Shown: positions 1-64,000 of the stretch, in pieces
Position numbering within the stretch: the first letter of the stretch is position 1
Layout: the number at the start of each line of letters is the position of its first letter
Origin: Modestobacter marinus
GTDB taxonomy: Bacteria > Actinomycetota > Actinomycetes > Mycobacteriales > Geodermatophilaceae
NCBI RefSeq assembly: GCF_011758655.1
Contig: NZ_JAAMPA010000002.1
Coordinates: 744,001-808,000, forward strand
DNA length: 64,000 nucleotides
Reading direction: 5' to 3'
Notes under the pieces: generated by a model
Databases searched by the model: none
Seen by the model: only the letters and a program-made list of their open reading frames with translations
What the model was told of the DNA's origin: nothing
Program-made: the position numbers and the translations under genes

Positions 1-921
1 GGCGTCATCGCGGTCGGCTCGGTCACCTCGGTGGCGGTGCTGACCGCCGGGTTGTTCGTGATGGGCCTGTCCAACGGCGCCTGGGACGTCGGGATGAACG
101 TCCAGGGCGCGGTCGTCGAGCGGCACCTGCGCCGGGTGGTCATGTCCCGCTTCCACGCCGGCTTCAGCCTGGGCACCGTCGCCGGGGCGCTGCTGGGGAC
201 GGCGATGGTCGCCCTCGACGTGCCGGTGCCGGCCCACCTGGCCGGGGTGGCGGTGCTGGTCACGGTGGTCGTCCCGCTGACCACCCGCGGGTTCGTCCCC
301 GACGTCGACACCGACCCCGACGGCGTCCCGGTCGAGCGGGTCAGCGCACTGGCCTCCTGGCGCGAGCCGCGCACGCTGGTGATCGGGGTGGTCGTGCTGG
401 CCTTCTCCTTCGCCGAGGGCACCGCCAACGACTGGCTGGCGGTGGCGCTGATCGACGACCACGGGACGTCGGCGACGGCGGGCACGCTCGGCTTCGCGCT
501 GTTCCTCACCGCGATGACCCTGGCCCGCTGGTTCGGCGGCTCGCTGCTGGACCGGTACGGCCGGGTGCCGGTGATCCGGCTGCTGGCCGGCCTCGCCGTC
601 GTCGGCCTGCTGCTGTTCGTGTTCGGCCCGACCCCGGTCGCGTTCCTCGGTGCGCTGCTCTGGGGCGCCGGGGCCTCGCTCGGGTTCCCGACCGGCATGA
701 GCGCCGCCGCCGACGACCCGGCGAAGGCCGCCGCCCGGGTCAGCGTCGTCGCCTCGATCGGCTACTGCGCGTTCCTGGCCGGGCCGCCGCTGATCGGGCT
801 GCTCGGCCAGCAGGTCACCGTGCTGCGGGCACTGACCGTGGTCGCCGTCCTGCTGGGGGTCGCCGTCCTGGTGGCCGACTCGCTGCGGCCCCCGGCGGGC
901 ACCCCGGACGAGCAGGTGTGA
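1..921 (+). CDS. MFS transporter, 5' end outside window
   Basis: Major facilitator superfamily permease, truncated by the left window edge: the frame is open from base 1 and ends at TGA 919-921. An early visible segment, SNGAWDVGMNVQGA, is typical of YbjJ-like MFS exporters. Near the middle of the visible protein a second-half loop motif reads GGSLLDRYGR, and about eight hydrophobic helices can be counted. The substrate cannot be read from the sequence. The downstream gene malQ starts 57 bases later on the same strand. A GTG at 31 could be mistaken for the start, but no break in homology supports it. Family call is firm; specificity is unknown. Confidence 0.8.
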   Translation, partial: GVIAVGSVTSVAVLTAGLFVMGLSNGAWDVGMNVQGAVVERHLRRVVMSRFHAGFSLGTVAGALLGTAMVALDVPVPAHLAGVAVLVTVVVPLTTRGFVPDVDTDPDGVPVERVSALASWREPRTLVIGVVVLAFSFAEGTANDWLAVALIDDHGTSATAGTLGFALFLTAMTLARWFGGSLLDRYGRVPVIRLLAGLAVVGLLLFVFGPTPVAFLGALLWGAGASLGFPTGMSAAADDPAKAAARVSVVASIGYCAFLAGPPLIGLLGQQVTVLRALTVVAVLLGVAVLVADSLRPPAGTPDEQV

Positions 922-978
922 CCGCCTCCGCAGCCACCCCACTCGGCGGGGCCGAGCCGGACCGGTGAGGATCGGGGG

Positions 979-2907
979 GTGACGAGCACCGCCCCGAACC
1001 CCGTGACCGGCGCCCCGACGACGGACGCATGGGGCATCGACGCCAGCTGGCTCGACGCCCTCGACGAGGAACACACGGTCGCGCAGGCGACGATCGACCG
1101 GCTGCGGGAGGTGATCGGCACCCCGCCCGAGGACCTCCTCGACCGCGCGCCGATCGTCGCCCGCCCCGGGGACGCCCTGGAGGTGGACCTCGCCGACGTC
1201 GAGTGCGAGGACGGCCGGACCCGCCAGGTCGACGGCGAGCTGCCCGAGGACTTCCCGCTCGGCTACCACCGGCTGCGCACCCCCGACGGCCGCTCCCGGC
1301 GGCTGATCGTCTCCCCGGGCCGCTGCTGGCTGCCCGAGGGCTGGCGCGCCTGGGGCTGGGCGGTGCAGCTGTACGCCACCCGCGGCCGGGAGAGCTGGGG
1401 CATCGGCGACCTCGGCGACCTGCGGACCGTGCGGGAGTTCGCCCAGGCGCAGGGCGCGGGGTTCGTGCTGGTGAACCCGCTGCACGCGGTCGCCCCGACG
1501 CCGGCCCAGGAGGACAGCCCCTACCTGCCGGCCACCCGCCGGTTCCGCAACCCGGTCTACCTGCGGATCGCCGAGGTGCCCGGCGCCGACGCGGTGGACG
1601 TCGAGGCCGACGCCGGCCGGGCGCTCAACGACGGCGAGCTCATCGACCGCGACGCCGTCTGGGCGCTCAAGCGCCGGGTGCTCCAGCGGGTCTTCGACGC
1701 CGGGGTCGACGAGGGTCCCTTCCGCGACTGGTGGTGGCACGAGGGCCAGCCGCTGATGGACTGGGCGACCTGGTGCGCGATCGCCGACGAGCACGGCCCC
1801 GACTGGCACACCTGGCCCGAGCCGCTCCGCGACCCCCGGGGCTCGGGCGTGGCCGACTTCGTGACCGGCCACGACCGGGAGATCGCCTTCCACGCCTGGC
1901 TGCAGTGGCTGCTCGACGTCCAGCTGAAGGCGGCCACCGAGGGCACCACCGTGATCCAGGACCTGCCCATCGGGGTGGCCGGCGGCGGCGCGGACGCCTG
2001 GGCGTGGCAGGACGTGCTGGCCCAGGGCGTGAGCGTCGGCGCCCCGCCGGACGCGTTCAACAGCCAGGGCCAGGACTGGGGCTCCCCGCCGCTGGTGCCC
2101 TGGCGGCTGCAGGCAGCGGACTACGAGCCGTTCATCCAGTCGATCCGGGCCACCATGGCCGGCGCCGGCGGGCTGCGGGTCGACCACGTGATGGGCCTGT
2201 TCCGGCTGTGGTGGGTCCCGGCCGAGGGCGGTGCGGCCGAGGGCGCCTACGTCCGCTACCCGCACGAGGACCTGCTCGACATCGTCGCCCTGGAGAGCCA
2301 CCGGGCGCAGGCCATCGTCGTCGGCGAGGACCTGGGCACGGTCGAGGACGGCGTCCGGGAGGCGATGGCCGAGCACGGGATCCTGTCCTACCGGCTGCTG
2401 TGGTTCGAGGACGACGAGCCCGCGCAGTGGCCCGCCGAGGCGATGGCCGCGATCACCACCCACGACCTGCCGACGGTGGCCGGGCTGTGGACCGGCTCCG
2501 ACCTGGCCGAGCAGCGCGAGCGCGGGCTGGGCACCGAGGAGGAGCTGGAGCGCGGGCGCACGTCGCTGCTGGCGCACCTGGGCTCCGTCCCGGAGGGCGC
2601 GTCGCCGGCCGAGGCGGTGGAGGTCGCGCACCGCGAGCTGGCGACCGCGCCGTCCACCCTGCTGTCGGCGACGCTGGACGACGCGCTCGCCGAGGAGCGC
2701 CGGCCCAACATGCCCGGCGCGAACGAGCGGCCCAACTGGTGCCTGCCGCTGCCGGTGCCCACCGAGGAGCTGGCCGCGCACCCCGGCGTCCAGGCCGTCG
2801 CGGGCGTGCTGAGCGCGGGGCTGCACCCGGTCACCACCAAGGGCAAGGTCAAGAGCGGGAAGCGCAGCAAGAGCACCGGCCGGAGCACCCGCACCAAGCC
2901 CCGCTGA
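979..2907 (+). CDS. malQ: 4-alpha-glucanotransferase (amylomaltase)
   Basis: Glycoside hydrolase family 77 enzyme that transfers maltodextrin segments between alpha-1,4-glucans in cytoplasmic glycogen and maltose metabolism. The 642-residue protein shows the family hallmarks: GLRVDHVMGLF with the nucleophile Asp402, VVGEDLG with the acid/base Glu450, and TTHDLPT with Asp496, plus EDSPYLPATRRFRNP in the N-terminal half. Start is GTG 979 behind a purine-rich GTGAGG. After the catalytic domain the protein ends in a very basic Lys/Arg/Ser/Thr tail of about 20 residues, which is not part of the enzyme fold. Transcription ends at a perfect hairpin at 2951-2995. Confidence 0.93.
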   Translation: MTSTAPNPVTGAPTTDAWGIDASWLDALDEEHTVAQATIDRLREVIGTPPEDLLDRAPIVARPGDALEVDLADVECEDGRTRQVDGELPEDFPLGYHRLRTPDGRSRRLIVSPGRCWLPEGWRAWGWAVQLYATRGRESWGIGDLGDLRTVREFAQAQGAGFVLVNPLHAVAPTPAQEDSPYLPATRRFRNPVYLRIAEVPGADAVDVEADAGRALNDGELIDRDAVWALKRRVLQRVFDAGVDEGPFRDWWWHEGQPLMDWATWCAIADEHGPDWHTWPEPLRDPRGSGVADFVTGHDREIAFHAWLQWLLDVQLKAATEGTTVIQDLPIGVAGGGADAWAWQDVLAQGVSVGAPPDAFNSQGQDWGSPPLVPWRLQAADYEPFIQSIRATMAGAGGLRVDHVMGLFRLWWVPAEGGAAEGAYVRYPHEDLLDIVALESHRAQAIVVGEDLGTVEDGVREAMAEHGILSYRLLWFEDDEPAQWPAEAMAAITTHDLPTVAGLWTGSDLAEQRERGLGTEEELERGRTSLLAHLGSVPEGASPAEAVEVAHRELATAPSTLLSATLDDALAEERRPNMPGANERPNWCLPLPVPTEELAAHPGVQAVAGVLSAGLHPVTTKGKVKSGKRSKSTGRSTRTKPR

Positions 2908-2950
2908 GCCCCGCGGCCCGGCGGCCCGGTGGCCCGGCGGACGTCGAGAT

Positions 2951-2995
2951 CGGGCTGGTGGCTGCCTCGTGAAGGTCGAGGCAGCCACCAGCCCG
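2951..2995. terminator. Bidirectional hairpin between malQ and a convergent hydrolase gene
   Basis: Perfect 19-bp inverted repeat (2951-2969 against 2977-2995) with a 7-base loop, placed between the convergent stops of malQ (2907) and the hydrolase (3018). There is no T-run on either side, as is common for actinobacterial terminators. Confidence 0.8.
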
Positions 2996-3017
2996 TCGTC
3001 GGCGCCGGCGCGCGCGG

Positions 3018-3842
3018 TCAGCTCTGCAGGAACTCGAGCAGGTCGGCGTTGATCGTCTCTGCCTGGGTGGTCGGCATGCCGTGCGGGAAGCTCGCGTAGG
3101 TCTTCAGCGTGCCGTTCGGCAGCAGCTCGGCCGACAGCGGACCCGAGTCCGCGTACGGCACCACCTGGTCGTCGTCCCCGTGCATGACCAGCACCGGGAC
3201 CGTGATCTTCCGCAGGTCGTCGGTGAAGTCGGTCTGGGAGAAGGCGACGACGCCGTCGTGGTGGGCCTTGGCCCCGCCCATCATCCCCTGGCGCCACCAG
3301 TTCTGGATGACGGCCTCCTGGGGCTCCACGCCCGGTCGGTTGAAGCCGTAGAAGGCCGTCGCGGGCAGGTCGCGGTAGAAGTTCGACCGGTTGGTGGCCA
3401 CCTGCTCCTGGATGCCGTCGAAGACGCTCTTGGGCAGGCCGCCCGGGTTGGCCTCGGTCTGCACCATGATCGGCGGCACCGCGCTGATCAGCACCGCCTT
3501 GGCGACCCGGTCCTCGCCGTGCCGGGCCAGGTAGCGGACGACCTCGCCACCCCCGGTCGAGTGGCCCACGTGCACGGCGTCGTGCAGGTCCAGGTGCGCG
3601 GTGAGCGCGGCCAGGTCGTCGGCGTAGTGGTCCATGTCGTGCCCGTCGGCCACCTGGGTCGAGCGGCCGTGCCCCCGCCGGTCGTGGGCGATGACCCGGT
3701 ATCCGTGCGCCAGGAAGAACATCAGCTGGGCGTCCCAGTCGTCCGAGGACAGCGGCCAGCCGTGGCTGAACACGATCGGCTGTCCGCTGCCCCAGTCCTT
3801 GTAGAAGATCTCGACGCCGTCGGTGGTGGGCAGGACGGGCAT
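3018..3842 (-). CDS. Alpha/beta hydrolase, non-haem chloroperoxidase/arylesterase type
   Basis: A 274-residue serine hydrolase of the cofactor-free haloperoxidase/esterase group. The catalytic triad is visible: Ser95 in GHSTGGGE, Asp225 in HGDDDQVVP and His254 in SFPHGMP. The oxyanion region FSHGWP and the HDRRGHGRS strand are also present. No signal peptide, so it should be cytoplasmic. Start ATG 3842 has a good GAGGAG upstream. It is convergent with malQ and divergent from the AraC-type regulator at 4123, which may therefore control it (inference). The natural ester or perhydrolysis substrate cannot be deduced. Confidence 0.88.
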   Translation of the reverse strand: MPVLPTTDGVEIFYKDWGSGQPIVFSHGWPLSSDDWDAQLMFFLAHGYRVIAHDRRGHGRSTQVADGHDMDHYADDLAALTAHLDLHDAVHVGHSTGGGEVVRYLARHGEDRVAKAVLISAVPPIMVQTEANPGGLPKSVFDGIQEQVATNRSNFYRDLPATAFYGFNRPGVEPQEAVIQNWWRQGMMGGAKAHHDGVVAFSQTDFTDDLRKITVPVLVMHGDDDQVVPYADSGPLSAELLPNGTLKTYASFPHGMPTTQAETINADLLEFLQS

Positions 3843-4122
3843 GGCAGTGCTCCTCTTCTCGGGTCGGCTCTCCGTGCCGGCGGGCGGCGCTGCCGTGCCG
3901 GTGCTCTGCGGGGTGGGACGGCGGTGCCCGCACCCGGCGCACCGGACGCTAGGTGGGGCGCGGCCACGTCGGGTGTGCTCTGCCTGCCGGGTGCTGGCCC
4001 CTGCCTGCCGGGACCACCAGCTCGCCGCGCGGGACGGTCACCTCCGTGGCACTTCCCAGCGCGCGCCGGCGCGGCCACCATCAGGGCGGTCAGCGCGGGG
4101 TCCGGCAGCCTGGGGAGCGTTC

Positions 4123-5094
4123 GTGGTCACGTTGGTCGACACCGCGACGCTCCCTCCCTCGATGCGTCGCCCCGAGCAGGTGGCGGACCAGCTGACGGCG
4201 GCGATGGTGTCGCGGGTGCAGTTCAGCGACCCCGCGGCGCCGGTGCACGCCCGGCTGGACTCCTGGGACGTCGGCGGCGTGACGGTGCTGCGCGCCGCGC
4301 TGTCCGGCGACCTGACGCTGGCGCGTTCGGCCCGGCAGGCCCGGGCGGACCCCGCACCCGCCGTGTCCTTCGCCGTCCAGGAGAGCGGGACGGCGCGGCA
4401 CGAGCAGTTCCAGGCGCAGCGGCTGGTGCCCAGCGGCGCGCTCGCCCTGACCGAGGTCGGGTCGCCGTATGAGTTCCAGTGGACCGGCGGCGGTGCGTGC
4501 CGGGCGCTGCAGGTGCCGGTGAGCCGGCTCGGCCTGTCGGTCGACGCCGTCCGCCGCGCCGTCCCGGTGGCCCACCGGAGCCCGCTCTACGCCTTGGTGC
4601 ACGGTCACCTCGCGCAGGTGACCCGCGACGCGGCGCAGCTGTCCCGGGACCCGATGGCGCACGCGGTGGCCGCGGCGACGATCGACCTCACCCGGGCGCT
4701 CCTCGCCTCCGCGCTCTCCCCCGGGCCCGACCGCGACGACGCCCTGGCCCAGACCCTGGCGAGCCAGGTGCGCAGCTACGTCCGTCAGCACCTGACCGAC
4801 CCGGGGCTGGACGTCGAGACGATCGCCCGGGCGCACGCGGTCTCGGTACGGCAGCTCTACCGGTCGTGCGCGGCAGCGGGGTTCAGCCTCGAGCAGTGGG
4901 TCATCGGCCAGCGGCTGGAGGGTGCCCGCACCGAGCTGGCCGGTCCCGGCGGCTGTGACCGGTCGATCGCCGGGGTGGCCCGCCGGTGGGGCTTTCCCGA
5001 CCCCTCGCACTTCAGCCGCCGCTTCCGGGCCGCCTTCGGCACCACCCCTCGCGAGTGGCGAGACGCGGGGCGTGGCAAAGCGCGCGTCGAGTGA
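4123..5094 (+). CDS. AraC family transcriptional regulator
   Basis: DNA-binding regulator with an N-terminal ligand-type domain (about residues 1-200, AraC-binding-like) and a C-terminal double helix-turn-helix. The last 60 residues contain the AraC signature with SIAGVARRWGFPDPSHFSRR, FRAAFGTTPREWR at its end. The frame is open further upstream to 3823, but that part is low-complexity Arg/Gly/Ala; GTG 4123, preceded by GGGGAG at 4112-4117, gives a 323-residue protein of normal family length. The stop codon lies inside the arm of a terminator hairpin. It faces away from the hydrolase gene at 3842, its likeliest neighbour target. Inducer unknown. Confidence 0.85.
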   Translation: MVTLVDTATLPPSMRRPEQVADQLTAAMVSRVQFSDPAAPVHARLDSWDVGGVTVLRAALSGDLTLARSARQARADPAPAVSFAVQESGTARHEQFQAQRLVPSGALALTEVGSPYEFQWTGGGACRALQVPVSRLGLSVDAVRRAVPVAHRSPLYALVHGHLAQVTRDAAQLSRDPMAHAVAAATIDLTRALLASALSPGPDRDDALAQTLASQVRSYVRQHLTDPGLDVETIARAHAVSVRQLYRSCAAAGFSLEQWVIGQRLEGARTELAGPGGCDRSIAGVARRWGFPDPSHFSRRFRAAFGTTPREWRDAGRGKARVE

Positions 5095-5146
5095 CAGCTG
5101 AGCGGCCCGTCCCCACCCGCGACAGCCCGCTCAGCTGTCACTCGAC
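5086..5146 (+). terminator. Long hairpin overlapping the araC-type gene stop
   Basis: Perfect 20-bp arms (5086-5105 and 5127-5146) around a 21-base loop. The TGA stop at 5092-5094 of the AraC-type gene lies within the left arm, so terminating ribosomes would cover the stem. No T-run follows. Confidence 0.7.
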
Positions 5147-5166
5147 ACACGCCAGGGCGCACGACG

Positions 5167-5182
5167 TCGAACGTGTGTTCGA
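5167..5182 (+). promoter_or_regulatory. SOS box (LexA operator)
   Basis: TCGAACGTGTGTTCGA is a perfect match to the actinobacterial LexA site TCGAAC-N4-GTTCGA, and the dyad extends one more base each side. It ends 22 bases before the ATG at 5205, the position expected for a repressor covering the promoter or start of the downstream gene. Confidence 0.85.
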
Positions 5183-5204
5183 CCGGCGTGCGACGATCGT
5201 CGGC

Positions 5205-5660
5205 ATGGCCGGGGGCATGCAACGGGGGCGGCACGGCGGCTCCCTCGCCGACCGCGCCGCCCGGTCCGGGGTGCCGGCCTCACCCCCACCGGCCTCACCC
5301 CCACCGGCCTCACCCCCACCGGCCTCACCCCCACCGGCCTCACCCCCACCGGCCTCACCCCCACCGGCCTCGTCGGCATCGGCCGAACCAGCACCGCCCG
5401 CACCGGCGCCGGTTGCCCCCTCACCGACTGCTCAGGCAGCCGGGACGGCGGAGGTGCGACGACCTGCCGGGGCGGGGCACGGCCGGCACTGCTGGGTGCA
5501 CGACCCGCCCGACGCCCCGGGCACCTGGCCGGGGCTGCTCGTCGAGTGGCGGCAGCGGGCGGACGGCTGGCACGGCCGGGTCGCCTACACGGTGACCGGC
5601 ACGCACGGCCCGGTGCTCGTCGAGGCCTGGTTGCCCGCCGGGCAGCTGCAGCAGGGCTGA
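5205..5660 (+). CDS. Uncharacterised proline-repeat protein, predicted SOS-induced
   Basis: A 151-residue protein I do not recognise by name. Residues about 1-24 are Gly/Arg-rich. A proline-rich linker of tandem PPPAS pentapeptides follows, encoded by a 15-bp DNA repeat, then an Ala/Pro stretch. The C-terminal 60 residues form a compact Trp-rich domain (HCWVHDPPDAPG, then PGLLVEWRQR, GWHGRVAYTV and VLVEAWLPA). There is no signal peptide or membrane segment. A perfect LexA operator at 5167-5182 implies DNA-damage induction. ATG 5205 is chosen because it lies just after the SOS box; the longer open frame back to 4986 runs through the AraC gene. Role in DNA repair or mutagenesis is only an inference from regulation. 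Confidence 0.7.
   Translation: MAGGMQRGRHGGSLADRAARSGVPASPPPASPPPASPPPASPPPASPPPASPPPASSASAEPAPPAPAPVAPSPTAQAAGTAEVRRPAGAGHGRHCWVHDPPDAPGTWPGLLVEWRQRADGWHGRVAYTVTGTHGPVLVEAWLPAGQLQQG
5276..5371 (+). repeat. Six tandem 15-bp units encoding PPPAS
   Basis: GGCCTCACCCCCACC occurs six times in exact register from 5276, followed by a partial seventh unit. The unit is a multiple of three and codes for the proline-rich linker of the SOS-boxed protein. Exact identity of the units points to recent slippage expansion. Confidence 0.95.
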
Positions 5661-5709
5661 GGACCCACCGCCGTCGCTCCCCCGCCACCGCAGCCGCGGG
5701 GCCAGCGCC

Positions 5710-5736
5710 GGTTTGAGGAGACGCCGCCGCGGGATA
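5710..5736 (+). promoter_or_regulatory. Candidate SigB/SigF-type stress promoter
   Basis: GGTTT at 5710-5714 and GGGATA at 5731-5736, separated by 16 bases, resemble the actinobacterial general-stress promoter GGTTT-N15-17-GGGTAT with a swapped TA in the -10 box. It lies 68 bases upstream of the small acidic gene at 5804. Confidence 0.45.
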
Positions 5737-5803
5737 CCGGGGAGGGGACCCAGCACTGAGGACCAGGCCCGGAGCGACCGGGCCGACGAGAGCGGAGGAC
5801 GCG

Positions 5804-6007
5804 ATGACCAGCCCGCACGACGAGCCGACGCTCGACGACGTGATGACCCCCGAGGAGCCGGCCCCCCGGGACCGGACCGAGCACGCCAAGGACCCGCACC
5901 TGTCCGACGAGGTCCTCGAGCACCGCACCGAGCTGGAGCGCCAGGCGGTGCAGTCCGACGACGCTGACCCGGCCGGCGCCTACGAGCACGACGCCACCGA
6001 GGCCTGA
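5804..6007 (+). CDS. Small acidic protein of unknown function
   Basis: A 67-residue, strongly acidic, hydrophilic protein without hydrophobic segment or recognisable domain. It is supported as a real gene by a near-ideal Shine-Dalgarno sequence (GGAGG at 5794-5798, just ahead of ATG 5804), by a terminator hairpin directly behind the stop, and by a stress-type promoter candidate at 5710-5736. The composition, rich in Asp, Glu, His and Pro and predicted largely disordered, resembles small stress-induced proteins of soil actinobacteria, but no function can be assigned. Confidence 0.65.
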   Translation: MTSPHDEPTLDDVMTPEEPAPRDRTEHAKDPHLSDEVLEHRTELERQAVQSDDADPAGAYEHDATEA

Positions 6008-6019
6008 GCCGACCAGCTC

Positions 6020-6065
6020 TGACGAGGGCGGCGCACCGGGGATCCCCGGTGCGCCGCCCTCGTCA
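6020..6065. terminator. Perfect 46-bp palindromic terminator
   Basis: Every base from 6020 to 6042 pairs with 6043-6065, giving arms of 23 bp that close on a GATC centre. It sits between the convergent ends of the small acidic gene (6007) and the MFS gene (6072) and should stop transcription from both sides. Confidence 0.85.
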
Positions 6066-6071
6066 CGCCCG

Positions 6072-7283
6072 TCAGGGCTGCAGCGAGCGGGTGCGGCCGA
6101 GTGCGACGGTGAGCAGCAGGGCGGCGGTCGCGCACCCGCCGGCGAGCAGGGCGACCCCGGGCCAGCCGGCGTCCTGCCAGGCCCGGCCGGCCAGCGTGCC
6201 GCCCACGGACGAGCCGACGTAGTACCAGAACGAGTAGAGCGAGGCCGCCTGCCCGACCGGCCGCCCGCCGAGCTGCGCCCGCGCCGCCACCCAGCCACTG
6301 GCCACGCCGTGGGCGGCGAAGAACCCGACGGTCAGCACGCACAGCCCCAGGACGACGCACCACAGCGGCGTCGGCAGGGTCAGCGCGATCCCCACCGCCA
6401 TCAGCGCCACCGCCCCGGGGACCACCACCCGCCGGCCCATCCGGTCGGCCAGCCAGCCGGCGGTCGGGGAGCTCGCCGAGCCCAGCAGGTAGGCCAGGAA
6501 CACCAGCCCGGCCACCGCGGGCGTCAGCGAGTAGGGCGCGGACTCCAGCCGGAACGTGCCGGCGTTGTAGACGGCGACGAACCCGCCCATCAGCAGCGCG
6601 GCCAGCCCGTACAGCGCCAGCAGCGCCGGGTCGGTGAACGCCGAGCCGAGCTGGCGCAGCAGCCGGCCCTGCCGGGAGAGCGGGGTGAACCGGCGGGCCG
6701 GGGGCAGCAGCAGCCGGACGGCGACCGCGCAGGCGACGGCGACCACCGCCGCCCCGCCCAGCGCCGTCCGCCAGCCGCCCAGTTCGGTCAGCACGCCGGT
6801 GAGCAGCCGGCCGGACAGGCCACCGAGCGCGGTGCCGCTGACGTAGAGCCCGATGGCCCGCGAGCTCATCGCCGGGTGCAGCTCCTCCCGCAGGTAGGCC
6901 ACCGCCACGGCGGGCAGCCCGGCCAGCGCGAACCCCTGCAGGCCGCGGAGCACCAGCAGCGCCTCCCATCCCGGCGACAGTGCGATCAGCACGGCGAGCA
7001 GCGCGGCCGCGGCGAGGCTGGCGTGCAGGATGCCGGTGCGGCCGCGGCGGTCCGACAGCGGCCCGAGCACCAGCAGGCCGACGGCGAGCGCGGCGGTGCT
7101 GACCGAGATGACCAGCGTGGAGGCCGCCGGGGTCACCCCGAAGGAGCGACTGAACTCCGGCAGCAGGGCCTGCGGTGCGTAGAGGCTGACGAACACGGCG
7201 ATGCCGGCGAGGAAGACGGCGGTCACCGCCCGGCGGAAGCCGGCCTCACCGGCCCGGTGGCCCGGCCACTCCCCCGTCGTCAC
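6072..7283 (-). CDS. MFS transporter, YnfM-like
   Basis: Twelve-helix major facilitator permease of 403 residues, the full length for the family. The first intracellular loop shows the classic motif A form GPLSDRRGRTGIL, and a repeat-like ADRMGRR occurs in the second half. The N-terminal pattern (FVSLYAPQALLPEFSRSFGV) is typical of the YnfM/inner-membrane-transport group of putative exporters. The gene stands alone: it converges with the small acidic gene at its 3' end and is followed upstream by the Mur-ligase gene on the same strand. Substrate unknown; drug or metabolite efflux is the usual guess for this group. Confidence 0.82.
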   Translation of the reverse strand: MTTGEWPGHRAGEAGFRRAVTAVFLAGIAVFVSLYAPQALLPEFSRSFGVTPAASTLVISVSTAALAVGLLVLGPLSDRRGRTGILHASLAAAALLAVLIALSPGWEALLVLRGLQGFALAGLPAVAVAYLREELHPAMSSRAIGLYVSGTALGGLSGRLLTGVLTELGGWRTALGGAAVVAVACAVAVRLLLPPARRFTPLSRQGRLLRQLGSAFTDPALLALYGLAALLMGGFVAVYNAGTFRLESAPYSLTPAVAGLVFLAYLLGSASSPTAGWLADRMGRRVVVPGAVALMAVGIALTLPTPLWCVVLGLCVLTVGFFAAHGVASGWVAARAQLGGRPVGQAASLYSFWYYVGSSVGGTLAGRAWQDAGWPGVALLAGGCATAALLLTVALGRTRSLQP

Positions 7284-7328
7284 GCCCGGGAGCCTGCCCC
7301 TGTGGGGCGCGACACCTGAGGCGGGGTG

Positions 7329-8846
7329 TCAGCAGGCCTCCTCGCCCACCAGGTCGTCGGCCCCGGCCTCGAGCGCCTCCTGCGCCACCTCGGCGTCGTC
7401 GAACGGCAGCGGGGCACCGTCGTCGGTCAGCGTCGTCTCGTGACCGCGGCCGACGACGAGCACCACGTCCCGGCTGCCGGCGGCCTGCACCGCGCCGGTG
7501 ATCGCCTCCCGGCGGTCCAGCACGGTGTGCACGAGGGCGCTGCTGCCGATCAGCCCGACCCGCAGCTCCGCCACGATCGCCTCGGGCCGCTCGCCGTGGC
7601 TGCCCTCGTTGGTCAGCCACACGGTGTCGGCATCCCGGGCGGAGACGCCGAGCCCCTGGCGCTTGTACCGGTCACGGCGGCCGCGGGCGCCCAGCACCAG
7701 GTGCACCTCCCCGCCGGGGCCGGTGAGGTCGCGGGCGGTCTGCACGGCGGCCGCCAGCGCGCGCGGGGTGTGGGCGTAGTCGACGACGACGAGGGGCCCA
7801 CCCGGCTCGCGCAGCAGGGTGTTGCGCCCCGCCGGCGGGGCCGTGGCGGCGAGGCCGGCGGCGATGGTCTCCGGCGCCAGCCCGAGGGAGCGGCCGGTCG
7901 CCCAGGCGGCGGCGATGTTGCCCACGTGCACCCGGCCGACCAGCGGCGAGCAGATCCAGTGACGACCGCCGTCGTCCTCGACGACCACGCTGGTGCCGTC
8001 GACGCCGGTGCGCCAGCCCACCACCCGGACGTCGGCCGGCTCACCCGGCGTGGTACTGACCCGGGTCACCGGCACCCGCGCCTGGTCGGCCAGCCGGCGC
8101 CCCCACGCGTCGTCCACGACGACGACGGCGCTGTCGGCCCGCTCGGGGGTGAACAGCAGCGCCTTGCTCGCCCAGTACTGCTCGATCGTGCCGTGGTGGT
8201 CGAGGTGGTCCTCCTCGAAGCCGGTGAAGACGGCCACCTCGACGTGCACGGCGTCGACCCGGCCGACGTCCAGCGCGATGGAGGAGGCCTCCACCACCGC
8301 GCTGGTGGCGCCCCCGTCGAGCATCCAGCGCAGCAACCCGTGCAGCTCCGGGGCCTCGGGGGTGGTCAGCCGGGTGCCCCGGGTCTGCCCGGCGACCCGG
8401 GCGCCCAGCGTGGTGACGACGCCGGCGCACTCACCGGCGGCCTCGAGCACCCCGCGCACCAGCGTGCTGGTCGTCGTCTTGCCGTTGCTGCCGGTCACAC
8501 CGACCAGGCGCAGCTGCTCGGCGGGGTCGCCGGCCAGCAGCGCGCCGAGCGGGCCGAGCAGGGCACGGACCGACGACACCTGCAGCTGGGGCACCGCCAG
8601 GGGCAGCGGCCGGTCGACCAGCAGCGCCGCGGCCCCGGCGGCCACGGCCGCCGCGGCGAACCGGTGGCCGTCGCTGCTCGCCCCGCGGACGCAGGCGAAG
8701 AGGCAGCCGGGGGTCACCGCCCGCGAGTCGGTGACCAGGTCCTGCACCAGGAGCTGGTCGGCGCCACCGGTACGGACGACGGGGCCGGCGGCCACGCTGC
8801 GGGCACGGGACTCGACGGCGGCCCAGGTCACGGCGGGGAGCGACAC
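7329..8846 (-). CDS. Mur ligase family protein, MurE paralogue with altered substrate motif
   Basis: ATP-dependent Mur-type amide ligase, 505 residues from GTG 8846. The N-terminal UDP-MurNAc-type domain is followed by the ATPase domain with the P-loop VTGSNGKTTT (117-126), a carbamylated-lysine candidate Lys228 in YWASKALLF, and the C-terminal domain with VDYAHTPRAL and LGARGRRDR. Where MurE carries the DNPR meso-diaminopimelate recognition motif, this protein reads NEGSH (413-417), and EVSSHAL is EASSIAL. It also lies far from any division/cell-wall cluster. It is therefore probably not the housekeeping MurE; its amino-acid substrate is unknown. No good ribosome site supports the start, so an upstream start remains possible. 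Confidence 0.75.
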   Translation of the reverse strand: MSLPAVTWAAVESRARSVAAGPVVRTGGADQLLVQDLVTDSRAVTPGCLFACVRGASSDGHRFAAAAVAAGAAALLVDRPLPLAVPQLQVSSVRALLGPLGALLAGDPAEQLRLVGVTGSNGKTTTSTLVRGVLEAAGECAGVVTTLGARVAGQTRGTRLTTPEAPELHGLLRWMLDGGATSAVVEASSIALDVGRVDAVHVEVAVFTGFEEDHLDHHGTIEQYWASKALLFTPERADSAVVVVDDAWGRRLADQARVPVTRVSTTPGEPADVRVVGWRTGVDGTSVVVEDDGGRHWICSPLVGRVHVGNIAAAWATGRSLGLAPETIAAGLAATAPPAGRNTLLREPGGPLVVVDYAHTPRALAAAVQTARDLTGPGGEVHLVLGARGRRDRYKRQGLGVSARDADTVWLTNEGSHGERPEAIVAELRVGLIGSSALVHTVLDRREAITGAVQAAGSRDVVLVVGRGHETTLTDDGAPLPFDDAEVAQEALEAGADDLVGEEAC

Positions 8847-8948
8847 CCGGCCGACGGTAGGCCAGCGCAGCGCACCCGGCAGCACGAGACCGGGTGGCAC
8901 ACGACCGACCCGTCGCCGACACGCCGGGCGACTGGTTGGCTCGGGGCC

Positions 8949-9374
8949 GTGCCGCCGCTGACCGCCGACGACGTCGCCTGCTGGGTGCTGAAGAGCAACC
9001 GGCCGCCCGGGGCGCTGCTCCCCCGGTGGCAGCCGGGCGAGACGGCGGTGCTCGACCGGTGCCTGCGGCCCTCCTACCGGCTGACGCTGATGACCCCGGG
9101 CCAGCCGTGCCTGCTGTGGGTCAGCGGCCGCGACCGGCCCGGCGTGCACGCCCTGGGCCGGCTGGCCGGGCCGGTGGACCACGCCTTCCCGGGCGGGCCG
9201 GTGGTCGCCGTCCGGTGGAGCCGGCTGGCAGCGCCGGTCGACCGATCCGAGCTGCTGGCCGACCCGGCGACCCGGTCGGCCGAGGTGCTGCGGATGCCCG
9301 CCGGGAGCAACCCGTCGTGGCTGTCACCCGGCCAGTACGCGGCCGTGCTCGGCCACGCCGGGATCACCGCCTGA
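8949..9374 (+). CDS. EVE-domain-like protein
   Basis: A 141-residue cytoplasmic protein that reads like a single EVE (PUA-related) domain: CWVLKSN near the N terminus, the central LLWVSGRDRPGVHALGRL strand pair, and the closing MPAGSNPSWLSPGQYAAVL segment. EVE domains bind modified bases in DNA or RNA. The gene starts at GTG 8949, 102 bases from and divergent to the Mur-ligase paralogue, so both may share a control region; no functional link is known. Family assignment is by pattern recognition, not by a profile search. Confidence 0.65.
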   Translation: MPPLTADDVACWVLKSNRPPGALLPRWQPGETAVLDRCLRPSYRLTLMTPGQPCLLWVSGRDRPGVHALGRLAGPVDHAFPGGPVVAVRWSRLAAPVDRSELLADPATRSAEVLRMPAGSNPSWLSPGQYAAVLGHAGITA

Positions 9375-9388
9375 GGGCGCCGAGCCGC

Positions 9389-9721
9389 TCAGCCACCCCG
9401 GGGCGCGTACATGATCAGTGCGACGCCGACCAGGCAGACCAGGGCACCGCCGACGTCCCACCGGTCCGGCCGGAAGCCGTCGGCGGCCATCCCCCACAGC
9501 AGTGACCCGGCGACGAAGACCCCGCCGTAGGCCGCCAGCACCCGACCGAAGGCGGCCTCCGGCTGCAGCGTGGCGACCATGCCGTAGAGCGCGAGCGAGG
9601 CCATGCCGATGCCGACCCAGAGCCAGCCGCGGTGCTCCCGGAGCCCCTGCCAGACCAGCCATGCGCCACCGATCTCCAGCAGCGCGGCGAGCACGAAGAG
9701 GGCGATGGAGCGGACCGTCAC
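9389..9721 (-). CDS. YnfA family membrane protein
   Basis: A 110-residue inner-membrane protein of the YnfA (UPF0060) family with four predicted helices, related to small multidrug-type transporters. Diagnostic patterns are [18 protein letters not shown] at the N terminus, [18 protein letters not shown] in helix three and [22 protein letters not shown] at the end. GTG 9721 gives the usual family length; the longer open frame upstream to 10120 overlaps the opposite gene and lacks hydrophobic character. It is divergent from the DUF998 gene, with 48 bases between the two starts. Confidence 0.88.
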
Positions 9722-9769
9722 ACCGGCAGTCTGCCGTTCGCACAGCGGGGCCTGGGACCATGGCTCCCC

Positions 9770-10567
9770 GTGACGGACAGCCGGTACCGCTGGGGCGGGC
9801 TCGCGTGGGTGCTGACCCTGCAGTTCTTCGTCGTCGAGGCGATCGCTGCGCTGCAGTACGAGGGCTACTCGTACTCCGCGGACGTGATCAGCGACCTCGG
9901 GACGGCCGCCTCGCCGGCCCGGTTGCTGATGAACGCCTCCTTCGTCCTGCAGGGGCTGCTGATCATCGCCGGGGCACTGCTGCTGCGCCCCGGGCTGTCC
10001 GGCACCGGTGGCCGCCTGGCCGGCCCGCTGCTCGGGGTGGCCGGGGCCGGGGTGCTCCTGGTCGGGCTCTTCCCCTCCGACGGCAACACGACGGTCCACA
10101 CGGTCGCGGCGGGGGCGCACTTCGTCGCCGGGGCGATCGGGCTGATCGCCCTGGCCTACGGGGTCCGGCCCCGCTCGGAGGCGCTGGGCACCACGCTGGC
10201 CCTGCTGGGGCTCGCCGGGCTGATCGGCACGATCTTCTTCGCCTCGGCGGTGTTCCTCTTCCTCGGCGAGGGGGGCATGGAGCGGGTGGCCGGCTACGTC
10301 GTGCCGCTGGGTCTGGCCCTGGCCGGCGCCGCGCTCTGGCGGCAGAAGGACGACTGGCTGGCCTTCACCAACGCCGACGGGACGCCGAGCCGCCGGCAGC
10401 TGCGGGAGGACGCCCGGCTGGAGCGCGCACAGCGGGCCGCGGAACGGGACGCCGCCCTCGAGGCAGCCAGCCGCCGCCCGGCCACGGGTGCGACCAGCGC
10501 GAGCACGGACTCCGACGATCCCGACGACTTCGACCCCGACGACCCCTGGGCGCCCCGGCGGCGCTGA
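9770..10567 (+). CDS. DUF998 family membrane protein
   Basis: A 265-residue integral membrane protein with six or so helices. The DUF998 signature is the short loop [20 protein letters not shown] after the first helix, followed by [19 protein letters not shown]. The family has no established biochemical role. After the last helix the protein continues with about 80 residues of charged coil ([19 protein letters not shown]) and an Asp/Pro-rich tail, [12 protein letters not shown], which would sit on the cytoplasmic face. The GTG start at 9770 is preferred; an overlapping ATG at 9760 is in another frame. Confidence 0.75.
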
Positions 10568-10632
10568 GACCGACGGCCACCGCCGGTCGAGGCTGACGCG
10601 CCGGACGGATCAGGGCCGGCGGGCGCGGCCGG

Positions 10633-10992
10633 TCAGGAGCAGCAGGCGTCGGCGCCCTCGGGGGTCAGCGCCGCCAGGGTCGCGAGCGCCTTCACCGGCC
10701 CAGCGAGGGCCTCGCAGCACAGCGCGTAGACGTTGCTGCGCCCCTTCGGCGTGCTCGTGACCAGCCCCTGCTCGCGCAGCGGCGCCAGGTGGTGGCTGAC
10801 CAGCGTCTGGCTCATGCCCGCGGCGTCGGTCAGCTCGCGGACGGTGCGCGGCCCCTCGGCCAGCAGCAGGAGCAGGTGCAGGCGGTTGGGATCGCCGAGC
10901 GCCTTCAGCTGCGGGGCGAGCAGGCGGGCACGGTCGGCGGGAGAGGTCAGCTCGGCGACGTCCAGCAGTCGCACGTCCAGGTCCTGGCGCAT
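10633..10992 (-). CDS. ArsR family regulator with C-terminal cysteine pairs
   Basis: Winged-helix repressor of 119 residues. The recognition helix region is AAGMSQTLVSHHLAPLREQGLV (around 58-79), preceded by LKALGDPNRLHLL. It lacks the ELCVCDL-type inducer site but carries two vicinal cysteine pairs near the C terminus, Cys92-Cys93 (ALCCEAL) and Cys117-Cys118 (DACCS), which suggests soft-metal or metalloid sensing. It is divergent from the flavoprotein gene at 11085, with a dyad operator between. ATG 10992 is chosen over TTG 11025, because the latter lies within the operator. Confidence 0.83.
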   Translation of the reverse strand: MRQDLDVRLLDVAELTSPADRARLLAPQLKALGDPNRLHLLLLLAEGPRTVRELTDAAGMSQTLVSHHLAPLREQGLVTSTPKGRSNVYALCCEALAGPVKALATLAALTPEGADACCS

Positions 10993-11020
10993 GCCCGGAG
11001 TCTGCCACACGGTGGTTGTT

Positions 11021-11042
11021 GTCAACAGTGTTCGCTGTTAAC
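11021..11042. promoter_or_regulatory. Dyad operator between arsR-like gene and flavoprotein gene
   Basis: GTCAACAG (11021-11028) and CTGTTAAC (11035-11042) form an inverted repeat with one mismatch around a 6-base spacer. The site is unusually A/T-rich for this genome and lies between the divergent starts, so it is the likely binding site of the neighbouring ArsR-type repressor. Confidence 0.7.
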
Positions 11043-11084
11043 GTGCGTCGGCATTGGTACCGCCGAGTGAGGACGTGAGACCGC

Positions 11085-12443
11085 ATGAGCGCGAGGACGA
11101 CGGACGACCTGCCGGTCGTGGTGATCGGTGCCGGACCGGTCGGGCTGGCCGCCGCGGCCCACCTGCTGGAGCGAGGCCTGGAGCCCCTGGTACTGGAGGC
11201 CGGCGACCAGCCGGCGGCGGCCGTGCGGGCCTGGGGGCACGTGCGGCTCTTCTCCCCCTGGGAGCACGACGTCGACGACGCCGCCGTCCGGCTGCTCGAG
11301 CAGACCGGCTGGGAGTCCCCCGACCGCACCGCGCTGCCCACCGGCGCCGAGCTCGCCGACCGGTACCTGGCGCCGCTCGCCGCGACGCCGCGGCTGGCCG
11401 GCCGGATCCGCACCGGCACCCGGGTGGTCGCGGTGAGCCGCGCCGGCGTGGACAAGACGCGCACCCTCGGCCGGGCAGGCCGGGCCTACCTGGTGCGCAC
11501 TGTCGTCGACGGCCGGGTGCGGGACCTGTCCGCTCGCGCGGTCATCGACGCGTCGGGCACCTGGGGCCATCGCAACCCCCTGGGCACTGCCGGTCTGCCC
11601 GTGATCGGTGAGGAGCAGGCCGGCGACTGGCTGGTCGGTCCGCTGCCCGACGTGCTCGGGCGGGACCGGGCGCGCTTCGCCGGGAAGCACACCCTGGTGG
11701 TCGGCATGGGGCACTCGGCGGCGAACACGCTGCTGGCGCTGGTCGAGCTGCAGCCCAGCGAGCCCGGCACGCAGATCAGCTGGGCCATCCGCGGCCGCTC
11801 CCCCGCCCGGCTCTACGGCGGCGGGGACGCCGACGGGCTGCCCGCCCGCGGTCTGCTCGGCGCCACCTTGAAGGCCGCCGTCCGGGCGGGGCAGGTGGAG
11901 CTGCACCGCGAGGTCACGCTGACCGAGGTGGCACCGACCGGCGACGGCCGGCTCCAGGTGACCGGCACCGGCCGGGACGGCGCCGAGGTCGACCTGCAGG
12001 TCGACGCGCTGGCCGCCGCCACCGGCTTCCGCCCCGACCTGGACGTGCTGCGGGAGGTGCGGCTCGCCCTGGACCCGGGCGTGGAGGCGCCGACCCGGCT
12101 GGCTCCGCTGATCGATCCCGACCTCCACTCCTGCGGCACCGTCCCGCCGCACGGGCACCGCGAGCTCACCCACCCCGACGAGGGCTTCTACGTGGTCGGC
12201 ATGAAGTCCTACGGCCGCGCCCCGACCTTCCTGCTGGCCACCGGCTACGAGCAGGTGCGCTCGATCGCCGCCGCGCTCGCCGGGGACCTCGAGGCGGCCG
12301 ACCGGGTGCAGCTGCGGCTGCCCTCGACCGGGGTGTGCAGCACCGACCTCGGCGCCCGGGAGGCCGCCGAGGCCGGCGGCGTCGGCTTCGCCACCGGCAG
12401 CGCGCACGGCCGGTCGGGTGGGGCACCGGAGCCGGCGAGCTGA
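11085..12443 (+). CDS. FAD/NAD(P)-dependent oxidoreductase, arsenic-cluster type flavoprotein
   Basis: Two-dinucleotide-fold flavoprotein of 452 residues. The FAD site is VVVIGAGPVGLAA (12-24) and the NAD(P)H site is LVVGMGHSAANT in the middle. GFRPDLDVLREVRL and GMKSYGRAPTFLLATGYEQVR match the C-terminal FAD-closing region. The sequence ends its conserved part with LPSTGVCS (Cys418), a tail I associate with flavoproteins placed beside ArsR, ArsC and Acr3 genes in actinobacteria. The adjacent cysteine-bearing ArsR gene and shared operator fit a metalloid-inducible oxidoreductase or monooxygenase. Exact reaction unknown; ArsO-like activity is one possibility. Confidence 0.72.
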   Translation: MSARTTDDLPVVVIGAGPVGLAAAAHLLERGLEPLVLEAGDQPAAAVRAWGHVRLFSPWEHDVDDAAVRLLEQTGWESPDRTALPTGAELADRYLAPLAATPRLAGRIRTGTRVVAVSRAGVDKTRTLGRAGRAYLVRTVVDGRVRDLSARAVIDASGTWGHRNPLGTAGLPVIGEEQAGDWLVGPLPDVLGRDRARFAGKHTLVVGMGHSAANTLLALVELQPSEPGTQISWAIRGRSPARLYGGGDADGLPARGLLGATLKAAVRAGQVELHREVTLTEVAPTGDGRLQVTGTGRDGAEVDLQVDALAAATGFRPDLDVLREVRLALDPGVEAPTRLAPLIDPDLHSCGTVPPHGHRELTHPDEGFYVVGMKSYGRAPTFLLATGYEQVRSIAAALAGDLEAADRVQLRLPSTGVCSTDLGAREAAEAGGVGFATGSAHGRSGGAPEPAS

Positions 12444-12503
12444 TGCGGCACAGCGCCGCAGCCGGTGGGCACCGGGGCCTCCACCGCAGGCTGATGCGTG
12501 CTC

Positions 12504-12528
12504 CCCCGGTCCCCGCGCCCGACCGGGG
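12504..12528. terminator. Short hairpin between convergent genes
   Basis: An 8-bp perfect stem (12504-12511 with 12521-12528) and 9-base loop lie between the flavoprotein stop (12443) and the permease stop (12538), convergent genes that need a terminator. Confidence 0.45.
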
Positions 12529-12537
12529 TGGACGGGG

Positions 12538-13791
12538 TCACCGGCTCGTCAGTCGCAGCCGGGCGGCCCGGTAGGCGATGCCCACGGCGAAGACGGCGGT
12601 GCCGCCGACCACGGACTGCCACGGCAGCGTGGCGACGAGCACGAGGCAGCCCACCAGGCCGAGGACCTGCAGCGCACGGGGGAACCGGCGGTGCGCGCCG
12701 TCCTGGGTGAACGCCGCGGCGTTGGCGACGGCGTAGTAGAGCAGCACGCCGAAGGAGGAGAAGCCGATCGCGCCGCGCAGGTCGACGGTCAGCACCAGCA
12801 GGCAGACGACGAGCCCGACGGTGACCTCGGCGCGGTGCGGCACGGAGAAGCGGGGGTGCACCGCGGCCAGGTACCGCGGCAGGTCGCCCTGCCGGCCCAT
12901 CGCCAGGCTGGTCCGGCCGATGCCGGCGATCAGCGCGAGCAGTGCACCGAGCGCCGCCGTGGCCGCACCGATCCGCACGACCGGCCCGGCCCAGTCCCAG
13001 CTGCCCGCGGCCACGGCCGCGGCGAGCGGTTCCGGGGTCGCGGCGACGCCCCCCGGGCCCAGCGCGGTGAGCAGCGCCAGCGCCACCACGAGGTAGACCG
13101 CGACGGCCAGGCCGAGCGCCAGCAGGACGGCGCGCGGGATGGTCCGGGCCGGGTCGCGGACCTCCTCGCCCATCGTGGCGATGCGCGCGTAGCCGGCGAA
13201 GGCGAAGAAGAGCAGCCCGGCCGACTGGAGCACCCCGAGCACGCCTCCCTCGACCGCCCAGCTCCCCGGTCCGTCGCCACCGGCCCCATCGCCGACGAGC
13301 ATCGCGGCCACCGCGACGGCCAGGGCGGCCAGCACGATGGTCACGATGACCCGGGTGAGCCCGGCGGTGCGGGTGACGCCGCGGTAGTTCGTCGCGGTGA
13401 GGGCCAGGACGGCGGCCACGGCCACCGGGCGCTGCCAGCCCTCCGGTGCGGCGTAGGCGGCGAAGGTGAGCGCCATCGCCGCGCAGCTGGCCGTCTTGCC
13501 GATCACGAAGCCCCAGCCGGCGAGGAAGCCCCACCAGTCCCCGAGCCGCTCCCGGCCGTAGACGTAGGTGCCGCCGGAGGCGGGGTACTGGGCGGCGAGC
13601 TGGGCCGAGGCGGTCGCGTTGCACCAGGCGACGACGGCGGCGATCCCCAACCCGATCAGCAGACCGGCGCCGGCGGCCTGCGCGGCCGGGGCGAACGCGG
13701 CGAACACGCCCGCCCCGATCATCGACCCCAGGCCGATGACGACGGCGTCCCCGGTGCCCAGCCGGCGGGCCAGCTCCGGCGACCCGCTCAC
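12538..13791 (-). CDS. APC-superfamily amino acid permease
   Basis: A 417-residue amino acid/polyamine/organocation transporter with about twelve helices. Helix one holds the substrate-binding signature GLGSMIGAGVFAAFAPAA, and the cytoplasmic loop EEVRDPARTIPRA after helix six is diagnostic for the superfamily. GGTYVYGRERLGDWWGFLAGW matches the segment before helix three. It starts at GTG 13791 and stands alone between the flavoprotein and a Usp-like gene. Substrate specificity cannot be read; the compact length resembles YjeH-type exporters or importers. Confidence 0.85.
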   Translation of the reverse strand: MSGSPELARRLGTGDAVVIGLGSMIGAGVFAAFAPAAQAAGAGLLIGLGIAAVVAWCNATASAQLAAQYPASGGTYVYGRERLGDWWGFLAGWGFVIGKTASCAAMALTFAAYAAPEGWQRPVAVAAVLALTATNYRGVTRTAGLTRVIVTIVLAALAVAVAAMLVGDGAGGDGPGSWAVEGGVLGVLQSAGLLFFAFAGYARIATMGEEVRDPARTIPRAVLLALGLAVAVYLVVALALLTALGPGGVAATPEPLAAAVAAGSWDWAGPVVRIGAATAALGALLALIAGIGRTSLAMGRQGDLPRYLAAVHPRFSVPHRAEVTVGLVVCLLVLTVDLRGAIGFSSFGVLLYYAVANAAAFTQDGAHRRFPRALQVLGLVGCLVLVATLPWQSVVGGTAVFAVGIAYRAARLRLTSR

Positions 13792-13904
13792 CGCCGTCCC
13801 CCACCGGACGGCGCCGGGCGGACGCCGGCCAGCACTGGCGTCCGGGTGTGCGTCAGGTCACCATGGCGGGGTCTGCAGGTCACCGACCGGACCGGAGCAC
13901 CCGG

Positions 13905-14357
13905 ATGCGTCACTGCCTGATCGTCGCCAACCAGACCCTCACCACCGAGACGCTCAGCGAGGCCGTGCAGCAGCGGATGGCCGCCGAGCCGCACGAGTTC
14001 CACGTCGTGGCGCCGGCCACCCCGCTGCACGACCAGACCGACGGCCCCGAGGCCTTCGCGGGCCTGGGACCCTCGACCACCGACCGCGCGTACGCCCTCG
14101 CCTGTCAACGCCTCGAGCACGCGCTGGAGCACCTCCGTGGGCTGGGCGCGACGGTGGACGGCGAGGTCGGTGACGCGGACGCGCTGGAGGCGGTCCGGGT
14201 CGCCCTCGGTCACCTGCCGGCGGACGAGATCATCGTCTCCACCCTGCCACGGGGGTTGTCCCAGTGGCTGCGCCGCGACCTGCCGGCCCGGCTGCGGAAG
14301 GTCACCGACGTCCCGGTGACCCACCTGGTGACCGACCGGCACACGGTCCGCACCTGA
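13905..14357 (+). CDS. Universal-stress-protein-like domain protein
   Basis: A 150-residue protein resembling a single UspA-type alpha/beta fold: the first strand MRHCLIVANQTLTTETL, a middle region with DGEVGDADALEAVRVAL (strand-turn-helix that in Usp proteins precedes the nucleotide loop) and a last strand-helix ADEIIVSTLPRGLSQWLRRD. The usual ATP-binding G-2x-G-9x-G pattern is not evident, so nucleotide binding is doubtful. ATG 13905, preceded by GGAG, is chosen; the frame opens 57 bases earlier. It converges head-on with the arsenic operon, ending 11 bases from its last stop. Confidence 0.62.
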   Translation: MRHCLIVANQTLTTETLSEAVQQRMAAEPHEFHVVAPATPLHDQTDGPEAFAGLGPSTTDRAYALACQRLEHALEHLRGLGATVDGEVGDADALEAVRVALGHLPADEIIVSTLPRGLSQWLRRDLPARLRKVTDVPVTHLVTDRHTVRT

Positions 14358-14368
14358 TCCACCGCGGG

Positions 14369-14794
14369 TCATGCCGGGTGCCGGCCGGCGCCGAGCTCGT
14401 CGGCCAGCGCCCGCACCCGCGCCGCGATGTCGTCCCGGACCAGCCGCATCCGGTCCATGCCCTCGATGCCGCGCGCGGAGGGCTCGTCGACCTCCCAGGT
14501 CAGCACCCGGGTGCCGGGCGCCAGGTCGAGCCGCGCCTCCCGGCCGAGGACCACCACGACGTCGGCGTCCCCGACCAGCTGCTCGGTGACCGGCTTCGGC
14601 CGTTGGCCGCCGATGTCGATGCCGAGCTCGGCGAGGGACCGCACCGCCTGCTCGTCGAGCCCGTCGCCCGGCGCGGTCCCGGCCGACGAGACCGCCACCG
14701 CGTCGCCGGCCAGGTGCCTCATCAGCCCGGCCGCCAGCTGCGACGTGCCGGCGTTCCGCACGCAGACGAACAGGACCCTCGGTCGGTCGCTCAC
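14369..14794 (-). CDS. arsC2: Arsenate-mycothiol transferase-like ArsC
   Basis: A 141-residue protein of the low-molecular-weight phosphatase fold. The sequence (WEVDEPSARGIEGMDRMRLVRDDI at the C terminus) matches the actinobacterial ArsC1/ArsC2 group that conjugates arsenate to mycothiol. The P-loop is CVRNAGTSQ (Cys11), with Thr17 where classical phosphatases and the adjacent arsC have Arg and the mycothiol group usually has Lys. It lacks the MGCGDxCP segment of the thioredoxin-linked enzymes. Its ATG overlaps the preceding arsC stop by 4 bp, so both are translated together. A complementary substrate route for arsenate is likely. Confidence 0.8.
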   Translation of the reverse strand: MSDRPRVLFVCVRNAGTSQLAAGLMRHLAGDAVAVSSAGTAPGDGLDEQAVRSLAELGIDIGGQRPKPVTEQLVGDADVVVVLGREARLDLAPGTRVLTWEVDEPSARGIEGMDRMRLVRDDIAARVRALADELGAGRHPA

Positions 14795-15204
14795 GGGGAG
14801 GCCGGCACCTGCAGCTCGGCGAGCAGCCCGCGGATGCGGGTCTCGATCTCGTCCCGGATGGGGCGGACGGACTCCACGCCCTTCCCGGCCGGGTCCTCCA
14901 ACGCCCAGTCCAGGTAGCGCTTGCCCGGGAACACCGGGCAGGCGTCCCCGCAGCCCATGGTGATGACGACGTCGGAGGCCTCGACCGCGTCGGTGGTCAG
15001 CACCTTCGGCCGCTGGTCGGAGATGTCGATGCCGACCTCGGCCATCGCGGCCACCGCCGAGGGGTTGACCTGGTCACCGGGCACGGAGCCCGCGGAGCGC
15101 ACCTCGACGGCGTCGCCGGCCAGGTGCCGCAGCCAGCCGGCGGCCATCTGGGAGCGGCCGGCGTTGTGCACGCAGACGAACAGCACGCTGGGGGTGGTGG
15201 TCAT
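14791..15204 (-). CDS. arsC: Arsenate reductase, thioredoxin-linked type
   Basis: Reduces arsenate to arsenite for export by the neighbouring Acr3. The 137-residue protein has the intact P-loop CVHNAGRSQM (Cys11, Arg17), and the reductase-specific segment MGCGDACPVFPGKRYLDW with Cys85 and Cys89, followed by DPAGKG. These three cysteines match the relay used by ArsC enzymes of the Staphylococcus aureus pI258 type. It begins inside the acr3 stop (4-bp overlap) and its own stop overlaps the start of the second ArsC gene, forming a tightly coupled acr3-arsC-arsC2 operon. Confidence 0.9.
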   Translation of the reverse strand: MTTTPSVLFVCVHNAGRSQMAAGWLRHLAGDAVEVRSAGSVPGDQVNPSAVAAMAEVGIDISDQRPKVLTTDAVEASDVVITMGCGDACPVFPGKRYLDWALEDPAGKGVESVRPIRDEIETRIRGLLAELQVPASP

Positions 15205-16325
15205 GCGTTCCTCCGGGAGGGAGCGGGGACGGTGGGGTCGCCGGGGAACCAGCGGCGGGCGGCCCAGAGCGAGACGTAGACGAGGCCGACGAGCACCGGG
15301 ACCTCGATGAGCGGGCCCACCACGCCGGCCAGCGCCTGGCCGGAGGTGACCCCGAAGGTGCCGATCGCCACGGCGATGGCCAGCTCGAAGTTGTTGCCCG
15401 CGGCGGTGAAGGCCAGCGTCGCGGTCTTGGCGTAGCCCAGCCGCAGCCGCATCCCGAGCAGGAACGACCCGCCGAACATCAGCGCGAAGTAGGCCAGCAG
15501 CGGCAGCGCGATGCGGGCGACGTCCCAGGGATTCGAGGTGATCGCGTCCCCCTGCAGCGCGAAGAGCATGACGATGGTGAACAGCAGCCCGTAGAGGGCG
15601 ACCGGGCCGATCCTGGGCAGGAACCGGTCCTCGTACCAGTCCCGTCCCTTGACCCGCTCACCGATCGTGCGGGTGAGGAAGCCCGCGACCAGCGGGATGC
15701 CGAGGAAGACCAGCACCGAGAGCACGATGGTCCACACGCTGAACTCTGCCGAGGTGGTCGACAGCCCCAGCCAGCCGGGCAGCACCTGCAGGTAGAACCA
15801 GCCCAGCGCCGCGAAGGCGAGGATTTGGAACACCGAGTTGATCGCCACCAGGACGGCGCCGGCCTCCCGGTCACCGCAGGACAGGTCGTTCCAGATCAGC
15901 ACCATGGCGATGCAGCGGGCCAGGCCCACGATGACCAGACCGGTGCGGTACTCGGGCAGGTCGGGCAGCAGCAGCCAGGCCAGGGCGAACATCAGCGCCG
16001 GGCCGACCAGCCAGTTCAGCGCCAGGGAGGCCCCGAGCAGCCTGCGGTCGCCGGTGACCCGGTCGAGCTCGGAGTACCGCACCTTGGCCAGCACCGGGTA
16101 CATCATCAGCAGCAGCCCGATCGCGATCGGCAGGCTCACCTCGCCGATCCGGACGGCGTCCAGGGCGTCGTCCAGCCCGGGGACGAACCGGCCCAGCAGG
16201 AGCCCGAGGGCCATCGCGGCGACGATCCACACCGGCAGGAAGCGGTCCAGGGTCGACAACCGGGCCAGCACCGGGGTCTCGAGGTCGGTGCCGGGGCGGT
16301 GGGTCTCCGCGGCGAGATCGCTCAT
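15201..16325 (-). CDS. acr3: Arsenite efflux transporter, ACR3 family
   Basis: Ten-helix arsenite (III) exporter of 374 residues. Family landmarks are Cys138 in VGLARCIAMVLIWNDL, the conserved cysteine essential in characterised Acr3 proteins, and Glu314 in AAGNNFELAIAVAIGTFG. KVRYSELDRV after helix two is also typical. ATG 16325 starts the homologous region; the frame is open further, but the extension reads through the divergent arsR. First gene of the acr3-arsC-arsC2 operon, controlled from a shared divergent region with arsR at 16473. Confidence 0.93.
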   Translation of the reverse strand: MSDLAAETHRPGTDLETPVLARLSTLDRFLPVWIVAAMALGLLLGRFVPGLDDALDAVRIGEVSLPIAIGLLLMMYPVLAKVRYSELDRVTGDRRLLGASLALNWLVGPALMFALAWLLLPDLPEYRTGLVIVGLARCIAMVLIWNDLSCGDREAGAVLVAINSVFQILAFAALGWFYLQVLPGWLGLSTTSAEFSVWTIVLSVLVFLGIPLVAGFLTRTIGERVKGRDWYEDRFLPRIGPVALYGLLFTIVMLFALQGDAITSNPWDVARIALPLLAYFALMFGGSFLLGMRLRLGYAKTATLAFTAAGNNFELAIAVAIGTFGVTSGQALAGVVGPLIEVPVLVGLVYVSLWAARRWFPGDPTVPAPSRRNA

Positions 16326-16402
16326 CGGGGTGGGCTGCTCCTCCGCCCCCGCGACGGGGGCGCACATCGACGGACGTCCATCTCCGAGAGGATGCCCGGA
16401 CG

Positions 16403-16431
16403 TATCGACACTCGTCAATGTCCGACCGATA
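16403..16431. promoter_or_regulatory. Candidate ArsR operator between acr3 and arsR
   Basis: TATCG (16403-16407) and CGATA (16427-16431) are mirror arms around a comparatively A/T-rich core with ACTCGTCAATGTC. The position between the divergent acr3 and arsR genes suits a self-controlled ArsR site that represses both directions. Confidence 0.55.
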
Positions 16432-16472
16432 CTGGCCGGGTGAACAGCAGTCGAACGCTGTCCGGGCCGGGC

Positions 16473-16847
16473 ATGGAACTGGCCGACGTCCGGACGCCCG
16501 GTTGCACCCCTGCCGAGCTCGCCGGCGCGATGAGCGCCGAGCAGGCCGCCGACCTGGCCCGCACGCTCAAGGCACTGGCCGACCCGGCGCGGCTCCGGGT
16601 GCTCGCCCTGGTGGCCGGCAACGAGGGCCGGGAGGTGTGCGTCTGCGACCTCACCGGACCGCTGGGCCTCTCCCAGCCGACCGTGTCCCACCACCTCAAG
16701 GTGCTGGTCGACGCCGGCTTCCTCACCCGCGACAAGCGCGGGGTCTGGGCCTACTTCGCGCTGGTGCCCGGCGCCCTCGACGCGGTCGCGACCGCGCTGC
16801 CCGGTGTCGGTGAGCACAGCGGCTCCCGGCCGTCCCCGGGAGGCTGA
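16473..16847 (+). CDS. arsR: Arsenite-responsive ArsR repressor
   Basis: Winged-helix metalloregulator of 124 residues. It carries the As(III) site in REVCVCDLTGPLGL (Cys56 and Cys58) at the start of the DNA-recognition region LSQPTVSHHLKVL, and a further Cys11 in TPGCTP that could supply a third thiolate. TLKALADPARLRVLALV is the family core. ATG 16473 fits homologues; GTG 16440 in frame would add eleven residues but would begin only nine bases from the operator. It faces the acr3-arsC operon, the expected regulon. Ends just before a convergent TauE-type gene. Confidence 0.9.
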   Translation: MELADVRTPGCTPAELAGAMSAEQAADLARTLKALADPARLRVLALVAGNEGREVCVCDLTGPLGLSQPTVSHHLKVLVDAGFLTRDKRGVWAYFALVPGALDAVATALPGVGEHSGSRPSPGG

Positions 16848-16899
16848 GCGCGGACGGCGGGTCGTCGCAGCGGGACGGCCTCGAGCGGCCACCGGCATC

Positions 16900-17724
16900 T
16901 CACTCGAGGAGAGGCCGCAGGTTCTCCGTCCAGACGTCCCAGCCGAGCCGGCCGATCAGCGCGGTCACGACGAGCAGGAAGACGACCCGGATGAAGCGGC
17001 TGCCCCGCGCGGTCGCCGTCCGGGCACCCAGGTAGGCGCCGCACGTGTTGGCCACGCCGAGGAGGAGCCCCAGCCCCCAGAAGACCGCGCCGTAGGGCAC
17101 GAAGAAGAGCAGCGCCCCCAGGTTGGTGGCGACGTTGACGATCTTGGCCTTGGCGCTGGCGTTGAGGAAGTCGTACCCCAGCAGCGACACCATGGCGAAC
17201 ACGAGGAACGACCCGGTGCCCGGCCCGAGGACGCCGTCGTAGAAGCCGATCCCCGCGCCCGTCGCCGCGGCCACGCCGTGGTGACGACGCCCGCTGTGGC
17301 GCAACGCGGTCACCTCCCCGAGGGAGGGACGCAGCACGGTGAAGACGGCGATCGCGACGAGCGCGACGACGATGACCGGCTTGAACACGCTGGCCGGGAG
17401 CGCCGCGGCCACCGACGCCCCCGCGAAGCTGCAAGCCAGAGCGACCCCGGCCATCGGGAGGGCGGTCCGCAGGTCGGGGTGCACGCGCCGGTAGTAGGTG
17501 ACGGCGCTGGTCGTGGTGCCGGCGATCGAGGCCAGCTTGTTGGTCGCGAGGGCCTGCACCGGGCTCATCCCCGGGACCAGCAGCAACGCGGGCAGCTGCA
17601 GGAGGCCACCGCCGCCGACGACGGCGTCGACCCACCCGGCGGCCAGTGCGGCGACCAGCACCAGCACGAGCACCCCAGGGGTGAGCCCCTCGGGGAGCAG
17701 GCCGCCCGGGAACACGTCCGTCAT
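16900..17724 (-). CDS. TauE/SafE family anion exporter
   Basis: A 274-residue integral membrane protein of the TauE/SafE (formerly DUF81) family, generally linked to export of sulfite or organosulfonates. The first helix and loop carry AAGWVDAVVGGGGLLQLPALL and the second-half repeat carries GAGIGFYDGVLGPGTGSFLVF, the paired family motif. ATG 17724 is preferred to the upstream start at 17784, since the extension is polar and Arg-rich. It converges with arsR. A tie to arsenic resistance is not shown by the sequence; substrate open. Confidence 0.85.
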   Translation of the reverse strand: MTDVFPGGLLPEGLTPGVLVLVLVAALAAGWVDAVVGGGGLLQLPALLLVPGMSPVQALATNKLASIAGTTTSAVTYYRRVHPDLRTALPMAGVALACSFAGASVAAALPASVFKPVIVVALVAIAVFTVLRPSLGEVTALRHSGRRHHGVAAATGAGIGFYDGVLGPGTGSFLVFAMVSLLGYDFLNASAKAKIVNVATNLGALLFFVPYGAVFWGLGLLLGVANTCGAYLGARTATARGSRFIRVVFLLVVTALIGRLGWDVWTENLRPLLE

Positions 17725-17874
17725 CCCGGCACGAACCCCTCTCCTCGGCCCGGCCGTCTCCCCGTCAGCAGGACGGGACGGCACGGGCGCTCCCCGAGAG
17801 TCTGCGGCCCACCCTCCCCCGGCCCGTGCGGCGACCCGTGAGACGTCGGCGACTCCCCGCCGGACGGGGCGCGC

Positions 17875-18797
17875 TCAGACGGTGGAGGTCCCGGCCTCCT
17901 GCGGCACCGGCACCGGCCGGCGCACCCGGGTGCGCCGGCGGGAGAGGGCCACGCCCAGCAGGCAGACGCCGCCACCGACGACGGCGAGCGCCGGGGGCAC
18001 CTCGTCCAGCAGCACCCAGCCCAGGAGCACGACGATCGGGGGCACCAGGTAGGTCGTCGCCCCCAGCCGGCCGGCGTCCATCCGGCGCAGCGCGTACGCC
18101 CAGGTGCTGAAGGCCAGCGCGGTCGGCACCGCGCCGAGGTAGACGGTGCCGGCGATCGAAGACGCCGGCGCGGAGCCCAGCTCGTCGACGAGCACGCCGG
18201 CCCAGGGCAGGCAGCAGACCGCCCCCATGGCGCAGGCGGTGAACGTCACCTGCAGCGCGGGCAGCCGGCGCAGCAGCGGCTTCTGCGCCACCACGCCCGC
18301 GGCGTAGGTGACCGCCGCGACCACGCACAGCGCGACACCCAGCAGGTCGGCCCCGGCGCTGCGGGTGGCGAAGCCGATCAGCAGCACCCCGCAGAAGGCG
18401 ACGGCCAGGCCGATAACCAGCCAGCGCGGGAAGCCCTCACCCAGCAGGAGGCCGGCGAAGACCGCGATCAGCACCGGGCCGATGTTGACCAGCATGGCCG
18501 TCGTCCCGGCGTCCAGGTGCTGCTCGGCGGCGTTCAGCGCCAGGTTGTAGACGCCGAACCAGCCGACCCCGCACACGGCGAGCAGCCGCCACTCCCCCGC
18601 CGTCGGCGCCACCCAGCCACGCCGGGCCAGCAGCGCCCCGAGGACGGCGGTGCCGACGGCCAGCCGGCCCAGCGCCAGGGCGCCGGGTGAGAGGTCCTCG
18701 CCCACCGCGCGGATGCCGATGAACGCCGACGCCAGGCCAGGACGGTGACGCTGACCGCGAGGAGGGTGAGCGGATCGCGCGGGGCGGGGCTGGGCAC
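17875..18797 (-). pseudogene. EamA/DMT-family transporter with single-base frameshift
   Basis: Drug/metabolite transporter of about ten helices with two EamA repeats (GLLLGEGFPRWLVIGL and GWVLLDEVPPALAVVGGG end the halves). The gene is split by frame: GTG 18797 opens a normal N terminus, MPSPAPRDPLTLLAVSVTV followed by LAW, which leaves the reading frame at 18732; the family continuation ASAFIGIRAVGEDLSPGAL and everything to the stop lies in the next frame. One G is missing from what should be TGGGCG. This is either a recent inactivating mutation or a sequencing error; the remainder is undamaged, so inactivation would be recent. Substrate unknown. Confidence 0.8.
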
Positions 18798-18897
18798 GCA
18801 CCGGACGTTAGGGGGCACCGCCGACGGGATCCGGCGGTTTCCGGACACGGCAGCCGAGCTGGCCGTCGCCCTGCGGAACCGGGCCGGAACGACGCGG

Positions 18898-19560
18898 TCA
18901 GTCCCGGGATCCAGAGTCCGGGTGGTCGACGAGGAACCGTTCCGCCTGCCGGGCCTCCCGGTGCATCAGCGCGGCCGCGATCAGGAGCACCACCGTCGCG
19001 ACGGCCGTGAGCACCAAGGCGGACCTCGTCGGTGCGCCGATCGCGCGCCCCACCTGCTGCACGACGATGCCGACGAACAGCAGGAGCTGGTGGTGCTGCA
19101 GCACCAGCCGTCGCCCCACGTCCCGGGCCAGCGGCAGGCCTGCGGGGTCGACCTCCGCCCGCCCGCGGATCTGGGCGATCAGGCTGCGTCGCTGCGCCCG
19201 GCTCAGCTCGGCGGCCGGCCGCGACCACGCCGCTCGGAACAGCCCGGACCGCCACGCCACGAGTCCGTAGCCGAACATCACCGCCAGGCCGGCGCCCTGC
19301 ACGACGAGGCCGGCCGCTTCCCAGCCGCCGGACGGTCCGGGGTCGGGCACCAGCGCATCGGTGGACAGCACCGCCAGGAGCAGCGCACCGGCCAGCGCCA
19401 GCACCGTCAGGGCCAGCACCCACGACCAGGTGAGCAGCCGGGACGAGCGGAGCAGACGTGTGCTGTCGCTCGACGTCCGCCCGAGCGCAGCGAGCGCGTG
19501 GGCCCAGCGACGGTCGTCGTCCGTCTCCGCTCGTCCGGTGCGCGCCGAGGTGGGGTCCAT
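18898..19560 (-). CDS. Uncharacterised membrane protein
   Basis: A 220-residue protein I do not recognise. Predicted helices lie around LLTWSWVLALTVLALAGALL, GLVVQGAGLAVMFGYGLVAW, a pair near LVLQHHQLLLFVGIVVQQV, and LVLTAVATVVLLIAAALM. The N terminus and the loop between helices two and three are polar, with RAQRRSLIAQIRGRAEVDP, and the tail HREARQAERFLVDHPDSGSRD is charged. ATG 19560 is selected by the onset of protein-like composition; no strong ribosome site supports it. It is divergent from a SRPBCC gene starting 63 bases away. Confidence 0.55.
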   Translation of the reverse strand: MDPTSARTGRAETDDDRRWAHALAALGRTSSDSTRLLRSSRLLTWSWVLALTVLALAGALLLAVLSTDALVPDPGPSGGWEAAGLVVQGAGLAVMFGYGLVAWRSGLFRAAWSRPAAELSRAQRRSLIAQIRGRAEVDPAGLPLARDVGRRLVLQHHQLLLFVGIVVQQVGRAIGAPTRSALVLTAVATVVLLIAAALMHREARQAERFLVDHPDSGSRD

Positions 19561-19623
19561 CGTGGCCACGATGCCGTAAGCGATCTTGGACCGCCAGCAC
19601 GTCGCCTGCGGCAGCATGCGGGC

Positions 19624-20022
19624 ATGCCCTCCGAGACCCGCCACCTGAGCGTCTCCATCGACCGGCCGGCCGCCACCGTCTACGCCTGGGTCCGCGACCC
19701 CGCCCACCTGCCGCAGTGGGCCGCCGGGCTGGCCAGCGGGATCCGGCGGGAGCGCGGCGAGTGGGTGGCCGACTCCCCGATGGGCCGGGTGCTCGTGCGG
19801 TTCGTGCCGGTCAACGAGTACGGCGTCTTAGACCACGACGTCGTCCTGCCCGACGGCACGACCACCACCAACCCGGTGCGGGTGCTGGCCGACGGCGCGG
19901 GCAGCGAGGTGGTGTTCACGCTCCGCCGGGCGGCGGGCGCGACGGCGGCGGAGTTCGACGCCGACACCGCGGCGGTGGCCGCCGACCTCGAGACCCTCAA
20001 GCGGGTGCTCGAGGCCGGCTGA
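19624..20022 (+). CDS. SRPBCC family protein containing a TTA codon
   Basis: A 132-residue START/Bet v1-like fold protein: strand-helix SVSIDRPAATVYAWVRDPAHLPQWAA at the start, internal strands (RVLVRFVPVNEYGVLDHDVV) and the long C-terminal helix with ADLETLKRVLEAG. Such proteins bind hydrophobic ligands or act as polyketide-type cyclases or toxins' partners; no specific role can be given. Leu in YGVLDHD is written TTA (19828-19830), the only in-frame TTA I found in this G+C-rich window. Starts at ATG 19624; ends 10 bases from the convergent SDR gene. Confidence 0.75.
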   Translation: MPSETRHLSVSIDRPAATVYAWVRDPAHLPQWAAGLASGIRRERGEWVADSPMGRVLVRFVPVNEYGVLDHDVVLPDGTTTTNPVRVLADGAGSEVVFTLRRAAGATAAEFDADTAAVAADLETLKRVLEAG

Positions 20023-20032
20023 CGGCCCGGCC

Positions 20033-20791
20033 TCAGCGCTCCTGGTCGGTCGGGCGCACCAGCACCTCGTTGACCGCGACGTGCTGCGGCTGGCTGACCA
20101 CGTAGAGCACCGCCCGGGCGATGTCCTCGGCCTGCAGCCGGGTCATCCCCGCCGCCATCTCCTGGGACGCCCGCTTGGCCTCGGGCTGGGTGATGTGGTC
20201 GGTCAGCTCGGTGGCCACCGCACCCGGCTCGACCAGGCTGATCCGCACGCCGCGGCCGGTGACCTCCTGGCGCAGCGACTCGCTGAAGGCGTTCACCGCC
20301 CACTTGCTGGCGTTGTAGACCCCGGCGCCCTTGCGCGCGGTCCGGCCGGCGACGCTGGACATGTTGACCACGTCGCCCGACCCCTGCTCGACCATGCCCT
20401 CGATCGCGGCGTGGGTCATGTACATCACGCCCATCACGTTGGTCTGCACCATCCGGCGCCAGTCCTCCGGGTCCGCGCCCACGATGGTGCCCAGCAGCAT
20501 CACCCCGGCGTTGTTGACCAGGACGTCGAGCCCGCCCAGCTCCTCGCGGGTGCGGGTGACCGCCGCGGTGCAGGCCTGCTCGTCGGTGACGTCCAGGTCC
20601 AGCTGCAGCACCCGGGCACCACCGTCGCGCAGCTTCGCGGCCAGCGCGTCGAGCCGGTCCTTGCGCCGGGCGCCGATGGCGACCGCCGCCCCGGCCTCGG
20701 CCAGCGCGACAGCCGTCGCCTCGCCGATCCCCGAGGACGCCCCGGTGACCAGGGCGACCCTCCCCTGCAGCGGCCGGCTGTTCTCGGTCAT
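20033..20791 (-). CDS. Short-chain dehydrogenase/reductase
   Basis: Classical SDR oxidoreductase of 252 residues. The Rossmann fold begins with the TGASSGIG cofactor loop (16-23), continues with NNAG (93-96), and has the catalytic Ser145/Ser146, Tyr159 and Lys163 (YNASK). ARRKDRLDAL after strand two favours NADP(H). The sequence resembles YdfG/clavulanate-dehydrogenase-like enzymes acting on hydroxy acids or aldehydes; the substrate is not defined. ATG 20791 is preceded by GAGAGGG; the longer frame to 20944 is Arg/Pro-rich and not SDR-like. Confidence 0.88.
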   Translation of the reverse strand: MTENSRPLQGRVALVTGASSGIGEATAVALAEAGAAVAIGARRKDRLDALAAKLRDGGARVLQLDLDVTDEQACTAAVTRTREELGGLDVLVNNAGVMLLGTIVGADPEDWRRMVQTNVMGVMYMTHAAIEGMVEQGSGDVVNMSSVAGRTARKGAGVYNASKWAVNAFSESLRQEVTGRGVRISLVEPGAVATELTDHITQPEAKRASQEMAAGMTRLQAEDIARAVLYVVSQPQHVAVNEVLVRPTDQER

Positions 20792-20941
20792 GCGGTCCCT
20801 CTCTCCCGGGCCGACCGGTGCGGCCCCGGAGCGCCAGTGCCCCGATCGCCGCCGCGCCACGCACGCGGGCGCGGCTGCCCGGCGGGGAGCCGGCCGCCCA
20901 CGGGACGGCACCGTGCCGACCTCGCGGCGGTCCAGGACGTG

Positions 20942-20977
20942 CACCGGCCCGGCTCCCCGCGGGGAGCCGGGCCGGTG
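20942..20977 (-). terminator. Perfect 36-bp palindrome after the nucleobase permease
   Basis: Arms of 18 bp with no spacer (centre between 20959 and 20960) begin 7 bases downstream of the permease stop at 20984. No T-run follows. It separates the permease from the SDR gene on the same strand. Confidence 0.8.
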
Positions 20978-20983
20978 ATGACC

Positions 20984-22456
20984 TCAGCGGGTCCGGTTGA
21001 TCCGGTCGACGTCGGAGGGGTCGGGGCCGCCCGGGTCGGTGGCTCCACCGCCGGGTGCACGACCGTCGGCGGCATGGCTGCCGGTCGCCCCCAGTGCGGG
21101 GCCGGTGCCGGCGGCGAAGCCACCCTCCTGGTACAGCGCCGCCTTCATGTCCGCCGGGGCGAGCGCCCGGGCCACGTGCCAGCCGACCACGGCGACGATC
21201 GTGCCCAGCGCGATGCCGCCGATGGAGTACTCGCTGCTGAACCGCAGCTGCACGTCGCCGATGCCGATGATGATCCCGGCGGCCAGCGGCACCAGGTTGA
21301 TCGGATTGGCGAAGTCGACCCGGTTCTCCTTCCAGATCTTGGCGCCGAGCAGGCCGATCATCCCGTAGAGCACGACGGTGATCCCGCCGAGCACCGCACC
21401 GGGGGTGGCGTTGACGATGGCGCCGAACTTCGGCACCAGCCCCAGCAGGATCGCCACCAGGGCGGCGACGTAGTAGGCCGCGGTCGAGTAGACCCGGGTG
21501 GCGGCCATGACGCCGATGTTCTCCGCGTAGGTGGTGGTCGGGGAGCCACCCACCGAGGTCGCGACCACGGTGGCGGCGCCGTCGGCGAACACCGCCCGGC
21601 CGAGGACCGGGTCCAGGTCGCGCTTGGTCATCTCACCGACCGCCTTGACGTGGCCGGCGTTCTCCGCGACGAGCGCGATGACCGCGGGCAGCACCAGCAG
21701 CGCGAAGTTGACCGAGAAGGAGGGCGCGGTGAGGTCGGGGAGCCCGAACCAGGACGCGTCGGCGACGCCGCTGAGGTCGACGCGGTCGTGCGCCGTCCCC
21801 ACGCCCGCGGCGTCGTAGGTGACCGCCTGGGAGAAGGTGTCGAGCAGCAGCGAGAGCAGGTAGCCGAAGACCAGGCCGAGCAGGATCGAGATGCGGGCCC
21901 AGAAGCCGCGCAGCGCCAGCGAGACGACGATGACGAACGCCATGGTGGCCAGGGCGACCCACTGGTCCTGCGGCCAGTACAGGCCCGCGGCGACCGGGGC
22001 CAGGTTGAAGCCGATGAGCAGGACCACCGCGCCGGTCACCGCCGGGGGCAGCACCCGGTTGACCACGTGCACGCCGGCGGCCTGGATGAGCAGGCCGACC
22101 AACGCCAGCACGACGCCGGAGACGAGGATCGCGCCGACCACGTCGGAGCTGTCCCCGCCCTGGGCCCGGACCGCCGCGACGCCGCCGACGAACGCGGCGC
22201 TGGTGCCCAGGTAGGAGGGCACCTTCCCCTGCACGATGAGCAGGAAGATGATCGTCGCGATCCCGCTCATCATGATCGCCAGGTTGGCGTCCAGCCCCAT
22301 GATCAACGGGAAGACGAACGTGGCGCCGAACATCGCCACCACGTGCTGCGCGCCGACGCCGACGGTCAGCGGCCAGGACAGCCGTTCGTCGGGTGCCACC
22401 GCCTCACCCAGCGGCGGGGTCTTCCCGTCCCCGTAGAGCTTCCAGCCGAACGCCAT
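20984..22456 (-). CDS. Nucleobase:cation symporter, NCS2 family
   Basis: Fourteen-helix nucleobase-ascorbate transporter, 490 residues. The substrate-site motifs of the UraA branch are present: ALVAENAGHVKAVGEMTKRD, then GGSPTTTYAENIGVMAATRV. The quality of these motifs favours uracil (UraA/RutG-like), while the adjacent PucR-type regulator and AllH-like gene would suggest a purine; specificity is therefore open. ATG 22456 has GGAGGA just upstream; the start at 22471 lacks this spacing. A 12-bp palindrome CTCAGCGCTGAG at 22489-22500 lies in its leader. A Gly/Asp/Pro-rich tail of about 40 residues follows the last helix. Confidence 0.88.
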   Translation of the reverse strand: MAFGWKLYGDGKTPPLGEAVAPDERLSWPLTVGVGAQHVVAMFGATFVFPLIMGLDANLAIMMSGIATIIFLLIVQGKVPSYLGTSAAFVGGVAAVRAQGGDSSDVVGAILVSGVVLALVGLLIQAAGVHVVNRVLPPAVTGAVVLLIGFNLAPVAAGLYWPQDQWVALATMAFVIVVSLALRGFWARISILLGLVFGYLLSLLLDTFSQAVTYDAAGVGTAHDRVDLSGVADASWFGLPDLTAPSFSVNFALLVLPAVIALVAENAGHVKAVGEMTKRDLDPVLGRAVFADGAATVVATSVGGSPTTTYAENIGVMAATRVYSTAAYYVAALVAILLGLVPKFGAIVNATPGAVLGGITVVLYGMIGLLGAKIWKENRVDFANPINLVPLAAGIIIGIGDVQLRFSSEYSIGGIALGTIVAVVGWHVARALAPADMKAALYQEGGFAAGTGPALGATGSHAADGRAPGGGATDPGGPDPSDVDRINRTR

Positions 22457-22488
22457 CAGTCCTCCTCGCACCTCCGCCGAGCAAGTAG

Positions 22489-22500
22489 CTCAGCGCTGAG
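22489..22500. promoter_or_regulatory. Palindrome upstream of the nucleobase permease
   Basis: CTCAGCGCTGAG is a perfect 12-bp palindrome 33 bases upstream of the permease ATG (22456, minus strand). It could be an operator for the neighbouring PucR-type regulator or part of a leader hairpin. Confidence 0.35.
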
Positions 22501-22624
22501 GTACCGGACAGTGGCAGACGTGCGCGGATCACACCAGGGGGACGAGGACACGTTCCCGTCACGGAACACCGGGTGAACACAGCCGTGACAAGGGCGTCAC
22601 ACCCCGCTCCGGACGACGTCCCGC

Positions 22625-22670
22625 GGCCCCCTCCTAGGGGCCCGCCCACGAGCTCGCGAGTGGGTCCTTC
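22625..22670 (-). repeat. 3'-end hairpin repeat, copy A (short form)
   Basis: First of three related elements in this window. Read on the minus strand it follows the pucR stop (22672) at once, beginning GAAGGACCC. Stem CCCAC/GTGGG (22645-22649 with 22660-22664) encloses the conserved loop GAGCTCGCGA, followed by GGGCCCCTAGGAGGGGGCC. It lacks the outer 9-bp stem found in copies B and C. Probable transcription terminator or RNA 3'-end element. Confidence 0.75.
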
Positions 22671-22671
22671 C

Positions 22672-24585
22672 TCAGACCAGCGACTCGAGCCCGTCGTCCA
22701 GGACGGCGGCGACCACGCTCTCCACCGGCGGCCGGTGCGGCTGGTCCAGCCCGCGGATGCGCGCGGCGTGCAGGGCGAGCAGCAGGTTCAGCCGCAGCGT
22801 GGGGTCGGTGGTGAACGGGCCCAACAGCCGCTCGAGCTTCCCGATCCGGTAGCGCATCGTGTTGTAGTGGAAGTGCAGCCGGCGGGCGGACTCCGCGACG
22901 TTGAGGTTGGTCTCCAGCAGCACCCGCAGCGTCTCCCGCAGGTCGACCGAGTCCGGGTCCGAGGAGTCGGCCAGCGTGCCGAGCACCTCGTCGACGTAGG
23001 AGCGCAGCTCGTTGCTGTCCGGGATCAGCGACAGCAGCCGGAAGACGCCGAGCTGGTCGAAGTGGGTGACCGCGTGCCCGCCGTGGATCTCCTGACCGAC
23101 CACCAGGGCGCGCTGCGACTGCTGGTAGGCCTCCCCCAGCGCGGACAGCGACTCGGCCGGCCGGCCGATCCCGGTGCCCAGCAGGCGGCCCACCCGGCGC
23201 AGCCGGGCGTTGACCCGGGCGGTCACCGAGGCGACCAGGCTGGACAGCTCCTCGGGTGTGCGCCCGTCCAACGGCAGCACCGTGACGATCTCCGTGGCGA
23301 GCCCCGCGACGGCGGCACCGGCGACCTCGCTGTCCACCGCCGCCCGCCAGCCGTCGGCCAGCCGGTCCAGCACGTCCAGGGCCCGGGTCGGGTCGGCCCC
23401 GGCGTCGGCCACCGTCTCGGTGGCGGTCACCAGGACGACGACCGGGCCGTCGAGCCGCCAGCCGAAGGACCGGGCGTACGCCAGCGCCCGCTCGGTGTGG
23501 GCGAACGTCCCGCCGACCAGCCGGCGCACCATGTCGCCCTGGAACCGCAGCTCCACCGAGTGGACCGCCTGCGATCGGATCTCCGACAGCGCGGCGATGA
23601 CCGCTGCCTGCTCGAGCACCGCGCCGGCGCCGAGCAACATCGGGCCGTGCCGGTTCACCGCGACCAGCCAGCCGTGCCGCTGGTCACCGGCCATGATCGG
23701 CGCGACCGCGTACTCCCCGATCCCGCCGGGCAGCTCGTGGTGCCCGGGCACCAGCAGGATGCCGTCGGCCGGGGACAGGTCGGCGTCGGCGAGCACGTCG
23801 GCCGGGGTGACCACGCTCTGGTCGGCGCGGTTGCCCGACAGCCGGCGCGACGGGGTGAGGTCGGCGAACGCGTCGTCGGCGGCGGCGTCGAGCAGCCAGA
23901 GCCAGTCGCGGATCTCGGCGACCTCCTCCGGTGGGCCGGCATGGGTGGCCACCTCGCGGTCCGGGCCCAGCCCGAGGACGGCCGCTCCGGCGAGGAAGGT
24001 CGACACCTGCCCGGTGACCTCGGACAGCCCACCGCCGGACAGCGCCACGTCGATGAACTGGTTGTGCATCCGGTTGGCGAGGCTGAGTGCCTGGGTCTGC
24101 TTGTCGATGATCGCGCCGAGCACCTCGGCGACCACCTCGTCCAGCCGGGCCCGGGCGGGCAGCGCGAGCACCGGGAAGCCCCGGCGGTCGGCCTCGGCCA
24201 GCAGCTCGGCGGGGACGTCGCCGGCCGGGTTGCCCGAGCCGGCCTCCGAGCGGTAGGCGAGCGCGCCGCTGCCGGCCCGGTGCAGCCGCTCGATCAGGGC
24301 GCGGCTCTGCGCCGGGTCGCCGCTGGGCAGCCGGGCGCCCAGGACGACCAGCAGGTCGGGGCCCGCACCGGCGAGCGGGTCGGCCGGGCCGTCGACGGCG
24401 ACGTGCCGGACGATGCGGCGGGTGCCGGTGGCCCCGCCGACGACGAGGGTGCCGGCCAGCCCGGGCAGCTGGAGGAGCTGGTCGACGGTCAGGCCCATGC
24501 TGTCCTGCAGCGCGGTCCGGTCGGACGGCGGGAGCTGGGAGAGCACCGGCTCCGCGGAGGCGGGCATGGTGCTGAAAGTAGCCAT
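22672..24585 (-). CDS. PucR family transcriptional regulator
   Basis: A 637-residue regulator. The N-terminal PucR domain (GLTVDQLLQLPGLAGTLVVGG, about residues 30-160) is followed by a long GGDEF-like CdaR middle region, and the C-terminal PucR/CdaR helix-turn-helix with LRETLRVLLETNLNVAESA and RRLHFHYNTMRYRIGKLERL. PucR proteins control purine or allantoin catabolism in Bacillus and relatives. It sits between an NCS2 permease and an AllH-like gene, the expected context. ATG 24585 is chosen over ATG 24567; a promoter with -10 TACGCT (24606-24601) would give a very short leader. The long open frame to 25374 is antisense to the next gene. Confidence 0.87.
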   Translation of the reverse strand: MATFSTMPASAEPVLSQLPPSDRTALQDSMGLTVDQLLQLPGLAGTLVVGGATGTRRIVRHVAVDGPADPLAGAGPDLLVVLGARLPSGDPAQSRALIERLHRAGSGALAYRSEAGSGNPAGDVPAELLAEADRRGFPVLALPARARLDEVVAEVLGAIIDKQTQALSLANRMHNQFIDVALSGGGLSEVTGQVSTFLAGAAVLGLGPDREVATHAGPPEEVAEIRDWLWLLDAAADDAFADLTPSRRLSGNRADQSVVTPADVLADADLSPADGILLVPGHHELPGGIGEYAVAPIMAGDQRHGWLVAVNRHGPMLLGAGAVLEQAAVIAALSEIRSQAVHSVELRFQGDMVRRLVGGTFAHTERALAYARSFGWRLDGPVVVLVTATETVADAGADPTRALDVLDRLADGWRAAVDSEVAGAAVAGLATEIVTVLPLDGRTPEELSSLVASVTARVNARLRRVGRLLGTGIGRPAESLSALGEAYQQSQRALVVGQEIHGGHAVTHFDQLGVFRLLSLIPDSNELRSYVDEVLGTLADSSDPDSVDLRETLRVLLETNLNVAESARRLHFHYNTMRYRIGKLERLLGPFTTDPTLRLNLLLALHAARIRGLDQPHRPPVESVVAAVLDDGLESLV

Positions 24586-24896
24586 CCGGTCGCTGTGTGC
24601 AGCGTATGTCACGGACGAATCACGTTCAGTCACTGTACGTACCCCCAAAACGCCGTGCACGAGCTTGCTGCGCGAGATTCTGTCAGACGTCTCTGGACGG
24701 CAGAAGGCACGCTTGGCGACAATCGCCATACAGGCACGGGGGACGCGCCACTTAGGTTCGGGCCCCGGTCCTGTCCCGGCTCGGATGGTAGGCGGCTTCG
24801 TCGATCGACGGGCGGCTCGGCGTCCCGGCCGGGAGAGCCAGACCGGGACGGGCGCCGCCGCAGACGTCGCCCGTCGACCGCACGGGTGGAGGGCAC
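24586..24896. promoter_or_regulatory. Divergent control region pucR / DUF2877 gene
   Basis: 311 bases without a gene. The part next to pucR is the most A/T-rich stretch nearby and contains spaced GTCAC/ATCAC/GTCAC repeats (about 24609-24633), the palindrome GTACGTAC (24635-24642) and a pucR -10 candidate TACGCT on the minus strand (24606-24601). Toward the DUF2877 gene there is a -10-like TAGGTT (24753-24758) without a convincing -35. The remainder, 24760-24885, is featureless G+C-rich leader ending in GGAGGG before ATG 24897. Confidence 0.5.
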
Positions 24897-25892
24897 ATGC
24901 GCACCGTCGACGAGAGCACTGACGGCCACGGCCGGGACACGATCCCCGACGACACCGCCACCGGGCGGGCCGCCCGGGCCGGCGTCCCGACCATCCCGCT
25001 GCCCCGCGCGTCCGCCGCGCCCGGCGCCCGGGCGGCCGGCACCTCGGTGCCCGCCCAGGCCAGCACCGGGATCGCCGACCTGCTGCGCGGGCCGGTCCGG
25101 TCGGCCCGGGTCCTGCTGTCGGTGCCGGCGGCGGTGTACCTGGCGGTGCCGACCCCGCAGGGTCCGGACGTGGTGGGCGTGCTGACCTCCGACGCCGCCC
25201 GGCTCCCGCTGGGCCTGGTGCTCTTCCGGCCGTCGAACGGCCGGCCGGTGGTCTCCGTCCCCAGCGGCGCCCCCGCCCGGCTGGGTGGCGGCCGGCTGAC
25301 CGTCGGGGACCTGACCGTGAGCGCCGCCGCCTGGTGGGACCCCCGGCCCAAGCTGCCCACCGCACGCCCGGCACTGCTCCCCGAGGGGGTCCGTCAGCTG
25401 CGTTCGGCGCTGTACGGCGAGGGCGTGCCGCACAGCGCGTTCGTCCTCCCCGGCCTGCCCGGTGGGCCCAGTGGCCCGCTGGCCGCGCTGCGCGGCGCCG
25501 TCCGCCGGGCCGACGTCGACGCGGCCCTGCGCACCGCCACCCGGCTGATCGGCCTGGGCCCCGGTCTGACCCCCGCCGGCGACGACGTCCTCGCCGGCGT
25601 CACCGCCGGGCTGGTGCTGCTGGGGCACCCCGCCGCCGAGCGGTTCGGTGCCGGCGTGACCGGGCTGGCCAACGGGCGCACCACCGAGCTGTCCCGGGCG
25701 CTGCTGCGGCACGCCGCCGCCGGGCGGGTCAGCGGCGAGTTCGCCGCCGTGCTGCGGGGCCTGGTCGGCGACGGTGCGCTGGCACCGGCCATCGCCACGT
25801 TGCTGGCCACCGGCTCGACCAGCGGGCGAGCGATGGCGTTGGGGTTGTGCACCGCGATCGACCTCGTCGACCGCACCAGCCGCCCGCGCTGA
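24897..25892 (+). CDS. DUF2877 domain protein, AllH-like
   Basis: A 331-residue cytoplasmic protein. From about residue 55 it fits DUF2877, with the signature TRLIGLGPGLTPAGDDVLAG and TTELSRALLRHAAAGRVSGEF. DUF2877 includes AllH, a subunit of the oxamate carbamoyltransferase that acts at the end of anaerobic allantoin degradation with AllF and AllG. No AllF/AllG gene is visible here, so the activity of this protein alone is unclear. The first 55 residues are Ala/Pro/Asp-rich and appear disordered. ATG 24897 follows a good GGAGGG. It is divergent from PucR, its likely regulator. Confidence 0.75.
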   Translation: MRTVDESTDGHGRDTIPDDTATGRAARAGVPTIPLPRASAAPGARAAGTSVPAQASTGIADLLRGPVRSARVLLSVPAAVYLAVPTPQGPDVVGVLTSDAARLPLGLVLFRPSNGRPVVSVPSGAPARLGGGRLTVGDLTVSAAAWWDPRPKLPTARPALLPEGVRQLRSALYGEGVPHSAFVLPGLPGGPSGPLAALRGAVRRADVDAALRTATRLIGLGPGLTPAGDDVLAGVTAGLVLLGHPAAERFGAGVTGLANGRTTELSRALLRHAAAGRVSGEFAAVLRGLVGDGALAPAIATLLATGSTSGRAMALGLCTAIDLVDRTSRPR

Positions 25893-25934
25893 TCCCGGGC
25901 CCGGGCTCGACCGGTCAGCGGGCCGGGCCCGGGA
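25893..25934. terminator. Hairpin between convergent genes, overlapping a coding end
   Basis: 12-bp arms (25893-25904 with 25923-25934) start immediately behind the DUF2877 stop, and the right arm lies in the last codons of the convergent lipoprotein gene (stop 25915). No T-run. Confidence 0.6.
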
Positions 25935-26412
25935 GGAGTGGCCCCAGCCGGTCCCACTGTGCGATCCGGCAGCCATCGGTGCGGGAGAGCTGCAGGTCGA
26001 CCGGCTCCCCGCGCCACTGGCCGGTGACGTGCGCGGTCTGGGGTCCCCCGAACAGCTGGGTGCAGACCACGTCGTCGGGCACCGGGGCGAAGGGGTCCTC
26101 GAGCCCGGCCAGGTGCTGGCAGGCCGCCTCGGCGTCGGGGAGGTCGCCTTCGACCGAGTCCCCGCAGGCGAGGGTGTACTGCTCCACCGGCGCCCCCTCC
26201 CCCGGGTCGTACTCGACGACCAGGGTGGAGTCGGCGCCCGCGGTGTCCTCCGGAGCGGTGCTGGTGGCCGGGTCCGACGCCGTCGGCCCGGTCGCGGAGG
26301 TCGTCGCCGGTGGGGTCGTGGAGCCGACCGCCGACCCGGCGTCGTCCCCGGAGCCGCAGGCGGCCAGCACCATCAGCGGGAGGGCAAGGGTCAGCAGGAC
26401 GGCGCGGCGCAT
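25915..26412 (-). CDS. Lipoprotein with subtilisin-inhibitor-like domain
   Basis: A 165-residue predicted lipoprotein. The signal peptide ends in the lipobox LAAC (Cys19), followed by a 45-residue Ser/Thr/Ala/Pro spacer. The remaining domain resembles Streptomyces subtilisin inhibitor (SSI): four cysteines in the pattern LACGD, EAACQHL, DVVCTQLFGGPQ and DGCRIAQW, which would make the two SSI disulfides, with GQWRGEPV between. The reactive-site segment after the third Cys reads TQLFGG rather than the classical PMVYDP. Anchored on the outer membrane face, it may restrain secreted subtilases such as the one at 32171. Inhibitory activity is inferred from the fold only. Confidence 0.7.
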   Translation of the reverse strand: MRRAVLLTLALPLMVLAACGSGDDAGSAVGSTTPPATTSATGPTASDPATSTAPEDTAGADSTLVVEYDPGEGAPVEQYTLACGDSVEGDLPDAEAACQHLAGLEDPFAPVPDDVVCTQLFGGPQTAHVTGQWRGEPVDLQLSRTDGCRIAQWDRLGPLLPGPAR

Positions 26413-26430
26413 GCCGCCAGTGTGCTCCGG

Positions 26431-27294
26431 TCAGATGCGGGAAGCGGCGATGCTGGTGACCAGGATCGCCCGCGCGCCGAGCTCCCAGAGCTCGTCCATC
26501 ACCCGGTTGGTGTCGTCCTTGAGCACCATCGCCCGCACGGCCGACCAGCCCGGCGTCTGCAGCGGGCTGACCGTCGGCCCCTCGAGCCCCGGGGTGCGCG
26601 CGGTGGCCTGGCCGAGCAGGTCGTTGGGGCAGTCGTAGTCGAGCATCACGTAGCGCCGGGCGACCAGGACACCCTGCAGCCGGCGGCGCAGCTGGGCGAC
26701 GGCCGGCACCTCGTCGGCCCCGGCCCGGCCGACCAGCACGGCCTCGCTGGCCAGCACCGGGTCGCCGATGATCCGCAGCCCGGCGGCACGCAGCGTGGTG
26801 CCGGTCTCCACCACGTCGCAGACGGCGTCGGCGACGCCGAGCCGGCAGGCGGTCTCCACGGCACCGTCGAGCTTGACCACGGCGGCCTTCATGCCGGTCT
26901 CGTCGAGGAAGCGCTGCAGCAGCCCGGGGTAGGCGGTGGCGATCCGCTTGCCCTCGAGCTTCGCGACCTCGTCGACCGGGGACTCCGCCGGGCTGGCGAA
27001 GCGGAACGAGGACCGGCCGAAGCCCAGCGGCATCACCTCGGCCGCCACGTCGCCGCCCTCCGGCGGGGTGGTCTCCAGCAGCATGTCCCGGCCGGTGATG
27101 CCGACGTCCAGCGTGCCGGCCGCGACGTAGATCGCGATGTCCCGCGGGCGGAGGTAGAAGAACTCGGTGTCGTTCTCGGGGTCGTAGACCGCCAGCTCAC
27201 TGCTGGTGCGCCGCTGCCGGTACCCGCTCTCGGCGAGCATCGCCGCCGCGGGCTCGCTCAGGACACCCTTGTTCGGGACGGCGACGCGCAGCAC
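26431..27294 (-). CDS. hisG: ATP phosphoribosyltransferase, long form
   Basis: First enzyme of histidine synthesis: ATP plus PRPP gives phosphoribosyl-ATP. The 287-residue length with a C-terminal ACT-like HisG_C domain marks the long, histidine-feedback-regulated form that needs no HisZ. Visible landmarks are MLRVAVPNKGVLSEP at the start, GITGRDML (66-73) and the PRPP loop DVVETGTTLRAAGLRI (160-175). It lies 94 bases after hisE, the next enzyme of the pathway, separated by repeat copy B, so part of its transcript may depend on read-through of that hairpin. Confidence 0.95.
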   Translation of the reverse strand: MLRVAVPNKGVLSEPAAAMLAESGYRQRRTSSELAVYDPENDTEFFYLRPRDIAIYVAAGTLDVGITGRDMLLETTPPEGGDVAAEVMPLGFGRSSFRFASPAESPVDEVAKLEGKRIATAYPGLLQRFLDETGMKAAVVKLDGAVETACRLGVADAVCDVVETGTTLRAAGLRIIGDPVLASEAVLVGRAGADEVPAVAQLRRRLQGVLVARRYVMLDYDCPNDLLGQATARTPGLEGPTVSPLQTPGWSAVRAMVLKDDTNRVMDELWELGARAILVTSIAASRI

Positions 27295-27330
27295 TGAGGG
27301 GGCTCCTTCGAGGACGACGGTGTGTGACCC

Positions 27331-27388
27331 GGCCCTCCTGCAGGGGCCCGCGCCGAGCTTGCGAGGCGTGGGGGGCAGGAGGGTCCTT

Positions 27389-27389
<1 letters not shown>
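27331..27389 (-). repeat. 3'-end hairpin repeat, copy B
   Basis: Two-tier stem-loop starting at the hisE stop codon (27389, minus strand). Outer stem 27333-27341 with 27375-27383 (9 bp, perfect); inner stem 27347-27354 with 27365-27372 (8 bp, one G-T); loop GAGCTTGCGA. Compared with copy C at 45843-45901, both stems differ in sequence but keep pairing. Located between hisE and hisG. Confidence 0.85.
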
Positions 27390-29562
<2,173 letters not shown>

Positions 29563-29566
<4 letters not shown>

Positions 29567-30180
29567 CGACGGGCTCCCAACAGTCGTTCGACGTACTTGG
29601 CGATGACGTCCACCTCCAGGTTGACCCGGTCACCGGGGGCTCGTTCGCCCAGGGTGGTCTCGCGCAGGGTGGTGGGGATGAGGCTGACCTCGAACCAGGG
29701 CTCGGGTGCGTCAGCGAGGGCGCTCACGGTCAGCGAGACGCCGTCGACGGTGATCGAGCCCTTCTCCACGACGTAGCGGGCCAGCTCGGCCGGGACGGCG
29801 ATCCGCACGACCTCCCAGTCGTCGCCGGGGGTGCGGGAGACCACGGTGCCCACGCCGTCGACGTGGCCCTGCACGATGTGGCCGCCCAGCCGGGTCTGCG
29901 GGGTGACGGCGCGCTCGAGGTTCACCCGGTCGCCGGAGCCGGTGGCGCCGAGGCTGCTGCGGCGCAGCGTCTCGGCCATCACGTCGGTGCTCCAGACGCC
30001 GGTGCCGTCGGGGCCGGGCTCGACGCCAGTGACGGTCAGGCAGACGCCGTTGACCGCGATCGAGTCGCCCAGGGCGACGTCCTCCAGGGCCTTGCGTGCC
30101 CGGATGCGCAGCACCGCGCTGTCCGCGCCGTCCTCGCGCACGACCAGGGTGCCGAGCTCTTCCACGATGCCGGTGAACAC
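29563..30180 (-). CDS. ribE: Riboflavin synthase, alpha subunit
   Basis: Dismutates two molecules of dimethylribityllumazine to riboflavin. The 205-residue protein shows the diagnostic N terminus [10 protein letters not shown] and two lumazine-binding repeats, each with [13 protein letters not shown]-like (first) and [13 protein letters not shown] (second) cores; [14 protein letters not shown] joins them. GTG 30180 follows the ribD stop with one base between, and its own stop overlaps ribBA. Also named ribC in some organisms. Confidence 0.96.
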
Positions 30181-30181
30181 C

Positions 30182-31237
30182 TCAGCTCCCTCCGCCGGTC
30201 GACGCTGTCCACCCAGTGTGCCGGGTGGGTCGCAACCGGATCTGCACGTCCCCGCCCATGCGGGTGACGTCGGTGACCTGCAGGTGCAGCGCGTCGGTGA
30301 TCGTGCTGATTCCCAGGCCGCCCACCATGGCGGCGCCGCCGCCCAGCAGCGTGGGAGCGACGTGCACCACGGCCTCGTCGACGAGGCCGGCGGCGAGGAA
30401 GGCGGCGGCCAGGGTCGGCCCGCCCTCCAGCAGCACCCGGCGGACGTCGGCGTCGAACAGCTCGGCCAGCAGCGCGGCGGGGCCGGCGGCCCGGCTGACC
30501 AGTGTGCGGGCGGCGGCGTCGTGCACCCGGGCGGTGGCCGGTACCCGGCCGCGGCGGTCCAGCACCACCCGCAGCGGCTGGCGGTCGGCGGTGCGGCCCT
30601 CGGCGTCCCGGACGGTGAGCTGCGGGTCGTCGGCGAGCGCCGTCCCGGAGCCGACGAGCACCGCGTCGCAGGTGGCCCGCAGCTGGTGCACGGCTGCCCG
30701 GGCCTCGGGCCCGGTGATCCAGCGGCTGGTGCCGTCGGCGGCGGCGACCCGGCCGTCCAGGGTGGTGGCGACCTTCCAGACGACCTGGGGGCGGTGCTCG
30801 TGCACCCCGGTCAGCCAGCCGGCCAGCGCGCCCTCGGCGGCTGCGGCCTGCTCGGCGCCCAGCTCGACGTCGACCCCGGCCCGGCGCAGCCGGTCGGCGC
30901 CGCCGGTGGCCAGCCGGGTCGGCTCGGGGACGGCGACGACCACGCGGGCGACCCCTGCGGCGATCAGCGCATCGGCGCACGGCCCGGTGCGGCCGGTGTG
31001 CGCGCACGGCTCGAGGGTGACGACGGCGGTGCCCCCGCGGGCCCGCTCGCCGGCCTGGGCGAGCGCGTGCACCTCGGCGTGCGGGCCACCCGGCGGGGAG
31101 GTCGCCCCCTCCCCCACGACGGCGCCGGCCGCGTCCAGCAGCACCGCACCGACCGGCGGGTTGGGGCTGGTCGTGCCCAGCACCCGCAGCCCCAGGTCCC
31201 GGGCCCGGGCCATCGCCGCCTGCTCGGCGGCGTTCAC
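30182..31237 (-). CDS. ribD: Bifunctional riboflavin deaminase/reductase
   Basis: Converts the GTP cyclohydrolase II product to 5-amino-6-ribitylaminouracil phosphate. The N-terminal deaminase domain binds zinc through His53, Cys78 and Cys87 with catalytic Glu55 ([10 protein letters not shown] and [13 protein letters not shown]). The C-terminal reductase domain (from about residue 150) shows [21 protein letters not shown] and [13 protein letters not shown]. Length 351 residues, as expected. Its GTG start overlaps the stop of rpe by 4 bp; ribE follows after one base. Confidence 0.95.
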
Positions 31238-31899
31238 CGGGCGCGCGCGGCCTGGGCCCGCAGGGCGGCGATCGCCCGGGCCGGGTCGTCGGCGCCGTAG
31301 ACGGCGGAGCCCGCGACGAAGACGTCGGCGCCGGCCTCGGCGGCCTGCTCGATGGTGTCGGCGTTGATCCCGCCGTCGACCTCGAGGAACAGCTGCAGGT
31401 GGCCGGCCTCGACCAGGCGCCGGGCCTCCCGGACCTTCGGCAGCACCTCCGGCATGAACGACTGCCCGCCGAAGCCGGGCTCCACGGTCATCACCAGCAG
31501 CGTGTCGAACTCCGGCAGCACGTCGAGCCAGGTGTCCAGCGGCGTGCCGGGCTTGATCGCCAGCCCGGCCAGCGCCCCGGCGGCCTTGAGGTCACGGGCC
31601 ACCGCGCGGGGGTCGGTGCAGGCCTCGGCGTGCACGGTGACGTTGCGGGCACCGGCCTCGGCGTAGCCCGGGGCCCAGCGCTCCGGGTGCTCGATCATCA
31701 GGTGGCAGTCCAGCGGGACGGGGCTGACCGCCTGGATCGCCTGGACCACCGGGAGGCCGAGGGTCAGGTTGGGCACGAAGTGCGCGTCCATCACGTCGAC
31801 GTGCACCCAGTCGGCGTCGGCGATCCGCTGGACCTCGTCGGCGAGCCGGGCGAAGTCCGCGGACAGCAGGCTGGGCGCGATCATCGGTTCCCGGGACAC
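31234..31899 (-). CDS. rpe: Ribulose-phosphate 3-epimerase
   Basis: Interconverts ribulose 5-phosphate and xylulose 5-phosphate in the pentose phosphate pathway; ribulose 5-phosphate is also the substrate of the downstream RibBA. A (beta/alpha)8 protein with [13 protein letters not shown], the metal-site segment [40 protein letters not shown] and [14 protein letters not shown] 31899 (221 residues) is chosen; ATG 31884 is an alternative five codons inside. First gene of the rpe-ribD-ribE-ribBA-ribH-hisE-hisG chain. Confidence 0.95.
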
Positions 31900-32079
31900 C
31901 CGGCGATCGTAGGGGGCCGCCCGTCCACGGCCACGGTCCACCGGCGGCGGCCCGCAGGGCCGGCCGGCTCGATCGCGACCCACGCCCGGGCGGATGTGGC
32001 GCGGGTCACTCCACCGGCGCGGCGGCCGCTCCGTCCGATGGCGCGGCGACCCCCTGGCCAGCGACTTCCCGTGACCCTC

Positions 32080-32108
32080 TTGTGACCCTGCGTGGTCCGA
32101 CCTAGCGT
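32080..32108 (+). promoter_or_regulatory. Candidate housekeeping promoter of the subtilase
   Basis: TTGTGA (32080-32085), 17 bases, then TAGCGT (32103-32108) fits the actinobacterial sigma-A pattern TTGAC-N17-TANNNT. GTGACCCT occurs twice just around the -35 box (32071 and 32082). The coding start follows 62 bases later with GAGGAG ahead of it. Confidence 0.55.
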
Positions 32109-32170
32109 CCCCCGGCACCGGCACCCGGCTCCGCCAGGTCCCGGCCCCACTCCGCTGGACGAGGAGCACC

Positions 32171-33694
32171 ATGCCCCGCACCACCGCGCCCCGCACCACC
32201 ACGCCCCGCACCACCGCCGTCCCCCGCGGGACCGCCCGCAGCGCCACCCGCACCCTGGCCACCGGCCTCGCCCTGGCCACCGCGCTCGGCGTCGCCGCGC
32301 TCGCCCCGACGGCCGCCCTCGCCGCACCGCCGGCGTCGTCCGGGTACGTGCAGGGTGACCTGCAGAACTACGCGATCAACGTCGCCACCGCCAACCGCGG
32401 CCAGGTGCTCAAGGTCGAGCGGGCCGTCACCGCCGCCGGCGGCACCGTCGTGGTGTCCTACGCCGAGATCGGCGTGGTCATCGCCCAGTCCGACGACACG
32501 GGCTTCGCCGCAGCCCTCCGCCGGGAGAAGGCCGTCGAGTCCGTCGGGGCCACCCGCACCGCGGCCGTGGCCGCGACCGACCCGACCTACGAGCACAGCG
32601 ACCCGCTGGCCCGGGGCGAGTCCGGCAACGGCAGGCCGGCGCCGCGCGCGGAGCGGACACCGGGCATCGAGGACCTCACCGTCGCCGCCGCCGACCCGCG
32701 CGAGGCCGAGCAGTGGGACATGCAGGCGATCGGGGCCGACCAGGCCCACCTGGTCACCGACGGCAGCCGGGACGTGCTGGTCGCCGTCCTGGACTCCGGC
32801 ATCCAGGGCGACCACCCCGACCTGGCCGCGAACATCGACACCGCCGCCTCGGCCGGCTGCCTCAGCGGCTCCCCCGACGCCAGCTACGCGTCCTGGCAGC
32901 CCACGACCAGCGACCACGGCACCCACGTCGCGGGCACGGTCGCCGCCGCCCGCAACGGGGTCGGCATCGTCGGGGTCGCCCCCGGCGTGCGGCTGTCCGC
33001 GGTGAAGGTGGTCAACGACGACGGCTTCATCTACGCCGAGGCCGCCATCTGCGGCTTCATGCAGGCCGTGGCCACCGGCGCCGACGTGACCAACAACAGC
33101 TACTACATCGACCCCTGGCAGTTCTGGTGCGACGACAGCGCCGACCAGCGCGCGGTGAAGACCGCCGTGGACCGGGCCGTGCAGTACTCCCAGGACCGGG
33201 GCGTGGTGAACGTGGCGGCGGCGGGCAACTCCAACGTCGACCTGGCGAACAAGACCGTGGACAGCTCCAGCCCGAACGACACCACCCCGGTGACCCGGCC
33301 GATCGACGACGACTGCCTCGACATCCCCGCCGAGCTGGACGGCGTGGTCACCGTCGCCTCCACCGACCGGTCCGGCGCCAAGTCCTCCTTCTCCAACTAC
33401 GGCGAGGGCGTCATCGACGTCGCTGCCCCCGGCCGGGCGATCCTGTCCACCGTCACCGGCGGCGGCTACGGGCTGAAGTCGGGCACCTCGATGGCCTCCC
33501 CGCACGTGGCCGGGGTGGCCGCGCTGCTGAAGTCCGCGCACCCGGAGCTGTCCGGCACGGCGCTGACCGACCTGCTCTACGCCCAGGCCGACGACGTCCC
33601 CTGCCCGACCGGGACGACGACCTGCACCGGCACCCCGCAGGTCAACGGCCACTTCGGCGAGGGCCGCGTCGACGCCCTGGAGGCGGTCAGCTGA
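32171..33694 (+). CDS. Secreted S8 family serine protease (subtilase)
   Basis: Extracellular subtilisin-like protease, 507 residues. A long signal sequence (hydrophobic about residues 30-50, cleavage near ALAAPP) follows an N-terminal PRTTA-type repeat. The inhibitor-I9-like propeptide spans about 57-115. The catalytic domain holds Asp208 ([13 protein letters not shown]), His252 ([11 protein letters not shown]), the oxyanion Asn353 (AAAGNSN) and Ser440 ([16 protein letters not shown]). Six cysteines in the mature part suggest disulfides. ATG 32171 has GAGGAG ahead. It stands alone, with a good promoter and a terminator. An SSI-like lipoprotein at 25915 could be its inhibitor. Confidence 0.93.
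32174..32218 (+). repeat. Three tandem 15-bp units at the subtilase N terminus
   Basis: CCCCGCACCACCGCG-type units at 32174-32188, 32189-32203 and 32204-32218 (one or two differences) encode [10 protein letters not shown] repeats directly after the start codon, in the basic N region of the signal peptide. Confidence 0.9.
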
Positions 33695-33712
33695 CCGGCT
33701 GAGGACCGCGGT

Positions 33713-33745
33713 GCGGGGCGCGTCGCGACCAGCGGCGCGCCCCGC
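33713..33745 (+). terminator. Hairpin after the subtilase gene
   Basis: 10-bp perfect G/C stem (33713-33722 with 33736-33745) and 13-base loop, 18 bases behind the subtilase stop. No T-run. Confidence 0.6.
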
Positions 33746-33874
33746 CCCGTCTCGTCCCGGGGCCGTGGCGGGCCGCCCCGCCCGAGCGGACACGCGTCCG
33801 CCTCGGCCCGGCCCGGGCAGCTCCGTCCGGGCGCCCACGTGTCCGTCCCGGACGAGCGGGTACCGATCCGTCAC

Positions 33875-35353
33875 ATGACAGCGGAGACCTCAGCACCTGC
33901 CCGCTACGACGGCTTCGACCGGATGCCGATCGCCGGCACCTGGCGCGCCGGCCGGGCCGGGAAGACCGCGACCGACACCGACCCCTACACCGGCGAGACC
34001 CTGACCGAGATCCCGCTCGCCGACGCCGACGACCTCGACGAGGCCTACGCCCGCGCGAAGGAGGCGCAGCGCGACTGGGCCGCCCGGCTGCCCAGCGACC
34101 GCGCCGACGTGATGCGCCGGGCGGCCCGGATCATGGAGGCCCGCAAGGACGAGATCGTCGACTGGCACATCCGGGAGAGCGGAGCCACCGCGCCCACCGC
34201 CGAGTTCGAGTTCGCGATCACGCTGCGCGACTTCCACGAGGCGTCGTCCTATCCGTACCGGATGGAGGGCCGGATCCTGCCGGCCGACATCGAGGGCAAG
34301 GAGAGCCGGGTCTACCGGCGCCCGGTGGGCGTGGTCGCCGTCATCAGCCCGTGGAACGTGCCGATGCACCTGTCCAACCGGTCGGTGGCGCCCGCGCTGG
34401 CCACCGGCAACGCCGTCGTCCTCAAGCCTGCCGGGGACACCCCGGTGACCGGCGGGCTGCTGCTGGCCAAGGTCTACGAGGAGGCCGGGCTGCCCGAGGG
34501 GCTGCTGTCGGTGCTGATCGGCTCCGGCAGCGACATCGGTGACGCGATCGTCTCCCACCCGACGCCCCGGGTCGTCTCCTTCACCGGGTCCACACCGGTG
34601 GGCAAGGGGATCGCGGAGAAGGCCGGGCTGAAGAAGCTGTCGCTGGAACTGGGGGGCAACGGCCCGCTGGTGGTGCTGGACGACGCCGACCTGGACTACG
34701 CCGTGGACGCCGCGGTGTTCGGCAAGTTCTTCCACCAGGGCCAGGTCTGCATGATCACCAACCGGATCGTGGTGGACGACTCCGTGCACGACGAGTTCGT
34801 CGACCGCTACGTCGAGCGGGTGCGCGGGCTGAAGGCCGGTGACCCCACCGAGCCCGACACCGTGATCGGCCCGATCATCAACAGCAAGCAGCTGGACGGC
34901 ATCCAGGAGATGGTCGCCCAGTCGATCGCCGACGGCGCCCGCCAGGTCCTCGGCGGTGAGCCGACCGGCCCGATCGGTTCGGTGCTGCCGCCGCACGTGC
35001 TGGTGGGCGGCAACGACGTCGCCACCGCCCGCCAGGAGGTCTTCGGCCCGGTGGCCACGATCGTCCGGGCGCGGGACGAGGAGGACGCGCTCGCCATCGC
35101 CAACGACACCGAGTACGGCCTGTCCAGCGCCGTGTTCACCCGGGACAGCCAGCGGGGCGTGGAGTTCGCGCTGCGGGTCGAGGCCGGGATGACCCACGTC
35201 AACGACTCCCCGCTCAACGACGAGAACAACACCGCCTTCGGCGGGGAGAAGGAGTCCGGGCTGGGCCGCTTCGGCGGCGAGTGGGCGATCGAGGAGTTCA
35301 CCACCGACCACTGGATCAGCGTCCAGCACACCAAGCGGCAGTTCCCCTTCTGA
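33875..35353 (+). CDS. NAD(P)-dependent aldehyde dehydrogenase
   Basis: Oxidises an aldehyde to its carboxylic acid. The 492-residue protein has the ALDH catalytic Cys292 in GQVCMITNR, the general base Glu258 in LELGGN, the cofactor loop FTGSTPVGK and the substrate-tunnel segment ISPWNVPMHL. The sequence style resembles benzaldehyde/salicylaldehyde-type dehydrogenases, but no aromatic-degradation genes are adjacent, so the substrate is open. ATG 33875 is preferred; GTG 33839 would add 12 residues. It ends at a strong bidirectional hairpin facing a GNAT-like gene. Confidence 0.88.
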   Translation: MTAETSAPARYDGFDRMPIAGTWRAGRAGKTATDTDPYTGETLTEIPLADADDLDEAYARAKEAQRDWAARLPSDRADVMRRAARIMEARKDEIVDWHIRESGATAPTAEFEFAITLRDFHEASSYPYRMEGRILPADIEGKESRVYRRPVGVVAVISPWNVPMHLSNRSVAPALATGNAVVLKPAGDTPVTGGLLLAKVYEEAGLPEGLLSVLIGSGSDIGDAIVSHPTPRVVSFTGSTPVGKGIAEKAGLKKLSLELGGNGPLVVLDDADLDYAVDAAVFGKFFHQGQVCMITNRIVVDDSVHDEFVDRYVERVRGLKAGDPTEPDTVIGPIINSKQLDGIQEMVAQSIADGARQVLGGEPTGPIGSVLPPHVLVGGNDVATARQEVFGPVATIVRARDEEDALAIANDTEYGLSSAVFTRDSQRGVEFALRVEAGMTHVNDSPLNDENNTAFGGEKESGLGRFGGEWAIEEFTTDHWISVQHTKRQFPF

Positions 35354-35367
35354 CCGACGGCGACCAC

Positions 35368-35415
35368 TGTGCGGTGGGTGCCCGTTCCCGGCCGGGACCG
35401 GGCACCCACCGCACA
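35368..35415. terminator. Bidirectional hairpin, 17-bp perfect arms
   Basis: 35368-35384 pairs perfectly with 35399-35415, closing over a 14-base loop that is itself nearly self-complementary. It lies between the convergent stops of the aldehyde dehydrogenase (35353) and the hypothetical gene (35460). Confidence 0.8.
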
Positions 35416-35459
35416 TCGCCGGCCGGGCGGTCGGGCAGGCGGCCGGGGTGTCGGGCGGG

Positions 35460-35957
35460 TCAGGGGAGGTCGGGCAGTGCCAGCCAGTCGGCCCAGCTGA
35501 GGTCACGGCCGACGTACCGCGGTGCCCGCAGCGGCCAGTCCCGGGCCAGCCAGGCGGGCACGAAGGCGTCCAGCGCGGACTCCGTCGGGCTGCCGACCAG
35601 CCGGTCGACCACCCACCAGGAGACCTCGGCGTCCGCACTGCCGGCCTTCTCCGGCGGGTCGACGTACACGCAGCCGAGCAGCTCGGCCTCCTCCGGCGGG
35701 AACAGGCCGTACAGGAAGCTCTCGTGGGCGGCGGTCTCCCGGGCGTGCCGGGCGAGGTCCTCCCGGTCGGCCTCGACGGTCATCGTCGCCGGCGGCCAGC
35801 CCCAGGCCGGCCCGTAGACCGACCACAGCCGCTCCCGGGAGCCCATCACCGCCGGGAAGTCGATCCCGGTGTCGGCCTCGCTCATCGGCCGCAGGTGCTC
35901 ACCCGTCGGCAGGTCGGCGTGGACGGGGTGGCGGAAGTCCTCCGGGAGCCACGGCAC
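35460..35957 (-). CDS. GNAT-like hypothetical protein
   Basis: A 165-residue cytoplasmic protein without a firm name. The central part ELLGCVYVDPPEKAG...SWWVVDRL has the strand pattern of GCN5-type acetyltransferases (strand 4-5 region ending before an acidic loop), but the acetyl-CoA P-loop (Q/R-x-x-G-x-G/A) is not visible, so catalysis is uncertain. The Trp-rich C terminus reads RYVGRDLSWADWLALPDLP. GTG 35957 gives MPWLPEDFRHPVHADL. It lies downstream of rsmB's opposite end and shares no operon with it: 46 bases separate its start from the rsmB stop. Confidence 0.6.
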   Translation of the reverse strand: MPWLPEDFRHPVHADLPTGEHLRPMSEADTGIDFPAVMGSRERLWSVYGPAWGWPPATMTVEADREDLARHARETAAHESFLYGLFPPEEAELLGCVYVDPPEKAGSADAEVSWWVVDRLVGSPTESALDAFVPAWLARDWPLRAPRYVGRDLSWADWLALPDLP

Positions 35958-36003
35958 GGCTGCGGACGCTAGCCGTGCCGGGGCCCCCGGTCACCCGGTT
36001 TCG

Positions 36004-37419
36004 TCAGCGGGTGCGGCGGAGCAGCGCCATGAACATCGCGTCGGTGCCGTGCCGGTGCGGCCACAGCTGGGCGTGCTCTCCGCGCTCGATGCCGGGCACC
36101 TCGGGGAACAGCGGGGCCACCGGGAGCACCTCGACGTCGTCCCGGCCGGCGACCGCGTCCACCACGGCGACGGTCTCGCCGGTGTGCGGTGAGCAGGTCA
36201 CGTAGGCGACCACTCCCCCGGGCCGCACCGAGGCGAGTGCGCTGTCCAGCAGCTGCCGCTGCAGCTCGGCCAGCGGCGCGACGTCGGCGGCCGTCCGGCG
36301 CCAGCGCACCTCCGGACGGCGGCGCAGCGCCCCCAGCCCGGTGCAGGGCGCGTCCAGGAGCACCCGGTCGAACGACCCGGCCGGCCAGCTCGGCGCCGTG
36401 CCGTCGGCGACCAGCACCTCGACGTCGTCCTCACCGGCCAGGGCGCCGCGCACCAGCTCGGCGCGGTGCTCGCTGCGGTCGGCCGCGGTCAGGTGGACCC
36501 CGGCCGGCCGGACGGCGGCCAGCAGACCCGCCTTGCCCCCCGGGCCGGCGCACATGTCCAGCCAGCGCGCGTCCGGCCCCTCCAGCGGCGCCCGGACCAG
36601 GGCGAGCGCGGCCAGCTGGCTGCCCTCGTCCTGCACCGCGGCCGCGCCGGAGCGGACCGCGGCCAGCCGGCCCGGGTCGCCCCCGTGCAGCCGGACGGCG
36701 TGCGGCGACCACGGCCCGGGTTCCCCACCGGAGGCGGCGGCCAGCTCGTCCCGGTCGACATGCCGGGCGACCAGGTGCACCTCGGGTGCGGCGTCGTCGG
36801 CGAGCAGCGCGGGCTCGACCTCGTCGCCGTCGGCCAGCGCGTCCCGCCAGGCCTCCACGATCCAGCGCGGGTGGTCGGTGGTGAGCGTCAGCCGCTCGTC
36901 GTCGTCGGCCGGGGCGAGGGCGGCGACCCAGGCCGCCCGGTCACCCCCGGCGGCGACCTTGCGCAGGACCGCGTTGACCAGTCCGGAGGCGCCGGTACCG
37001 ACGATCGCCCGGGTCAGCGCGACGGTGGTGTCGACTGCGGCGTGCGCCGGCACCCGCAGGTCGATCAGCTGGTAGGCGCCCAGCCGCAGCAGGTCCAGCA
37101 CCTTCGGGTCGAGCTCGGCCAGCGGCCGGGACACCAGCGTGGTCAGGACGGCGTCCAGGGTGCCGGTGGCGCGCAGCGTGCCGTAGGCCAGCTGGGTGGC
37201 GAAGGCGGCGTCCCGGGGTTCGAGCTGCCGCTCGCGCAGCAGCTGCGGCAGCAGCAGGTTGGCGTAGGCCGCCCGGCTGGAGACGCCGTCGAGCACGTCG
37301 TAGGCGGTCAGCCGGGCGCCGTCCAGGGTCGGCCGGTGCCGTCGGGACTGCGGGCGCTGGTTGCCGGTGCCGGGGTCGTTCCGCCGCTTGTGGCCGGCCC
37401 GGCGCTCCGGGCCGGTCAT
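36004..37419 (-). CDS. rsmB: 16S rRNA m5C967-type methyltransferase (RsmB)
   Basis: SAM-dependent rRNA cytosine-5 methyltransferase of 471 residues. An N-terminal NusB-like RNA-binding domain ([23 protein letters not shown]) precedes the methyltransferase domain with the SAM loop [14 protein letters not shown], the motif IV cysteine Cys359 in [18 protein letters not shown] and the catalytic Cys409 in VTCSPH. The first 35 residues are basic and probably disordered. Its start overlaps the fmt stop by 4 bp (ATGA), in the order def-fmt-rsmB. Confidence 0.92.
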
Positions 37420-38357
37420 GCGGTCACCTGCGCACCGAGTCGCTCACCCGGTTCCAGGCGCGCGCCGCGTGCCCAGTCGGCCGCCGGCAGCATTCTCTTG
37501 CCGGCCGGCTGCACCGACGACAGCCGGACGGCACCGCGCCCGGTGCCCACCAGCACCCCGGTCGGCCCGACCGACAGCTCACCGGGCTCCAGCGCGAGCG
37601 AGGAGGGCAGCGGCTCGACCGGCGCGAGCCGCAGCCGGTTGCCGCGCCACGTCGTCCAGGCGCCGGGGGCCGGCGTCACGCCGCGCACCCGGCGGTCGAC
37701 GACGTGGGCCGGCAGGGCCCAGTCGACCTGGGCGTCGGCGGTCTCGATGCGCGGCGCCAGGCTGACCCCCTCGGCCGGCTGGGGCTCGGGCTGCAGCGAG
37801 CCGTCGGCGATGCCGTCCAGCGTGGCGACCAGCAGCCGGGCACCGCTGACGGCCAGCCGGTCCAGCAGGTCGCCGGCGGTGTCGGTGGCGCCGATCGGCT
37901 CGGTGACCACGCCGAAGACCGGGCCGGTGTCCAGGCCCGCCTCCAGCTGGAAGGTGGCCGCGCCGGTGACCTCGTCACCGGCCATGATCGCGTGCTGCAC
38001 CGGGGCGGCGCCGCGCCAGGCGGGCAGCAGCGAGAAGTGCAGGTTCACCCAGCCGTGCCGCGGGACCGCCAGGGCCGCCGGCGGCACCAGGGCGCCGTAG
38101 GCGACCACGGGGGCGCAGTCGACGGAGAGCTCGGCGAGCTGGAGGAGGAACTCCGGCTCCCGCGGGGAGCGGGGCTGGAGCACCGGGATGCCGGCGGCGT
38201 CGGCGCGCTCGGCGACCGGTGACCGGCTGGTGCGCCGGCCGCGGCCGGACGGGGCGTCGGGCCGGGTGAGGACGGCGACGACGTCGTGGGCGGAGCCCAG
38301 CAGTGCGTCCAGGGCGACGACGGCCGGCGCCGGGGTGCCGGCGAACAGGAGCCTCAG
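37416..38357 (-). CDS. fmt: Methionyl-tRNA formyltransferase, probable CTG start
   Basis: Formylates Met-tRNA(fMet) for translation initiation. The 313-residue protein carries the formyl-tetrahydrofolate site with Asn105, His107 and Asp143 ([18 protein letters not shown] and AGLDTGPVF) and the N-terminal strand [19 protein letters not shown]. Homologues begin at this strand. In this frame the codon there is CTG at 38357, which overlaps the def stop as CTGA, mirroring the ATGA/GTGA couplings in neighbouring genes. The only in-frame GTG upstream (38429) would add 24 unconserved residues read from inside def. I therefore favour CTG. Confidence 0.88.
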
Positions 38358-38911
38358 TGGGGGCTCACCTTCACCACGGGTGCCGGCACCGGCGACCCGT
38401 CGGGCAGCCACGCCGGCGCGCCCTGCCACTCGGCGCCCTGCAGCACGTCCAGGGCGGCCGCGCGGGCCTCGGCGTCGAGCCGGTCGACGAAGAGGACGCC
38501 GTCGAGGTGGTCGGTCTCGTGCTGGATGGCCCGGGCGAGCTTGTGCGAGCCCTCCACCCGGATCGGCTCGCCGTGCATGTCCCAGCCGGTGGCGGCGACG
38601 GTGAGGTAGCGGTCGCAGTCGAACCGGTAGCCGGGGATGGACAGGCAGCCCTCGGCGTCCCGCTCGACGTCCTCGCCCACGGGGACGACGTCGGGGTTGA
38701 CCAGGTGGCCGACCTCGCCGTCGACGTACCAGGTGAACACGCGCAGGCCGACGCCGATCTGCGGCGCAGCGAGGCCGGCGCCGCCGGCCGCGTGCATCGT
38801 GTCGGTCAGGTCGGCGACGAGCTGACGCAGTTCGGCGTCGAAGTCGACGACGGGGGCGGCCGGGGTGCGCAGCACCGGGTCGCCCATGATCCGGATGGGG
38901 GTGACGCTCAC
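38354..38911 (-). CDS. def: Peptide deformylase
   Basis: Fe2+/Zn2+ hydrolase that removes the formyl group from nascent peptides, the counterpart of fmt with which it is coupled. All three family motifs are intact: [11 protein letters not shown] (43-53), EGCLSIPG with metal ligand Cys89, and HETDHLDG with the HExxH helix (131-135). Length 185 residues, type 1-like with a longer C terminus usual in actinobacteria. Starts at ATG/GTG 38911, next to and divergent from a small membrane-protein gene at 38973. Confidence 0.96.
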
Positions 38912-38972
38912 CCGACGATGGTAGGTGTCGCGGGCTGCGGCGCCTGCAGGGTGATCTGGCTACGGTGCAGCC

Positions 38973-39467
38973 ATGGCCTCACTCGCCTCGCACCGCGTCC
39001 ACGCCGTGATCAGCACCCTCGTCGACGGACTGACGGTCGGCGGTGCCGAGGCGGCCCTCGACCTGCCGCCCCGGTCCGCGGCCCGCTTCCGGGTCTACTC
39101 GGCGCTGATGCTCACCGTCGCCGCCGACGCGGTGGCCCACGACCTGCCCTCGCTCCGGCGCACGTTCCGGGGGATGCCGGTCGAGTCGGCGTCCCCCGCC
39201 GACCGGGCGGTGACCCGGCACCAGGCGCTCGCGACGACCGGCTGGGGGCTGGCGGCGACGGCCGTCCACGGCCCGCTGGCCCGGGCGCTGCGCCGACGTG
39301 GTCACCCGCGACCGCACCTGCTGGTCGGGATCGTGGTCGGGGTGGGCACCGCCGCCACGACGCTGCCGGTGCGCTGGCGCCGGGCCACCGAGCGCGCCGT
39401 CGAGGACCTGGCCGCCGCCCAGCTGGACGCCGAGCTGGCGCAGCTGCTGGACCAGCCGATCGACTGA
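38973..39467 (+). CDS. Hypothetical protein with two hydrophobic segments
   Basis: A 164-residue protein I cannot name. Moderately hydrophobic helices appear around [21 protein letters not shown] and [20 protein letters not shown]; the N-terminal half is amphipathic with [20 protein letters not shown]. The C terminus ([20 protein letters not shown]) forms a charged helix. ATG 38973 is the only reasonable start. The gene is divergent from def by 61 bases and convergent with the SRPBCC gene at 39505. Codon use is normal for the window. Confidence 0.55.
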
Positions 39468-39504
39468 CCCTGCGGCCGGCGGGGTGCCGGTCCGGTGCGG
39501 GAGG

Positions 39505-40296
39505 TCAGGCCGGCACGGGGAGCTCCTGCAGCCAGGCCTGCCAGGCCGGCTGCTCGCGCCGCACGTGCTCCGCCGCGTCTGCGGAGAACAGATACGCCCG
39601 CACGCCCGCGGTCGCCTTCCCGTCCTCCTCGCCGTACGTGAAGGCGGTGAGCATCCCGGGCACCGGCGCGGTGAGCCGGACCTGCGCCTGCCGCTCGCCT
39701 ACCCGCTCCACCGTGCCGGTGGCGCCGCGCGCCTCCACCGGGGTGCCCTCCTCGCCCAGTCCGAGTGCCGCACGCAGGGTCGACCAGAGGGTCTCCGCGT
39801 CGCCGGCGTGGGAGGCGGTGGCCTCCAGCTGGGTGGCCTCCTGGCCGGTGAAGTGCGCCAGGTAGAGGCGCAGGTTGTCGAAGAACGGCAGCCACCCCGG
39901 GGCCAGGGTGTCCCACCACTCGGACTCCCAGGCGGCGCCGATCCCGAAACCGCTGCTGGTGACGCGCACGACGCAGGTGCCGCCGGACCGGGCCTCGACG
40001 ACGAACTCCGACGTCAGCGGGCTCAGCGAGTCCGGGTCCTTGCCCATGAGGGCAGCCCAGTCCTCCTCGTAGACGAGGCGGCGCGGCGGGTCCCAGCCGG
40101 TGACCCGGCCGTCGGAGCCCATCTCCGGGCCCATGGTGAAGTGCAGGGACCCGCCCTCGCGCTCCTCCATCTCGGTCTGGGTGAACCAGGCGCTCATGCC
40201 CTTCGCGGTGGCGATGGCCTCCCAGACCTGTTCCGGGGTGCCCGGGACCTCGACGCTGAACTCCAGGCGGTACGGGACGTTCGGGACAGTGCTCAT
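39505..40296 (-). CDS. SRPBCC (AHSA1-like) domain protein
   Basis: A 263-residue protein whose N-terminal 150 residues follow the AHSA1/SRPBCC pattern (YRLEFSVEVPGTPEQVWEAI, AKGMSAWFT, VTGWDPPRRLVYEEDW, SEWWDTLAPGWLPFFDNL). The C-terminal 110 residues continue with a second, weaker alpha-beta segment (TVERVGERQAQVRLTAPVPG). Such pairs of SRPBCC protein plus ArsR-type regulator are common in actinobacteria; ligand and role are unknown. Translationally coupled (ATGA overlap) to the regulator gene at 40293-40883. Confidence 0.8.
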   Translation of the reverse strand: MSTVPNVPYRLEFSVEVPGTPEQVWEAIATAKGMSAWFTQTEMEEREGGSLHFTMGPEMGSDGRVTGWDPPRRLVYEEDWAALMGKDPDSLSPLTSEFVVEARSGGTCVVRVTSSGFGIGAAWESEWWDTLAPGWLPFFDNLRLYLAHFTGQEATQLEATASHAGDAETLWSTLRAALGLGEEGTPVEARGATGTVERVGERQAQVRLTAPVPGMLTAFTYGEEDGKATAGVRAYLFSADAAEHVRREQPAWQAWLQELPVPA

Positions 40297-40883
40297 GACC
40301 TCTCCTCTGACTTCTCCTCGGGGACGGGGTGGGCGGCGACGACGAGCCGGTGCGGGCGCCCGTCGTCGTGGTGGTACCGGGCGGCCAGGTCGAGCACCGC
40401 TGCGGTGAGGTCGTCGGCGAAGGCAGCCCGGTCGGCGGCCGACCGGAAGCCGATCCGGGTGTCGATGGTCAGCGTCGGCAGGCGGGTGCCGGTCGCGCCG
40501 GCCCGGCGGGCCAGGGCGCCGACCTCGCGCACCAGCCGGCCGGCCAGCGCGACGAGGTAGCCGCCCGACAGGTGGTCGGCGTTGGCGTCCGGGTCGGCGG
40601 CGGACGCGCTGACCACCGCCGGCGACACGACGTAGGACGCCGCCGACGCCTGCAGCACCCGCTCGGTGATCCCCCCGTGCCGGCGCTCCTCGGCCAGCTC
40701 CACCAGCCCGTGGGCCTCCAGCGCCTTGAGGTGGTAGTTCACCTTCTGGCGCGCGATGCCCACCTGCGCGGCGAGCCCGGCGGCCGACGCCGGGACGGTC
40801 AGCTCGCCGAGCAGCCGGGCCCGGACCGGGTCCAGGGCGGCGGCTGCTGCGTCCGCGCTCTCGATCACCTCGACGTCGTGCAC
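40293..40883 (-). CDS. Winged-helix regulator of the SRPBCC gene
   Basis: A 196-residue transcription factor with an ArsR-like N-terminal winged helix (ALDPVRARLLGELTVPASAA, then AAQVGIARQKVNYHLKALEAHGLV) and a 110-residue C-terminal domain that probably senses a ligand; no metal-type cysteines are present. It precedes and overlaps the SRPBCC gene by 4 bp, forming a two-gene operon. A GACAA/TTGTC dyad overlapping a TTGACA box upstream suggests autorepression. GTG 40883 is used as the start. Confidence 0.8.
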   Translation of the reverse strand: MHDVEVIESADAAAAALDPVRARLLGELTVPASAAGLAAQVGIARQKVNYHLKALEAHGLVELAEERRHGGITERVLQASAASYVVSPAVVSASAADPDANADHLSGGYLVALAGRLVREVGALARRAGATGTRLPTLTIDTRIGFRSAADRAAFADDLTAAVLDLAARYHHDDGRPHRLVVAAHPVPEEKSEERS

Positions 40884-40900
40884 GAGGTCACCGTGCTCCC

Positions 40901-40918
40901 GACAAGAAAAGTTGTCAA
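40901..40918 (-). promoter_or_regulatory. Promoter/operator of the regulator-SRPBCC operon
   Basis: On the minus strand a consensus -35 box TTGACA (40918-40913) overlaps an inverted repeat GACAA-N6-TTGTC (40901-40905 with 40912-40916). This A/T-rich island ends 18 bases before the GTG start. The matching -10 box is not clear. Confidence 0.55.
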
Positions 40919-41088
40919 GGGTGCCGAGGGCGGCTCGTCCAGCTTCTGGGAAGACGACCGTCGACGGTCCTCCGGCGCAGCGGCTCGTCGCGGTCGGGCG
41001 CCGGCCGGCGCTCAGCCGCCGGTCGACCAGGCCCGTTCACGCGGGTCCAGCTGGACCCGCTGGGCGACCTCCGTGGCACGGCCGGCCA

Positions 41089-43086
41089 CTAGGCCAGTTC
41101 GAGCGGGTCCAGCTGGACGCGGACGTGCTCGGTGACCTTCTTGGCGCTGCGCACCCCCTGGACGTCGTGCAGTGCCCGCGCCAGGGCGACCCCGTCGCTG
41201 CGCCGCACCCGGACCAGGTAGCGCTCCCGCTCGCCCTCCTGCCCCGGCCGGGGCGGCTCGGGCACCGGCCCGAGGACGTCGGCGCCCTCGGGCAGCCGCA
41301 GGGCGGCGAGGAAGTCCGCCAGCGCGCCCGGGGACGCCGACAGCGAGGCCATCCGGGTGACCGGCGGGAAGCCCAGCTCCCGGCGGTCGGCCAGCTCGCG
41401 GGTGGCCAGCCCGGCCGGGTCCCAGCGGACGAGCGCCTGCACGACCGGGTGCCCGGCGTCGGCGGCGACCACCACCTGGCCGCCGGCGCGCACCAGCGCG
41501 GCCGCGTTCATCCAGCGGCGCATCGTCTCCTCCCCCGCCCGCAGGTCCGCCCGGCCCAGCAGCGCCCAGGAGTCCAGCAGCAGGGCCGCGCCGTAGCCGC
41601 CCTCGGCCACCGGCTCCGCCCCGGGGGTGGCCACCACGATCGACGGGTCCCCGGGGACCGTGGCCAGCACGCCGGAGCTGCGGCCGGAGACCCGCACGGC
41701 CGCGCCGGGGAACGCCCGGCCCAGCTCCTCGGCCGTGCGGGAGGCGCCGATGACGGCGGCCCGCAGCTTGGTGCCGTGGCAGTGCGGGCAGTCGAAGGTC
41801 GCCGCCGGGCGGGCGCACCACCGGCAGGCCGCGATCCGGACGCCGTTCGGTCCCGGTGCCGGCGCGATGCCCAGTGGGCCGGCGCAGTGCGCGCACCGCG
41901 CCGGCGCCCGGCAGCGGTCGCAGACCAGCGAGGGCACGTACCCGGCGCGGGGCACCTGGATGAGCACGGGGGCGCCGTCGGCCAGCGCCCGCCGGGCGAC
42001 CGTGAACCCGAGCGTGGGCAGCCGGGCGGAGCGCGCGGCCGGGTCCCGGGCCAGCTCGAAGTCGCTGCCCAGCGCCTCGACCCGCGGGGCGGCGGCACGC
42101 AGGGTGGCCCGGTCGGCGATCAGCTCGTGCGCCCACCCGGACTCCACCAGCAGCGCGGCCTCGGCGGTGCGCGCCGTCCCGGCGACCACGGCCGCGCAGG
42201 AGGCCAGGTGTGCCCGGTGCACCAGCACGTCGCGGGCGTGCGGGTAGGGCGCCCGCGGCTCGGCGTGGAGGTCGTCGCCGTCGTCCCAGATCACCACCAG
42301 GCCCAGCTCCCGCACCGGTGCGAACACCGAGCCGCGGGTGCCCAGCACCACCTGGGCGGTGCCACGGGAGGCGGCGAGGAAGCGGCCGTAGCGGGTGTCC
42401 GGCGAGGAGTCCGCGCGCAGCACGGCGACCGAGCCGGCCGGCAGCAGCCGCTCCGCCGCGGCCGCCAGCCGGTCCAGGTCCTTGCCGTCGGGGACGACGA
42501 CCAGCGCACCCCGGCCGCCGGACAGCGCCGCCTGCGCCAGCTCGGCCAGCCGGGTGGGCCAGTCCTCGCCGGGCAGCGCCGTCCAGACCGCCCGGGCGGG
42601 GTGCCCCTCGGCGACCGCGGTGAGCAGCTGCGGCCCGGTCGGGTAGCGGGCGAAGCCGGCCGGGTCCGGGGCGGGCGGTGGGGCCGGCGGGTCGAGCCGG
42701 GGCCGCTTCTCCGGAGCGCCCCGGCGCGGTGGCAGGGCCAGCCGCAGCACGTCGGTGAGCGACCCGGCGTACCGGTCGGCGACCGAGCGGGCCAGCTCGG
42801 CGACCTCCGGGGTCAGCACCGGCTCGGCGGAGACGACCTTGGCCAGCGGCGCGAGCTTGCCGGTGTGGTCGGTGCCGGAGGCGAGCTCCAGGACCACGCC
42901 GTCCACCAGCTTGCCGGCGAACCGCACCCGGACCCGACAGCCGGCCACCACCTGCTCGGCGAGCTCGTCCGGGACGGCGTAGTCGAAGGGCCGGTCCAGG
43001 TGGGCCAGCGGCACATCGACGACGACCCGGGCGACCCGCTGGATGCGGGTGCCCGGGTCGTCGTCGATCGGCCGTGCCGTGCTCAG
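41089..43086 (-). CDS. priA: Primosomal protein PriA, actinobacterial form without intact helicase motifs
   Basis: Replication-restart protein, 665 residues from a CTG at 43086. The 3'-DNA-binding N-terminal domain begins [21 protein letters not shown], and the zinc-binding region holds eight cysteines ([14 protein letters not shown] and ACRWC...FDCPHC). The Walker A position reads [12 protein letters not shown] and the DExH box IWDDGDD, so ATP-driven unwinding is not expected; this loss is known for actinobacterial PriA. The start codon CTG overlaps the metK stop as CTGA; the next conventional start, GTG 43014, would delete conserved residues. Confidence 0.88.
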
Positions 43087-44309
43087 GAGACGCCCACCGC
43101 CGACTTCAGCGCGTCGACGCGGTCCAGGCGCTCCCAGGGCAGCTCGACGTCGGAGCGGCCGAAGTGGCCGTAGGCCGCCGTCGGGGCGTAGATCGGCCGG
43201 AGCAGGTCCAGGTCCCGCACGATCGCGCCGGGCCGCAGGTCGAACACCGACGAGATCGCCTTCTCCAGGACCTCCTCGGGCACCGTGTTGGTGCCGAAGG
43301 TCTCGACGAAGAGGCCGACCGGGTGCGCGGCACCGATCGCGTAGGCGACCTGGACCTCGCACCGGCGGGCCAGCCCGGCGGCGACGACGTTCTTGGCCAC
43401 CCAGCGCATCGCGTAGGCCCCGGACCGGTCGACCTTCGAGGGGTCCTTGCCGGAGAAGGCGCCGCCGCCGTGCCGGGCCATGCCGCCGTAGGTGTCGACG
43501 ATGATCTTGCGGCCGGTGAGCCCGGCGTCGCCCATCGGGCCGCCGATGACGAACTTGCCGGTCGGGTTCACCAGCAGCCGGTAGCCGGTGGTGGGCAGCC
43601 CGAGCTCGCGCAGCGCGGGCTCGACCACGAGCTCCTGCACGTCCGGGGCGAGCAGCGTGTCGATCGAGATGTCCTCGGCGTGCTGGGAGGAGACCACCAC
43701 GGTGTCCACGGCGACCGGGCGGTCGTCCTCGTAGACCACGGTGACCTGCGTCTTGCCGTCCGGGCGCAGGTAGGGCACCGACCCGTCCTTGCGGACGGCC
43801 GACAGCTGCCGGGACAGCCGGTGCGCCAGCGCGATCGGCAGCGGCATCAGCTCGGGCGTCTCGTCGGTCGCGTAGCCGAACATCAGGCCCTGGTCGCCGG
43901 CGCCCTGGCGCTCGATCAGGTCGTCGGCGGCCGCGGCCCGGTGCTCGGCCGCGGTCAGCTCGGCGGTGCGGGCCTCGTAGCCGGTGTCCACGCCCTGGGC
44001 GATGTCCGGGGACTGGGCCCCGATGGAGACGCTGACGCCGCACGAGGCGCCGTCGAAGCCCTTGCGGGAGGAGTCGTAGCCGATGCCCAGGATCGTCTTG
44101 CGCACGATGTCGGCGATGTCGACGTAGCCGGAGGTGGTGACCTCACCGGCGATGTGCACCTGGCCGGTGGTGATGAGGGTCTCGACGGCGACGCGGCTGC
44201 GCGGGTCCTGGGCGAGCATCGCGTCCAGGATCGAGTCGCTGATCTGGTCGGCGATCTTGTCGGGGTGGCCCTCGGTCACCGACTCGGACGTGAAGAGACG
44301 GCGTGGCAC
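43083..44309 (-). CDS. metK: S-adenosylmethionine synthetase
   Basis: Forms S-adenosylmethionine from methionine and ATP. The 408-residue cytoplasmic enzyme shows [20 protein letters not shown] (ATP-binding His in GHPDK, 14-18), [20 protein letters not shown], and the phosphate-binding loop [19 protein letters not shown] 44309 follows GGGAG; the longer frame to 44369 is not conserved. Its TGA stop overlaps the probable CTG start of priA. A 127-base spacer separates it from coaBC; I see no SAM riboswitch in it. Confidence 0.97.
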
Positions 44310-44436
44310 TCGGTTCTCCCTGGGGTCGGCTGCCGAGCGCGTTGTTCGCGGTCGGCCGGGCTGCACCACGGCAGTGGTCGGCCCGACGGCTGAGGCTACC
44401 GGCGGGAGCCGACACGCGTTCGGTGAGGCGGTGGCG

Positions 44437-45768
44437 TCACGGCTGCCGGGCGACCCGGTCGGCCACCACGTCCCAGATCGCGGCGGCGACCGCGTCCTTG
44501 CGGCCGGCCGGCACGGCGGTCGCCGACCCGTCGGCGGCCAGCACGGTGACCTCGTTCTCGGTGCGGCCGAAGACCCGGCCGGCGGAGACGTCGTTGACCA
44601 CCAGCAGGTCGACGCCCTTGCGGGCCAGCTTGGCGCGGGCGTGGGTCAGCACGTCGCCCTCGGCGTCGCCGGTCTCCGCGGCGAAGCCCACGACCAGCTG
44701 CCCGGCCGGCCGGGCGGCCACGAGCTCGACCAGGACGTCGGGGTTGCGGACCAGCTCCACCGAGCTGGGCTCGGCCGCCCCGCCCTTCTTCAGCTTGCTG
44801 CCGGCGACCGTGGCGGGCCGGAAGTCGGCGACCGCGGCGGCCATGACGACGACGTCGGCCGGGCGCGCCTCGCCCCGCGCCAAGGGCAGAGCGTCCTGCG
44901 CGGAGCTCTCGGCCGGCTGCCGTCCGGAGGACTCGGACGGCTGCCGTCCGGAGGACTCGGACGACTGCCGTCCGGAGGACTCGGACGACATCGCGAGCCG
45001 GAGCTCCTCGGCGGTCTCCACCCGGACCACCCGCACCCCGAACGGAGCGGGCAGGTCGACGTTGGCCGCGACCAGCACGACCTCGGCGCCGCGGGCCGCG
45101 GCGACCCGGGCGAGCGCCCAGCCCTGCAGCCCGGAGGAGCGGTTGCCCAGGAACCGGACCGGGTCCAGCGGTTCCCGGGTGCCCCCGGCGCTGATCACCA
45201 CCCGGCGGCCGCTCAGGTCGGGGGCCAGTGCACCGGCACCCGCGGACAGCACCAGCTCGGCCAGCGCGGCGACGTCGGCCGGCTCGGGCAGCCGCCCGGG
45301 GCCGGAGTCCGGGCCGGTGAGCCGCCCCACGGCCGGGGGCAGGACGACGGCTCCGCGGCGGCGCAGTGTCGCGACGTTGTCCTGGGTGGCCGGGTGCAGC
45401 CACATCTCGGTGTGCATGGCCGGCACGAAGACGACCGGGCAGTGGGCGGTGAGCAGCGTCGCGGTGAGCAGGTCGTCGGCCCGGCCGGCGGCTGCCCGGG
45501 CCAGCAGGTCGGCGGTGGCCGGGTTCACCAGGACGAGGTCGGCGCGCTGCCCGATCCGCACGTGGGCGACCTCGGGGACGTCGTCCCAGACCTCGGTGGA
45601 CACCGGGTTGCCGCTGAGGGCCTCGAAGGTCGCGGCGCCGACGAAGCGCAGCGCCGACGCGGTGGGGACCACCCGGACGTCGTGGCCGGACTCGGTGAGG
45701 GCGCGCAGCAGCAGTGCGGATTTGTAGGCCGCGACGCCGCCACCCACGCCCAGGACGATCTGTGCCAT
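44437..45768 (-). CDS. coaBC: Bifunctional phosphopantothenoylcysteine decarboxylase/synthetase with repeat insertion
   Basis: Coenzyme A synthesis. The N-terminal FMN-dependent CoaC domain (1-180) carries [17 protein letters not shown] and [17 protein letters not shown]. The CoaB domain begins with [20 protein letters not shown] (192-211) and continues with [14 protein letters not shown] and KLKKGG. Between [10 protein letters not shown] and [10 protein letters not shown] (residues 261-292) lies a serine-rich insertion of four 8-residue units (SSESSGRQ type) not found in the family. It is in frame, and all catalytic motifs are intact, so the enzyme should work. ATG 45768, preceded by GAGG, begins the protein of 443 residues. 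Confidence 0.94.
44891..44986 (-). repeat. 24-bp tandem repeat inside coaBC
   Basis: Three nearly identical 24-bp units (44915-44938, 44939-44962, 44963-44986; one base difference) plus a diverged copy at 44891-44914. They encode SSESSGRQ-like octapeptides inside the CoaB domain. High identity points to recent expansion. Confidence 0.93.
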
Positions 45769-45793
45769 CCGTCCATCCTCCCGCAGACACGAC

Positions 45794-45824
45794 GACGCCC
45801 CCGGCACCCGGTGCCAGGGGCGTC
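45794..45824 (-). terminator. Second hairpin in the rpoZ-coaBC spacer
   Basis: Stem 45794-45806 with 45812-45824 (13 bp, one mismatch), loop of 5. It lies between hairpin repeat copy C and the coaBC start, so the rpoZ-coaBC spacer holds two successive hairpins on the minus-strand transcript. Confidence 0.6.
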
Positions 45825-45842
45825 ACCCGTAGGGACTGGAAC

Positions 45843-45901
45843 GGCCCCCTCGCAGGGGCCCGCTGCGAGCGTGCGAGCAGTGGGGGGCGAGGGGGTCCTT
45901 C
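45843..45901 (-). repeat. 3'-end hairpin repeat, copy C
   Basis: Two-tier stem-loop directly after the rpoZ stop (45903, minus strand). Outer stem 45845-45853 with 45887-45895 (9 bp, perfect); inner stem 45859-45866 with 45877-45884 (8 bp, one G-T); loop GAGCGTGCGA. Shares GGGGCCCGC, the loop frame GAGCnnGCGA and the terminal GAAGGACC (minus strand) with copies A and B. Confidence 0.85.
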
Positions 45902-45902
45902 G

Positions 45903-46166
45903 TCAGTTCTCGCCGGCGGTGTGGGCCAGCAGGCCCTCGTTGATCTCGCGGAGCGCGATCGACAGCGGCTTCTCCTGGGGCGCGGTGTCGACCAGCGGGC
46001 CGACGTACTCCAGCAGGCCCTCGGAGAGCTGGCTGTAGTAGGCGTTGATCTGGCGCGCACGCTTGGCGGCGTAGATGACCAACCCGTACTTGCTGGTGGT
46101 CCGCTCGAGCAGCTCGTCGATCGGCGGGTTGGTGATGCCCTCAGGGGCGGGTGCGACTCCGGACAC
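45903..46166 (-). CDS. rpoZ: RNA polymerase omega subunit
   Basis: Small subunit that chaperones the beta-prime subunit of RNA polymerase. The 87-residue protein carries the omega core [21 protein letters not shown] and a C-terminal segment [15 protein letters not shown]; the insert [17 protein letters not shown] is characteristic of actinobacterial omega. Lies between gmk and coaBC as in most actinobacteria. Its stop codon is followed at once by hairpin repeat copy C. Confidence 0.96.
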
Positions 46167-46249
46167 GGGCGGGCGTGCTCCTCAACTCGGTGTGCGGGCG
46201 GGCGGCGGATGGCTCCGCACGGTCGCCTCGGGTGCGCCCTCGGCCGCGG

Positions 46250-46825
46250 TCAGGGACCGGCGGGCGGAGACGCAGTCAGCAAGCCTACCAACTCGTCCGC
46301 GGCCCTGGCCACGTCGTCGTTCACGACGACCACGTCGAACTCCCCGGAGGCGTCCAGTTCGGCCTGGGCGAGCGCCAGCCGGCGGGACTGCACCTCGGGG
46401 TGCTCGGTGCCCCGGCCGGCCAGCCGGCTGACCAGCTCGGCCCACGACGGCGGGGCCAGGAAGACCAGCTGCGCCTCGGGCGCGCGCTCGCGCACCTGCC
46501 GGGCGCCCTGCAGCTCGATCTCCAGCAGCGCCGGGGCCCCGGAGGCCAGCTGCTCCTGGACCGGCGCGACCGGGGTGCCGTACCGGTTGCCCGCGTACTC
46601 CGCCCACTCGAGCAGGCCGTCGTGCTCGATGAGCCAGTCGAAGTACTCGTTGTCGACGAACCAGTAGTGCTCGCCGTCGACCTCGCCGGGGCGCGGGGTA
46701 CGGGTCGTGACCGACACCGACACCCAGACCTCCGGGTGCCGGCGCCGGACCTCGGCGACGACCGTGCCCTTCCCCACCCCGGAGGGGCCGGAGAGGACCG
46801 TCAGGCGGGCAGGGGTGCGGGCCAC
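46250..46825 (-). CDS. gmk: Guanylate kinase
   Basis: Phosphorylates GMP to GDP. The 191-residue enzyme has the P-loop [11 protein letters not shown] (13-21 core), the GMP-binding segment [21 protein letters not shown] and [14 protein letters not shown], plus [20 protein letters not shown] as the lid. Normal length. GTG/ATG 46825 lies 50 bases after mihF. The partner order mihF-gmk-rpoZ is the standard actinobacterial arrangement and links nucleotide metabolism to the pyr genes upstream. Confidence 0.96.
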
Positions 46826-46875
46826 GCTCGGCGTCCTCGGGCTGGGGGTGCGGGTCGGTCGGGACAGGAACGTGC

Positions 46876-47205
46876 TCAGGGCTCGACGACCTCGCCGGAG
46901 AACTCGGCCTCCAGCGCCTTGCGCTGGTTGGCGCCGAGACCACGGACGCGACGGGTCGGGGAGATCTCGAGGCGCTCCATGATCTTGGCGGCACGCGCCT
47001 TGCCGACCCCGGGGAGGGACTCGAGCACCGCGGAGACCCGCATCTTGCCGATGACCTCGTCGGTCTCGCCCTGCTTGAGGACGTCGCCGACCGTCGCACC
47101 CTTGGTCTTCAGCCGCTCACGCAGCTCGGCGCGGGACTTGCGGGCCGCGGCGGCCTTCTCCAGGGCTGCGGCGCGCTGTTCGGGGGACAACTCGGGAAGG
47201 GGCAC
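46876..47205 (-). CDS. mihF: Actinobacterial integration host factor
   Basis: Nucleoid-associated DNA-binding protein (mIHF/sIHF family), 109 residues. The N-terminal helix [27 protein letters not shown] and the helix-two-turn-helix with [20 protein letters not shown] and [15 protein letters not shown] are all present. In mycobacteria and Streptomyces it compacts DNA and influences development. GTG 47205 is the start best matching homologues; a TTG at 47217 would add four residues. A promoter candidate with TAGGTT at 47309-47304 precedes it, in a 291-base gap behind pyrF. Confidence 0.93.
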
Positions 47206-47303
47206 GGAGCAACCCAATCGTGTTCGTGCCGGCGCTGCGGCCGGCGGTGTCGTTCGGTGTGGAGTGTGCCTGGACGGCGGCCCTCGGTGGGAGCCTGGCC
47301 GCC

Positions 47304-47342
47304 AACCTAGTCACCCTGAACCCGCTGGTCACCCTGGGCCCC
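47304..47342 (-). promoter_or_regulatory. Candidate mihF promoter with BldD-like half sites
   Basis: On the minus strand, GTGACC (47333-47328), 18 bases, then TAGGTT (47309-47304) is a plausible promoter about 100 bases ahead of mihF. The same stretch holds two GTCACCCTG copies (plus strand 47310-47318 and 47328-47336); the second matches eight of ten conserved bases of the BldD box. The rest of the 47206-47496 gap shows a 10-bp palindrome CGCTGCAGCG and no gene. Confidence 0.4.
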
Positions 47343-47496
47343 GTGTCATCCGCGCTGCAGCGGTGTGCTGTGCGGACACACGACCGGACTGCACGGGGCC
47401 GTAATCAGTCCGTCACTGCTGGTCAGCGCGCCGCCGGTCCCCCGGAGGCCGCCTCGCCGGCACCGGACCACCGGGGGCGGGCAGCGGCCGCGCGGC

Positions 47497-48375
47497 TCAG
47501 GCGGTGAGCTCCGCCGTCCAGCGGTCGGCGGCGGCCCGCAGGGCGGCGGCGTCCGGCCCGGCCTGCAGCACGTCGCGGGAGACGGTCGGGACGACGGCGC
47601 GCCCGGTCCCGAACAGCCGGCGCAGGTCGGCGGCCGACCCGCCCTGGGCGCCCAGGCCCGGGGCGAGCACCGGCCCGCCGAGCCCGTCGAGGTCGACGTC
47701 CAGGTCGGGCAGGGTGGCGCCCACGACGACGCCGAAGGAACCCGTGGTCGGCCCCCACCGGCCCGCCACGTCGCGCACCGCGGCGATGTCGGGCAGCGGG
47801 TCGCCCACCACCCACCCCGGGGTGTTCCAGCCGCGCACGGTGTCCACGACGACCTGGGCGGCGGTCCGCTCCCCCACCAGCGCGTGCTGCAGGGTGCCGG
47901 CGTCCGGGTTGGAGGTGCGGGCCAGCACGAACAGCCCGCCGCCGTGCAGCCGGGCGGTGTCCACGGCCGGCTGCAGCGAGCCCGGGCCCAGGAACGGGCT
48001 GACCGTCAGTGCGTCGACGGCGAGCGGGTGCTCGGGGCGCAGGTAGTCGGCGTAGGCGTCCATCGTGGAGCCGATGTCGCCGCGCTTGGCGTCCAGCAGC
48101 ACCAGCGCCCCGGCCGCCCGCGCCCGGGCCACGGCGTCCTCGAGCACGGCCAGCCCGCGGGAGCCGTGCCGCTCGTAGAAGGCCAGCTGGGGCTTGAGCA
48201 CCGCGACGTGCCCGGCCAGCGCGTCGACGACGGCGTCGGTGAACCGGGCCAGCCCGTCGGGGCTGTCGGGCAGTCCCCAGCGCTCCAGCAGCGGCAGGTG
48301 CGGGTCGATGCCCACGCACAGCGGGCCGCGCGCTGCGACGGCGTCGGCCAGCCGCTCCCCGAAGGTGCCGTTCAC
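47497..48375 (-). CDS. pyrF: Orotidine 5'-phosphate decarboxylase
   Basis: Last enzyme of UMP synthesis. The 292-residue protein belongs to the long type-2 subfamily usual in actinobacteria. The catalytic Asp/Lys/Asp network is visible as LLDAKRGDIGSTMDAYADYL (Lys97, Asp100), with VGIDPHLPLLERWGL at the start and APGLGAQGG closing the phosphate site. GTG 48375 overlaps the pyrD stop by 4 bp. Last gene of the coupled pyr chain before the mihF gap. Confidence 0.95.
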   Translation of the reverse strand: MNGTFGERLADAVAARGPLCVGIDPHLPLLERWGLPDSPDGLARFTDAVVDALAGHVAVLKPQLAFYERHGSRGLAVLEDAVARARAAGALVLLDAKRGDIGSTMDAYADYLRPEHPLAVDALTVSPFLGPGSLQPAVDTARLHGGGLFVLARTSNPDAGTLQHALVGERTAAQVVVDTVRGWNTPGWVVGDPLPDIAAVRDVAGRWGPTTGSFGVVVGATLPDLDVDLDGLGGPVLAPGLGAQGGSAADLRRLFGTGRAVVPTVSRDVLQAGPDAAALRAAADRWTAELTA

Positions 48376-49739
48376 GCCGGCACCCCGGCGAGCTCCTCGA
48401 CGCAGGCGCGGGCGAGGAAGGGGTCGGCGAAGGCCCCGGTGGCGGTCTGCACACCGGCCGCGCCGAGCTCCAGCAGCGCCGCGCAGCTCGCCGGGTCGGT
48501 CACCCCGCCCATCGCCAGGACGTCGAAGTCGAAGCCACCGGCGGCGCGGAGGTCCAGCAGCCGGGCGGTGAAGTCCAGGGCGAGGTCGCGCACCGCGACG
48601 CCGGAGACCCCGGCCAGCGGCCGTCCCGGGAAGGTGGGCCGGCCGTCGGCGCGCTGCACCGCGCACTGCACCGTGTTGATCGCGGCGACCCCGTCCAGGT
48701 GCGGCGCGATCCGGGGCAGCAGGCCGGCCAGGGCGGGCCCGTCCAGCCAGGAGAGCTTGGCGACCAGCCCGGTGCTGCTGGACAGCGCGCGCCGGGTGGT
48801 CTCGACGATCGCCGTGGTCAGCTCGGCGTCCAGGCAGATCGGCGGGCGCACCCCGCCCCGGGCGGCGTCGAGGGCGTTGGGGCAGGACAGGTTCAGCTCC
48901 ACCACCGGGGCGCCGGCGGCCTCGGCCAGCCGGGCGGTCCGGGCGAAGTCCTCGGCGATCGCCTGCAGCTGTGGCGGGCCCTCGCCGTGGTCCTCCCCCA
49001 GCACGCTGACCAGCAGCAGTTGGTCGTCGGCCAGGCAGCGGACGGCGGCGGCGACGTCCTCGGTCCAGACCGCCGGGTCCGGCGACGGCACCCCGAAGGA
49101 GTTCGTCGAGGTCACCGCCGGGTCGCCGGGCGGCACCCAGTCCGACGGCTCCGCGGTGACCACCGGCGGCGGGCCGCCGACCGCGAAGGGCTCGCGGGCC
49201 GCCGGGACGAACGCCCAGTTGGGGAACGGGTTGGCCGGGTGCGCGTGGCTGCGGACGGTCTTGTAGGTGAGCAGGTTGAAGCCGTTCCCGGCCAGGTACT
49301 GCACCCAGGCGGCGGTGCCGGTCAGCGGGCAGGCCGGGACGCCGATCGGGAAACCGGTCCGCCGGCCGAGCACCGACCAGCTGCCGGCGGCCCGGGGGCG
49401 GACCGGCAGCCGCGGCCCCGGCGGCCCGACGCGCGCGGCGGCGACGTCGTCGGTGAGGGCGTAGGCCGGGAAGCGCACCCCCGAGCGGGCCAGCAGCCGG
49501 TGCATCCCGGTGGTGGCCAGCAGCCGGACCAGCGCGGGCAGGTCACCGGCGTCCAGCCCGTCCCGGTCCAGGTCGATGGTGAGCTCGGTGAGCCAGCGAG
49601 GCTCGGGGGCGGGGGCGCCGTCCAGCCGGGCGACGGCGGCGGCGTGCAGGCCCCGGAGCACCGGACCGGTCAGGCCCGCCGCCCGCAGCTCACGGCCGAG
49701 TTCGGCCACCGCCGGGTCGGCTCCCCCGCCCCCGGTCAC
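48372..49739 (-). CDS. pyrD: Dihydroorotate dehydrogenase-like protein, Cys-type active site
   Basis: FMN-dependent oxidation of dihydroorotate to orotate, inferred from its place between carB and pyrF. Unusually long at 455 residues: an N-terminal part of about 120 residues precedes the FMN barrel. The active-site loop is ELNLSCPNA with Cys286, as in class 1 enzymes, whereas mycobacterial and Streptomyces PyrD are class 2 with Ser. [14 protein letters not shown] is the substrate-side loop, and [11 protein letters not shown] the FMN phosphate site. GTG 49739 overlaps the carB stop (GTGA). Electron acceptor unknown: no pyrK is adjacent. Confidence 0.85.
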
Positions 49740-52700
49740 GCCGTGGTCCCGGCCGCCGCCTGGGCGGCGACCAGCGACTCGTGCAGGTCCTGCAGGCTGC
49801 GCACCCCGATGTCGCCCCGGCGCAGCGACTCGACGCCCTGCACGGTGGCCGCCATGCCCTGCACGGTGGTGATGCACGGGATGCCGGCGCTGACCGCAGC
49901 GGCCCGGATCTCGTACCCGTCCAGCCGCGGGCCGCTGTTGCCCGGCGTGCCGAACGGGGTGTTGACCACCAGGTCGATCTCGCCGGCCAGGATCCGCTCG
50001 ACGATGTTGCCCGGGCCCTGGGAGAACTTCCCGACCACCTCGCAGGAGACCCCGTTGCGGCGGAGCACCTGGGCGGTGCCGACGGTGGCCAGCACCCGGA
50101 AGCCCAGGTCGGCCAGCCGCTTCACCGGGAAGACCGCCGAGCGCTTGTCCCGGTTGGCCAGCGACACGAACACCGTGCCGCCGGTCGGCAGGTCGCCGTA
50201 GGCGGCGGCCTGGGACTTGGCGAACGCGGTGCCGAACTCCGCGTCGATGCCCATCACCTCGCCGGTCGACTTCATCTCCGGCCCCAGCACGGTGTCCACC
50301 CCGTGGCCCTCGATGGTGCGGAACCGGTGGAACGGCAGCACCGCCTCCTTCACCGCGATCGGGCCGTCGACCGGCAGGTCGGTGCCGTCCCCGGTGGCCG
50401 GCAGCACGCCCTCGGTGCGCAGCTGGGCGATCGTCTGGCCGACCGCGATCCGGGCCGCGGCCTTGGCCAGCTGCACCGCGGTCACCTTCGACACGAACGG
50501 CACCGTGCGGCTCGCGCGCGGGTTGGCCTCCAGCACGTAGAGGACGTCGTCCTTCAGCGCGTACTGCACGTTCATCAGCCCGCGCACGCCGATCCGGGCC
50601 GCCAGCGCCTCGGTGGCCCGCCGGATGGTCAGCAGGTCCTCACCGCCCAGGGTGATCGGCGGCAGCGCGCACGCCGAGTCGCCCGAGTGGATCCCGGCCT
50701 CCTCGATGTGCTCCATGACCCCGCCCAGGTACAGGTCGGTGCCGTCGTAGAGGGCGTCGACGTCGATCTCCACGGCGTCCTCGAGGAACCGGTCGACCAG
50801 CACCGGGTGGTCGGCGCTCACGTCGGTGGCCTTGGTGATGTAGGCCTGGAGCATGGCGTCCTCGTAGACGATCTCCATGCCCCGCCCGCCGAGCACGTAG
50901 GAGGGCCGTACCAGCACCGGGTAGCCGATGGAGGCGGCGATCGCCACGGCCTCGGCCGACGTCGTCGCCATGCCGTGCTTGGGCGCGAGCAGGCCGGTGT
51001 CGGAGAGCACCCGGGAGAACGCCCCGCGGTCCTCGGCGGCGTCGATCGCCTCCGGCGACGTGCCCAGCACCGGGACGCCGGCGTCCTTGAGCCGCTGCGC
51101 CAGACCCAGCGGGGTCTGCCCGCCCAGCGTGCAGATGACCCCGGCGACCGGGCCGGCGGCGCGCTCGGCCTCCACGACCTCCAGCACGTCCTCGAAGGTG
51201 AGCGGCTCGAAGTACAGCCGGTCGGCGGTGTCGTAGTCGGTGGAGACGGTCTCCGGGTTGCAGTTGACCATCACCGCCTCGTAGCCGGCGTCCTGCAGGG
51301 CCATCACCGCGTGCACGCAGGAGTAGTCGAACTCCACGCCCTGCCCGATCCGGTTCGGCCCCGATCCGAGGATCAGCACCGCCGGGCGCTCCCGCGGCTC
51401 CACCTCTGTCTCGGAGTCGTAGGAGGAGTAGTGGTACGGCGTGCGGGCGGCGAACTCGGCGGCGCAGGTGTCCACGGTCTTGTAGACCGGCCGGATCCCC
51501 AGCCGCCAGCGCAGCGTGCGGACGCCGTCCTCCCCCGCCAGCTCCGGCCGCAGCGCGGCGACCTGGCGGTCGGACAGGCCGTGCCGCTTGGCCCGGCGCA
51601 GCAGCTCCGGAGTCAGCGACGGCGCCTCCCGCAGCTCGGTGCCGATCTCGGTGACCATCGCGATCTGGTCGACGAACCAGGTGTCGAAGCCGCTGGCCTC
51701 CGCGACCTGCTCGACGGTGGCGCCGGCGGCCAGCGCCCGCTGCGCGGTGTAGAGCCGGCCGTCGACCGGGGTGCGCAGCTTCTCCACCAGGGCGGCGGCG
51801 TCGGCGGGCTCGGCGGTGTCGGTCCAGAACCCGGCGGCGGCGGTCTCGGTGGAGCGCATCGCCTTGCCGAGGGCCTCGGTGAAGTTGCGGCCCATCGCCA
51901 TGACCTCGCCGACGCTCTTCATCGTCGTGGTCAGTCGCGGGTCCGCGCCGGGGAACTTCTCGAACGCGAACCGCGGGATCTTCACCACGACGTAGTCCAG
52001 CGACGGCTCGAACGACGCCGGGGTGACCCCGGTGATGTCGTTCGTGATCTCGTCGAGGGTGTAGCCGATGGCCAGCTTCGCGGCGATCTTGGCGATCGGG
52101 AAGCCGGTGGCCTTCGACGCCAGCGCCGAGGACCGGGACACCCGCGGGTTCATCTCGATGACCACGAGCCGACCCGTCTCCGGGTGGACGGCGAACTGGA
52201 TGTTGCAGCCGCCGGTGTCCACGCCGACCTCGCGCAGCACCGCGATGCCGACGTCGCGCATCTGCTGGTACTCGCGGTCGGTGAGCGTCATCGCCGGGGC
52301 GACGGTCACCGAGTCACCGGTGTGCACGCCCATCGCGTCGATGTTCTCGATCGAGCAGATCACGACGACGTTGTCGCTGCGGTCGCGCATCAGCTCGAGC
52401 TCGAACTCCTTCCAGCCGAGCACCGACTCCTCGATCAGCACGGTGTGCACCGGGGAGTCGGCCAGCCCGTGGCCGGCCATCCGGCGCAGCATCGGCTCGT
52501 CGGTGGCGATCCCCGAGCCCAGCCCGCCCATGGTGAAGCTGGGCCGGATGACCACCGGGTAGCCGACCTCGGCGGCGGTGGCCAGCGCCTCGTCCACGGT
52601 CGAGCAGACCGTGGAGCGCGGGGCGTCGGCGCCGATGGAGCGCACGATGTCCTTGAACTTCTGCCGGTCCTCGCCGCGGTTGATCGCGTCGACGTCGGCA

Positions 52701-53050
52701 CCGATCAGCTGGACGCCGTACTTCTCCAGCACGCCGTTCTCGTACAGCCCGATGGCGAGGTTCAGCGCCGTCTGGCCGCCCAGGGTGGCCAGCAGCGCGT
52801 CCGGCCGCTCGGCGGCGATGACCCGCTCGACGAACTCCGGGGTCAGCGGCTCCACGTAGGTGGCGTCGGCGACCTCCGGGTCGGTCATGATCGTGGCCGG
52901 GTTGCTGTTGACCAGGCTGACCCGCAGGCCCTCGCTCTTGAGCACCCGGCAGGCCTGGGTGCCCGAGTAGTCGAACTCGCTGGCCTGGCCGATGACGATC
53001 GGCCCCGAGCCGATCACCAGCACGTGCTGCAGATCTGTCCGCTTGGGCAT
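49736..53050 (-). CDS. carB: Carbamoyl-phosphate synthase, large subunit
   Basis: ATP-dependent synthesis of carbamoyl phosphate from bicarbonate and glutamine-derived ammonia. The 1104-residue protein has two homologous ATP-grasp halves: [20 protein letters not shown] begins the first and [20 protein letters not shown] the second. [20 protein letters not shown] and [16 protein letters not shown] are the metal-site segments. The C-terminal allosteric MGS-like domain ([19 protein letters not shown]) precedes the end. ATG 53050 shares one base with the carA stop (TGATG); the stop overlaps pyrD. The tail [18 protein letters not shown] is slightly longer than usual. Confidence 0.97.
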
Positions 53051-54210
53051 CAGGCGTTCTCCCCCGTGCTCGACTCGACGACGGGTGGGGGTGTCACGGC
53101 ACTGCCTTCCTTGGATGCGGCCATCAGGTCGACGAACCGGCCGAAGAGCGGGTTCGCGTCGTGCGGTCCGGCCGCGGCCTCCGGGTGGAACTGCACGCTG
53201 AACGCCGGGGCGTCGAGCAGCCGGAGCCCCTCGACCACGTCGTCGTTGAGCCCGACGTGGCTGACCTCCACCGGCCCGAACGGGGTGTCGACCGGCCGGT
53301 CCAGCGGGGCGTCGACGGCGAAGCCGTGGTTGTGGCTCGTCACCCGCACCGTGGCGCTGACCCGGTCCAGCACCGGCTGGTTCAGGCCGCGGTGGCCGAA
53401 GCGCAGCTTGTAGGTGCCCAGGCCGAGGGCGCGGCCGAGGATCTGGTTGCCGAAGCAGATGCCGAACAGCGGACGCCGGGCCTCCAGCACCCCGCGCACC
53501 GCCTCGACCGCGTAGTCGGCGGCCGCCGGGTCGCCGGGGCCGTTGGAGACGAAGACGCCGTCCACGCCGGCCTCGAGCAGCTGCTCGGCGGTCGCGGTCG
53601 CGGGCAGCACGTGCGTCTCCACGCCCAGCTCGGCCAGGTACCGCGGGGTGGCGGTCTTGATGCCCAGGTCCAGGGCGGCGATGGTAAACCGCTTCTCCCC
53701 CACCGCCGGGACGACGTAGGGCTCGCTCGCACTGACGCTGGGGGCGAGGTCCGCGCCGGTCATGCTCGGGCTCCCGGTCACCCGGGCCAGCAGCGCCTCG
53801 GCGTCCAGCTCGGTGCTGATGCCGGCGCGCATCGCGCCGCGGTCGCGCAGGTGCCGGGTCAGCGCGCGGGTGTCGATGCCGCTGATCCCCACCACGCCCT
53901 GGGCGACCAGCTCGTCGTCCAGGCTGCCGGTGGCCCGCCAGTTCGCCGGGCGGCGGGCGGGGTCGCGGACCACGAACCCGGCCACCCACATGCGGCGGCT
54001 CTCGTCGTCCTCGCCGTTGACGCCGGTGTTGCCCACGTGGGGGGCCGTCATCGTGATGATCTGGCCGGCGTAGCTGGGATCGGTGAGGGTCTCCTGGTAG
54101 CCGGTCATCCCGGTGGAGAACACCGCCTCGCCGACCGTGGTCCCAGTAGCGCCGTAGGACTCCCCACGGAACGTGCGCCCGTCCTCCAGGACGAGCAGTG
54201 CCTCGGTCAC
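53050..54210 (-). CDS. carA: Carbamoyl-phosphate synthase, small subunit
   Basis: Glutamine amidotransferase subunit that feeds ammonia to CarB. N-terminal CPSase domain with [16 protein letters not shown] and [21 protein letters not shown]-terminal class I amidotransferase domain with nucleophile Cys252 in [15 protein letters not shown], and SHNHGFAVD and [13 protein letters not shown] supplying the His/Glu. The Cys loop has Phe-Gly-Asn where GICLGHQ is common, a mild variant. GTG 54210 overlaps the pyrC stop by 4 bp. Length 386 residues, normal. Confidence 0.96.
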
Positions 54211-55487
54211 TTCTGTGCCTTTCCGTCGAGCACGGTCGCCGTCCCCCGCAGGAACGTGGCGACCACCCGGCCGGGGAGCTCCCGGCCGGCATAGGGGCTG
54301 TTGCGGCTGCGGCTGGCCAGCGCGGCCGGGTCGACGGTGGCCCGGTGCGTGGGGTCCAGCAGCAGCAGGTTGGCCGGCTCGCCGACGGCGAGCGGGCGGC
54401 CGTGCCCGGCCAGCCGGCCGATGGCCGCCGGGCGGACCGACATGCGGTCGGCGACGCCGCGCCAGTCGAGCAACCCGGGCTCGACCATGGTCTGCACGAC
54501 GATCGAGAGCGCCTGCTCCAGGCCGAGCATCCCCGGGCGGGCCGAGGCCCACTCGCTCTCCTTGTCCTCCACCGCGTGCGGGGCGTGGTCGGTGGCGACG
54601 GCGTCGATCGTGCCGTCGGCCAGCCCCGCCCGCAGCGCCTGGACGTCGGCGTCGCTGCGCAGCGGCGGGTTCACCTTGAACACCGGGTCGTAGGTCTCGG
54701 CGCACTCGTCGGTGAGCAGCAGGTGGTGCGGGGTGACCTCGGCGGTCACCTGCACGCCACGGGACTTCGCCCAGCGCAGGATGTCGACCGACCCGGCCGT
54801 CGAGACGTGGCAGACGTGCAGCCGCGCGCCGACGTGCCCGGCCAGCAGCACGTCCCGGGCGATCACCGCCTCCTCGGCCGCGGCCGGCCAGCCGGCCAGC
54901 CCCAGCCGGGCGGAGCGGTCACCCTCGTTCATCTGGGCGCCCACGGTGAGCCGGGGCTCCTCGGCGTGCTGGGCGACGACGCCGTCCAGGGCCTTGACGT
55001 ACTCCAGGGCCCGGCGCATCAGCGCGGGGTCGGCGACGCAGTGCCCGTCGTCGGAGAACACCCGCACCCGCGCGGCGGAGTCGGCCATCGCGCCGAGCTC
55101 GGCCAGCCGTTCCCCGCGCAGGCCGACCGTGACCGCCCCGACCGGGACGACGTCGACCAGCCCGGCCTCCTGGCCCAGCCGCCAGACCTGCTCGACGACG
55201 CCGGCGGTGTCGGCGACCGGGTCGGTGTTGGCCATCGCGTGCACCGCGGTGAACCCGCCCAGGGCCGCTGCCCGGCTGCCGGTCTCGACCGTCTCGGCGT
55301 CCTCCCGGCCCGGCTCGCGCAGGTGGGTGTGCAGGTCGACCAGGCCCGGCAGCGCGACCAGTCCACCGCCGTCGACGACGTCGTCGTCCCCGGCCAGACC
55401 TGGGCCGATCTCGGTGATCCGGCCGTCGGTGATGCGGATGTCCACGGCGTCCTCGCCGTACGGACGGACGTTCGTGATGAGCGTCAT
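54207..55487 (-). CDS. pyrC: Dihydroorotase
   Basis: Cyclises carbamoyl-aspartate to dihydroorotate in UMP synthesis. The 426-residue class I amidohydrolase has the metal site [10 protein letters not shown] (His53, His55), later [12 protein letters not shown] and [17 protein letters not shown] with the catalytic Asp. ATG 55487 overlaps the pyrB stop; the stop overlaps carA. The order pyrB-pyrC-carA-carB is the standard actinobacterial pyr operon. Confidence 0.96.
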
Positions 55488-56404
55488 TCGGGAGCCCCTC
55501 CCAGCAGCAGGTACAGGACGGCCATGCGCACGCTGACGCCGTTGCCGACCTGGTCGACGATGGTGGAGCGGGCGGAGTCGGCCACCTCGGCGGCGATCTC
55601 CATGCCGCGGTTCATCGGACCGGGGTGCATGACGATCGCGTGGTCGGGCAGCACCGCCATCCGCCGGGCGTCCAGGCCGTAGCGGCGGCTGTACTCGCGG
55701 GCGCTGGGGAAGAACGAGGCGTTCATCCGCTCGGCCTGCACCCGCAGCATCATCACCACGTCGGCCTTGGGCAGGACGGCGTCCAGGTCGTAGGAAACCG
55801 CGACCGGCCAGCTGCCGACCCCGACCGGCAGCAGGGTCGGCGGGGCGACCAGGGTGACCTCGGCGCCCAGGGTGGACAGCAGCCAGACGTTGGAGCGGGC
55901 CACCCGGCTGTGCAGCACGTCACCGACGACGACCACCCGCACCCCGTCGAGCCGGCCCAGCCGCTGCCGGATCGTGTACGCGTCCAGCAGCGCCTGGGTG
56001 GGGTGCTCGTGGGTGCCGTCGCCGGCGTTCACCACGCTGCCCTTGACCCAGGTGGCCAGCCGGTGCGGCGCCCCGGAGGCCCCGTGCCGGACGACGATCC
56101 CGTCGGCGCCCATCGCCTCGAGGGTCAGCGCGGTGTCCTTGAGGCTCTCGCCCTTGGAGACGCTGCTGCCCTTGGCGGAGAAGTTGATCACGTCGGCGGA
56201 GAGCCGCTTGGCCGCCAGCTCGAAGGAGATCCGGGTGCGGGTCGAGTCCTCGTAGAAGAGGTTGACCACGGTGCGCCCGCGCAGGGTCGGGAGCTTCTTG
56301 ACCTCCCGGCCGGCCAGCGCCGACTCGATCTGGCCGGCGGTGTCCAGCACCAGGGTCGCGTCGGCCCGGTCCAGGTCGCCGGCCTCCAGCAGGTGCCGCT
56401 TCAC
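55484..56404 (-). CDS. pyrB: Aspartate carbamoyltransferase, catalytic subunit
   Basis: Committed step of pyrimidine synthesis: carbamoyl phosphate plus aspartate. The 306-residue enzyme has the carbamoyl-phosphate loop [13 protein letters not shown] (STRTR 54-58), [12 protein letters not shown] and [14 protein letters not shown], then [11 protein letters not shown]. No pyrI regulatory-chain gene is adjacent, as usual for actinobacteria. GTG 56404 overlaps the pyrR stop by 4 bp, so repression of pyrR translation should extend to this gene. Confidence 0.97.
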
Positions 56405-57021
56405 TGCTCTCCCCCGGTGACCAGGACCTCGTCGAGCCCGTCGATCTCGGCCAGGTGCACCTCGACCTTCTGGGTGCGGGCGGTCGGCACGTTCTTGCCC
56501 ACGTAGTCGGCCCGGATCGGCAGCTCCCGGTGGCCGCGGTCGACCAGCACCGCCAGCTGCACCGCGCGGGGCCGGCCGAGGTCGCGCAGCGCGTCCAGGG
56601 CGGCGCGCACGGACCGGCCGGAGAACAGCACGTCGTCGACGAGCACGACCAGCCGGCCGTCGACCCCGGCCTCCGGCAGCCGGGTGTCCTCCAGCGCACG
56701 GACGCCGCGCAGCCGCAGGTCGTCGCGGTAGAGGGTGATGTCGACCGTGCCGACGTCGACCGCGGTGCCGCTGAAGGCCTCGATCCGGGCGGCCAGCCGC
56801 CGGGCCAGCGGGGCGCCGCGGGTGGGGATCCCGACGAGCACCAGGTCGGCGAGGCCACCGTCGGCGGCGCCGGCGGGCGAGGCGCTCGCGGCCCGCTCGA
56901 TGAGCTGGTGGGCGATCCGGTCGACCACCCGGGCGACGTCGTCCGCGCCCAGCAACGGCGGGGGGCCACCGGCGGACGGCTCGGTGGGCGGTGGTGCGGG
57001 CAGCTCTGATGACATGGTCAT
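56401..57021 (-). CDS. pyrR: Pyrimidine operon regulator / uracil phosphoribosyltransferase
   Basis: UMP-responsive RNA-binding regulator with weak uracil phosphoribosyltransferase activity. The PRPP-binding loop is [20 protein letters not shown] (about 123-142), and [17 protein letters not shown] and [11 protein letters not shown] match the family. An extension of about 20 Pro/Ala-rich residues precedes the domain. Two ATGs (57021 and 57015) follow the strong site AAGGAGG; either may be used. A PyrR-type RNA motif sits in the leader at 57033-57051, so autoregulation at translation is likely. First gene of the pyr chain. Confidence 0.94.
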
Positions 57022-57025
57022 CAAG

Positions 57026-57051
57026 CCTCCTTCCCCGCCTCACGGGACGGG
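57026..57051 (-). promoter_or_regulatory. PyrR RNA-binding motif next to the pyrR ribosome site
   Basis: The minus-strand leader reads GTCCCGTGAGGC at 57048-57037, matching the known PyrR recognition loop ARUCCNGNGAGGYU in all but its last base. It forms the top of a hairpin CCCGTC/GGCGGG whose 3' arm abuts the Shine-Dalgarno AAGGAGG (57032-57026). PyrR-UMP bound here would block initiation of pyrR and the coupled genes, as shown for mycobacteria. Confidence 0.75.
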
Positions 57052-57218
57052 TCGTTAAAGGAGATCTGCGCCGCCGGCCGGACCGGCCGACGACGGGTGG
57101 GACCGGCGACGACGGTACTGCACCGGCGCAGGTGACCCGCATCTCGCCCGGGAGACGGCCGGATGAACGCGATCTGACTCGTTGGGGGTTCCCGGGCTGT
57201 CGCCGCACCCGGTCTGCC

Positions 57219-57233
57219 AGTACTCTGCGTGAC
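57219..57233 (+). promoter_or_regulatory. BldD box overlapping the bldD -10 region
   Basis: AGTACTCTGCGTGAC matches the BldD consensus NTNACNCWGNGTNAN at every conserved position but the first T. It overlaps a -10 hexamer TACTCT (57221-57226), 41 bases ahead of the bldD ATG. Autorepression by BldD is established in Streptomyces. Confidence 0.7.
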
Positions 57234-57274
57234 CAGAACCGTTCCCTACCGACGACAGTCAGTGAGCAGAGGTC

Positions 57275-57817
57275 ATGAGCACCGACTACTCCAGGGCGCT
57301 GGGCGCCCGCCTGCGGGCCATCCGCAACCAGCAAGGGCTGTCGTTGCAGGGCGTGGAGGACAAGTCCCACGGCCGGTGGAAGGCCGTCGTCGTCGGCTCC
57401 TACGAGCGCGGCGACCGCGCGGTCACCGTGCAGCGGCTGTCCGAGCTGGCCGTGTTCTACGGCGTGCCCGTCTCCGAGCTGCTGCCCGACCCGCGGCCGA
57501 GCTCCGCGGTCACCAAGAGCACCAAGATCGTGCTCAACCTGGAGTCGCTGGGCTCGCTGCCCGCCGACGAGGCCGGCCCGCTGGCCCGCTACGCCTCGAC
57601 CATCCAGGCGCAGCGGCACGACTACAACGGCAAGGTGCTCTCGATCCGCGCCGAGGACCTCAAGTCGCTGGCGATCATCTACGACATGAGCCCCGACGAG
57701 CTGACCACCCGGCTCATCGAGTGGGGCGTGCTGTCCCCGGGTGCCGACGGCGTCGGCTACGCCACCGAGGAGGACGACGACGCGTCCTGGGGCGAACGGC
57801 GCCGCACCCCGCGCTGA
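57275..57817 (+). CDS. bldD: BldD developmental regulator, c-di-GMP binding
   Basis: Global regulator; in Streptomyces it represses sporulation genes when dimerised by cyclic di-GMP. The 180-residue protein has an XRE-type N-terminal domain ([21 protein letters not shown], then [20 protein letters not shown]) and the C-terminal domain with the complete c-di-GMP signature RXD-X8-RXXD: Arg114, Asp116, Arg125, Asp128, at the same numbers as in S. coelicolor. The residues after about 160 are an acidic/basic tail. Divergent from pyrR; own BldD box at 57219-57233; followed by a convergent terminator. Confidence 0.95.
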
Positions 57818-57951
57818 CGCTGCGGTCCTGACGGATCGCAGCGCTGCAGGAGCGGTCCCGACCTGCGTGGAGCCGCTCCCGGCCCTGCGCCGGGCCCGCC
57901 GCCGGCCTCAGCGCGCTGACGCGCGCACCGTGGTCAACCTCCGTCGCAGAA

Positions 57952-57993
57952 CGCGAAGAGCCCGCCCTGGACGACCAGGGCGGGCTCTTCGCG
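57952..57993. terminator. Bidirectional hairpin between bldD and nusB
   Basis: Perfect 19-bp stem (57952-57970 with 57975-57993) closed by the tetraloop ACGA, between the convergent stops of bldD (57817) and nusB (58006). No T-run. The rest of 57818-57951 shows no gene. Confidence 0.87.
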
Positions 57994-58005
57994 CGTGTGC
58001 GGCTG

Positions 58006-58410
58006 CTACGTGGGGATCTCGGCGCGGACGATGCCACCGAGGACGCCGTTCACGTAGCCCGGGGAGTCGTCGGTGGACAGCGCCTTGGCCAGCTCCACCG
58101 CCTCGTCGATCACCACCGCGTCGGGGACGTCGTCGACCCACAGCAGCTCGTAGACGGCCATCCGCAGGATGGCCCGGTCCACGTCGGGCAGCCGGTCCAG
58201 GGACCAGCCGGAGGCGTGCTCCTCGATCAGCTCGTCGATCCGCGGCTGCTGCCCGACGACGCCCTCGACCAGCCGGACGGCGTGCTCGGGCACCGGTGGG
58301 TTGCCGTCGGCGACGCGGTCGCGCAGGACGGCGAGCGGGTCGCTGGAACGCAGGTCGGCCTCGTAGAGGACGTCGACCGCGCGCTTGCGCGCCTTGGAAC
58401 GGGCGGCCAC
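58006..58410 (-). CDS. nusB: Transcription antitermination factor NusB
   Basis: All-helical RNA-binding protein of the rRNA antitermination complex, partner of NusE/S10. The 134-residue protein matches the family: MAARSKARKRAVDVLYEAD at the N terminus and VDRAILRMAVYELLWVDDVPDAVVIDEAVELAK followed by FVNGVLGGI-like YVNGVLGGIVRAEI at the end. Lies 4 bases behind efp in the chain aroC-aroK-aroB-aroQ-pepP-efp-nusB, which is typical for actinobacteria. Confidence 0.95.
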   Translation of the reverse strand: MAARSKARKRAVDVLYEADLRSSDPLAVLRDRVADGNPPVPEHAVRLVEGVVGQQPRIDELIEEHASGWSLDRLPDVDRAILRMAVYELLWVDDVPDAVVIDEAVELAKALSTDDSPGYVNGVLGGIVRAEIPT

Positions 58411-58414
58411 GAGG

Positions 58415-58975
58415 TCAGCTGACCCGGCCGAGGTAGCGGCCGTCGCGGGTGTCGACCTTCAGCTTCTCGCCGGTGGTGATGAACAGCGGCACCTGGATCT
58501 CCGCCCCCGTCTCCAGGGTCGCGGGCTTCGTGCCGCCGGTGGAGCGGTCGCCCTGCAGGCCCGGGTCGGTGTGCTGGACCACCAGCTCCATCGTCACCGG
58601 CAACTCGACGTACAGCGGGGTGCCGTCGTGCACCGCCACGATGACCTCGGTGTTCTCCAGCAGGTAGTCGGCCCCGCCGCCCAGCGTCGCGGCCGAGACC
58701 GGGATCTGGTCGAAGGTGTCGCCGTCCATGAAGACGTAGTCGGCGCCGTCCTGGTAGAGGTAGGTCATCGACCGCTTGTCGACGTTCGCCGTCTCGACCT
58801 TCGTGCCGGCGTTGAACGTCCGGTCGACGACCTTGCCGGAGAGCACGTTCTTCAGCGTGGTGCGGACGAAGGCGCCGCCCTTGCCCGGCTTCACGTGCTG
58901 GAAGTCGGTGACGGTCCACAGCTGGCCGTCGAGGTTGAGGACGGTGCCGTTCTTGAGGTCGTTGGTGGTAGCCAT
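58415..58975 (-). CDS. efp: Elongation factor P
   Basis: Relieves ribosome stalling at polyproline stretches. Three beta-barrel domains in 186 residues; domain I ends in the functional loop [18 protein letters not shown] with Lys32 at the tip. The loop reads PGKGG, not the PGKGP described for unmodified actinobacterial EF-P. No EpmA-, EarP- or YmfI-type modification gene is visible in this window. It directly follows pepP without a spacer base, and nusB follows. Polyproline proteins such as the one at 5205 would be natural clients. Confidence 0.96.
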
Positions 58976-60091
58976 CTAGAGGACCAGCAGTTCCTTGCTC
59001 GTGAGGGTCAACAACTCGGGCTCGTCGTCCGTGACGATCAAGGTGTCCTCGATCCGGACACCGCCGTGGCCGGGCAGGTACACGCCTGGCTCCACGGTGA
59101 CGGCCATGCCAGCGGCCAGGGTACCTGCGCCCGCTGCTCCGATGCCCGGAGCCTCGTGGATCTCCAGCCCGACACCGTGCCCGAGGCCGTGGGTGAAGTG
59201 CTCGCCGTGCCCGGCGGCGACGATGACGTCGCGGGCCGCGGCGTCCACCGCGGTCACCTCGGCGCCCACCGCCAGCGCCGCGCGGCCGGCCGCCTGCGAG
59301 GCCGCGACCAGCTCGTAGACCTCGCGCTGCCAGTCCGCGGCGTGCCCCAGCACCAGGGTGCGGGTCATGTCGGAGTGGTAGCCGTCGACGGTGGCCCCGA
59401 AGTCCAGCTTGAGGAAGTCGCCGGCGCGCAGCTCGGTGGAGTCGGGACGGTGGTGCGGGATGGCGGAGTTCGCCCCGGTCGCCACGATCGTCTCGAAGCT
59501 CGGCGCCTCGGCCCCGAGGGCGAGCATCCGGGCGTCCAGCTCCCGGCCCACCTGCAGCTCGGTGCGACCCGGCCGCAGCGCGCCCTCGGCGGCCAACTCG
59601 GCCAGCGCGGCGTCGGCGACCGCGCAGGCCCGGCGGAGCGCCTCGACCTCGCCGTCGTCCTTGATCGCGCGCAGCGCCTCGACCGCCCGCCGGACGCTGA
59701 CCAGCTCCACGGTCGCGCCGTCCTCGCCGAGCAGCCGCTCCAGGCCGTGCAGCTCGTCGACGGTCACCACGTGCGACTCGAACCCGAGCCGGGTCGCGCC
59801 GCCGGTGCGGGCCGCGCGGGCCAGTGCCGGCATCGTGGCGCGGTCGACCAGCAGCTCCACGTCGGGCACCTGGGTGCCCGCCTGCGTCGTGTACCGGCCG
59901 TCGGTGCCGAACACGTCGCCGCCGGTCGAGCCGTCGACCCGCAGCAGCAGCGCGCCGTTGGAGCCGGTGAACCCGGTCAGGTAACGGACGTTGAGCAGGT
60001 CGGTGACCAGGACGGCGTCCAGCCCGGCCGCCGCAGCCGTGGCCCGGAGGCGGTCCCGGCGGGCGGCCTCTCGGCTGGTGTCGCGGGTCAT
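58976..60091 (-). CDS. pepP: Xaa-Pro peptidase, M24B family
   Basis: Metallo-aminopeptidase (pita-bread fold) that cleaves before proline in cytoplasmic peptides. The 371-residue protein has the five metal ligands Asp230, Asp241, His305, Glu334 and Glu348 in KLDFGATVDGYHSDMTRT, HGLGHGVGLEIHE, TVEPGVYLPG and VRIEDT. The N-terminal creatinase-like domain (AGLDAVLVTDLLNVRYLTGF) is complete. ATG 60091 overlaps the aroQ stop by 4 bp. Prolidase (pepQ) versus aminopeptidase P cannot be separated from sequence alone. Confidence 0.9.
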   Translation of the reverse strand: MTRDTSREAARRDRLRATAAAAGLDAVLVTDLLNVRYLTGFTGSNGALLLRVDGSTGGDVFGTDGRYTTQAGTQVPDVELLVDRATMPALARAARTGGATRLGFESHVVTVDELHGLERLLGEDGATVELVSVRRAVEALRAIKDDGEVEALRRACAVADAALAELAAEGALRPGRTELQVGRELDARMLALGAEAPSFETIVATGANSAIPHHRPDSTELRAGDFLKLDFGATVDGYHSDMTRTLVLGHAADWQREVYELVAASQAAGRAALAVGAEVTAVDAAARDVIVAAGHGEHFTHGLGHGVGLEIHEAPGIGAAGAGTLAAGMAVTVEPGVYLPGHGGVRIEDTLIVTDDEPELLTLTSKELLVL

Positions 60092-60522
60092 CGCACGCCC
60101 TTCGCGGCCAGGTAGCGCAGGGCGAGCTCGTAGCCGACCACACCGAGCCCGGCGATCACGCCGTCGGCGACACCGGAGACGAAGGAGTGGTGCCGGAACT
60201 CCTCGCGGGCGTGGATGTTGGTCAGGTGCACCTCGACGACCGGGCCGTGCACCGCCGACAGCGCGTCCCGCAGCACCACCGAGGTGTGCGACCAGCCACC
60301 GGGGTTGACCACCACGGCGTCCCCGGCGTCGGTGGCGTCGAAGACCCAGCCGAGCAGCTCGGCCTCGGAGTCGGTCTGCCGGACGACGACGTCCTGGCCC
60401 AGCCCGGCGGCCGCCGCCTGGACCAGCTGCACCAGCTCGGCGTACGTGGTCGTCCCGTACTTCTCCGGCTCGCGGGTGCCCAGCCGGCCGAGGTTGGCGC
60501 CGTTCAGCACCTGGATGGTCAT
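60088..60522 (-). CDS. aroQ: 3-dehydroquinate dehydratase, type II
   Basis: Third step of the shikimate pathway. The 144-residue dodecameric enzyme shows the type II marks: QVLNGANLGRLGTREPEKYG with the catalytic Tyr22, VVNPGGWSHTSVVLRDAL and VEVHLTNIHAREEFRHHSF with the catalytic His99 and the arginine lid. ATG 60522 overlaps the aroB stop, and its own stop overlaps pepP; the longer frame upstream is antisense-like. Confidence 0.96.
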   Translation of the reverse strand: MTIQVLNGANLGRLGTREPEKYGTTTYAELVQLVQAAAAGLGQDVVVRQTDSEAELLGWVFDATDAGDAVVVNPGGWSHTSVVLRDALSAVHGPVVEVHLTNIHAREEFRHHSFVSGVADGVIAGLGVVGYELALRYLAAKGVR

Positions 60523-61637
60523 GCGGGCTCCGTCGGGGTGGAGGGGTGGGTGGACGACGCAGTGTCGGTGGGGTGGGTGGACGGCTCGGAGACCGCCGCC
60601 CAGGCGGCGTCCAGCCAGGCCTGGTCGGGATCGGTGAGGATGGCCGGCGCGCCGAGCCCGTCGAGGACGACGAAGCGCAGCGAGGCACCGCGCGCCTTCT
60701 TGTCCACCCGCATCACCGACTGCAGCAGGGCCCAGTCGCCCTGGTAGCTGGTGGGCAGACCGAGGGCGGCGACCAGGTCGCGGTGCCGGTCGGCGTCGGC
60801 GCGGGAGAGCCGCCCGGCCTGGCAGGCCAGCTCCGCGGCGAACACCAGCCCGACGGCCACCGCCTCCCCGTGCCGCCAGCCGAAGTCCTCCACCCGCTCG
60901 ATGGCGTGCCCCAGGGTGTGGCCGTAGTTGAGGAACTCCCGGCGACCGGTGTCGTAGAGGTCCGCGGCCACCGCGTCGGCCTTGACCTGCACCGCCCGGG
61001 CGATCAGCTCGGCGGTGTCGGCGCGCCCGGTGGGGTCGGCCGCGAGCAGGTCGAGGATGGCGCCGTCGGCGATGAAGCCGCACTTGACCACCTCGGCCAG
61101 CCCCGACCGGAACTCCGCCTCGGGCAGCCCGGCCAGCGCGTCGGTGTCGGCGAGCACCGCGGCCGGCGGGTGGAAGGCGCCGACCAGGTTCTTGCCGGCC
61201 GCGGTGTTGATGCCGGTCTTGCCGCCGACCGCGGCGTCGACCATGGCCAGCAGGCTGGTCGGCACCTGCACGACGCGGATGCCGCGGGTCCAGGTGGCGG
61301 CCAGGAACCCGGCGAGGTCGGTGACCGCTCCCCCGCCGATGCCGACCACGGCGTCGGACCGGGTGAGCCCCAGCCGGCCGAACTCCTCCCAGGCGCCGGC
61401 GGCGACCTCGGCGGTCTTCGCGGCCTCGCCGTCGGGGACGACGACCGCCTCCGCGGCGACCCCCGCCTGCTGCAGCGTCTCGACCGCGGCACCGGCCGCG
61501 GCGGCCAGCGCCCGGCTGTGCACCACGGCCGCGCGGGCGGTGCCGTCGAGCACCAGGCCGAGCTGCGCCTGCACGCCCGGGCCGATGACCACGTCGTAGG
61601 GCCGTTCGCCGCCGACGGTGATCCGCTGGGCGGTCAC
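60519..61637 (-). CDS. aroB: 3-dehydroquinate synthase
   Basis: NAD- and zinc-dependent second step of the shikimate pathway. The 372-residue enzyme has VGIGGGAVTDLAGFLAATW (NAD site), VDAAVGGKTGIN, GAFHPPAAVLADTDAL, AEVVKCGFIADGAIL, and the metal ligands in NYGHTLGHAIE and RHGEAVAVGLVF. A Thr/Pro/Ser-rich tail of about 20 residues (STHPTDTASSTHPSTPTEPA) follows the enzyme fold. GTG 61637 overlaps the aroK stop by 4 bp. Confidence 0.96.
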   Translation of the reverse strand: MTAQRITVGGERPYDVVIGPGVQAQLGLVLDGTARAAVVHSRALAAAAGAAVETLQQAGVAAEAVVVPDGEAAKTAEVAAGAWEEFGRLGLTRSDAVVGIGGGAVTDLAGFLAATWTRGIRVVQVPTSLLAMVDAAVGGKTGINTAAGKNLVGAFHPPAAVLADTDALAGLPEAEFRSGLAEVVKCGFIADGAILDLLAADPTGRADTAELIARAVQVKADAVAADLYDTGRREFLNYGHTLGHAIERVEDFGWRHGEAVAVGLVFAAELACQAGRLSRADADRHRDLVAALGLPTSYQGDWALLQSVMRVDKKARGASLRFVVLDGLGAPAILTDPDQAWLDAAWAAVSEPSTHPTDTASSTHPSTPTEPA

Positions 61638-62164
61638 CGCGTGCCTGCCCCGACGGCGGTGAGCACGTCGGCCACGACGTCCTCGATCGGGCGGGCGGAG
61701 GTGACGACGGTCGCGGTGGCGACCTCGGCGTAGAGCGGGGCGCGGGTCTCGAGCATGGTCCGCAGCATGGCGCGTGGGTTGACCGCCAGCAGCGGCCGGT
61801 CCCGGGACAGCCCCACCCGCCGGGCCGCCGAGGCGACGTCGACGTCCAGCCACACCACGGCCCGGCCGGCGCGACCGTGGGCGACCAGCCGCTGCCGGGT
61901 GGCGGCGCTGGTGACCGCGCCGCCGCCCAGGGCCAGCACGCCGTCGTGCTCGGCCAGCGCCCGGGCCACGGCCTGCTCCTCCAGCGCCCGGAAGTGCGGT
62001 TCGCCCTGCTGCACGAAGAGGTCGGCCACCGTCGTCCCGGCCTCGACCTCCACGTCGGCGTCGGTGTCCCGGAAGGCCAGGTCCAGGGCCGCCGCGACCG
62101 CCGCGCCCACCGTCGACTTCCCCGACGCCGGCGGGCCGACCACGATCAGCACGGGGCCGGTCAC
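61634..62164 (-). CDS. aroK: Shikimate kinase
   Basis: Phosphorylates shikimate at the 3-hydroxyl. The 176-residue kinase has the P-loop VVGPPASGKSTVG (8-20), the shikimate-binding DTDADVEVEAG (with the DxD pattern) and FRALEEQAV, LALGGGAVTS and the lid RPLLAVNPRAML. GTG 62164 is 13 bases after the aroC stop; an ATG overlapping that stop (62181) leads only to a six-codon frame. The stop overlaps aroB. Confidence 0.94.
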   Translation of the reverse strand: MTGPVLIVVGPPASGKSTVGAAVAAALDLAFRDTDADVEVEAGTTVADLFVQQGEPHFRALEEQAVARALAEHDGVLALGGGAVTSAATRQRLVAHGRAGRAVVWLDVDVASAARRVGLSRDRPLLAVNPRAMLRTMLETRAPLYAEVATATVVTSARPIEDVVADVLTAVGAGTR

Positions 62165-62177
62165 CGGGACGGGCCGC

Positions 62178-63371
62178 TCATCGGTAGGGCAGCGCGTCGA
62201 GGTAGCCCTGCACGTTCCGCCGGGTCTCCGCCACCGAGTCACCGCCGAACTTCTCCAGCACCGCGTCGGCCAGCACGAGGGAGACCATGGCCTCCATCAC
62301 CACGCTGCCGCGCGGCACCGCGCAGGCGTCGCTGCGCTGGTTGATCGCAACCGCGGCCTCGCCGGTGGCGGTGTCGATCGTGGCCAGGGCGCGAGGGACG
62401 GTGCTGATCGGCTTCATCGCGGCGCGCACGCGCAGCACCTCGCCGTTGGTCATGCCGCCCTCGATGCCGCCGGCCCGGTCGGTGCGCCGGGAGAGGCTGC
62501 GTCGTCCGTCTGCGGAGTCGTCCACGTCGATCTCGTCGTGGGCGACCGAGCCGCGCCGGCGTGCGGTCTCCAGCCCGTCACCGACCTCGACCGCCTTGAC
62601 CGACTGCACGCCCATCAGGGCACCGGCCAGCCGGGAGTCCAGCCGGCGGTCCCAGTGCACGTGGCTGCCCAGGCCCGGCGGCAGGCCGTGGACGACGACC
62701 TCGATGACCCCGCCCAGGGTGTCGCCGGACCGGCGGGCGTCGTCGATCTCGGCGGTCATCCGGGCGCTGGTGGCCGGGTCGGCGCAGCGCACCGGGTCCT
62801 CGTCCAGCCGGGGGTTGTCCTCCGGGCCGGGCAGCACGCCCTCGGGGACGGTGACCGGGCCGATGCCCACCACGTGGCTGACCACCCGCACCCCGAGCAC
62901 CTGGTGCAGGAACGCCTGCGCCACGGTGCCCAGCGCCACGCGGGCGGCGGTCTCCCGGGCGCTGGCCCGCTCCAGCACCGGGCGGACGTCGTCGAAGCCG
63001 TACTTCTGCATGCCCGCGAGGTCGGCGTGGCCGGGCCGGGGGCGGGTGAGCGGGGCGTTGCGCGCCTGCCCCTCGAGCACCTCGGGGTCGACCGGGTCGG
63101 CGGCCATGACGCTCTGCCACTTCGGCCACTCGGTGTTGCCGACCTGGACGGCGATCGGGCCGCCCTGGGTCACCCCGTGCCGGACGCCGCCGGTGAGGGT
63201 GACGACGTCCTCCTCGAAGCTCATCCGCGCGCTGCGGCCGTGGCCGAGACGGCGGCGGGAGAGCTGGGCGTCGAGGTCGGCCGTCTGCACCCGCACCCCG
63301 GCGGGCAGCCCCTCCAGGATGGCGGTGAGCTGTTGACCGTGCGACTCACCTGCGGTCAACCAGCGCAACAT
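62178..63371 (-). CDS. aroC: Chorismate synthase
   Basis: FMN-dependent last step to chorismate. The 397-residue enzyme begins [19 protein letters not shown] and shows [19 protein letters not shown], GKxG-like [37 protein letters not shown], and the C-terminal [19 protein letters not shown] segment holding the FMN-site arginine. Length normal. First gene of the aromatic chain; 72 bases separate it from the prepilin peptidase gene upstream. Confidence 0.96.
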
Positions 63372-63443
63372 GCCCGCGATCCTAGAAGAACGCCCTCCGC
63401 CCCCCTCCGCCGCGGGCCGTGGACGGGCTCCCGGAGTGCGGGC

Positions 63444-64000
63444 TCACGGCAGGGGCGCCGCCAGCGCCAGCGCGACGTAGGCGCCGCCCAGCAGCGGCGG
63501 ACCGAACGCCACGGCCGTGCGCCACCCGGCCCGCCCCAGGGCGACGAGCAGCAGCGCGCCGAGGGCCCCGAGGACGAACCCGGCCAGCACCCCCGCCGCC
63601 AGCACGCTCCACCCCACCCAGCCCAGCAGCAGACCGAGCAGGCCGAGCAGCTTCACGTCGCCGCCCCCGAACCCGCCGGGCTGGACCAGCCGGGCGACGG
63701 TGCCCAGCCCCCAGGCGACCGCTGCGGCGGCGACGGCGCGGCCGAGCGCGGGCCAGGTGCCCAGCACGGCGGCGTCCACCGACAACGCGAGGGCGACGAC
63801 GGCAGCCGCCGGGAGGACGACCCGGTCGGGCAGCCGGTGCCGCGCGACGTCGACCCCGGCCAGCACCACGGCCGCCGCGCCGAACCAGGCCAGGGCGACG
63901 GTGGCCGGCCGCGGCCCGGCGAGCGCGGGCGCAGCGGCGAGCGCCGCCGCGCCGGCGACCGCGGTGACCACCACCCGCCGGGACGACGGACGCGCCGCCC
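63444..64000 (-). CDS. Prepilin peptidase, A24 family, 5' end may lie outside window
   Basis: Integral membrane aspartyl protease that processes type IV pilin-like or Tad/Flp precursors. The two catalytic aspartates are in LAGVDVARHRLPDRVVLP and GGFGGGDVKLLGLLGLL (the GxGD motif). Six hydrophobic segments are visible. It lacks the N-terminal methylase domain of PilD, like TadV/CpaA-type peptidases. A GTG at 63974 could be the start (176 residues), but the frame stays open to the window edge. It lies directly before aroC on the same strand, a common actinobacterial neighbourhood. Confidence 0.83.
   Translation of the reverse strand, partial: AARPSSRRVVVTAVAGAAALAAAPALAGPRPATVALAWFGAAAVVLAGVDVARHRLPDRVVLPAAAVVALALSVDAAVLGTWPALGRAVAAAAVAWGLGTVARLVQPGGFGGGDVKLLGLLGLLLGWVGWSVLAAGVLAGFVLGALGALLLVALGRAGWRTAVAFGPPLLGGAYVALALAAPLP

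Follow-up and report, generated by a model that had tools for sequence, protein, structure and literature searches.

Integron attC sites are hairpins immediately downstream of stop codons; their structure is conserved, their stems vary and one strand is preferred. In mycobacteria, MIRUs insert at overlapping stop and start codons (ATGA). The accessible passages of PMC12548453 place MIRU insertion at start codons and describe an open reading frame within the MIRU that couples to the next gene. In E. coli, 446/4,072 REPs (11%) have a stop codon no more than 15 nt away, according to the available part of PMC12306157.

We found a hairpin element that shares features with each of these systems. It occurs in three copies in a 64,000-nt stretch of Modestobacter marinus DNA (contig NZ_JAAMPA010000002.1, positions 744,001 to 808,000), here called the window. 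Like the REPs associated with RAYTs, it is a short imperfect palindrome that lies mainly in intergenic DNA and exceeds 100 copies per genome, and like REPs and BIMEs it has compensatory stem changes and inverted and composite arrangements. However, it exceeds in length the REPs that the accessible part of PMC2817692 lists, its leader, GAAGGACC, lacks the GT(A/G)G (GTAG/GTGG) head described there, and it is far more tightly anchored to stop codons than the E. coli REPs in the excerpt of PMC12306157. Like MIRUs, the element is an actinobacterial short dispersed repeat at gene junction codons, but it forms a hairpin, favors CTGA and is in most cases separated by ~50 nt from the co-directional gene that follows. 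It shares with attC sites the position next to a stop codon, a conserved structure with variable stems and a possible strand preference. In contrast to attC sites, its hosts include rpoZ, hisE and metK, core genes in fixed order. Intrinsic terminators are also GC-rich hairpins at 3' ends; the element differs from them in having conserved loops and no U-tract, and often another hairpin downstream. Taken together, we think it probable that the element is a REP-like interspersed palindrome, restricted to Geodermatophilaceae, anchored at stop codons and dispersed non-autonomously.

The copies in the window have the coordinates given in the first-pass annotation, and all three are on the minus strand (Table 1). 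Each adjoins a minus-strand stop codon, as had been claimed; the start offsets from the stop codon are +1, -1 and +1 nt for copies A, B and C, respectively. Genes were called with a codon-usage script, not a standard gene finder. The names hisE and rpoZ for the upstream genes and hisG and coaBC for the downstream ones were confirmed, and "pucR" reduced to weak hits to PucR-type regulators.

Table 1. Copies of the element and neighboring features in the window.
Feature	Coordinates	Strand	Remarks
Copy A	22625..22670	-	46 nt; deletion derivative without outer 5' arm and part of internal loop
Copy B	27331..27389	-	full length, 59 nt; overlaps the hisE stop codon (TAG) by one base, its own first and the codon's last
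Copy C	45843..45901	-	full length, 59 nt; starts at +1 nt from the rpoZ stop codon (TGA)
GTTCCAG, start of 3' tail (GTTCCAGCACGTCACC) after copy C	45836..45842	-	
Separate GC-rich hairpin 3' of rpoZ	45794..45824	-	similar hairpins in relatives without the element
rpoZ, upstream of copy C	45903..46166	-	
coaBC, downstream of copy C	44437..45768	-	
hisE, upstream of copy B	27389..27652	-	
hisG, downstream of copy B	26431..27294	-	
PucR-type regulator gene, upstream of copy A	22672..24585	-	weak family hits only

The 9-bp outer stems of copies B and C fold on the transcript strand as first described. The 8-bp inner stem was continuous only on the plus strand of the window, and with G.U pairs; on the transcript it consists of 3 + 4 pairs around an A.C mismatch. 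The proposal of three copies with covarying stems was correct for copies B and C. Within the window it rests on these two, because the outer 5' arm is missing from copy A, as is the internal loop's 5' half, and this copy folds no better than shuffled sequences (z -0.89). Copy A scored 31 bits with a covariance model that itself included copy A.

The complete element is an imperfect hairpin of 57-60 bp (GAAGGA-CCCCnnnnGC / CCCCCA / nnnn-CTCGCnnGCTCG-nnnn / CGGGnCCCT / GCnnnnGGGG-CC), with conserved unpaired blocks besides its paired stems. We found covariation in 13 of its 17 pairs. Changes on both sides of a pair occurred in 315 cells, compared to 98 in shuffles and 15-33 when slid, which bears out the claim that compensatory changes have kept the pairing. 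Searches of Rfam gave no match in the window at the gathering score, and six loci gave two hits below the cut-off (E 0.3 and 0.48). Separately, we observed a three-way CYC/GRG/CYC covariation between two subfamilies (possibly a triple helix), which may be a single change common by descent.

We confirmed that the observation is genuine and larger than first noted. With the covariance model, the window's genome had at least 136 copies at E values up to 0.1 and at least 125 at E values up to 0.01, within the predicted range of dozens to hundreds. A strict pattern gave 17 matches in this genome and 0 for a reversed control. Covariance-model matches were present in 85/96 Geodermatophilaceae genomes and in 9 of the 12 sampled genera of the family, so the element is not genus-specific, contrary to the original suggestion. 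In much of the family, single genomes carry from dozens to more than 100 copies. Only two of 394 genomes of the class had matches, and both are Geodermatophilaceae. Copy number differed within one genus (g28): among the candidates scored, there were 0, 8, 14 and 50 copies in genomes G115, G073, G106 and G113, respectively, and at least 57 in other g28 genomes. The titles, abstract openings and passages searched (including PMC9686282), in which subscription journals are little covered, contained no account of the element.

Most copies are placed at stop codons. We analyzed 107 copies of at least 50 nt (115 matches yielded 111 unique ones, and four under 50 nt, copy A among them, were dropped); those from the window's genome are the better-scoring ones of its at least 136. 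For approximately three quarters (81/107), the start was no more than 3 nt from a stop codon on the same strand, and in 62 of these it lay at exactly +1 nt. The prediction that copies are "always" 3' to stop codons thus holds for most of them and fails as a rule. Eight copies had their 3' end at a convergent stop, and four of these were also forward at a same-strand stop. TAG and TAA stops were found at copies in addition to TGA. The base before TGA was C in 60/62 of the copies at +1 nt, and not the A of a MIRU-type ATGA overlap. Virtually all copies preceded by CTGA (60/61) were at called stops. In the loci counted, CTGA was found 195 times at stops (including those that bear an element) and 184 times in non-coding DNA away from a called stop. 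We rejected CTGA as a simple target, since CTGA away from stops was almost never used. The start of the next co-directional gene was a median of ~49 nt past the element. We also rejected a SECIS or stop-codon readthrough function: the next in-frame stop was a median of 67 codons away (n=117), compared to 72 in ordinary genes (n=1178).

Some gene ends carry the element recurrently. It was within 300 nt of the gene end in 27/44 cases for hisE (one of the 44 rows, L139, looks mis-assigned), 28/53 for rpoZ and 18/55 for metK. In contrast, there were none at coaBC (0/53) or rsmB (0/61). This recurrence, and the close placement behind stop codons in the orientation of the gene, might also indicate an mRNA 3' element that blocks 3' exonucleases or slows terminating ribosomes and has been selected for that function. 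In line with this, ribosome stalling is reported in the available text of PMC12306157 for E. coli REPs no more than 15 nt from a stop codon. However, some species carry only 0-8 copies (among the candidates scored), and together with the inversions, empty sites and mismatches described below this makes us regard a selected mRNA element as unlikely.

A strong GC-rich hairpin directly after a stop codon could also be an intrinsic transcription terminator, in this case one peculiar to Geodermatophilaceae. We consider this very improbable. In 206 copies, the following 9 nt never contained as many as five T, although at high GC content this test has little power (the set was obtained from 226 copies by requiring a GGCC-like end and 50 nt, and one copy, L003/L109, was counted twice). 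The missing T-tract is weak evidence because high-GC actinobacterial terminators often have no U-tract and because the T-based pattern scan also misses the other hairpin behind rpoZ. The surroundings of the copies argue against termination as well. A second hairpin was found downstream of 19/80 copies, similar to ordinary gene ends (46/173). There was no preference for convergent ends: the ratio of co-directional to convergent next genes was 48:32 for the element and 176:124 for ends with a gap of at least 20 nt (element-bearing ones included). Behind rpoZ, other perfect hairpins of at least 8 bp were present in 26/33 rows with the element and 20/21 rows without it, and at two other sites in 9/19 and 13/19 rows. 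Copy B sits between hisE and hisG, and hisG starts 36 nt later.

We found that the element changes rapidly at fixed points. By our reading of one site (L064) in 19 species, six had a forward copy, four an inverted copy at the stop, five a collapsed remnant, and four were empty. At a second site (L088), again in 19 species and by our reading, there were 16 forward copies of several subtypes, one remnant and two empty sites. Inverted copies occupied the same stop-adjacent point as forward ones, and congeneric species had no element or a different subtype at the same site. Both observations argue against a selected mRNA 3' element. Some copies were nested inside others (L103, L006, L066 and L121), and we also found tandem extension. 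Of the three functions originally offered (terminator, mRNA stabilizer or REP-like palindrome), the turnover, inversions, nested copies and tandem extension support the REP-like one, and the terminator is weakened.

Gene conversion among long-established copies would be another way to account for rapid change at constant positions. In this view, elements that became fixed at stop codons long ago would now only exchange sequence, palindrome correction would keep their stems paired, and there would be no present mobility. Paired changes could arise without selection when imperfect palindromes are corrected by template switching. Consistent with this notion, positions are fixed within a few nt while subtypes differ, and the outer arm at rpoZ is partly locus-specific: CCCCTCGC is common to 12/27 rpoZ copies. 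However, gene conversion leaves the placement at stop codons and the nesting in mid-copy unexplained, as well as the empty sites in congeners unless copies are also deleted, and we judge it improbable. Outer arms at the same gene end were more alike across genera than others (reached by 7/2000 permutations), and inner arms had no such likeness (418/2000); this comparison used the 85 of 117 copies assignable to one of five gene ends. Based on the common rpoZ outer arm and the likeness of same-end outer arms, part of the copies look inherited.

The mismatches in the stems hint at one strand. At two inner positions, A.C was found in 196 cells and G.T in 5, and at one outer position 104/116 distinct rows had A.C. 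These conserved A.C positions are G.U pairs on the complementary strand. The complement of copies B and C is predicted to fold at -40.5 vs -32.2 kcal/mol as RNA and at -19.0 vs -15.7 as DNA. The conversion of A.C to G.U and the better folding of the complement suggest, as a hint, that the relevant structure is that of the template strand and not of the mRNA. The clue is partial, as G.T and A.C mispairs were about equally frequent outside the three positions. The same A.C mismatches weaken the hairpin on the mRNA strand, contrary to what a selected mRNA 3' element would lead one to expect.

We searched for machinery that might mobilize the element. Unlike REPs with their RAYTs, the element had no REP transposase family gene (Y1_Tnp, PF01797) in any of 28 genomes searched, with the control positive in 5/14 known genomes, and we rejected a RAYT/IS200 transposase as the mobilizer. 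Unlike attC sites, it had no integron integrase (TIGR02249) over the curated cut-off in 15 genomes; there and in each of the 14 controls, hits were sub-threshold, and the controls included no positive one over the cut-off. Since all recombinase hits were sub-threshold, an integron integrase was rejected as well. Filled and empty sites were not separated by a clean insertion, and we found no clean insertion junction. In a scan of 450 length and offset combinations for target-site duplications, a CTGAN-type 5-mer had four exact matches (one copy counted twice; mean 1.2 and maximum 3 in 30 shuffles) and the top combination had 9 (3.0 in 30 shuffles). This signal is weak at best, and we did not accept a duplication. 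The tail behind copy C follows approximately one fifth of copies. A search with it gave 55 matches (26 forward, 29 reverse), compared to 27 for the reversed control. Five of 30 unannotated tail loci were inspected; one was a variant element, four were taken as inside coding sequence, and no enzyme gene was found at these five. From this search and these five loci, we rejected an autonomous longer element that includes the tail.

A REP-like palindrome could have come to this distribution as follows. The spreading form would be a hairpin of DNA, the template strand being the likeliest one to fold, and an enzyme would recognize this structure, including its conserved loops. A copy landing right behind a stop codon would spare the protein, and would usually leave another hairpin downstream. 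In the transcript, such a copy would form a strong hairpin immediately 3' of the stop codon; E. coli REPs suggest by analogy that this could slow ribosomes at termination or keep 3' exonucleases out. Some copies, at rpoZ and probably at hisE, would then be kept by descent. A more specific version, which we offer tentatively, is a palindrome that seeks stop codons: its template-strand hairpin would be handled by an enzyme other than Y1/RAYT and enter in either orientation behind core genes throughout the family, leaving the protein intact.

For annotators, the lesson is that a gene followed by a strong hairpin does not necessarily have its terminator there. Geodermatophilaceae have a palindrome that is pinned within a few nt of the stop codon in three quarters of the copies examined and turns over fast at fixed points. 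It raises two testable questions: how a short repeat without an enzyme of its own spreads, and whether a hairpin behind the stop codon alters translation termination or mRNA decay. If the palindrome does seek stop codons, its dispersal would be of a new type, linked to the ends of genes.

Each of the three minus-strand copies of the element that the first-pass annotation had described in the window was present (table). A strict sequence pattern built from these copies matched 17 places in the 5.10-Mb genome; the reversed pattern, used as a control, matched none. The whole-genome search with a covariance model that the annotation had proposed found 136 copies in this genome at E<=0.1 (150 candidates scored) and 125 at E<=0.01 (141 candidates scored). 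This first model was built from 18 copies. The closest match to the RsmB encoded here, at 97% identity, was that of Modestobacter sp. VKM Ac-2977, which makes Modestobacter the most likely genus. The 331-aa gene that lies between the copy A region and that of hisG had no NCBIfam matches.

We found that the element is not genus-specific, contrary to what had been suggested. Within the genus, each of the 22 further genomes searched had it, with 17-145 matches at E<=0.01 (the two smallest counts come from incomplete genomes). It was present in 85 of 96 Geodermatophilaceae genomes, its own included, covering 9 of the 12 genera searched. Sixteen genomes of the same order but of other families gave no match to the covariance model, and there was none in 18 outgroup loci. 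A class-wide search, run with stricter filters that lose weak matches, found it in 2 of 394 genomes, both Geodermatophilaceae. Thirteen genomes with low or zero counts were searched again with a second model. Five had matches (G113, 50; G106, 14; G073, 8; G041, 5; G055, one weak), and there were none in G115 or in the searched genomes of genera g22, g24 and g26.

The stems stay paired through compensatory change, as first noticed in the window. In an alignment of 117 copies (116 distinct) from family loci and the window, 95.5% of cells were paired, and 13 of 17 pairs had changes on both sides. Cells altered on both sides numbered 315, compared with 97.8 (sd 13.1) in shuffles and 15-33 in slid controls. 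Fitting the alignment to the model biases it towards structure, but the values for the slid controls were nonetheless far from the observed one. In a second subtype, GTCCTCCTCA...GAGCCTCT, CCC/GGG has become CUC/GAG, both sides changing together. The unpaired blocks GAAGGAC, CTCGCnnGCTCG and GGGnCCCT were more conserved than the stem middles. Selection would be expected to give paired change. However, correction of a palindrome by template switching could likewise create it.

We compared the two strands as folded molecules. At three positions of the transcript strand, A.C mostly or often occupies what could be a base pair. Of the 116 distinct rows in the family alignment, 104 had A.C at one outer position. 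The pair flanking CCC/GGG had, in the family and own-genome alignments respectively, A.C in 73 and 71, G-C in 27 and 17, A-T in 10 and 15, and G.T in 0 and 1; one inner pair had A.C in 20 and 32 versus G.T in 1 and 3. At other paired positions the two mispairs were about equal (45 each). All three A.C positions are G.U or G.T pairs on the complement, which therefore has longer unbroken stems. Copies B and C folded to -40.5 (complement) versus -32.2 kcal/mol (transcript strand) as RNA, and to -19.0 versus -15.7 kcal/mol as DNA; the means over 206 copies were -38.1 and -31.6. The strand bias of the A.C mispairs is a pointer, rather than proof, that the template strand is the one whose fold matters.

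Placement was counted for 107 copies from this genome, each 50 nt or longer. The placement 3' of stop codons described from the window stands for 81 of them, which begin -3 to +3 nt from a same-strand stop, but it does not always hold. Exactly +1 nt was the start of 62. In eight copies the 3' end adjoins the stop of a convergent gene; four of these are among the 81. Two loci have copies inside called genes (L098 and L099, table). Avoidance of promoters is ruled out as the cause, because the preference persists when the next gene is convergent: of such copies behind an upstream gene, 32 begin at that gene's stop and 6 elsewhere. C precedes TGA in 60 of the 62 copies at +1, compared with 156 of 252 ordinary genes. 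CTGA alone was rejected as the target: of 61 copies preceded by CTGA, 60 adjoin called stops, although non-coding CTGA away from called stops (184) is almost as common as CTGA at stops (195). Nor does the element supply a new protein end, since the C-termini of RpoZ and HisE are near-identical and equal in length with or without it.

Coordinates of copies, and forward elements <=300 nt after genes in 62 family loci around rsmB (L122-L183)
Feature	Coordinates	Observation
Copy A	window 22625-22670 (-)	behind PucR-type regulator gene
Copy B	window 27331-27389 (-)	behind hisE
Copy C	window 45843-45901 (-)	behind rpoZ
331-aa gene	window 24897-25892 (+)	
L098	2062-2118 and 2347-2405	two antisense copies within one short ORF
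L099	2093-2149	copy close to 3' end of gene; reading frame continues through it
hisE end		27/44
rpoZ end		28/53; 2 of these behind inverted copy
metK end		18/55
hisG end		7/40
priA end		7/60
coaBC end		0/53
rsmB end		0/61

Occupancy differed among gene ends (table). The rpoZ end had an inverted copy alone in four further rows, and the hisE site holds several subtypes within Modestobacter. The coaBC and rsmB ends had no element called, although coaBC has space. Two sites were read by eye in 19 species each (one extra locus per site aligned too short). L064 had 6 forward copies, 4 inverted copies adjoining the stop (one of them followed by a forward copy), 5 collapsed remnants and 4 empty sites; L088 had 16 forward, 1 remnant and 2 empty. 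Collapsed remnants (L257, L258, L259, L260) lack the inner hairpin and retain much of the outer stem. Copies nested within copies occur at L103, L006, L066 and L121. Of 20 extended regions retrieved, 17 were viewed, and 15 of these, read by eye, run on into more right halves, with GTTCCAGCACGTCACC or a variant of it linking them. L303, L300, L293, L301 and others of L289-L308 are minisatellite-like tandem arrays of ~45-nt right halves spaced by GTTCCAGCACGTCACC. At L138 the 3' end of hisE carries a tandem duplication of ~22 nt that includes the stop codon and stops exactly at the element start. At L024:1380-1600 a ~94 bp unit (one element plus flanks) is tandemly duplicated.

Some copies were probably inherited, because a single outer arm is common to 12 of 27 rpoZ copies and outer arms from a given gene end resemble one another across genera more (0.679) than those from different ends do (0.649; 7/2000 permutations). 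Inner arms had no such extra likeness (418/2000 permutations). Judged from these sequences, part of the copies probably descended in place, which counts against pure mobility. Comparison of filled and empty sites speaks against it too: no clean insertion was seen, and target duplication was at best weak.

The element is probably not a transcription terminator, one of the readings first offered. No T-tract followed the copies scanned, although a T-based scan likewise misses the other hairpin behind rpoZ, limiting the weight of this absence. A second perfect hairpin of at least 7 bp within 80 nt was found at 19/80 element ends versus 46/173 ordinary ends, and next-gene orientation resembled background. 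We also surveyed perfect hairpins of at least 8 bp within 260-300 nt. Downstream of rpoZ they occurred in 26/33 rows with the element (including the window, whose own hairpin is imperfect and hence uncounted) versus 20/21 without. They occurred in 9/19 rows at L064, including 1/4 empty, and in 13/19 at L088, including 2/2 empty. The terminator reading is weakened by these results, and the REP-like reading gained from dispersal and fast change.

We found no description of the element in the open-licence literature searched. It works like a REP. However, unlike RAYT-associated REPs, it had no RAYT-type transposase in the genomes searched, and it therefore cannot be filed with them. For E. coli REPs lying no more than 15 nt from stops, the RepRanger paper (PMC12306157) reports an influence on translation termination or decay. 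A term search of its main text for Modestobacter, Blastococcus and Geodermatophilaceae gave no hits. The element is a dispersed, structured, stop-anchored and fast-changing palindrome. It most likely spreads as a DNA hairpin through some enzyme, stop codons being either tolerated or targeted sites, and by analogy translation termination or decay might be affected secondarily.
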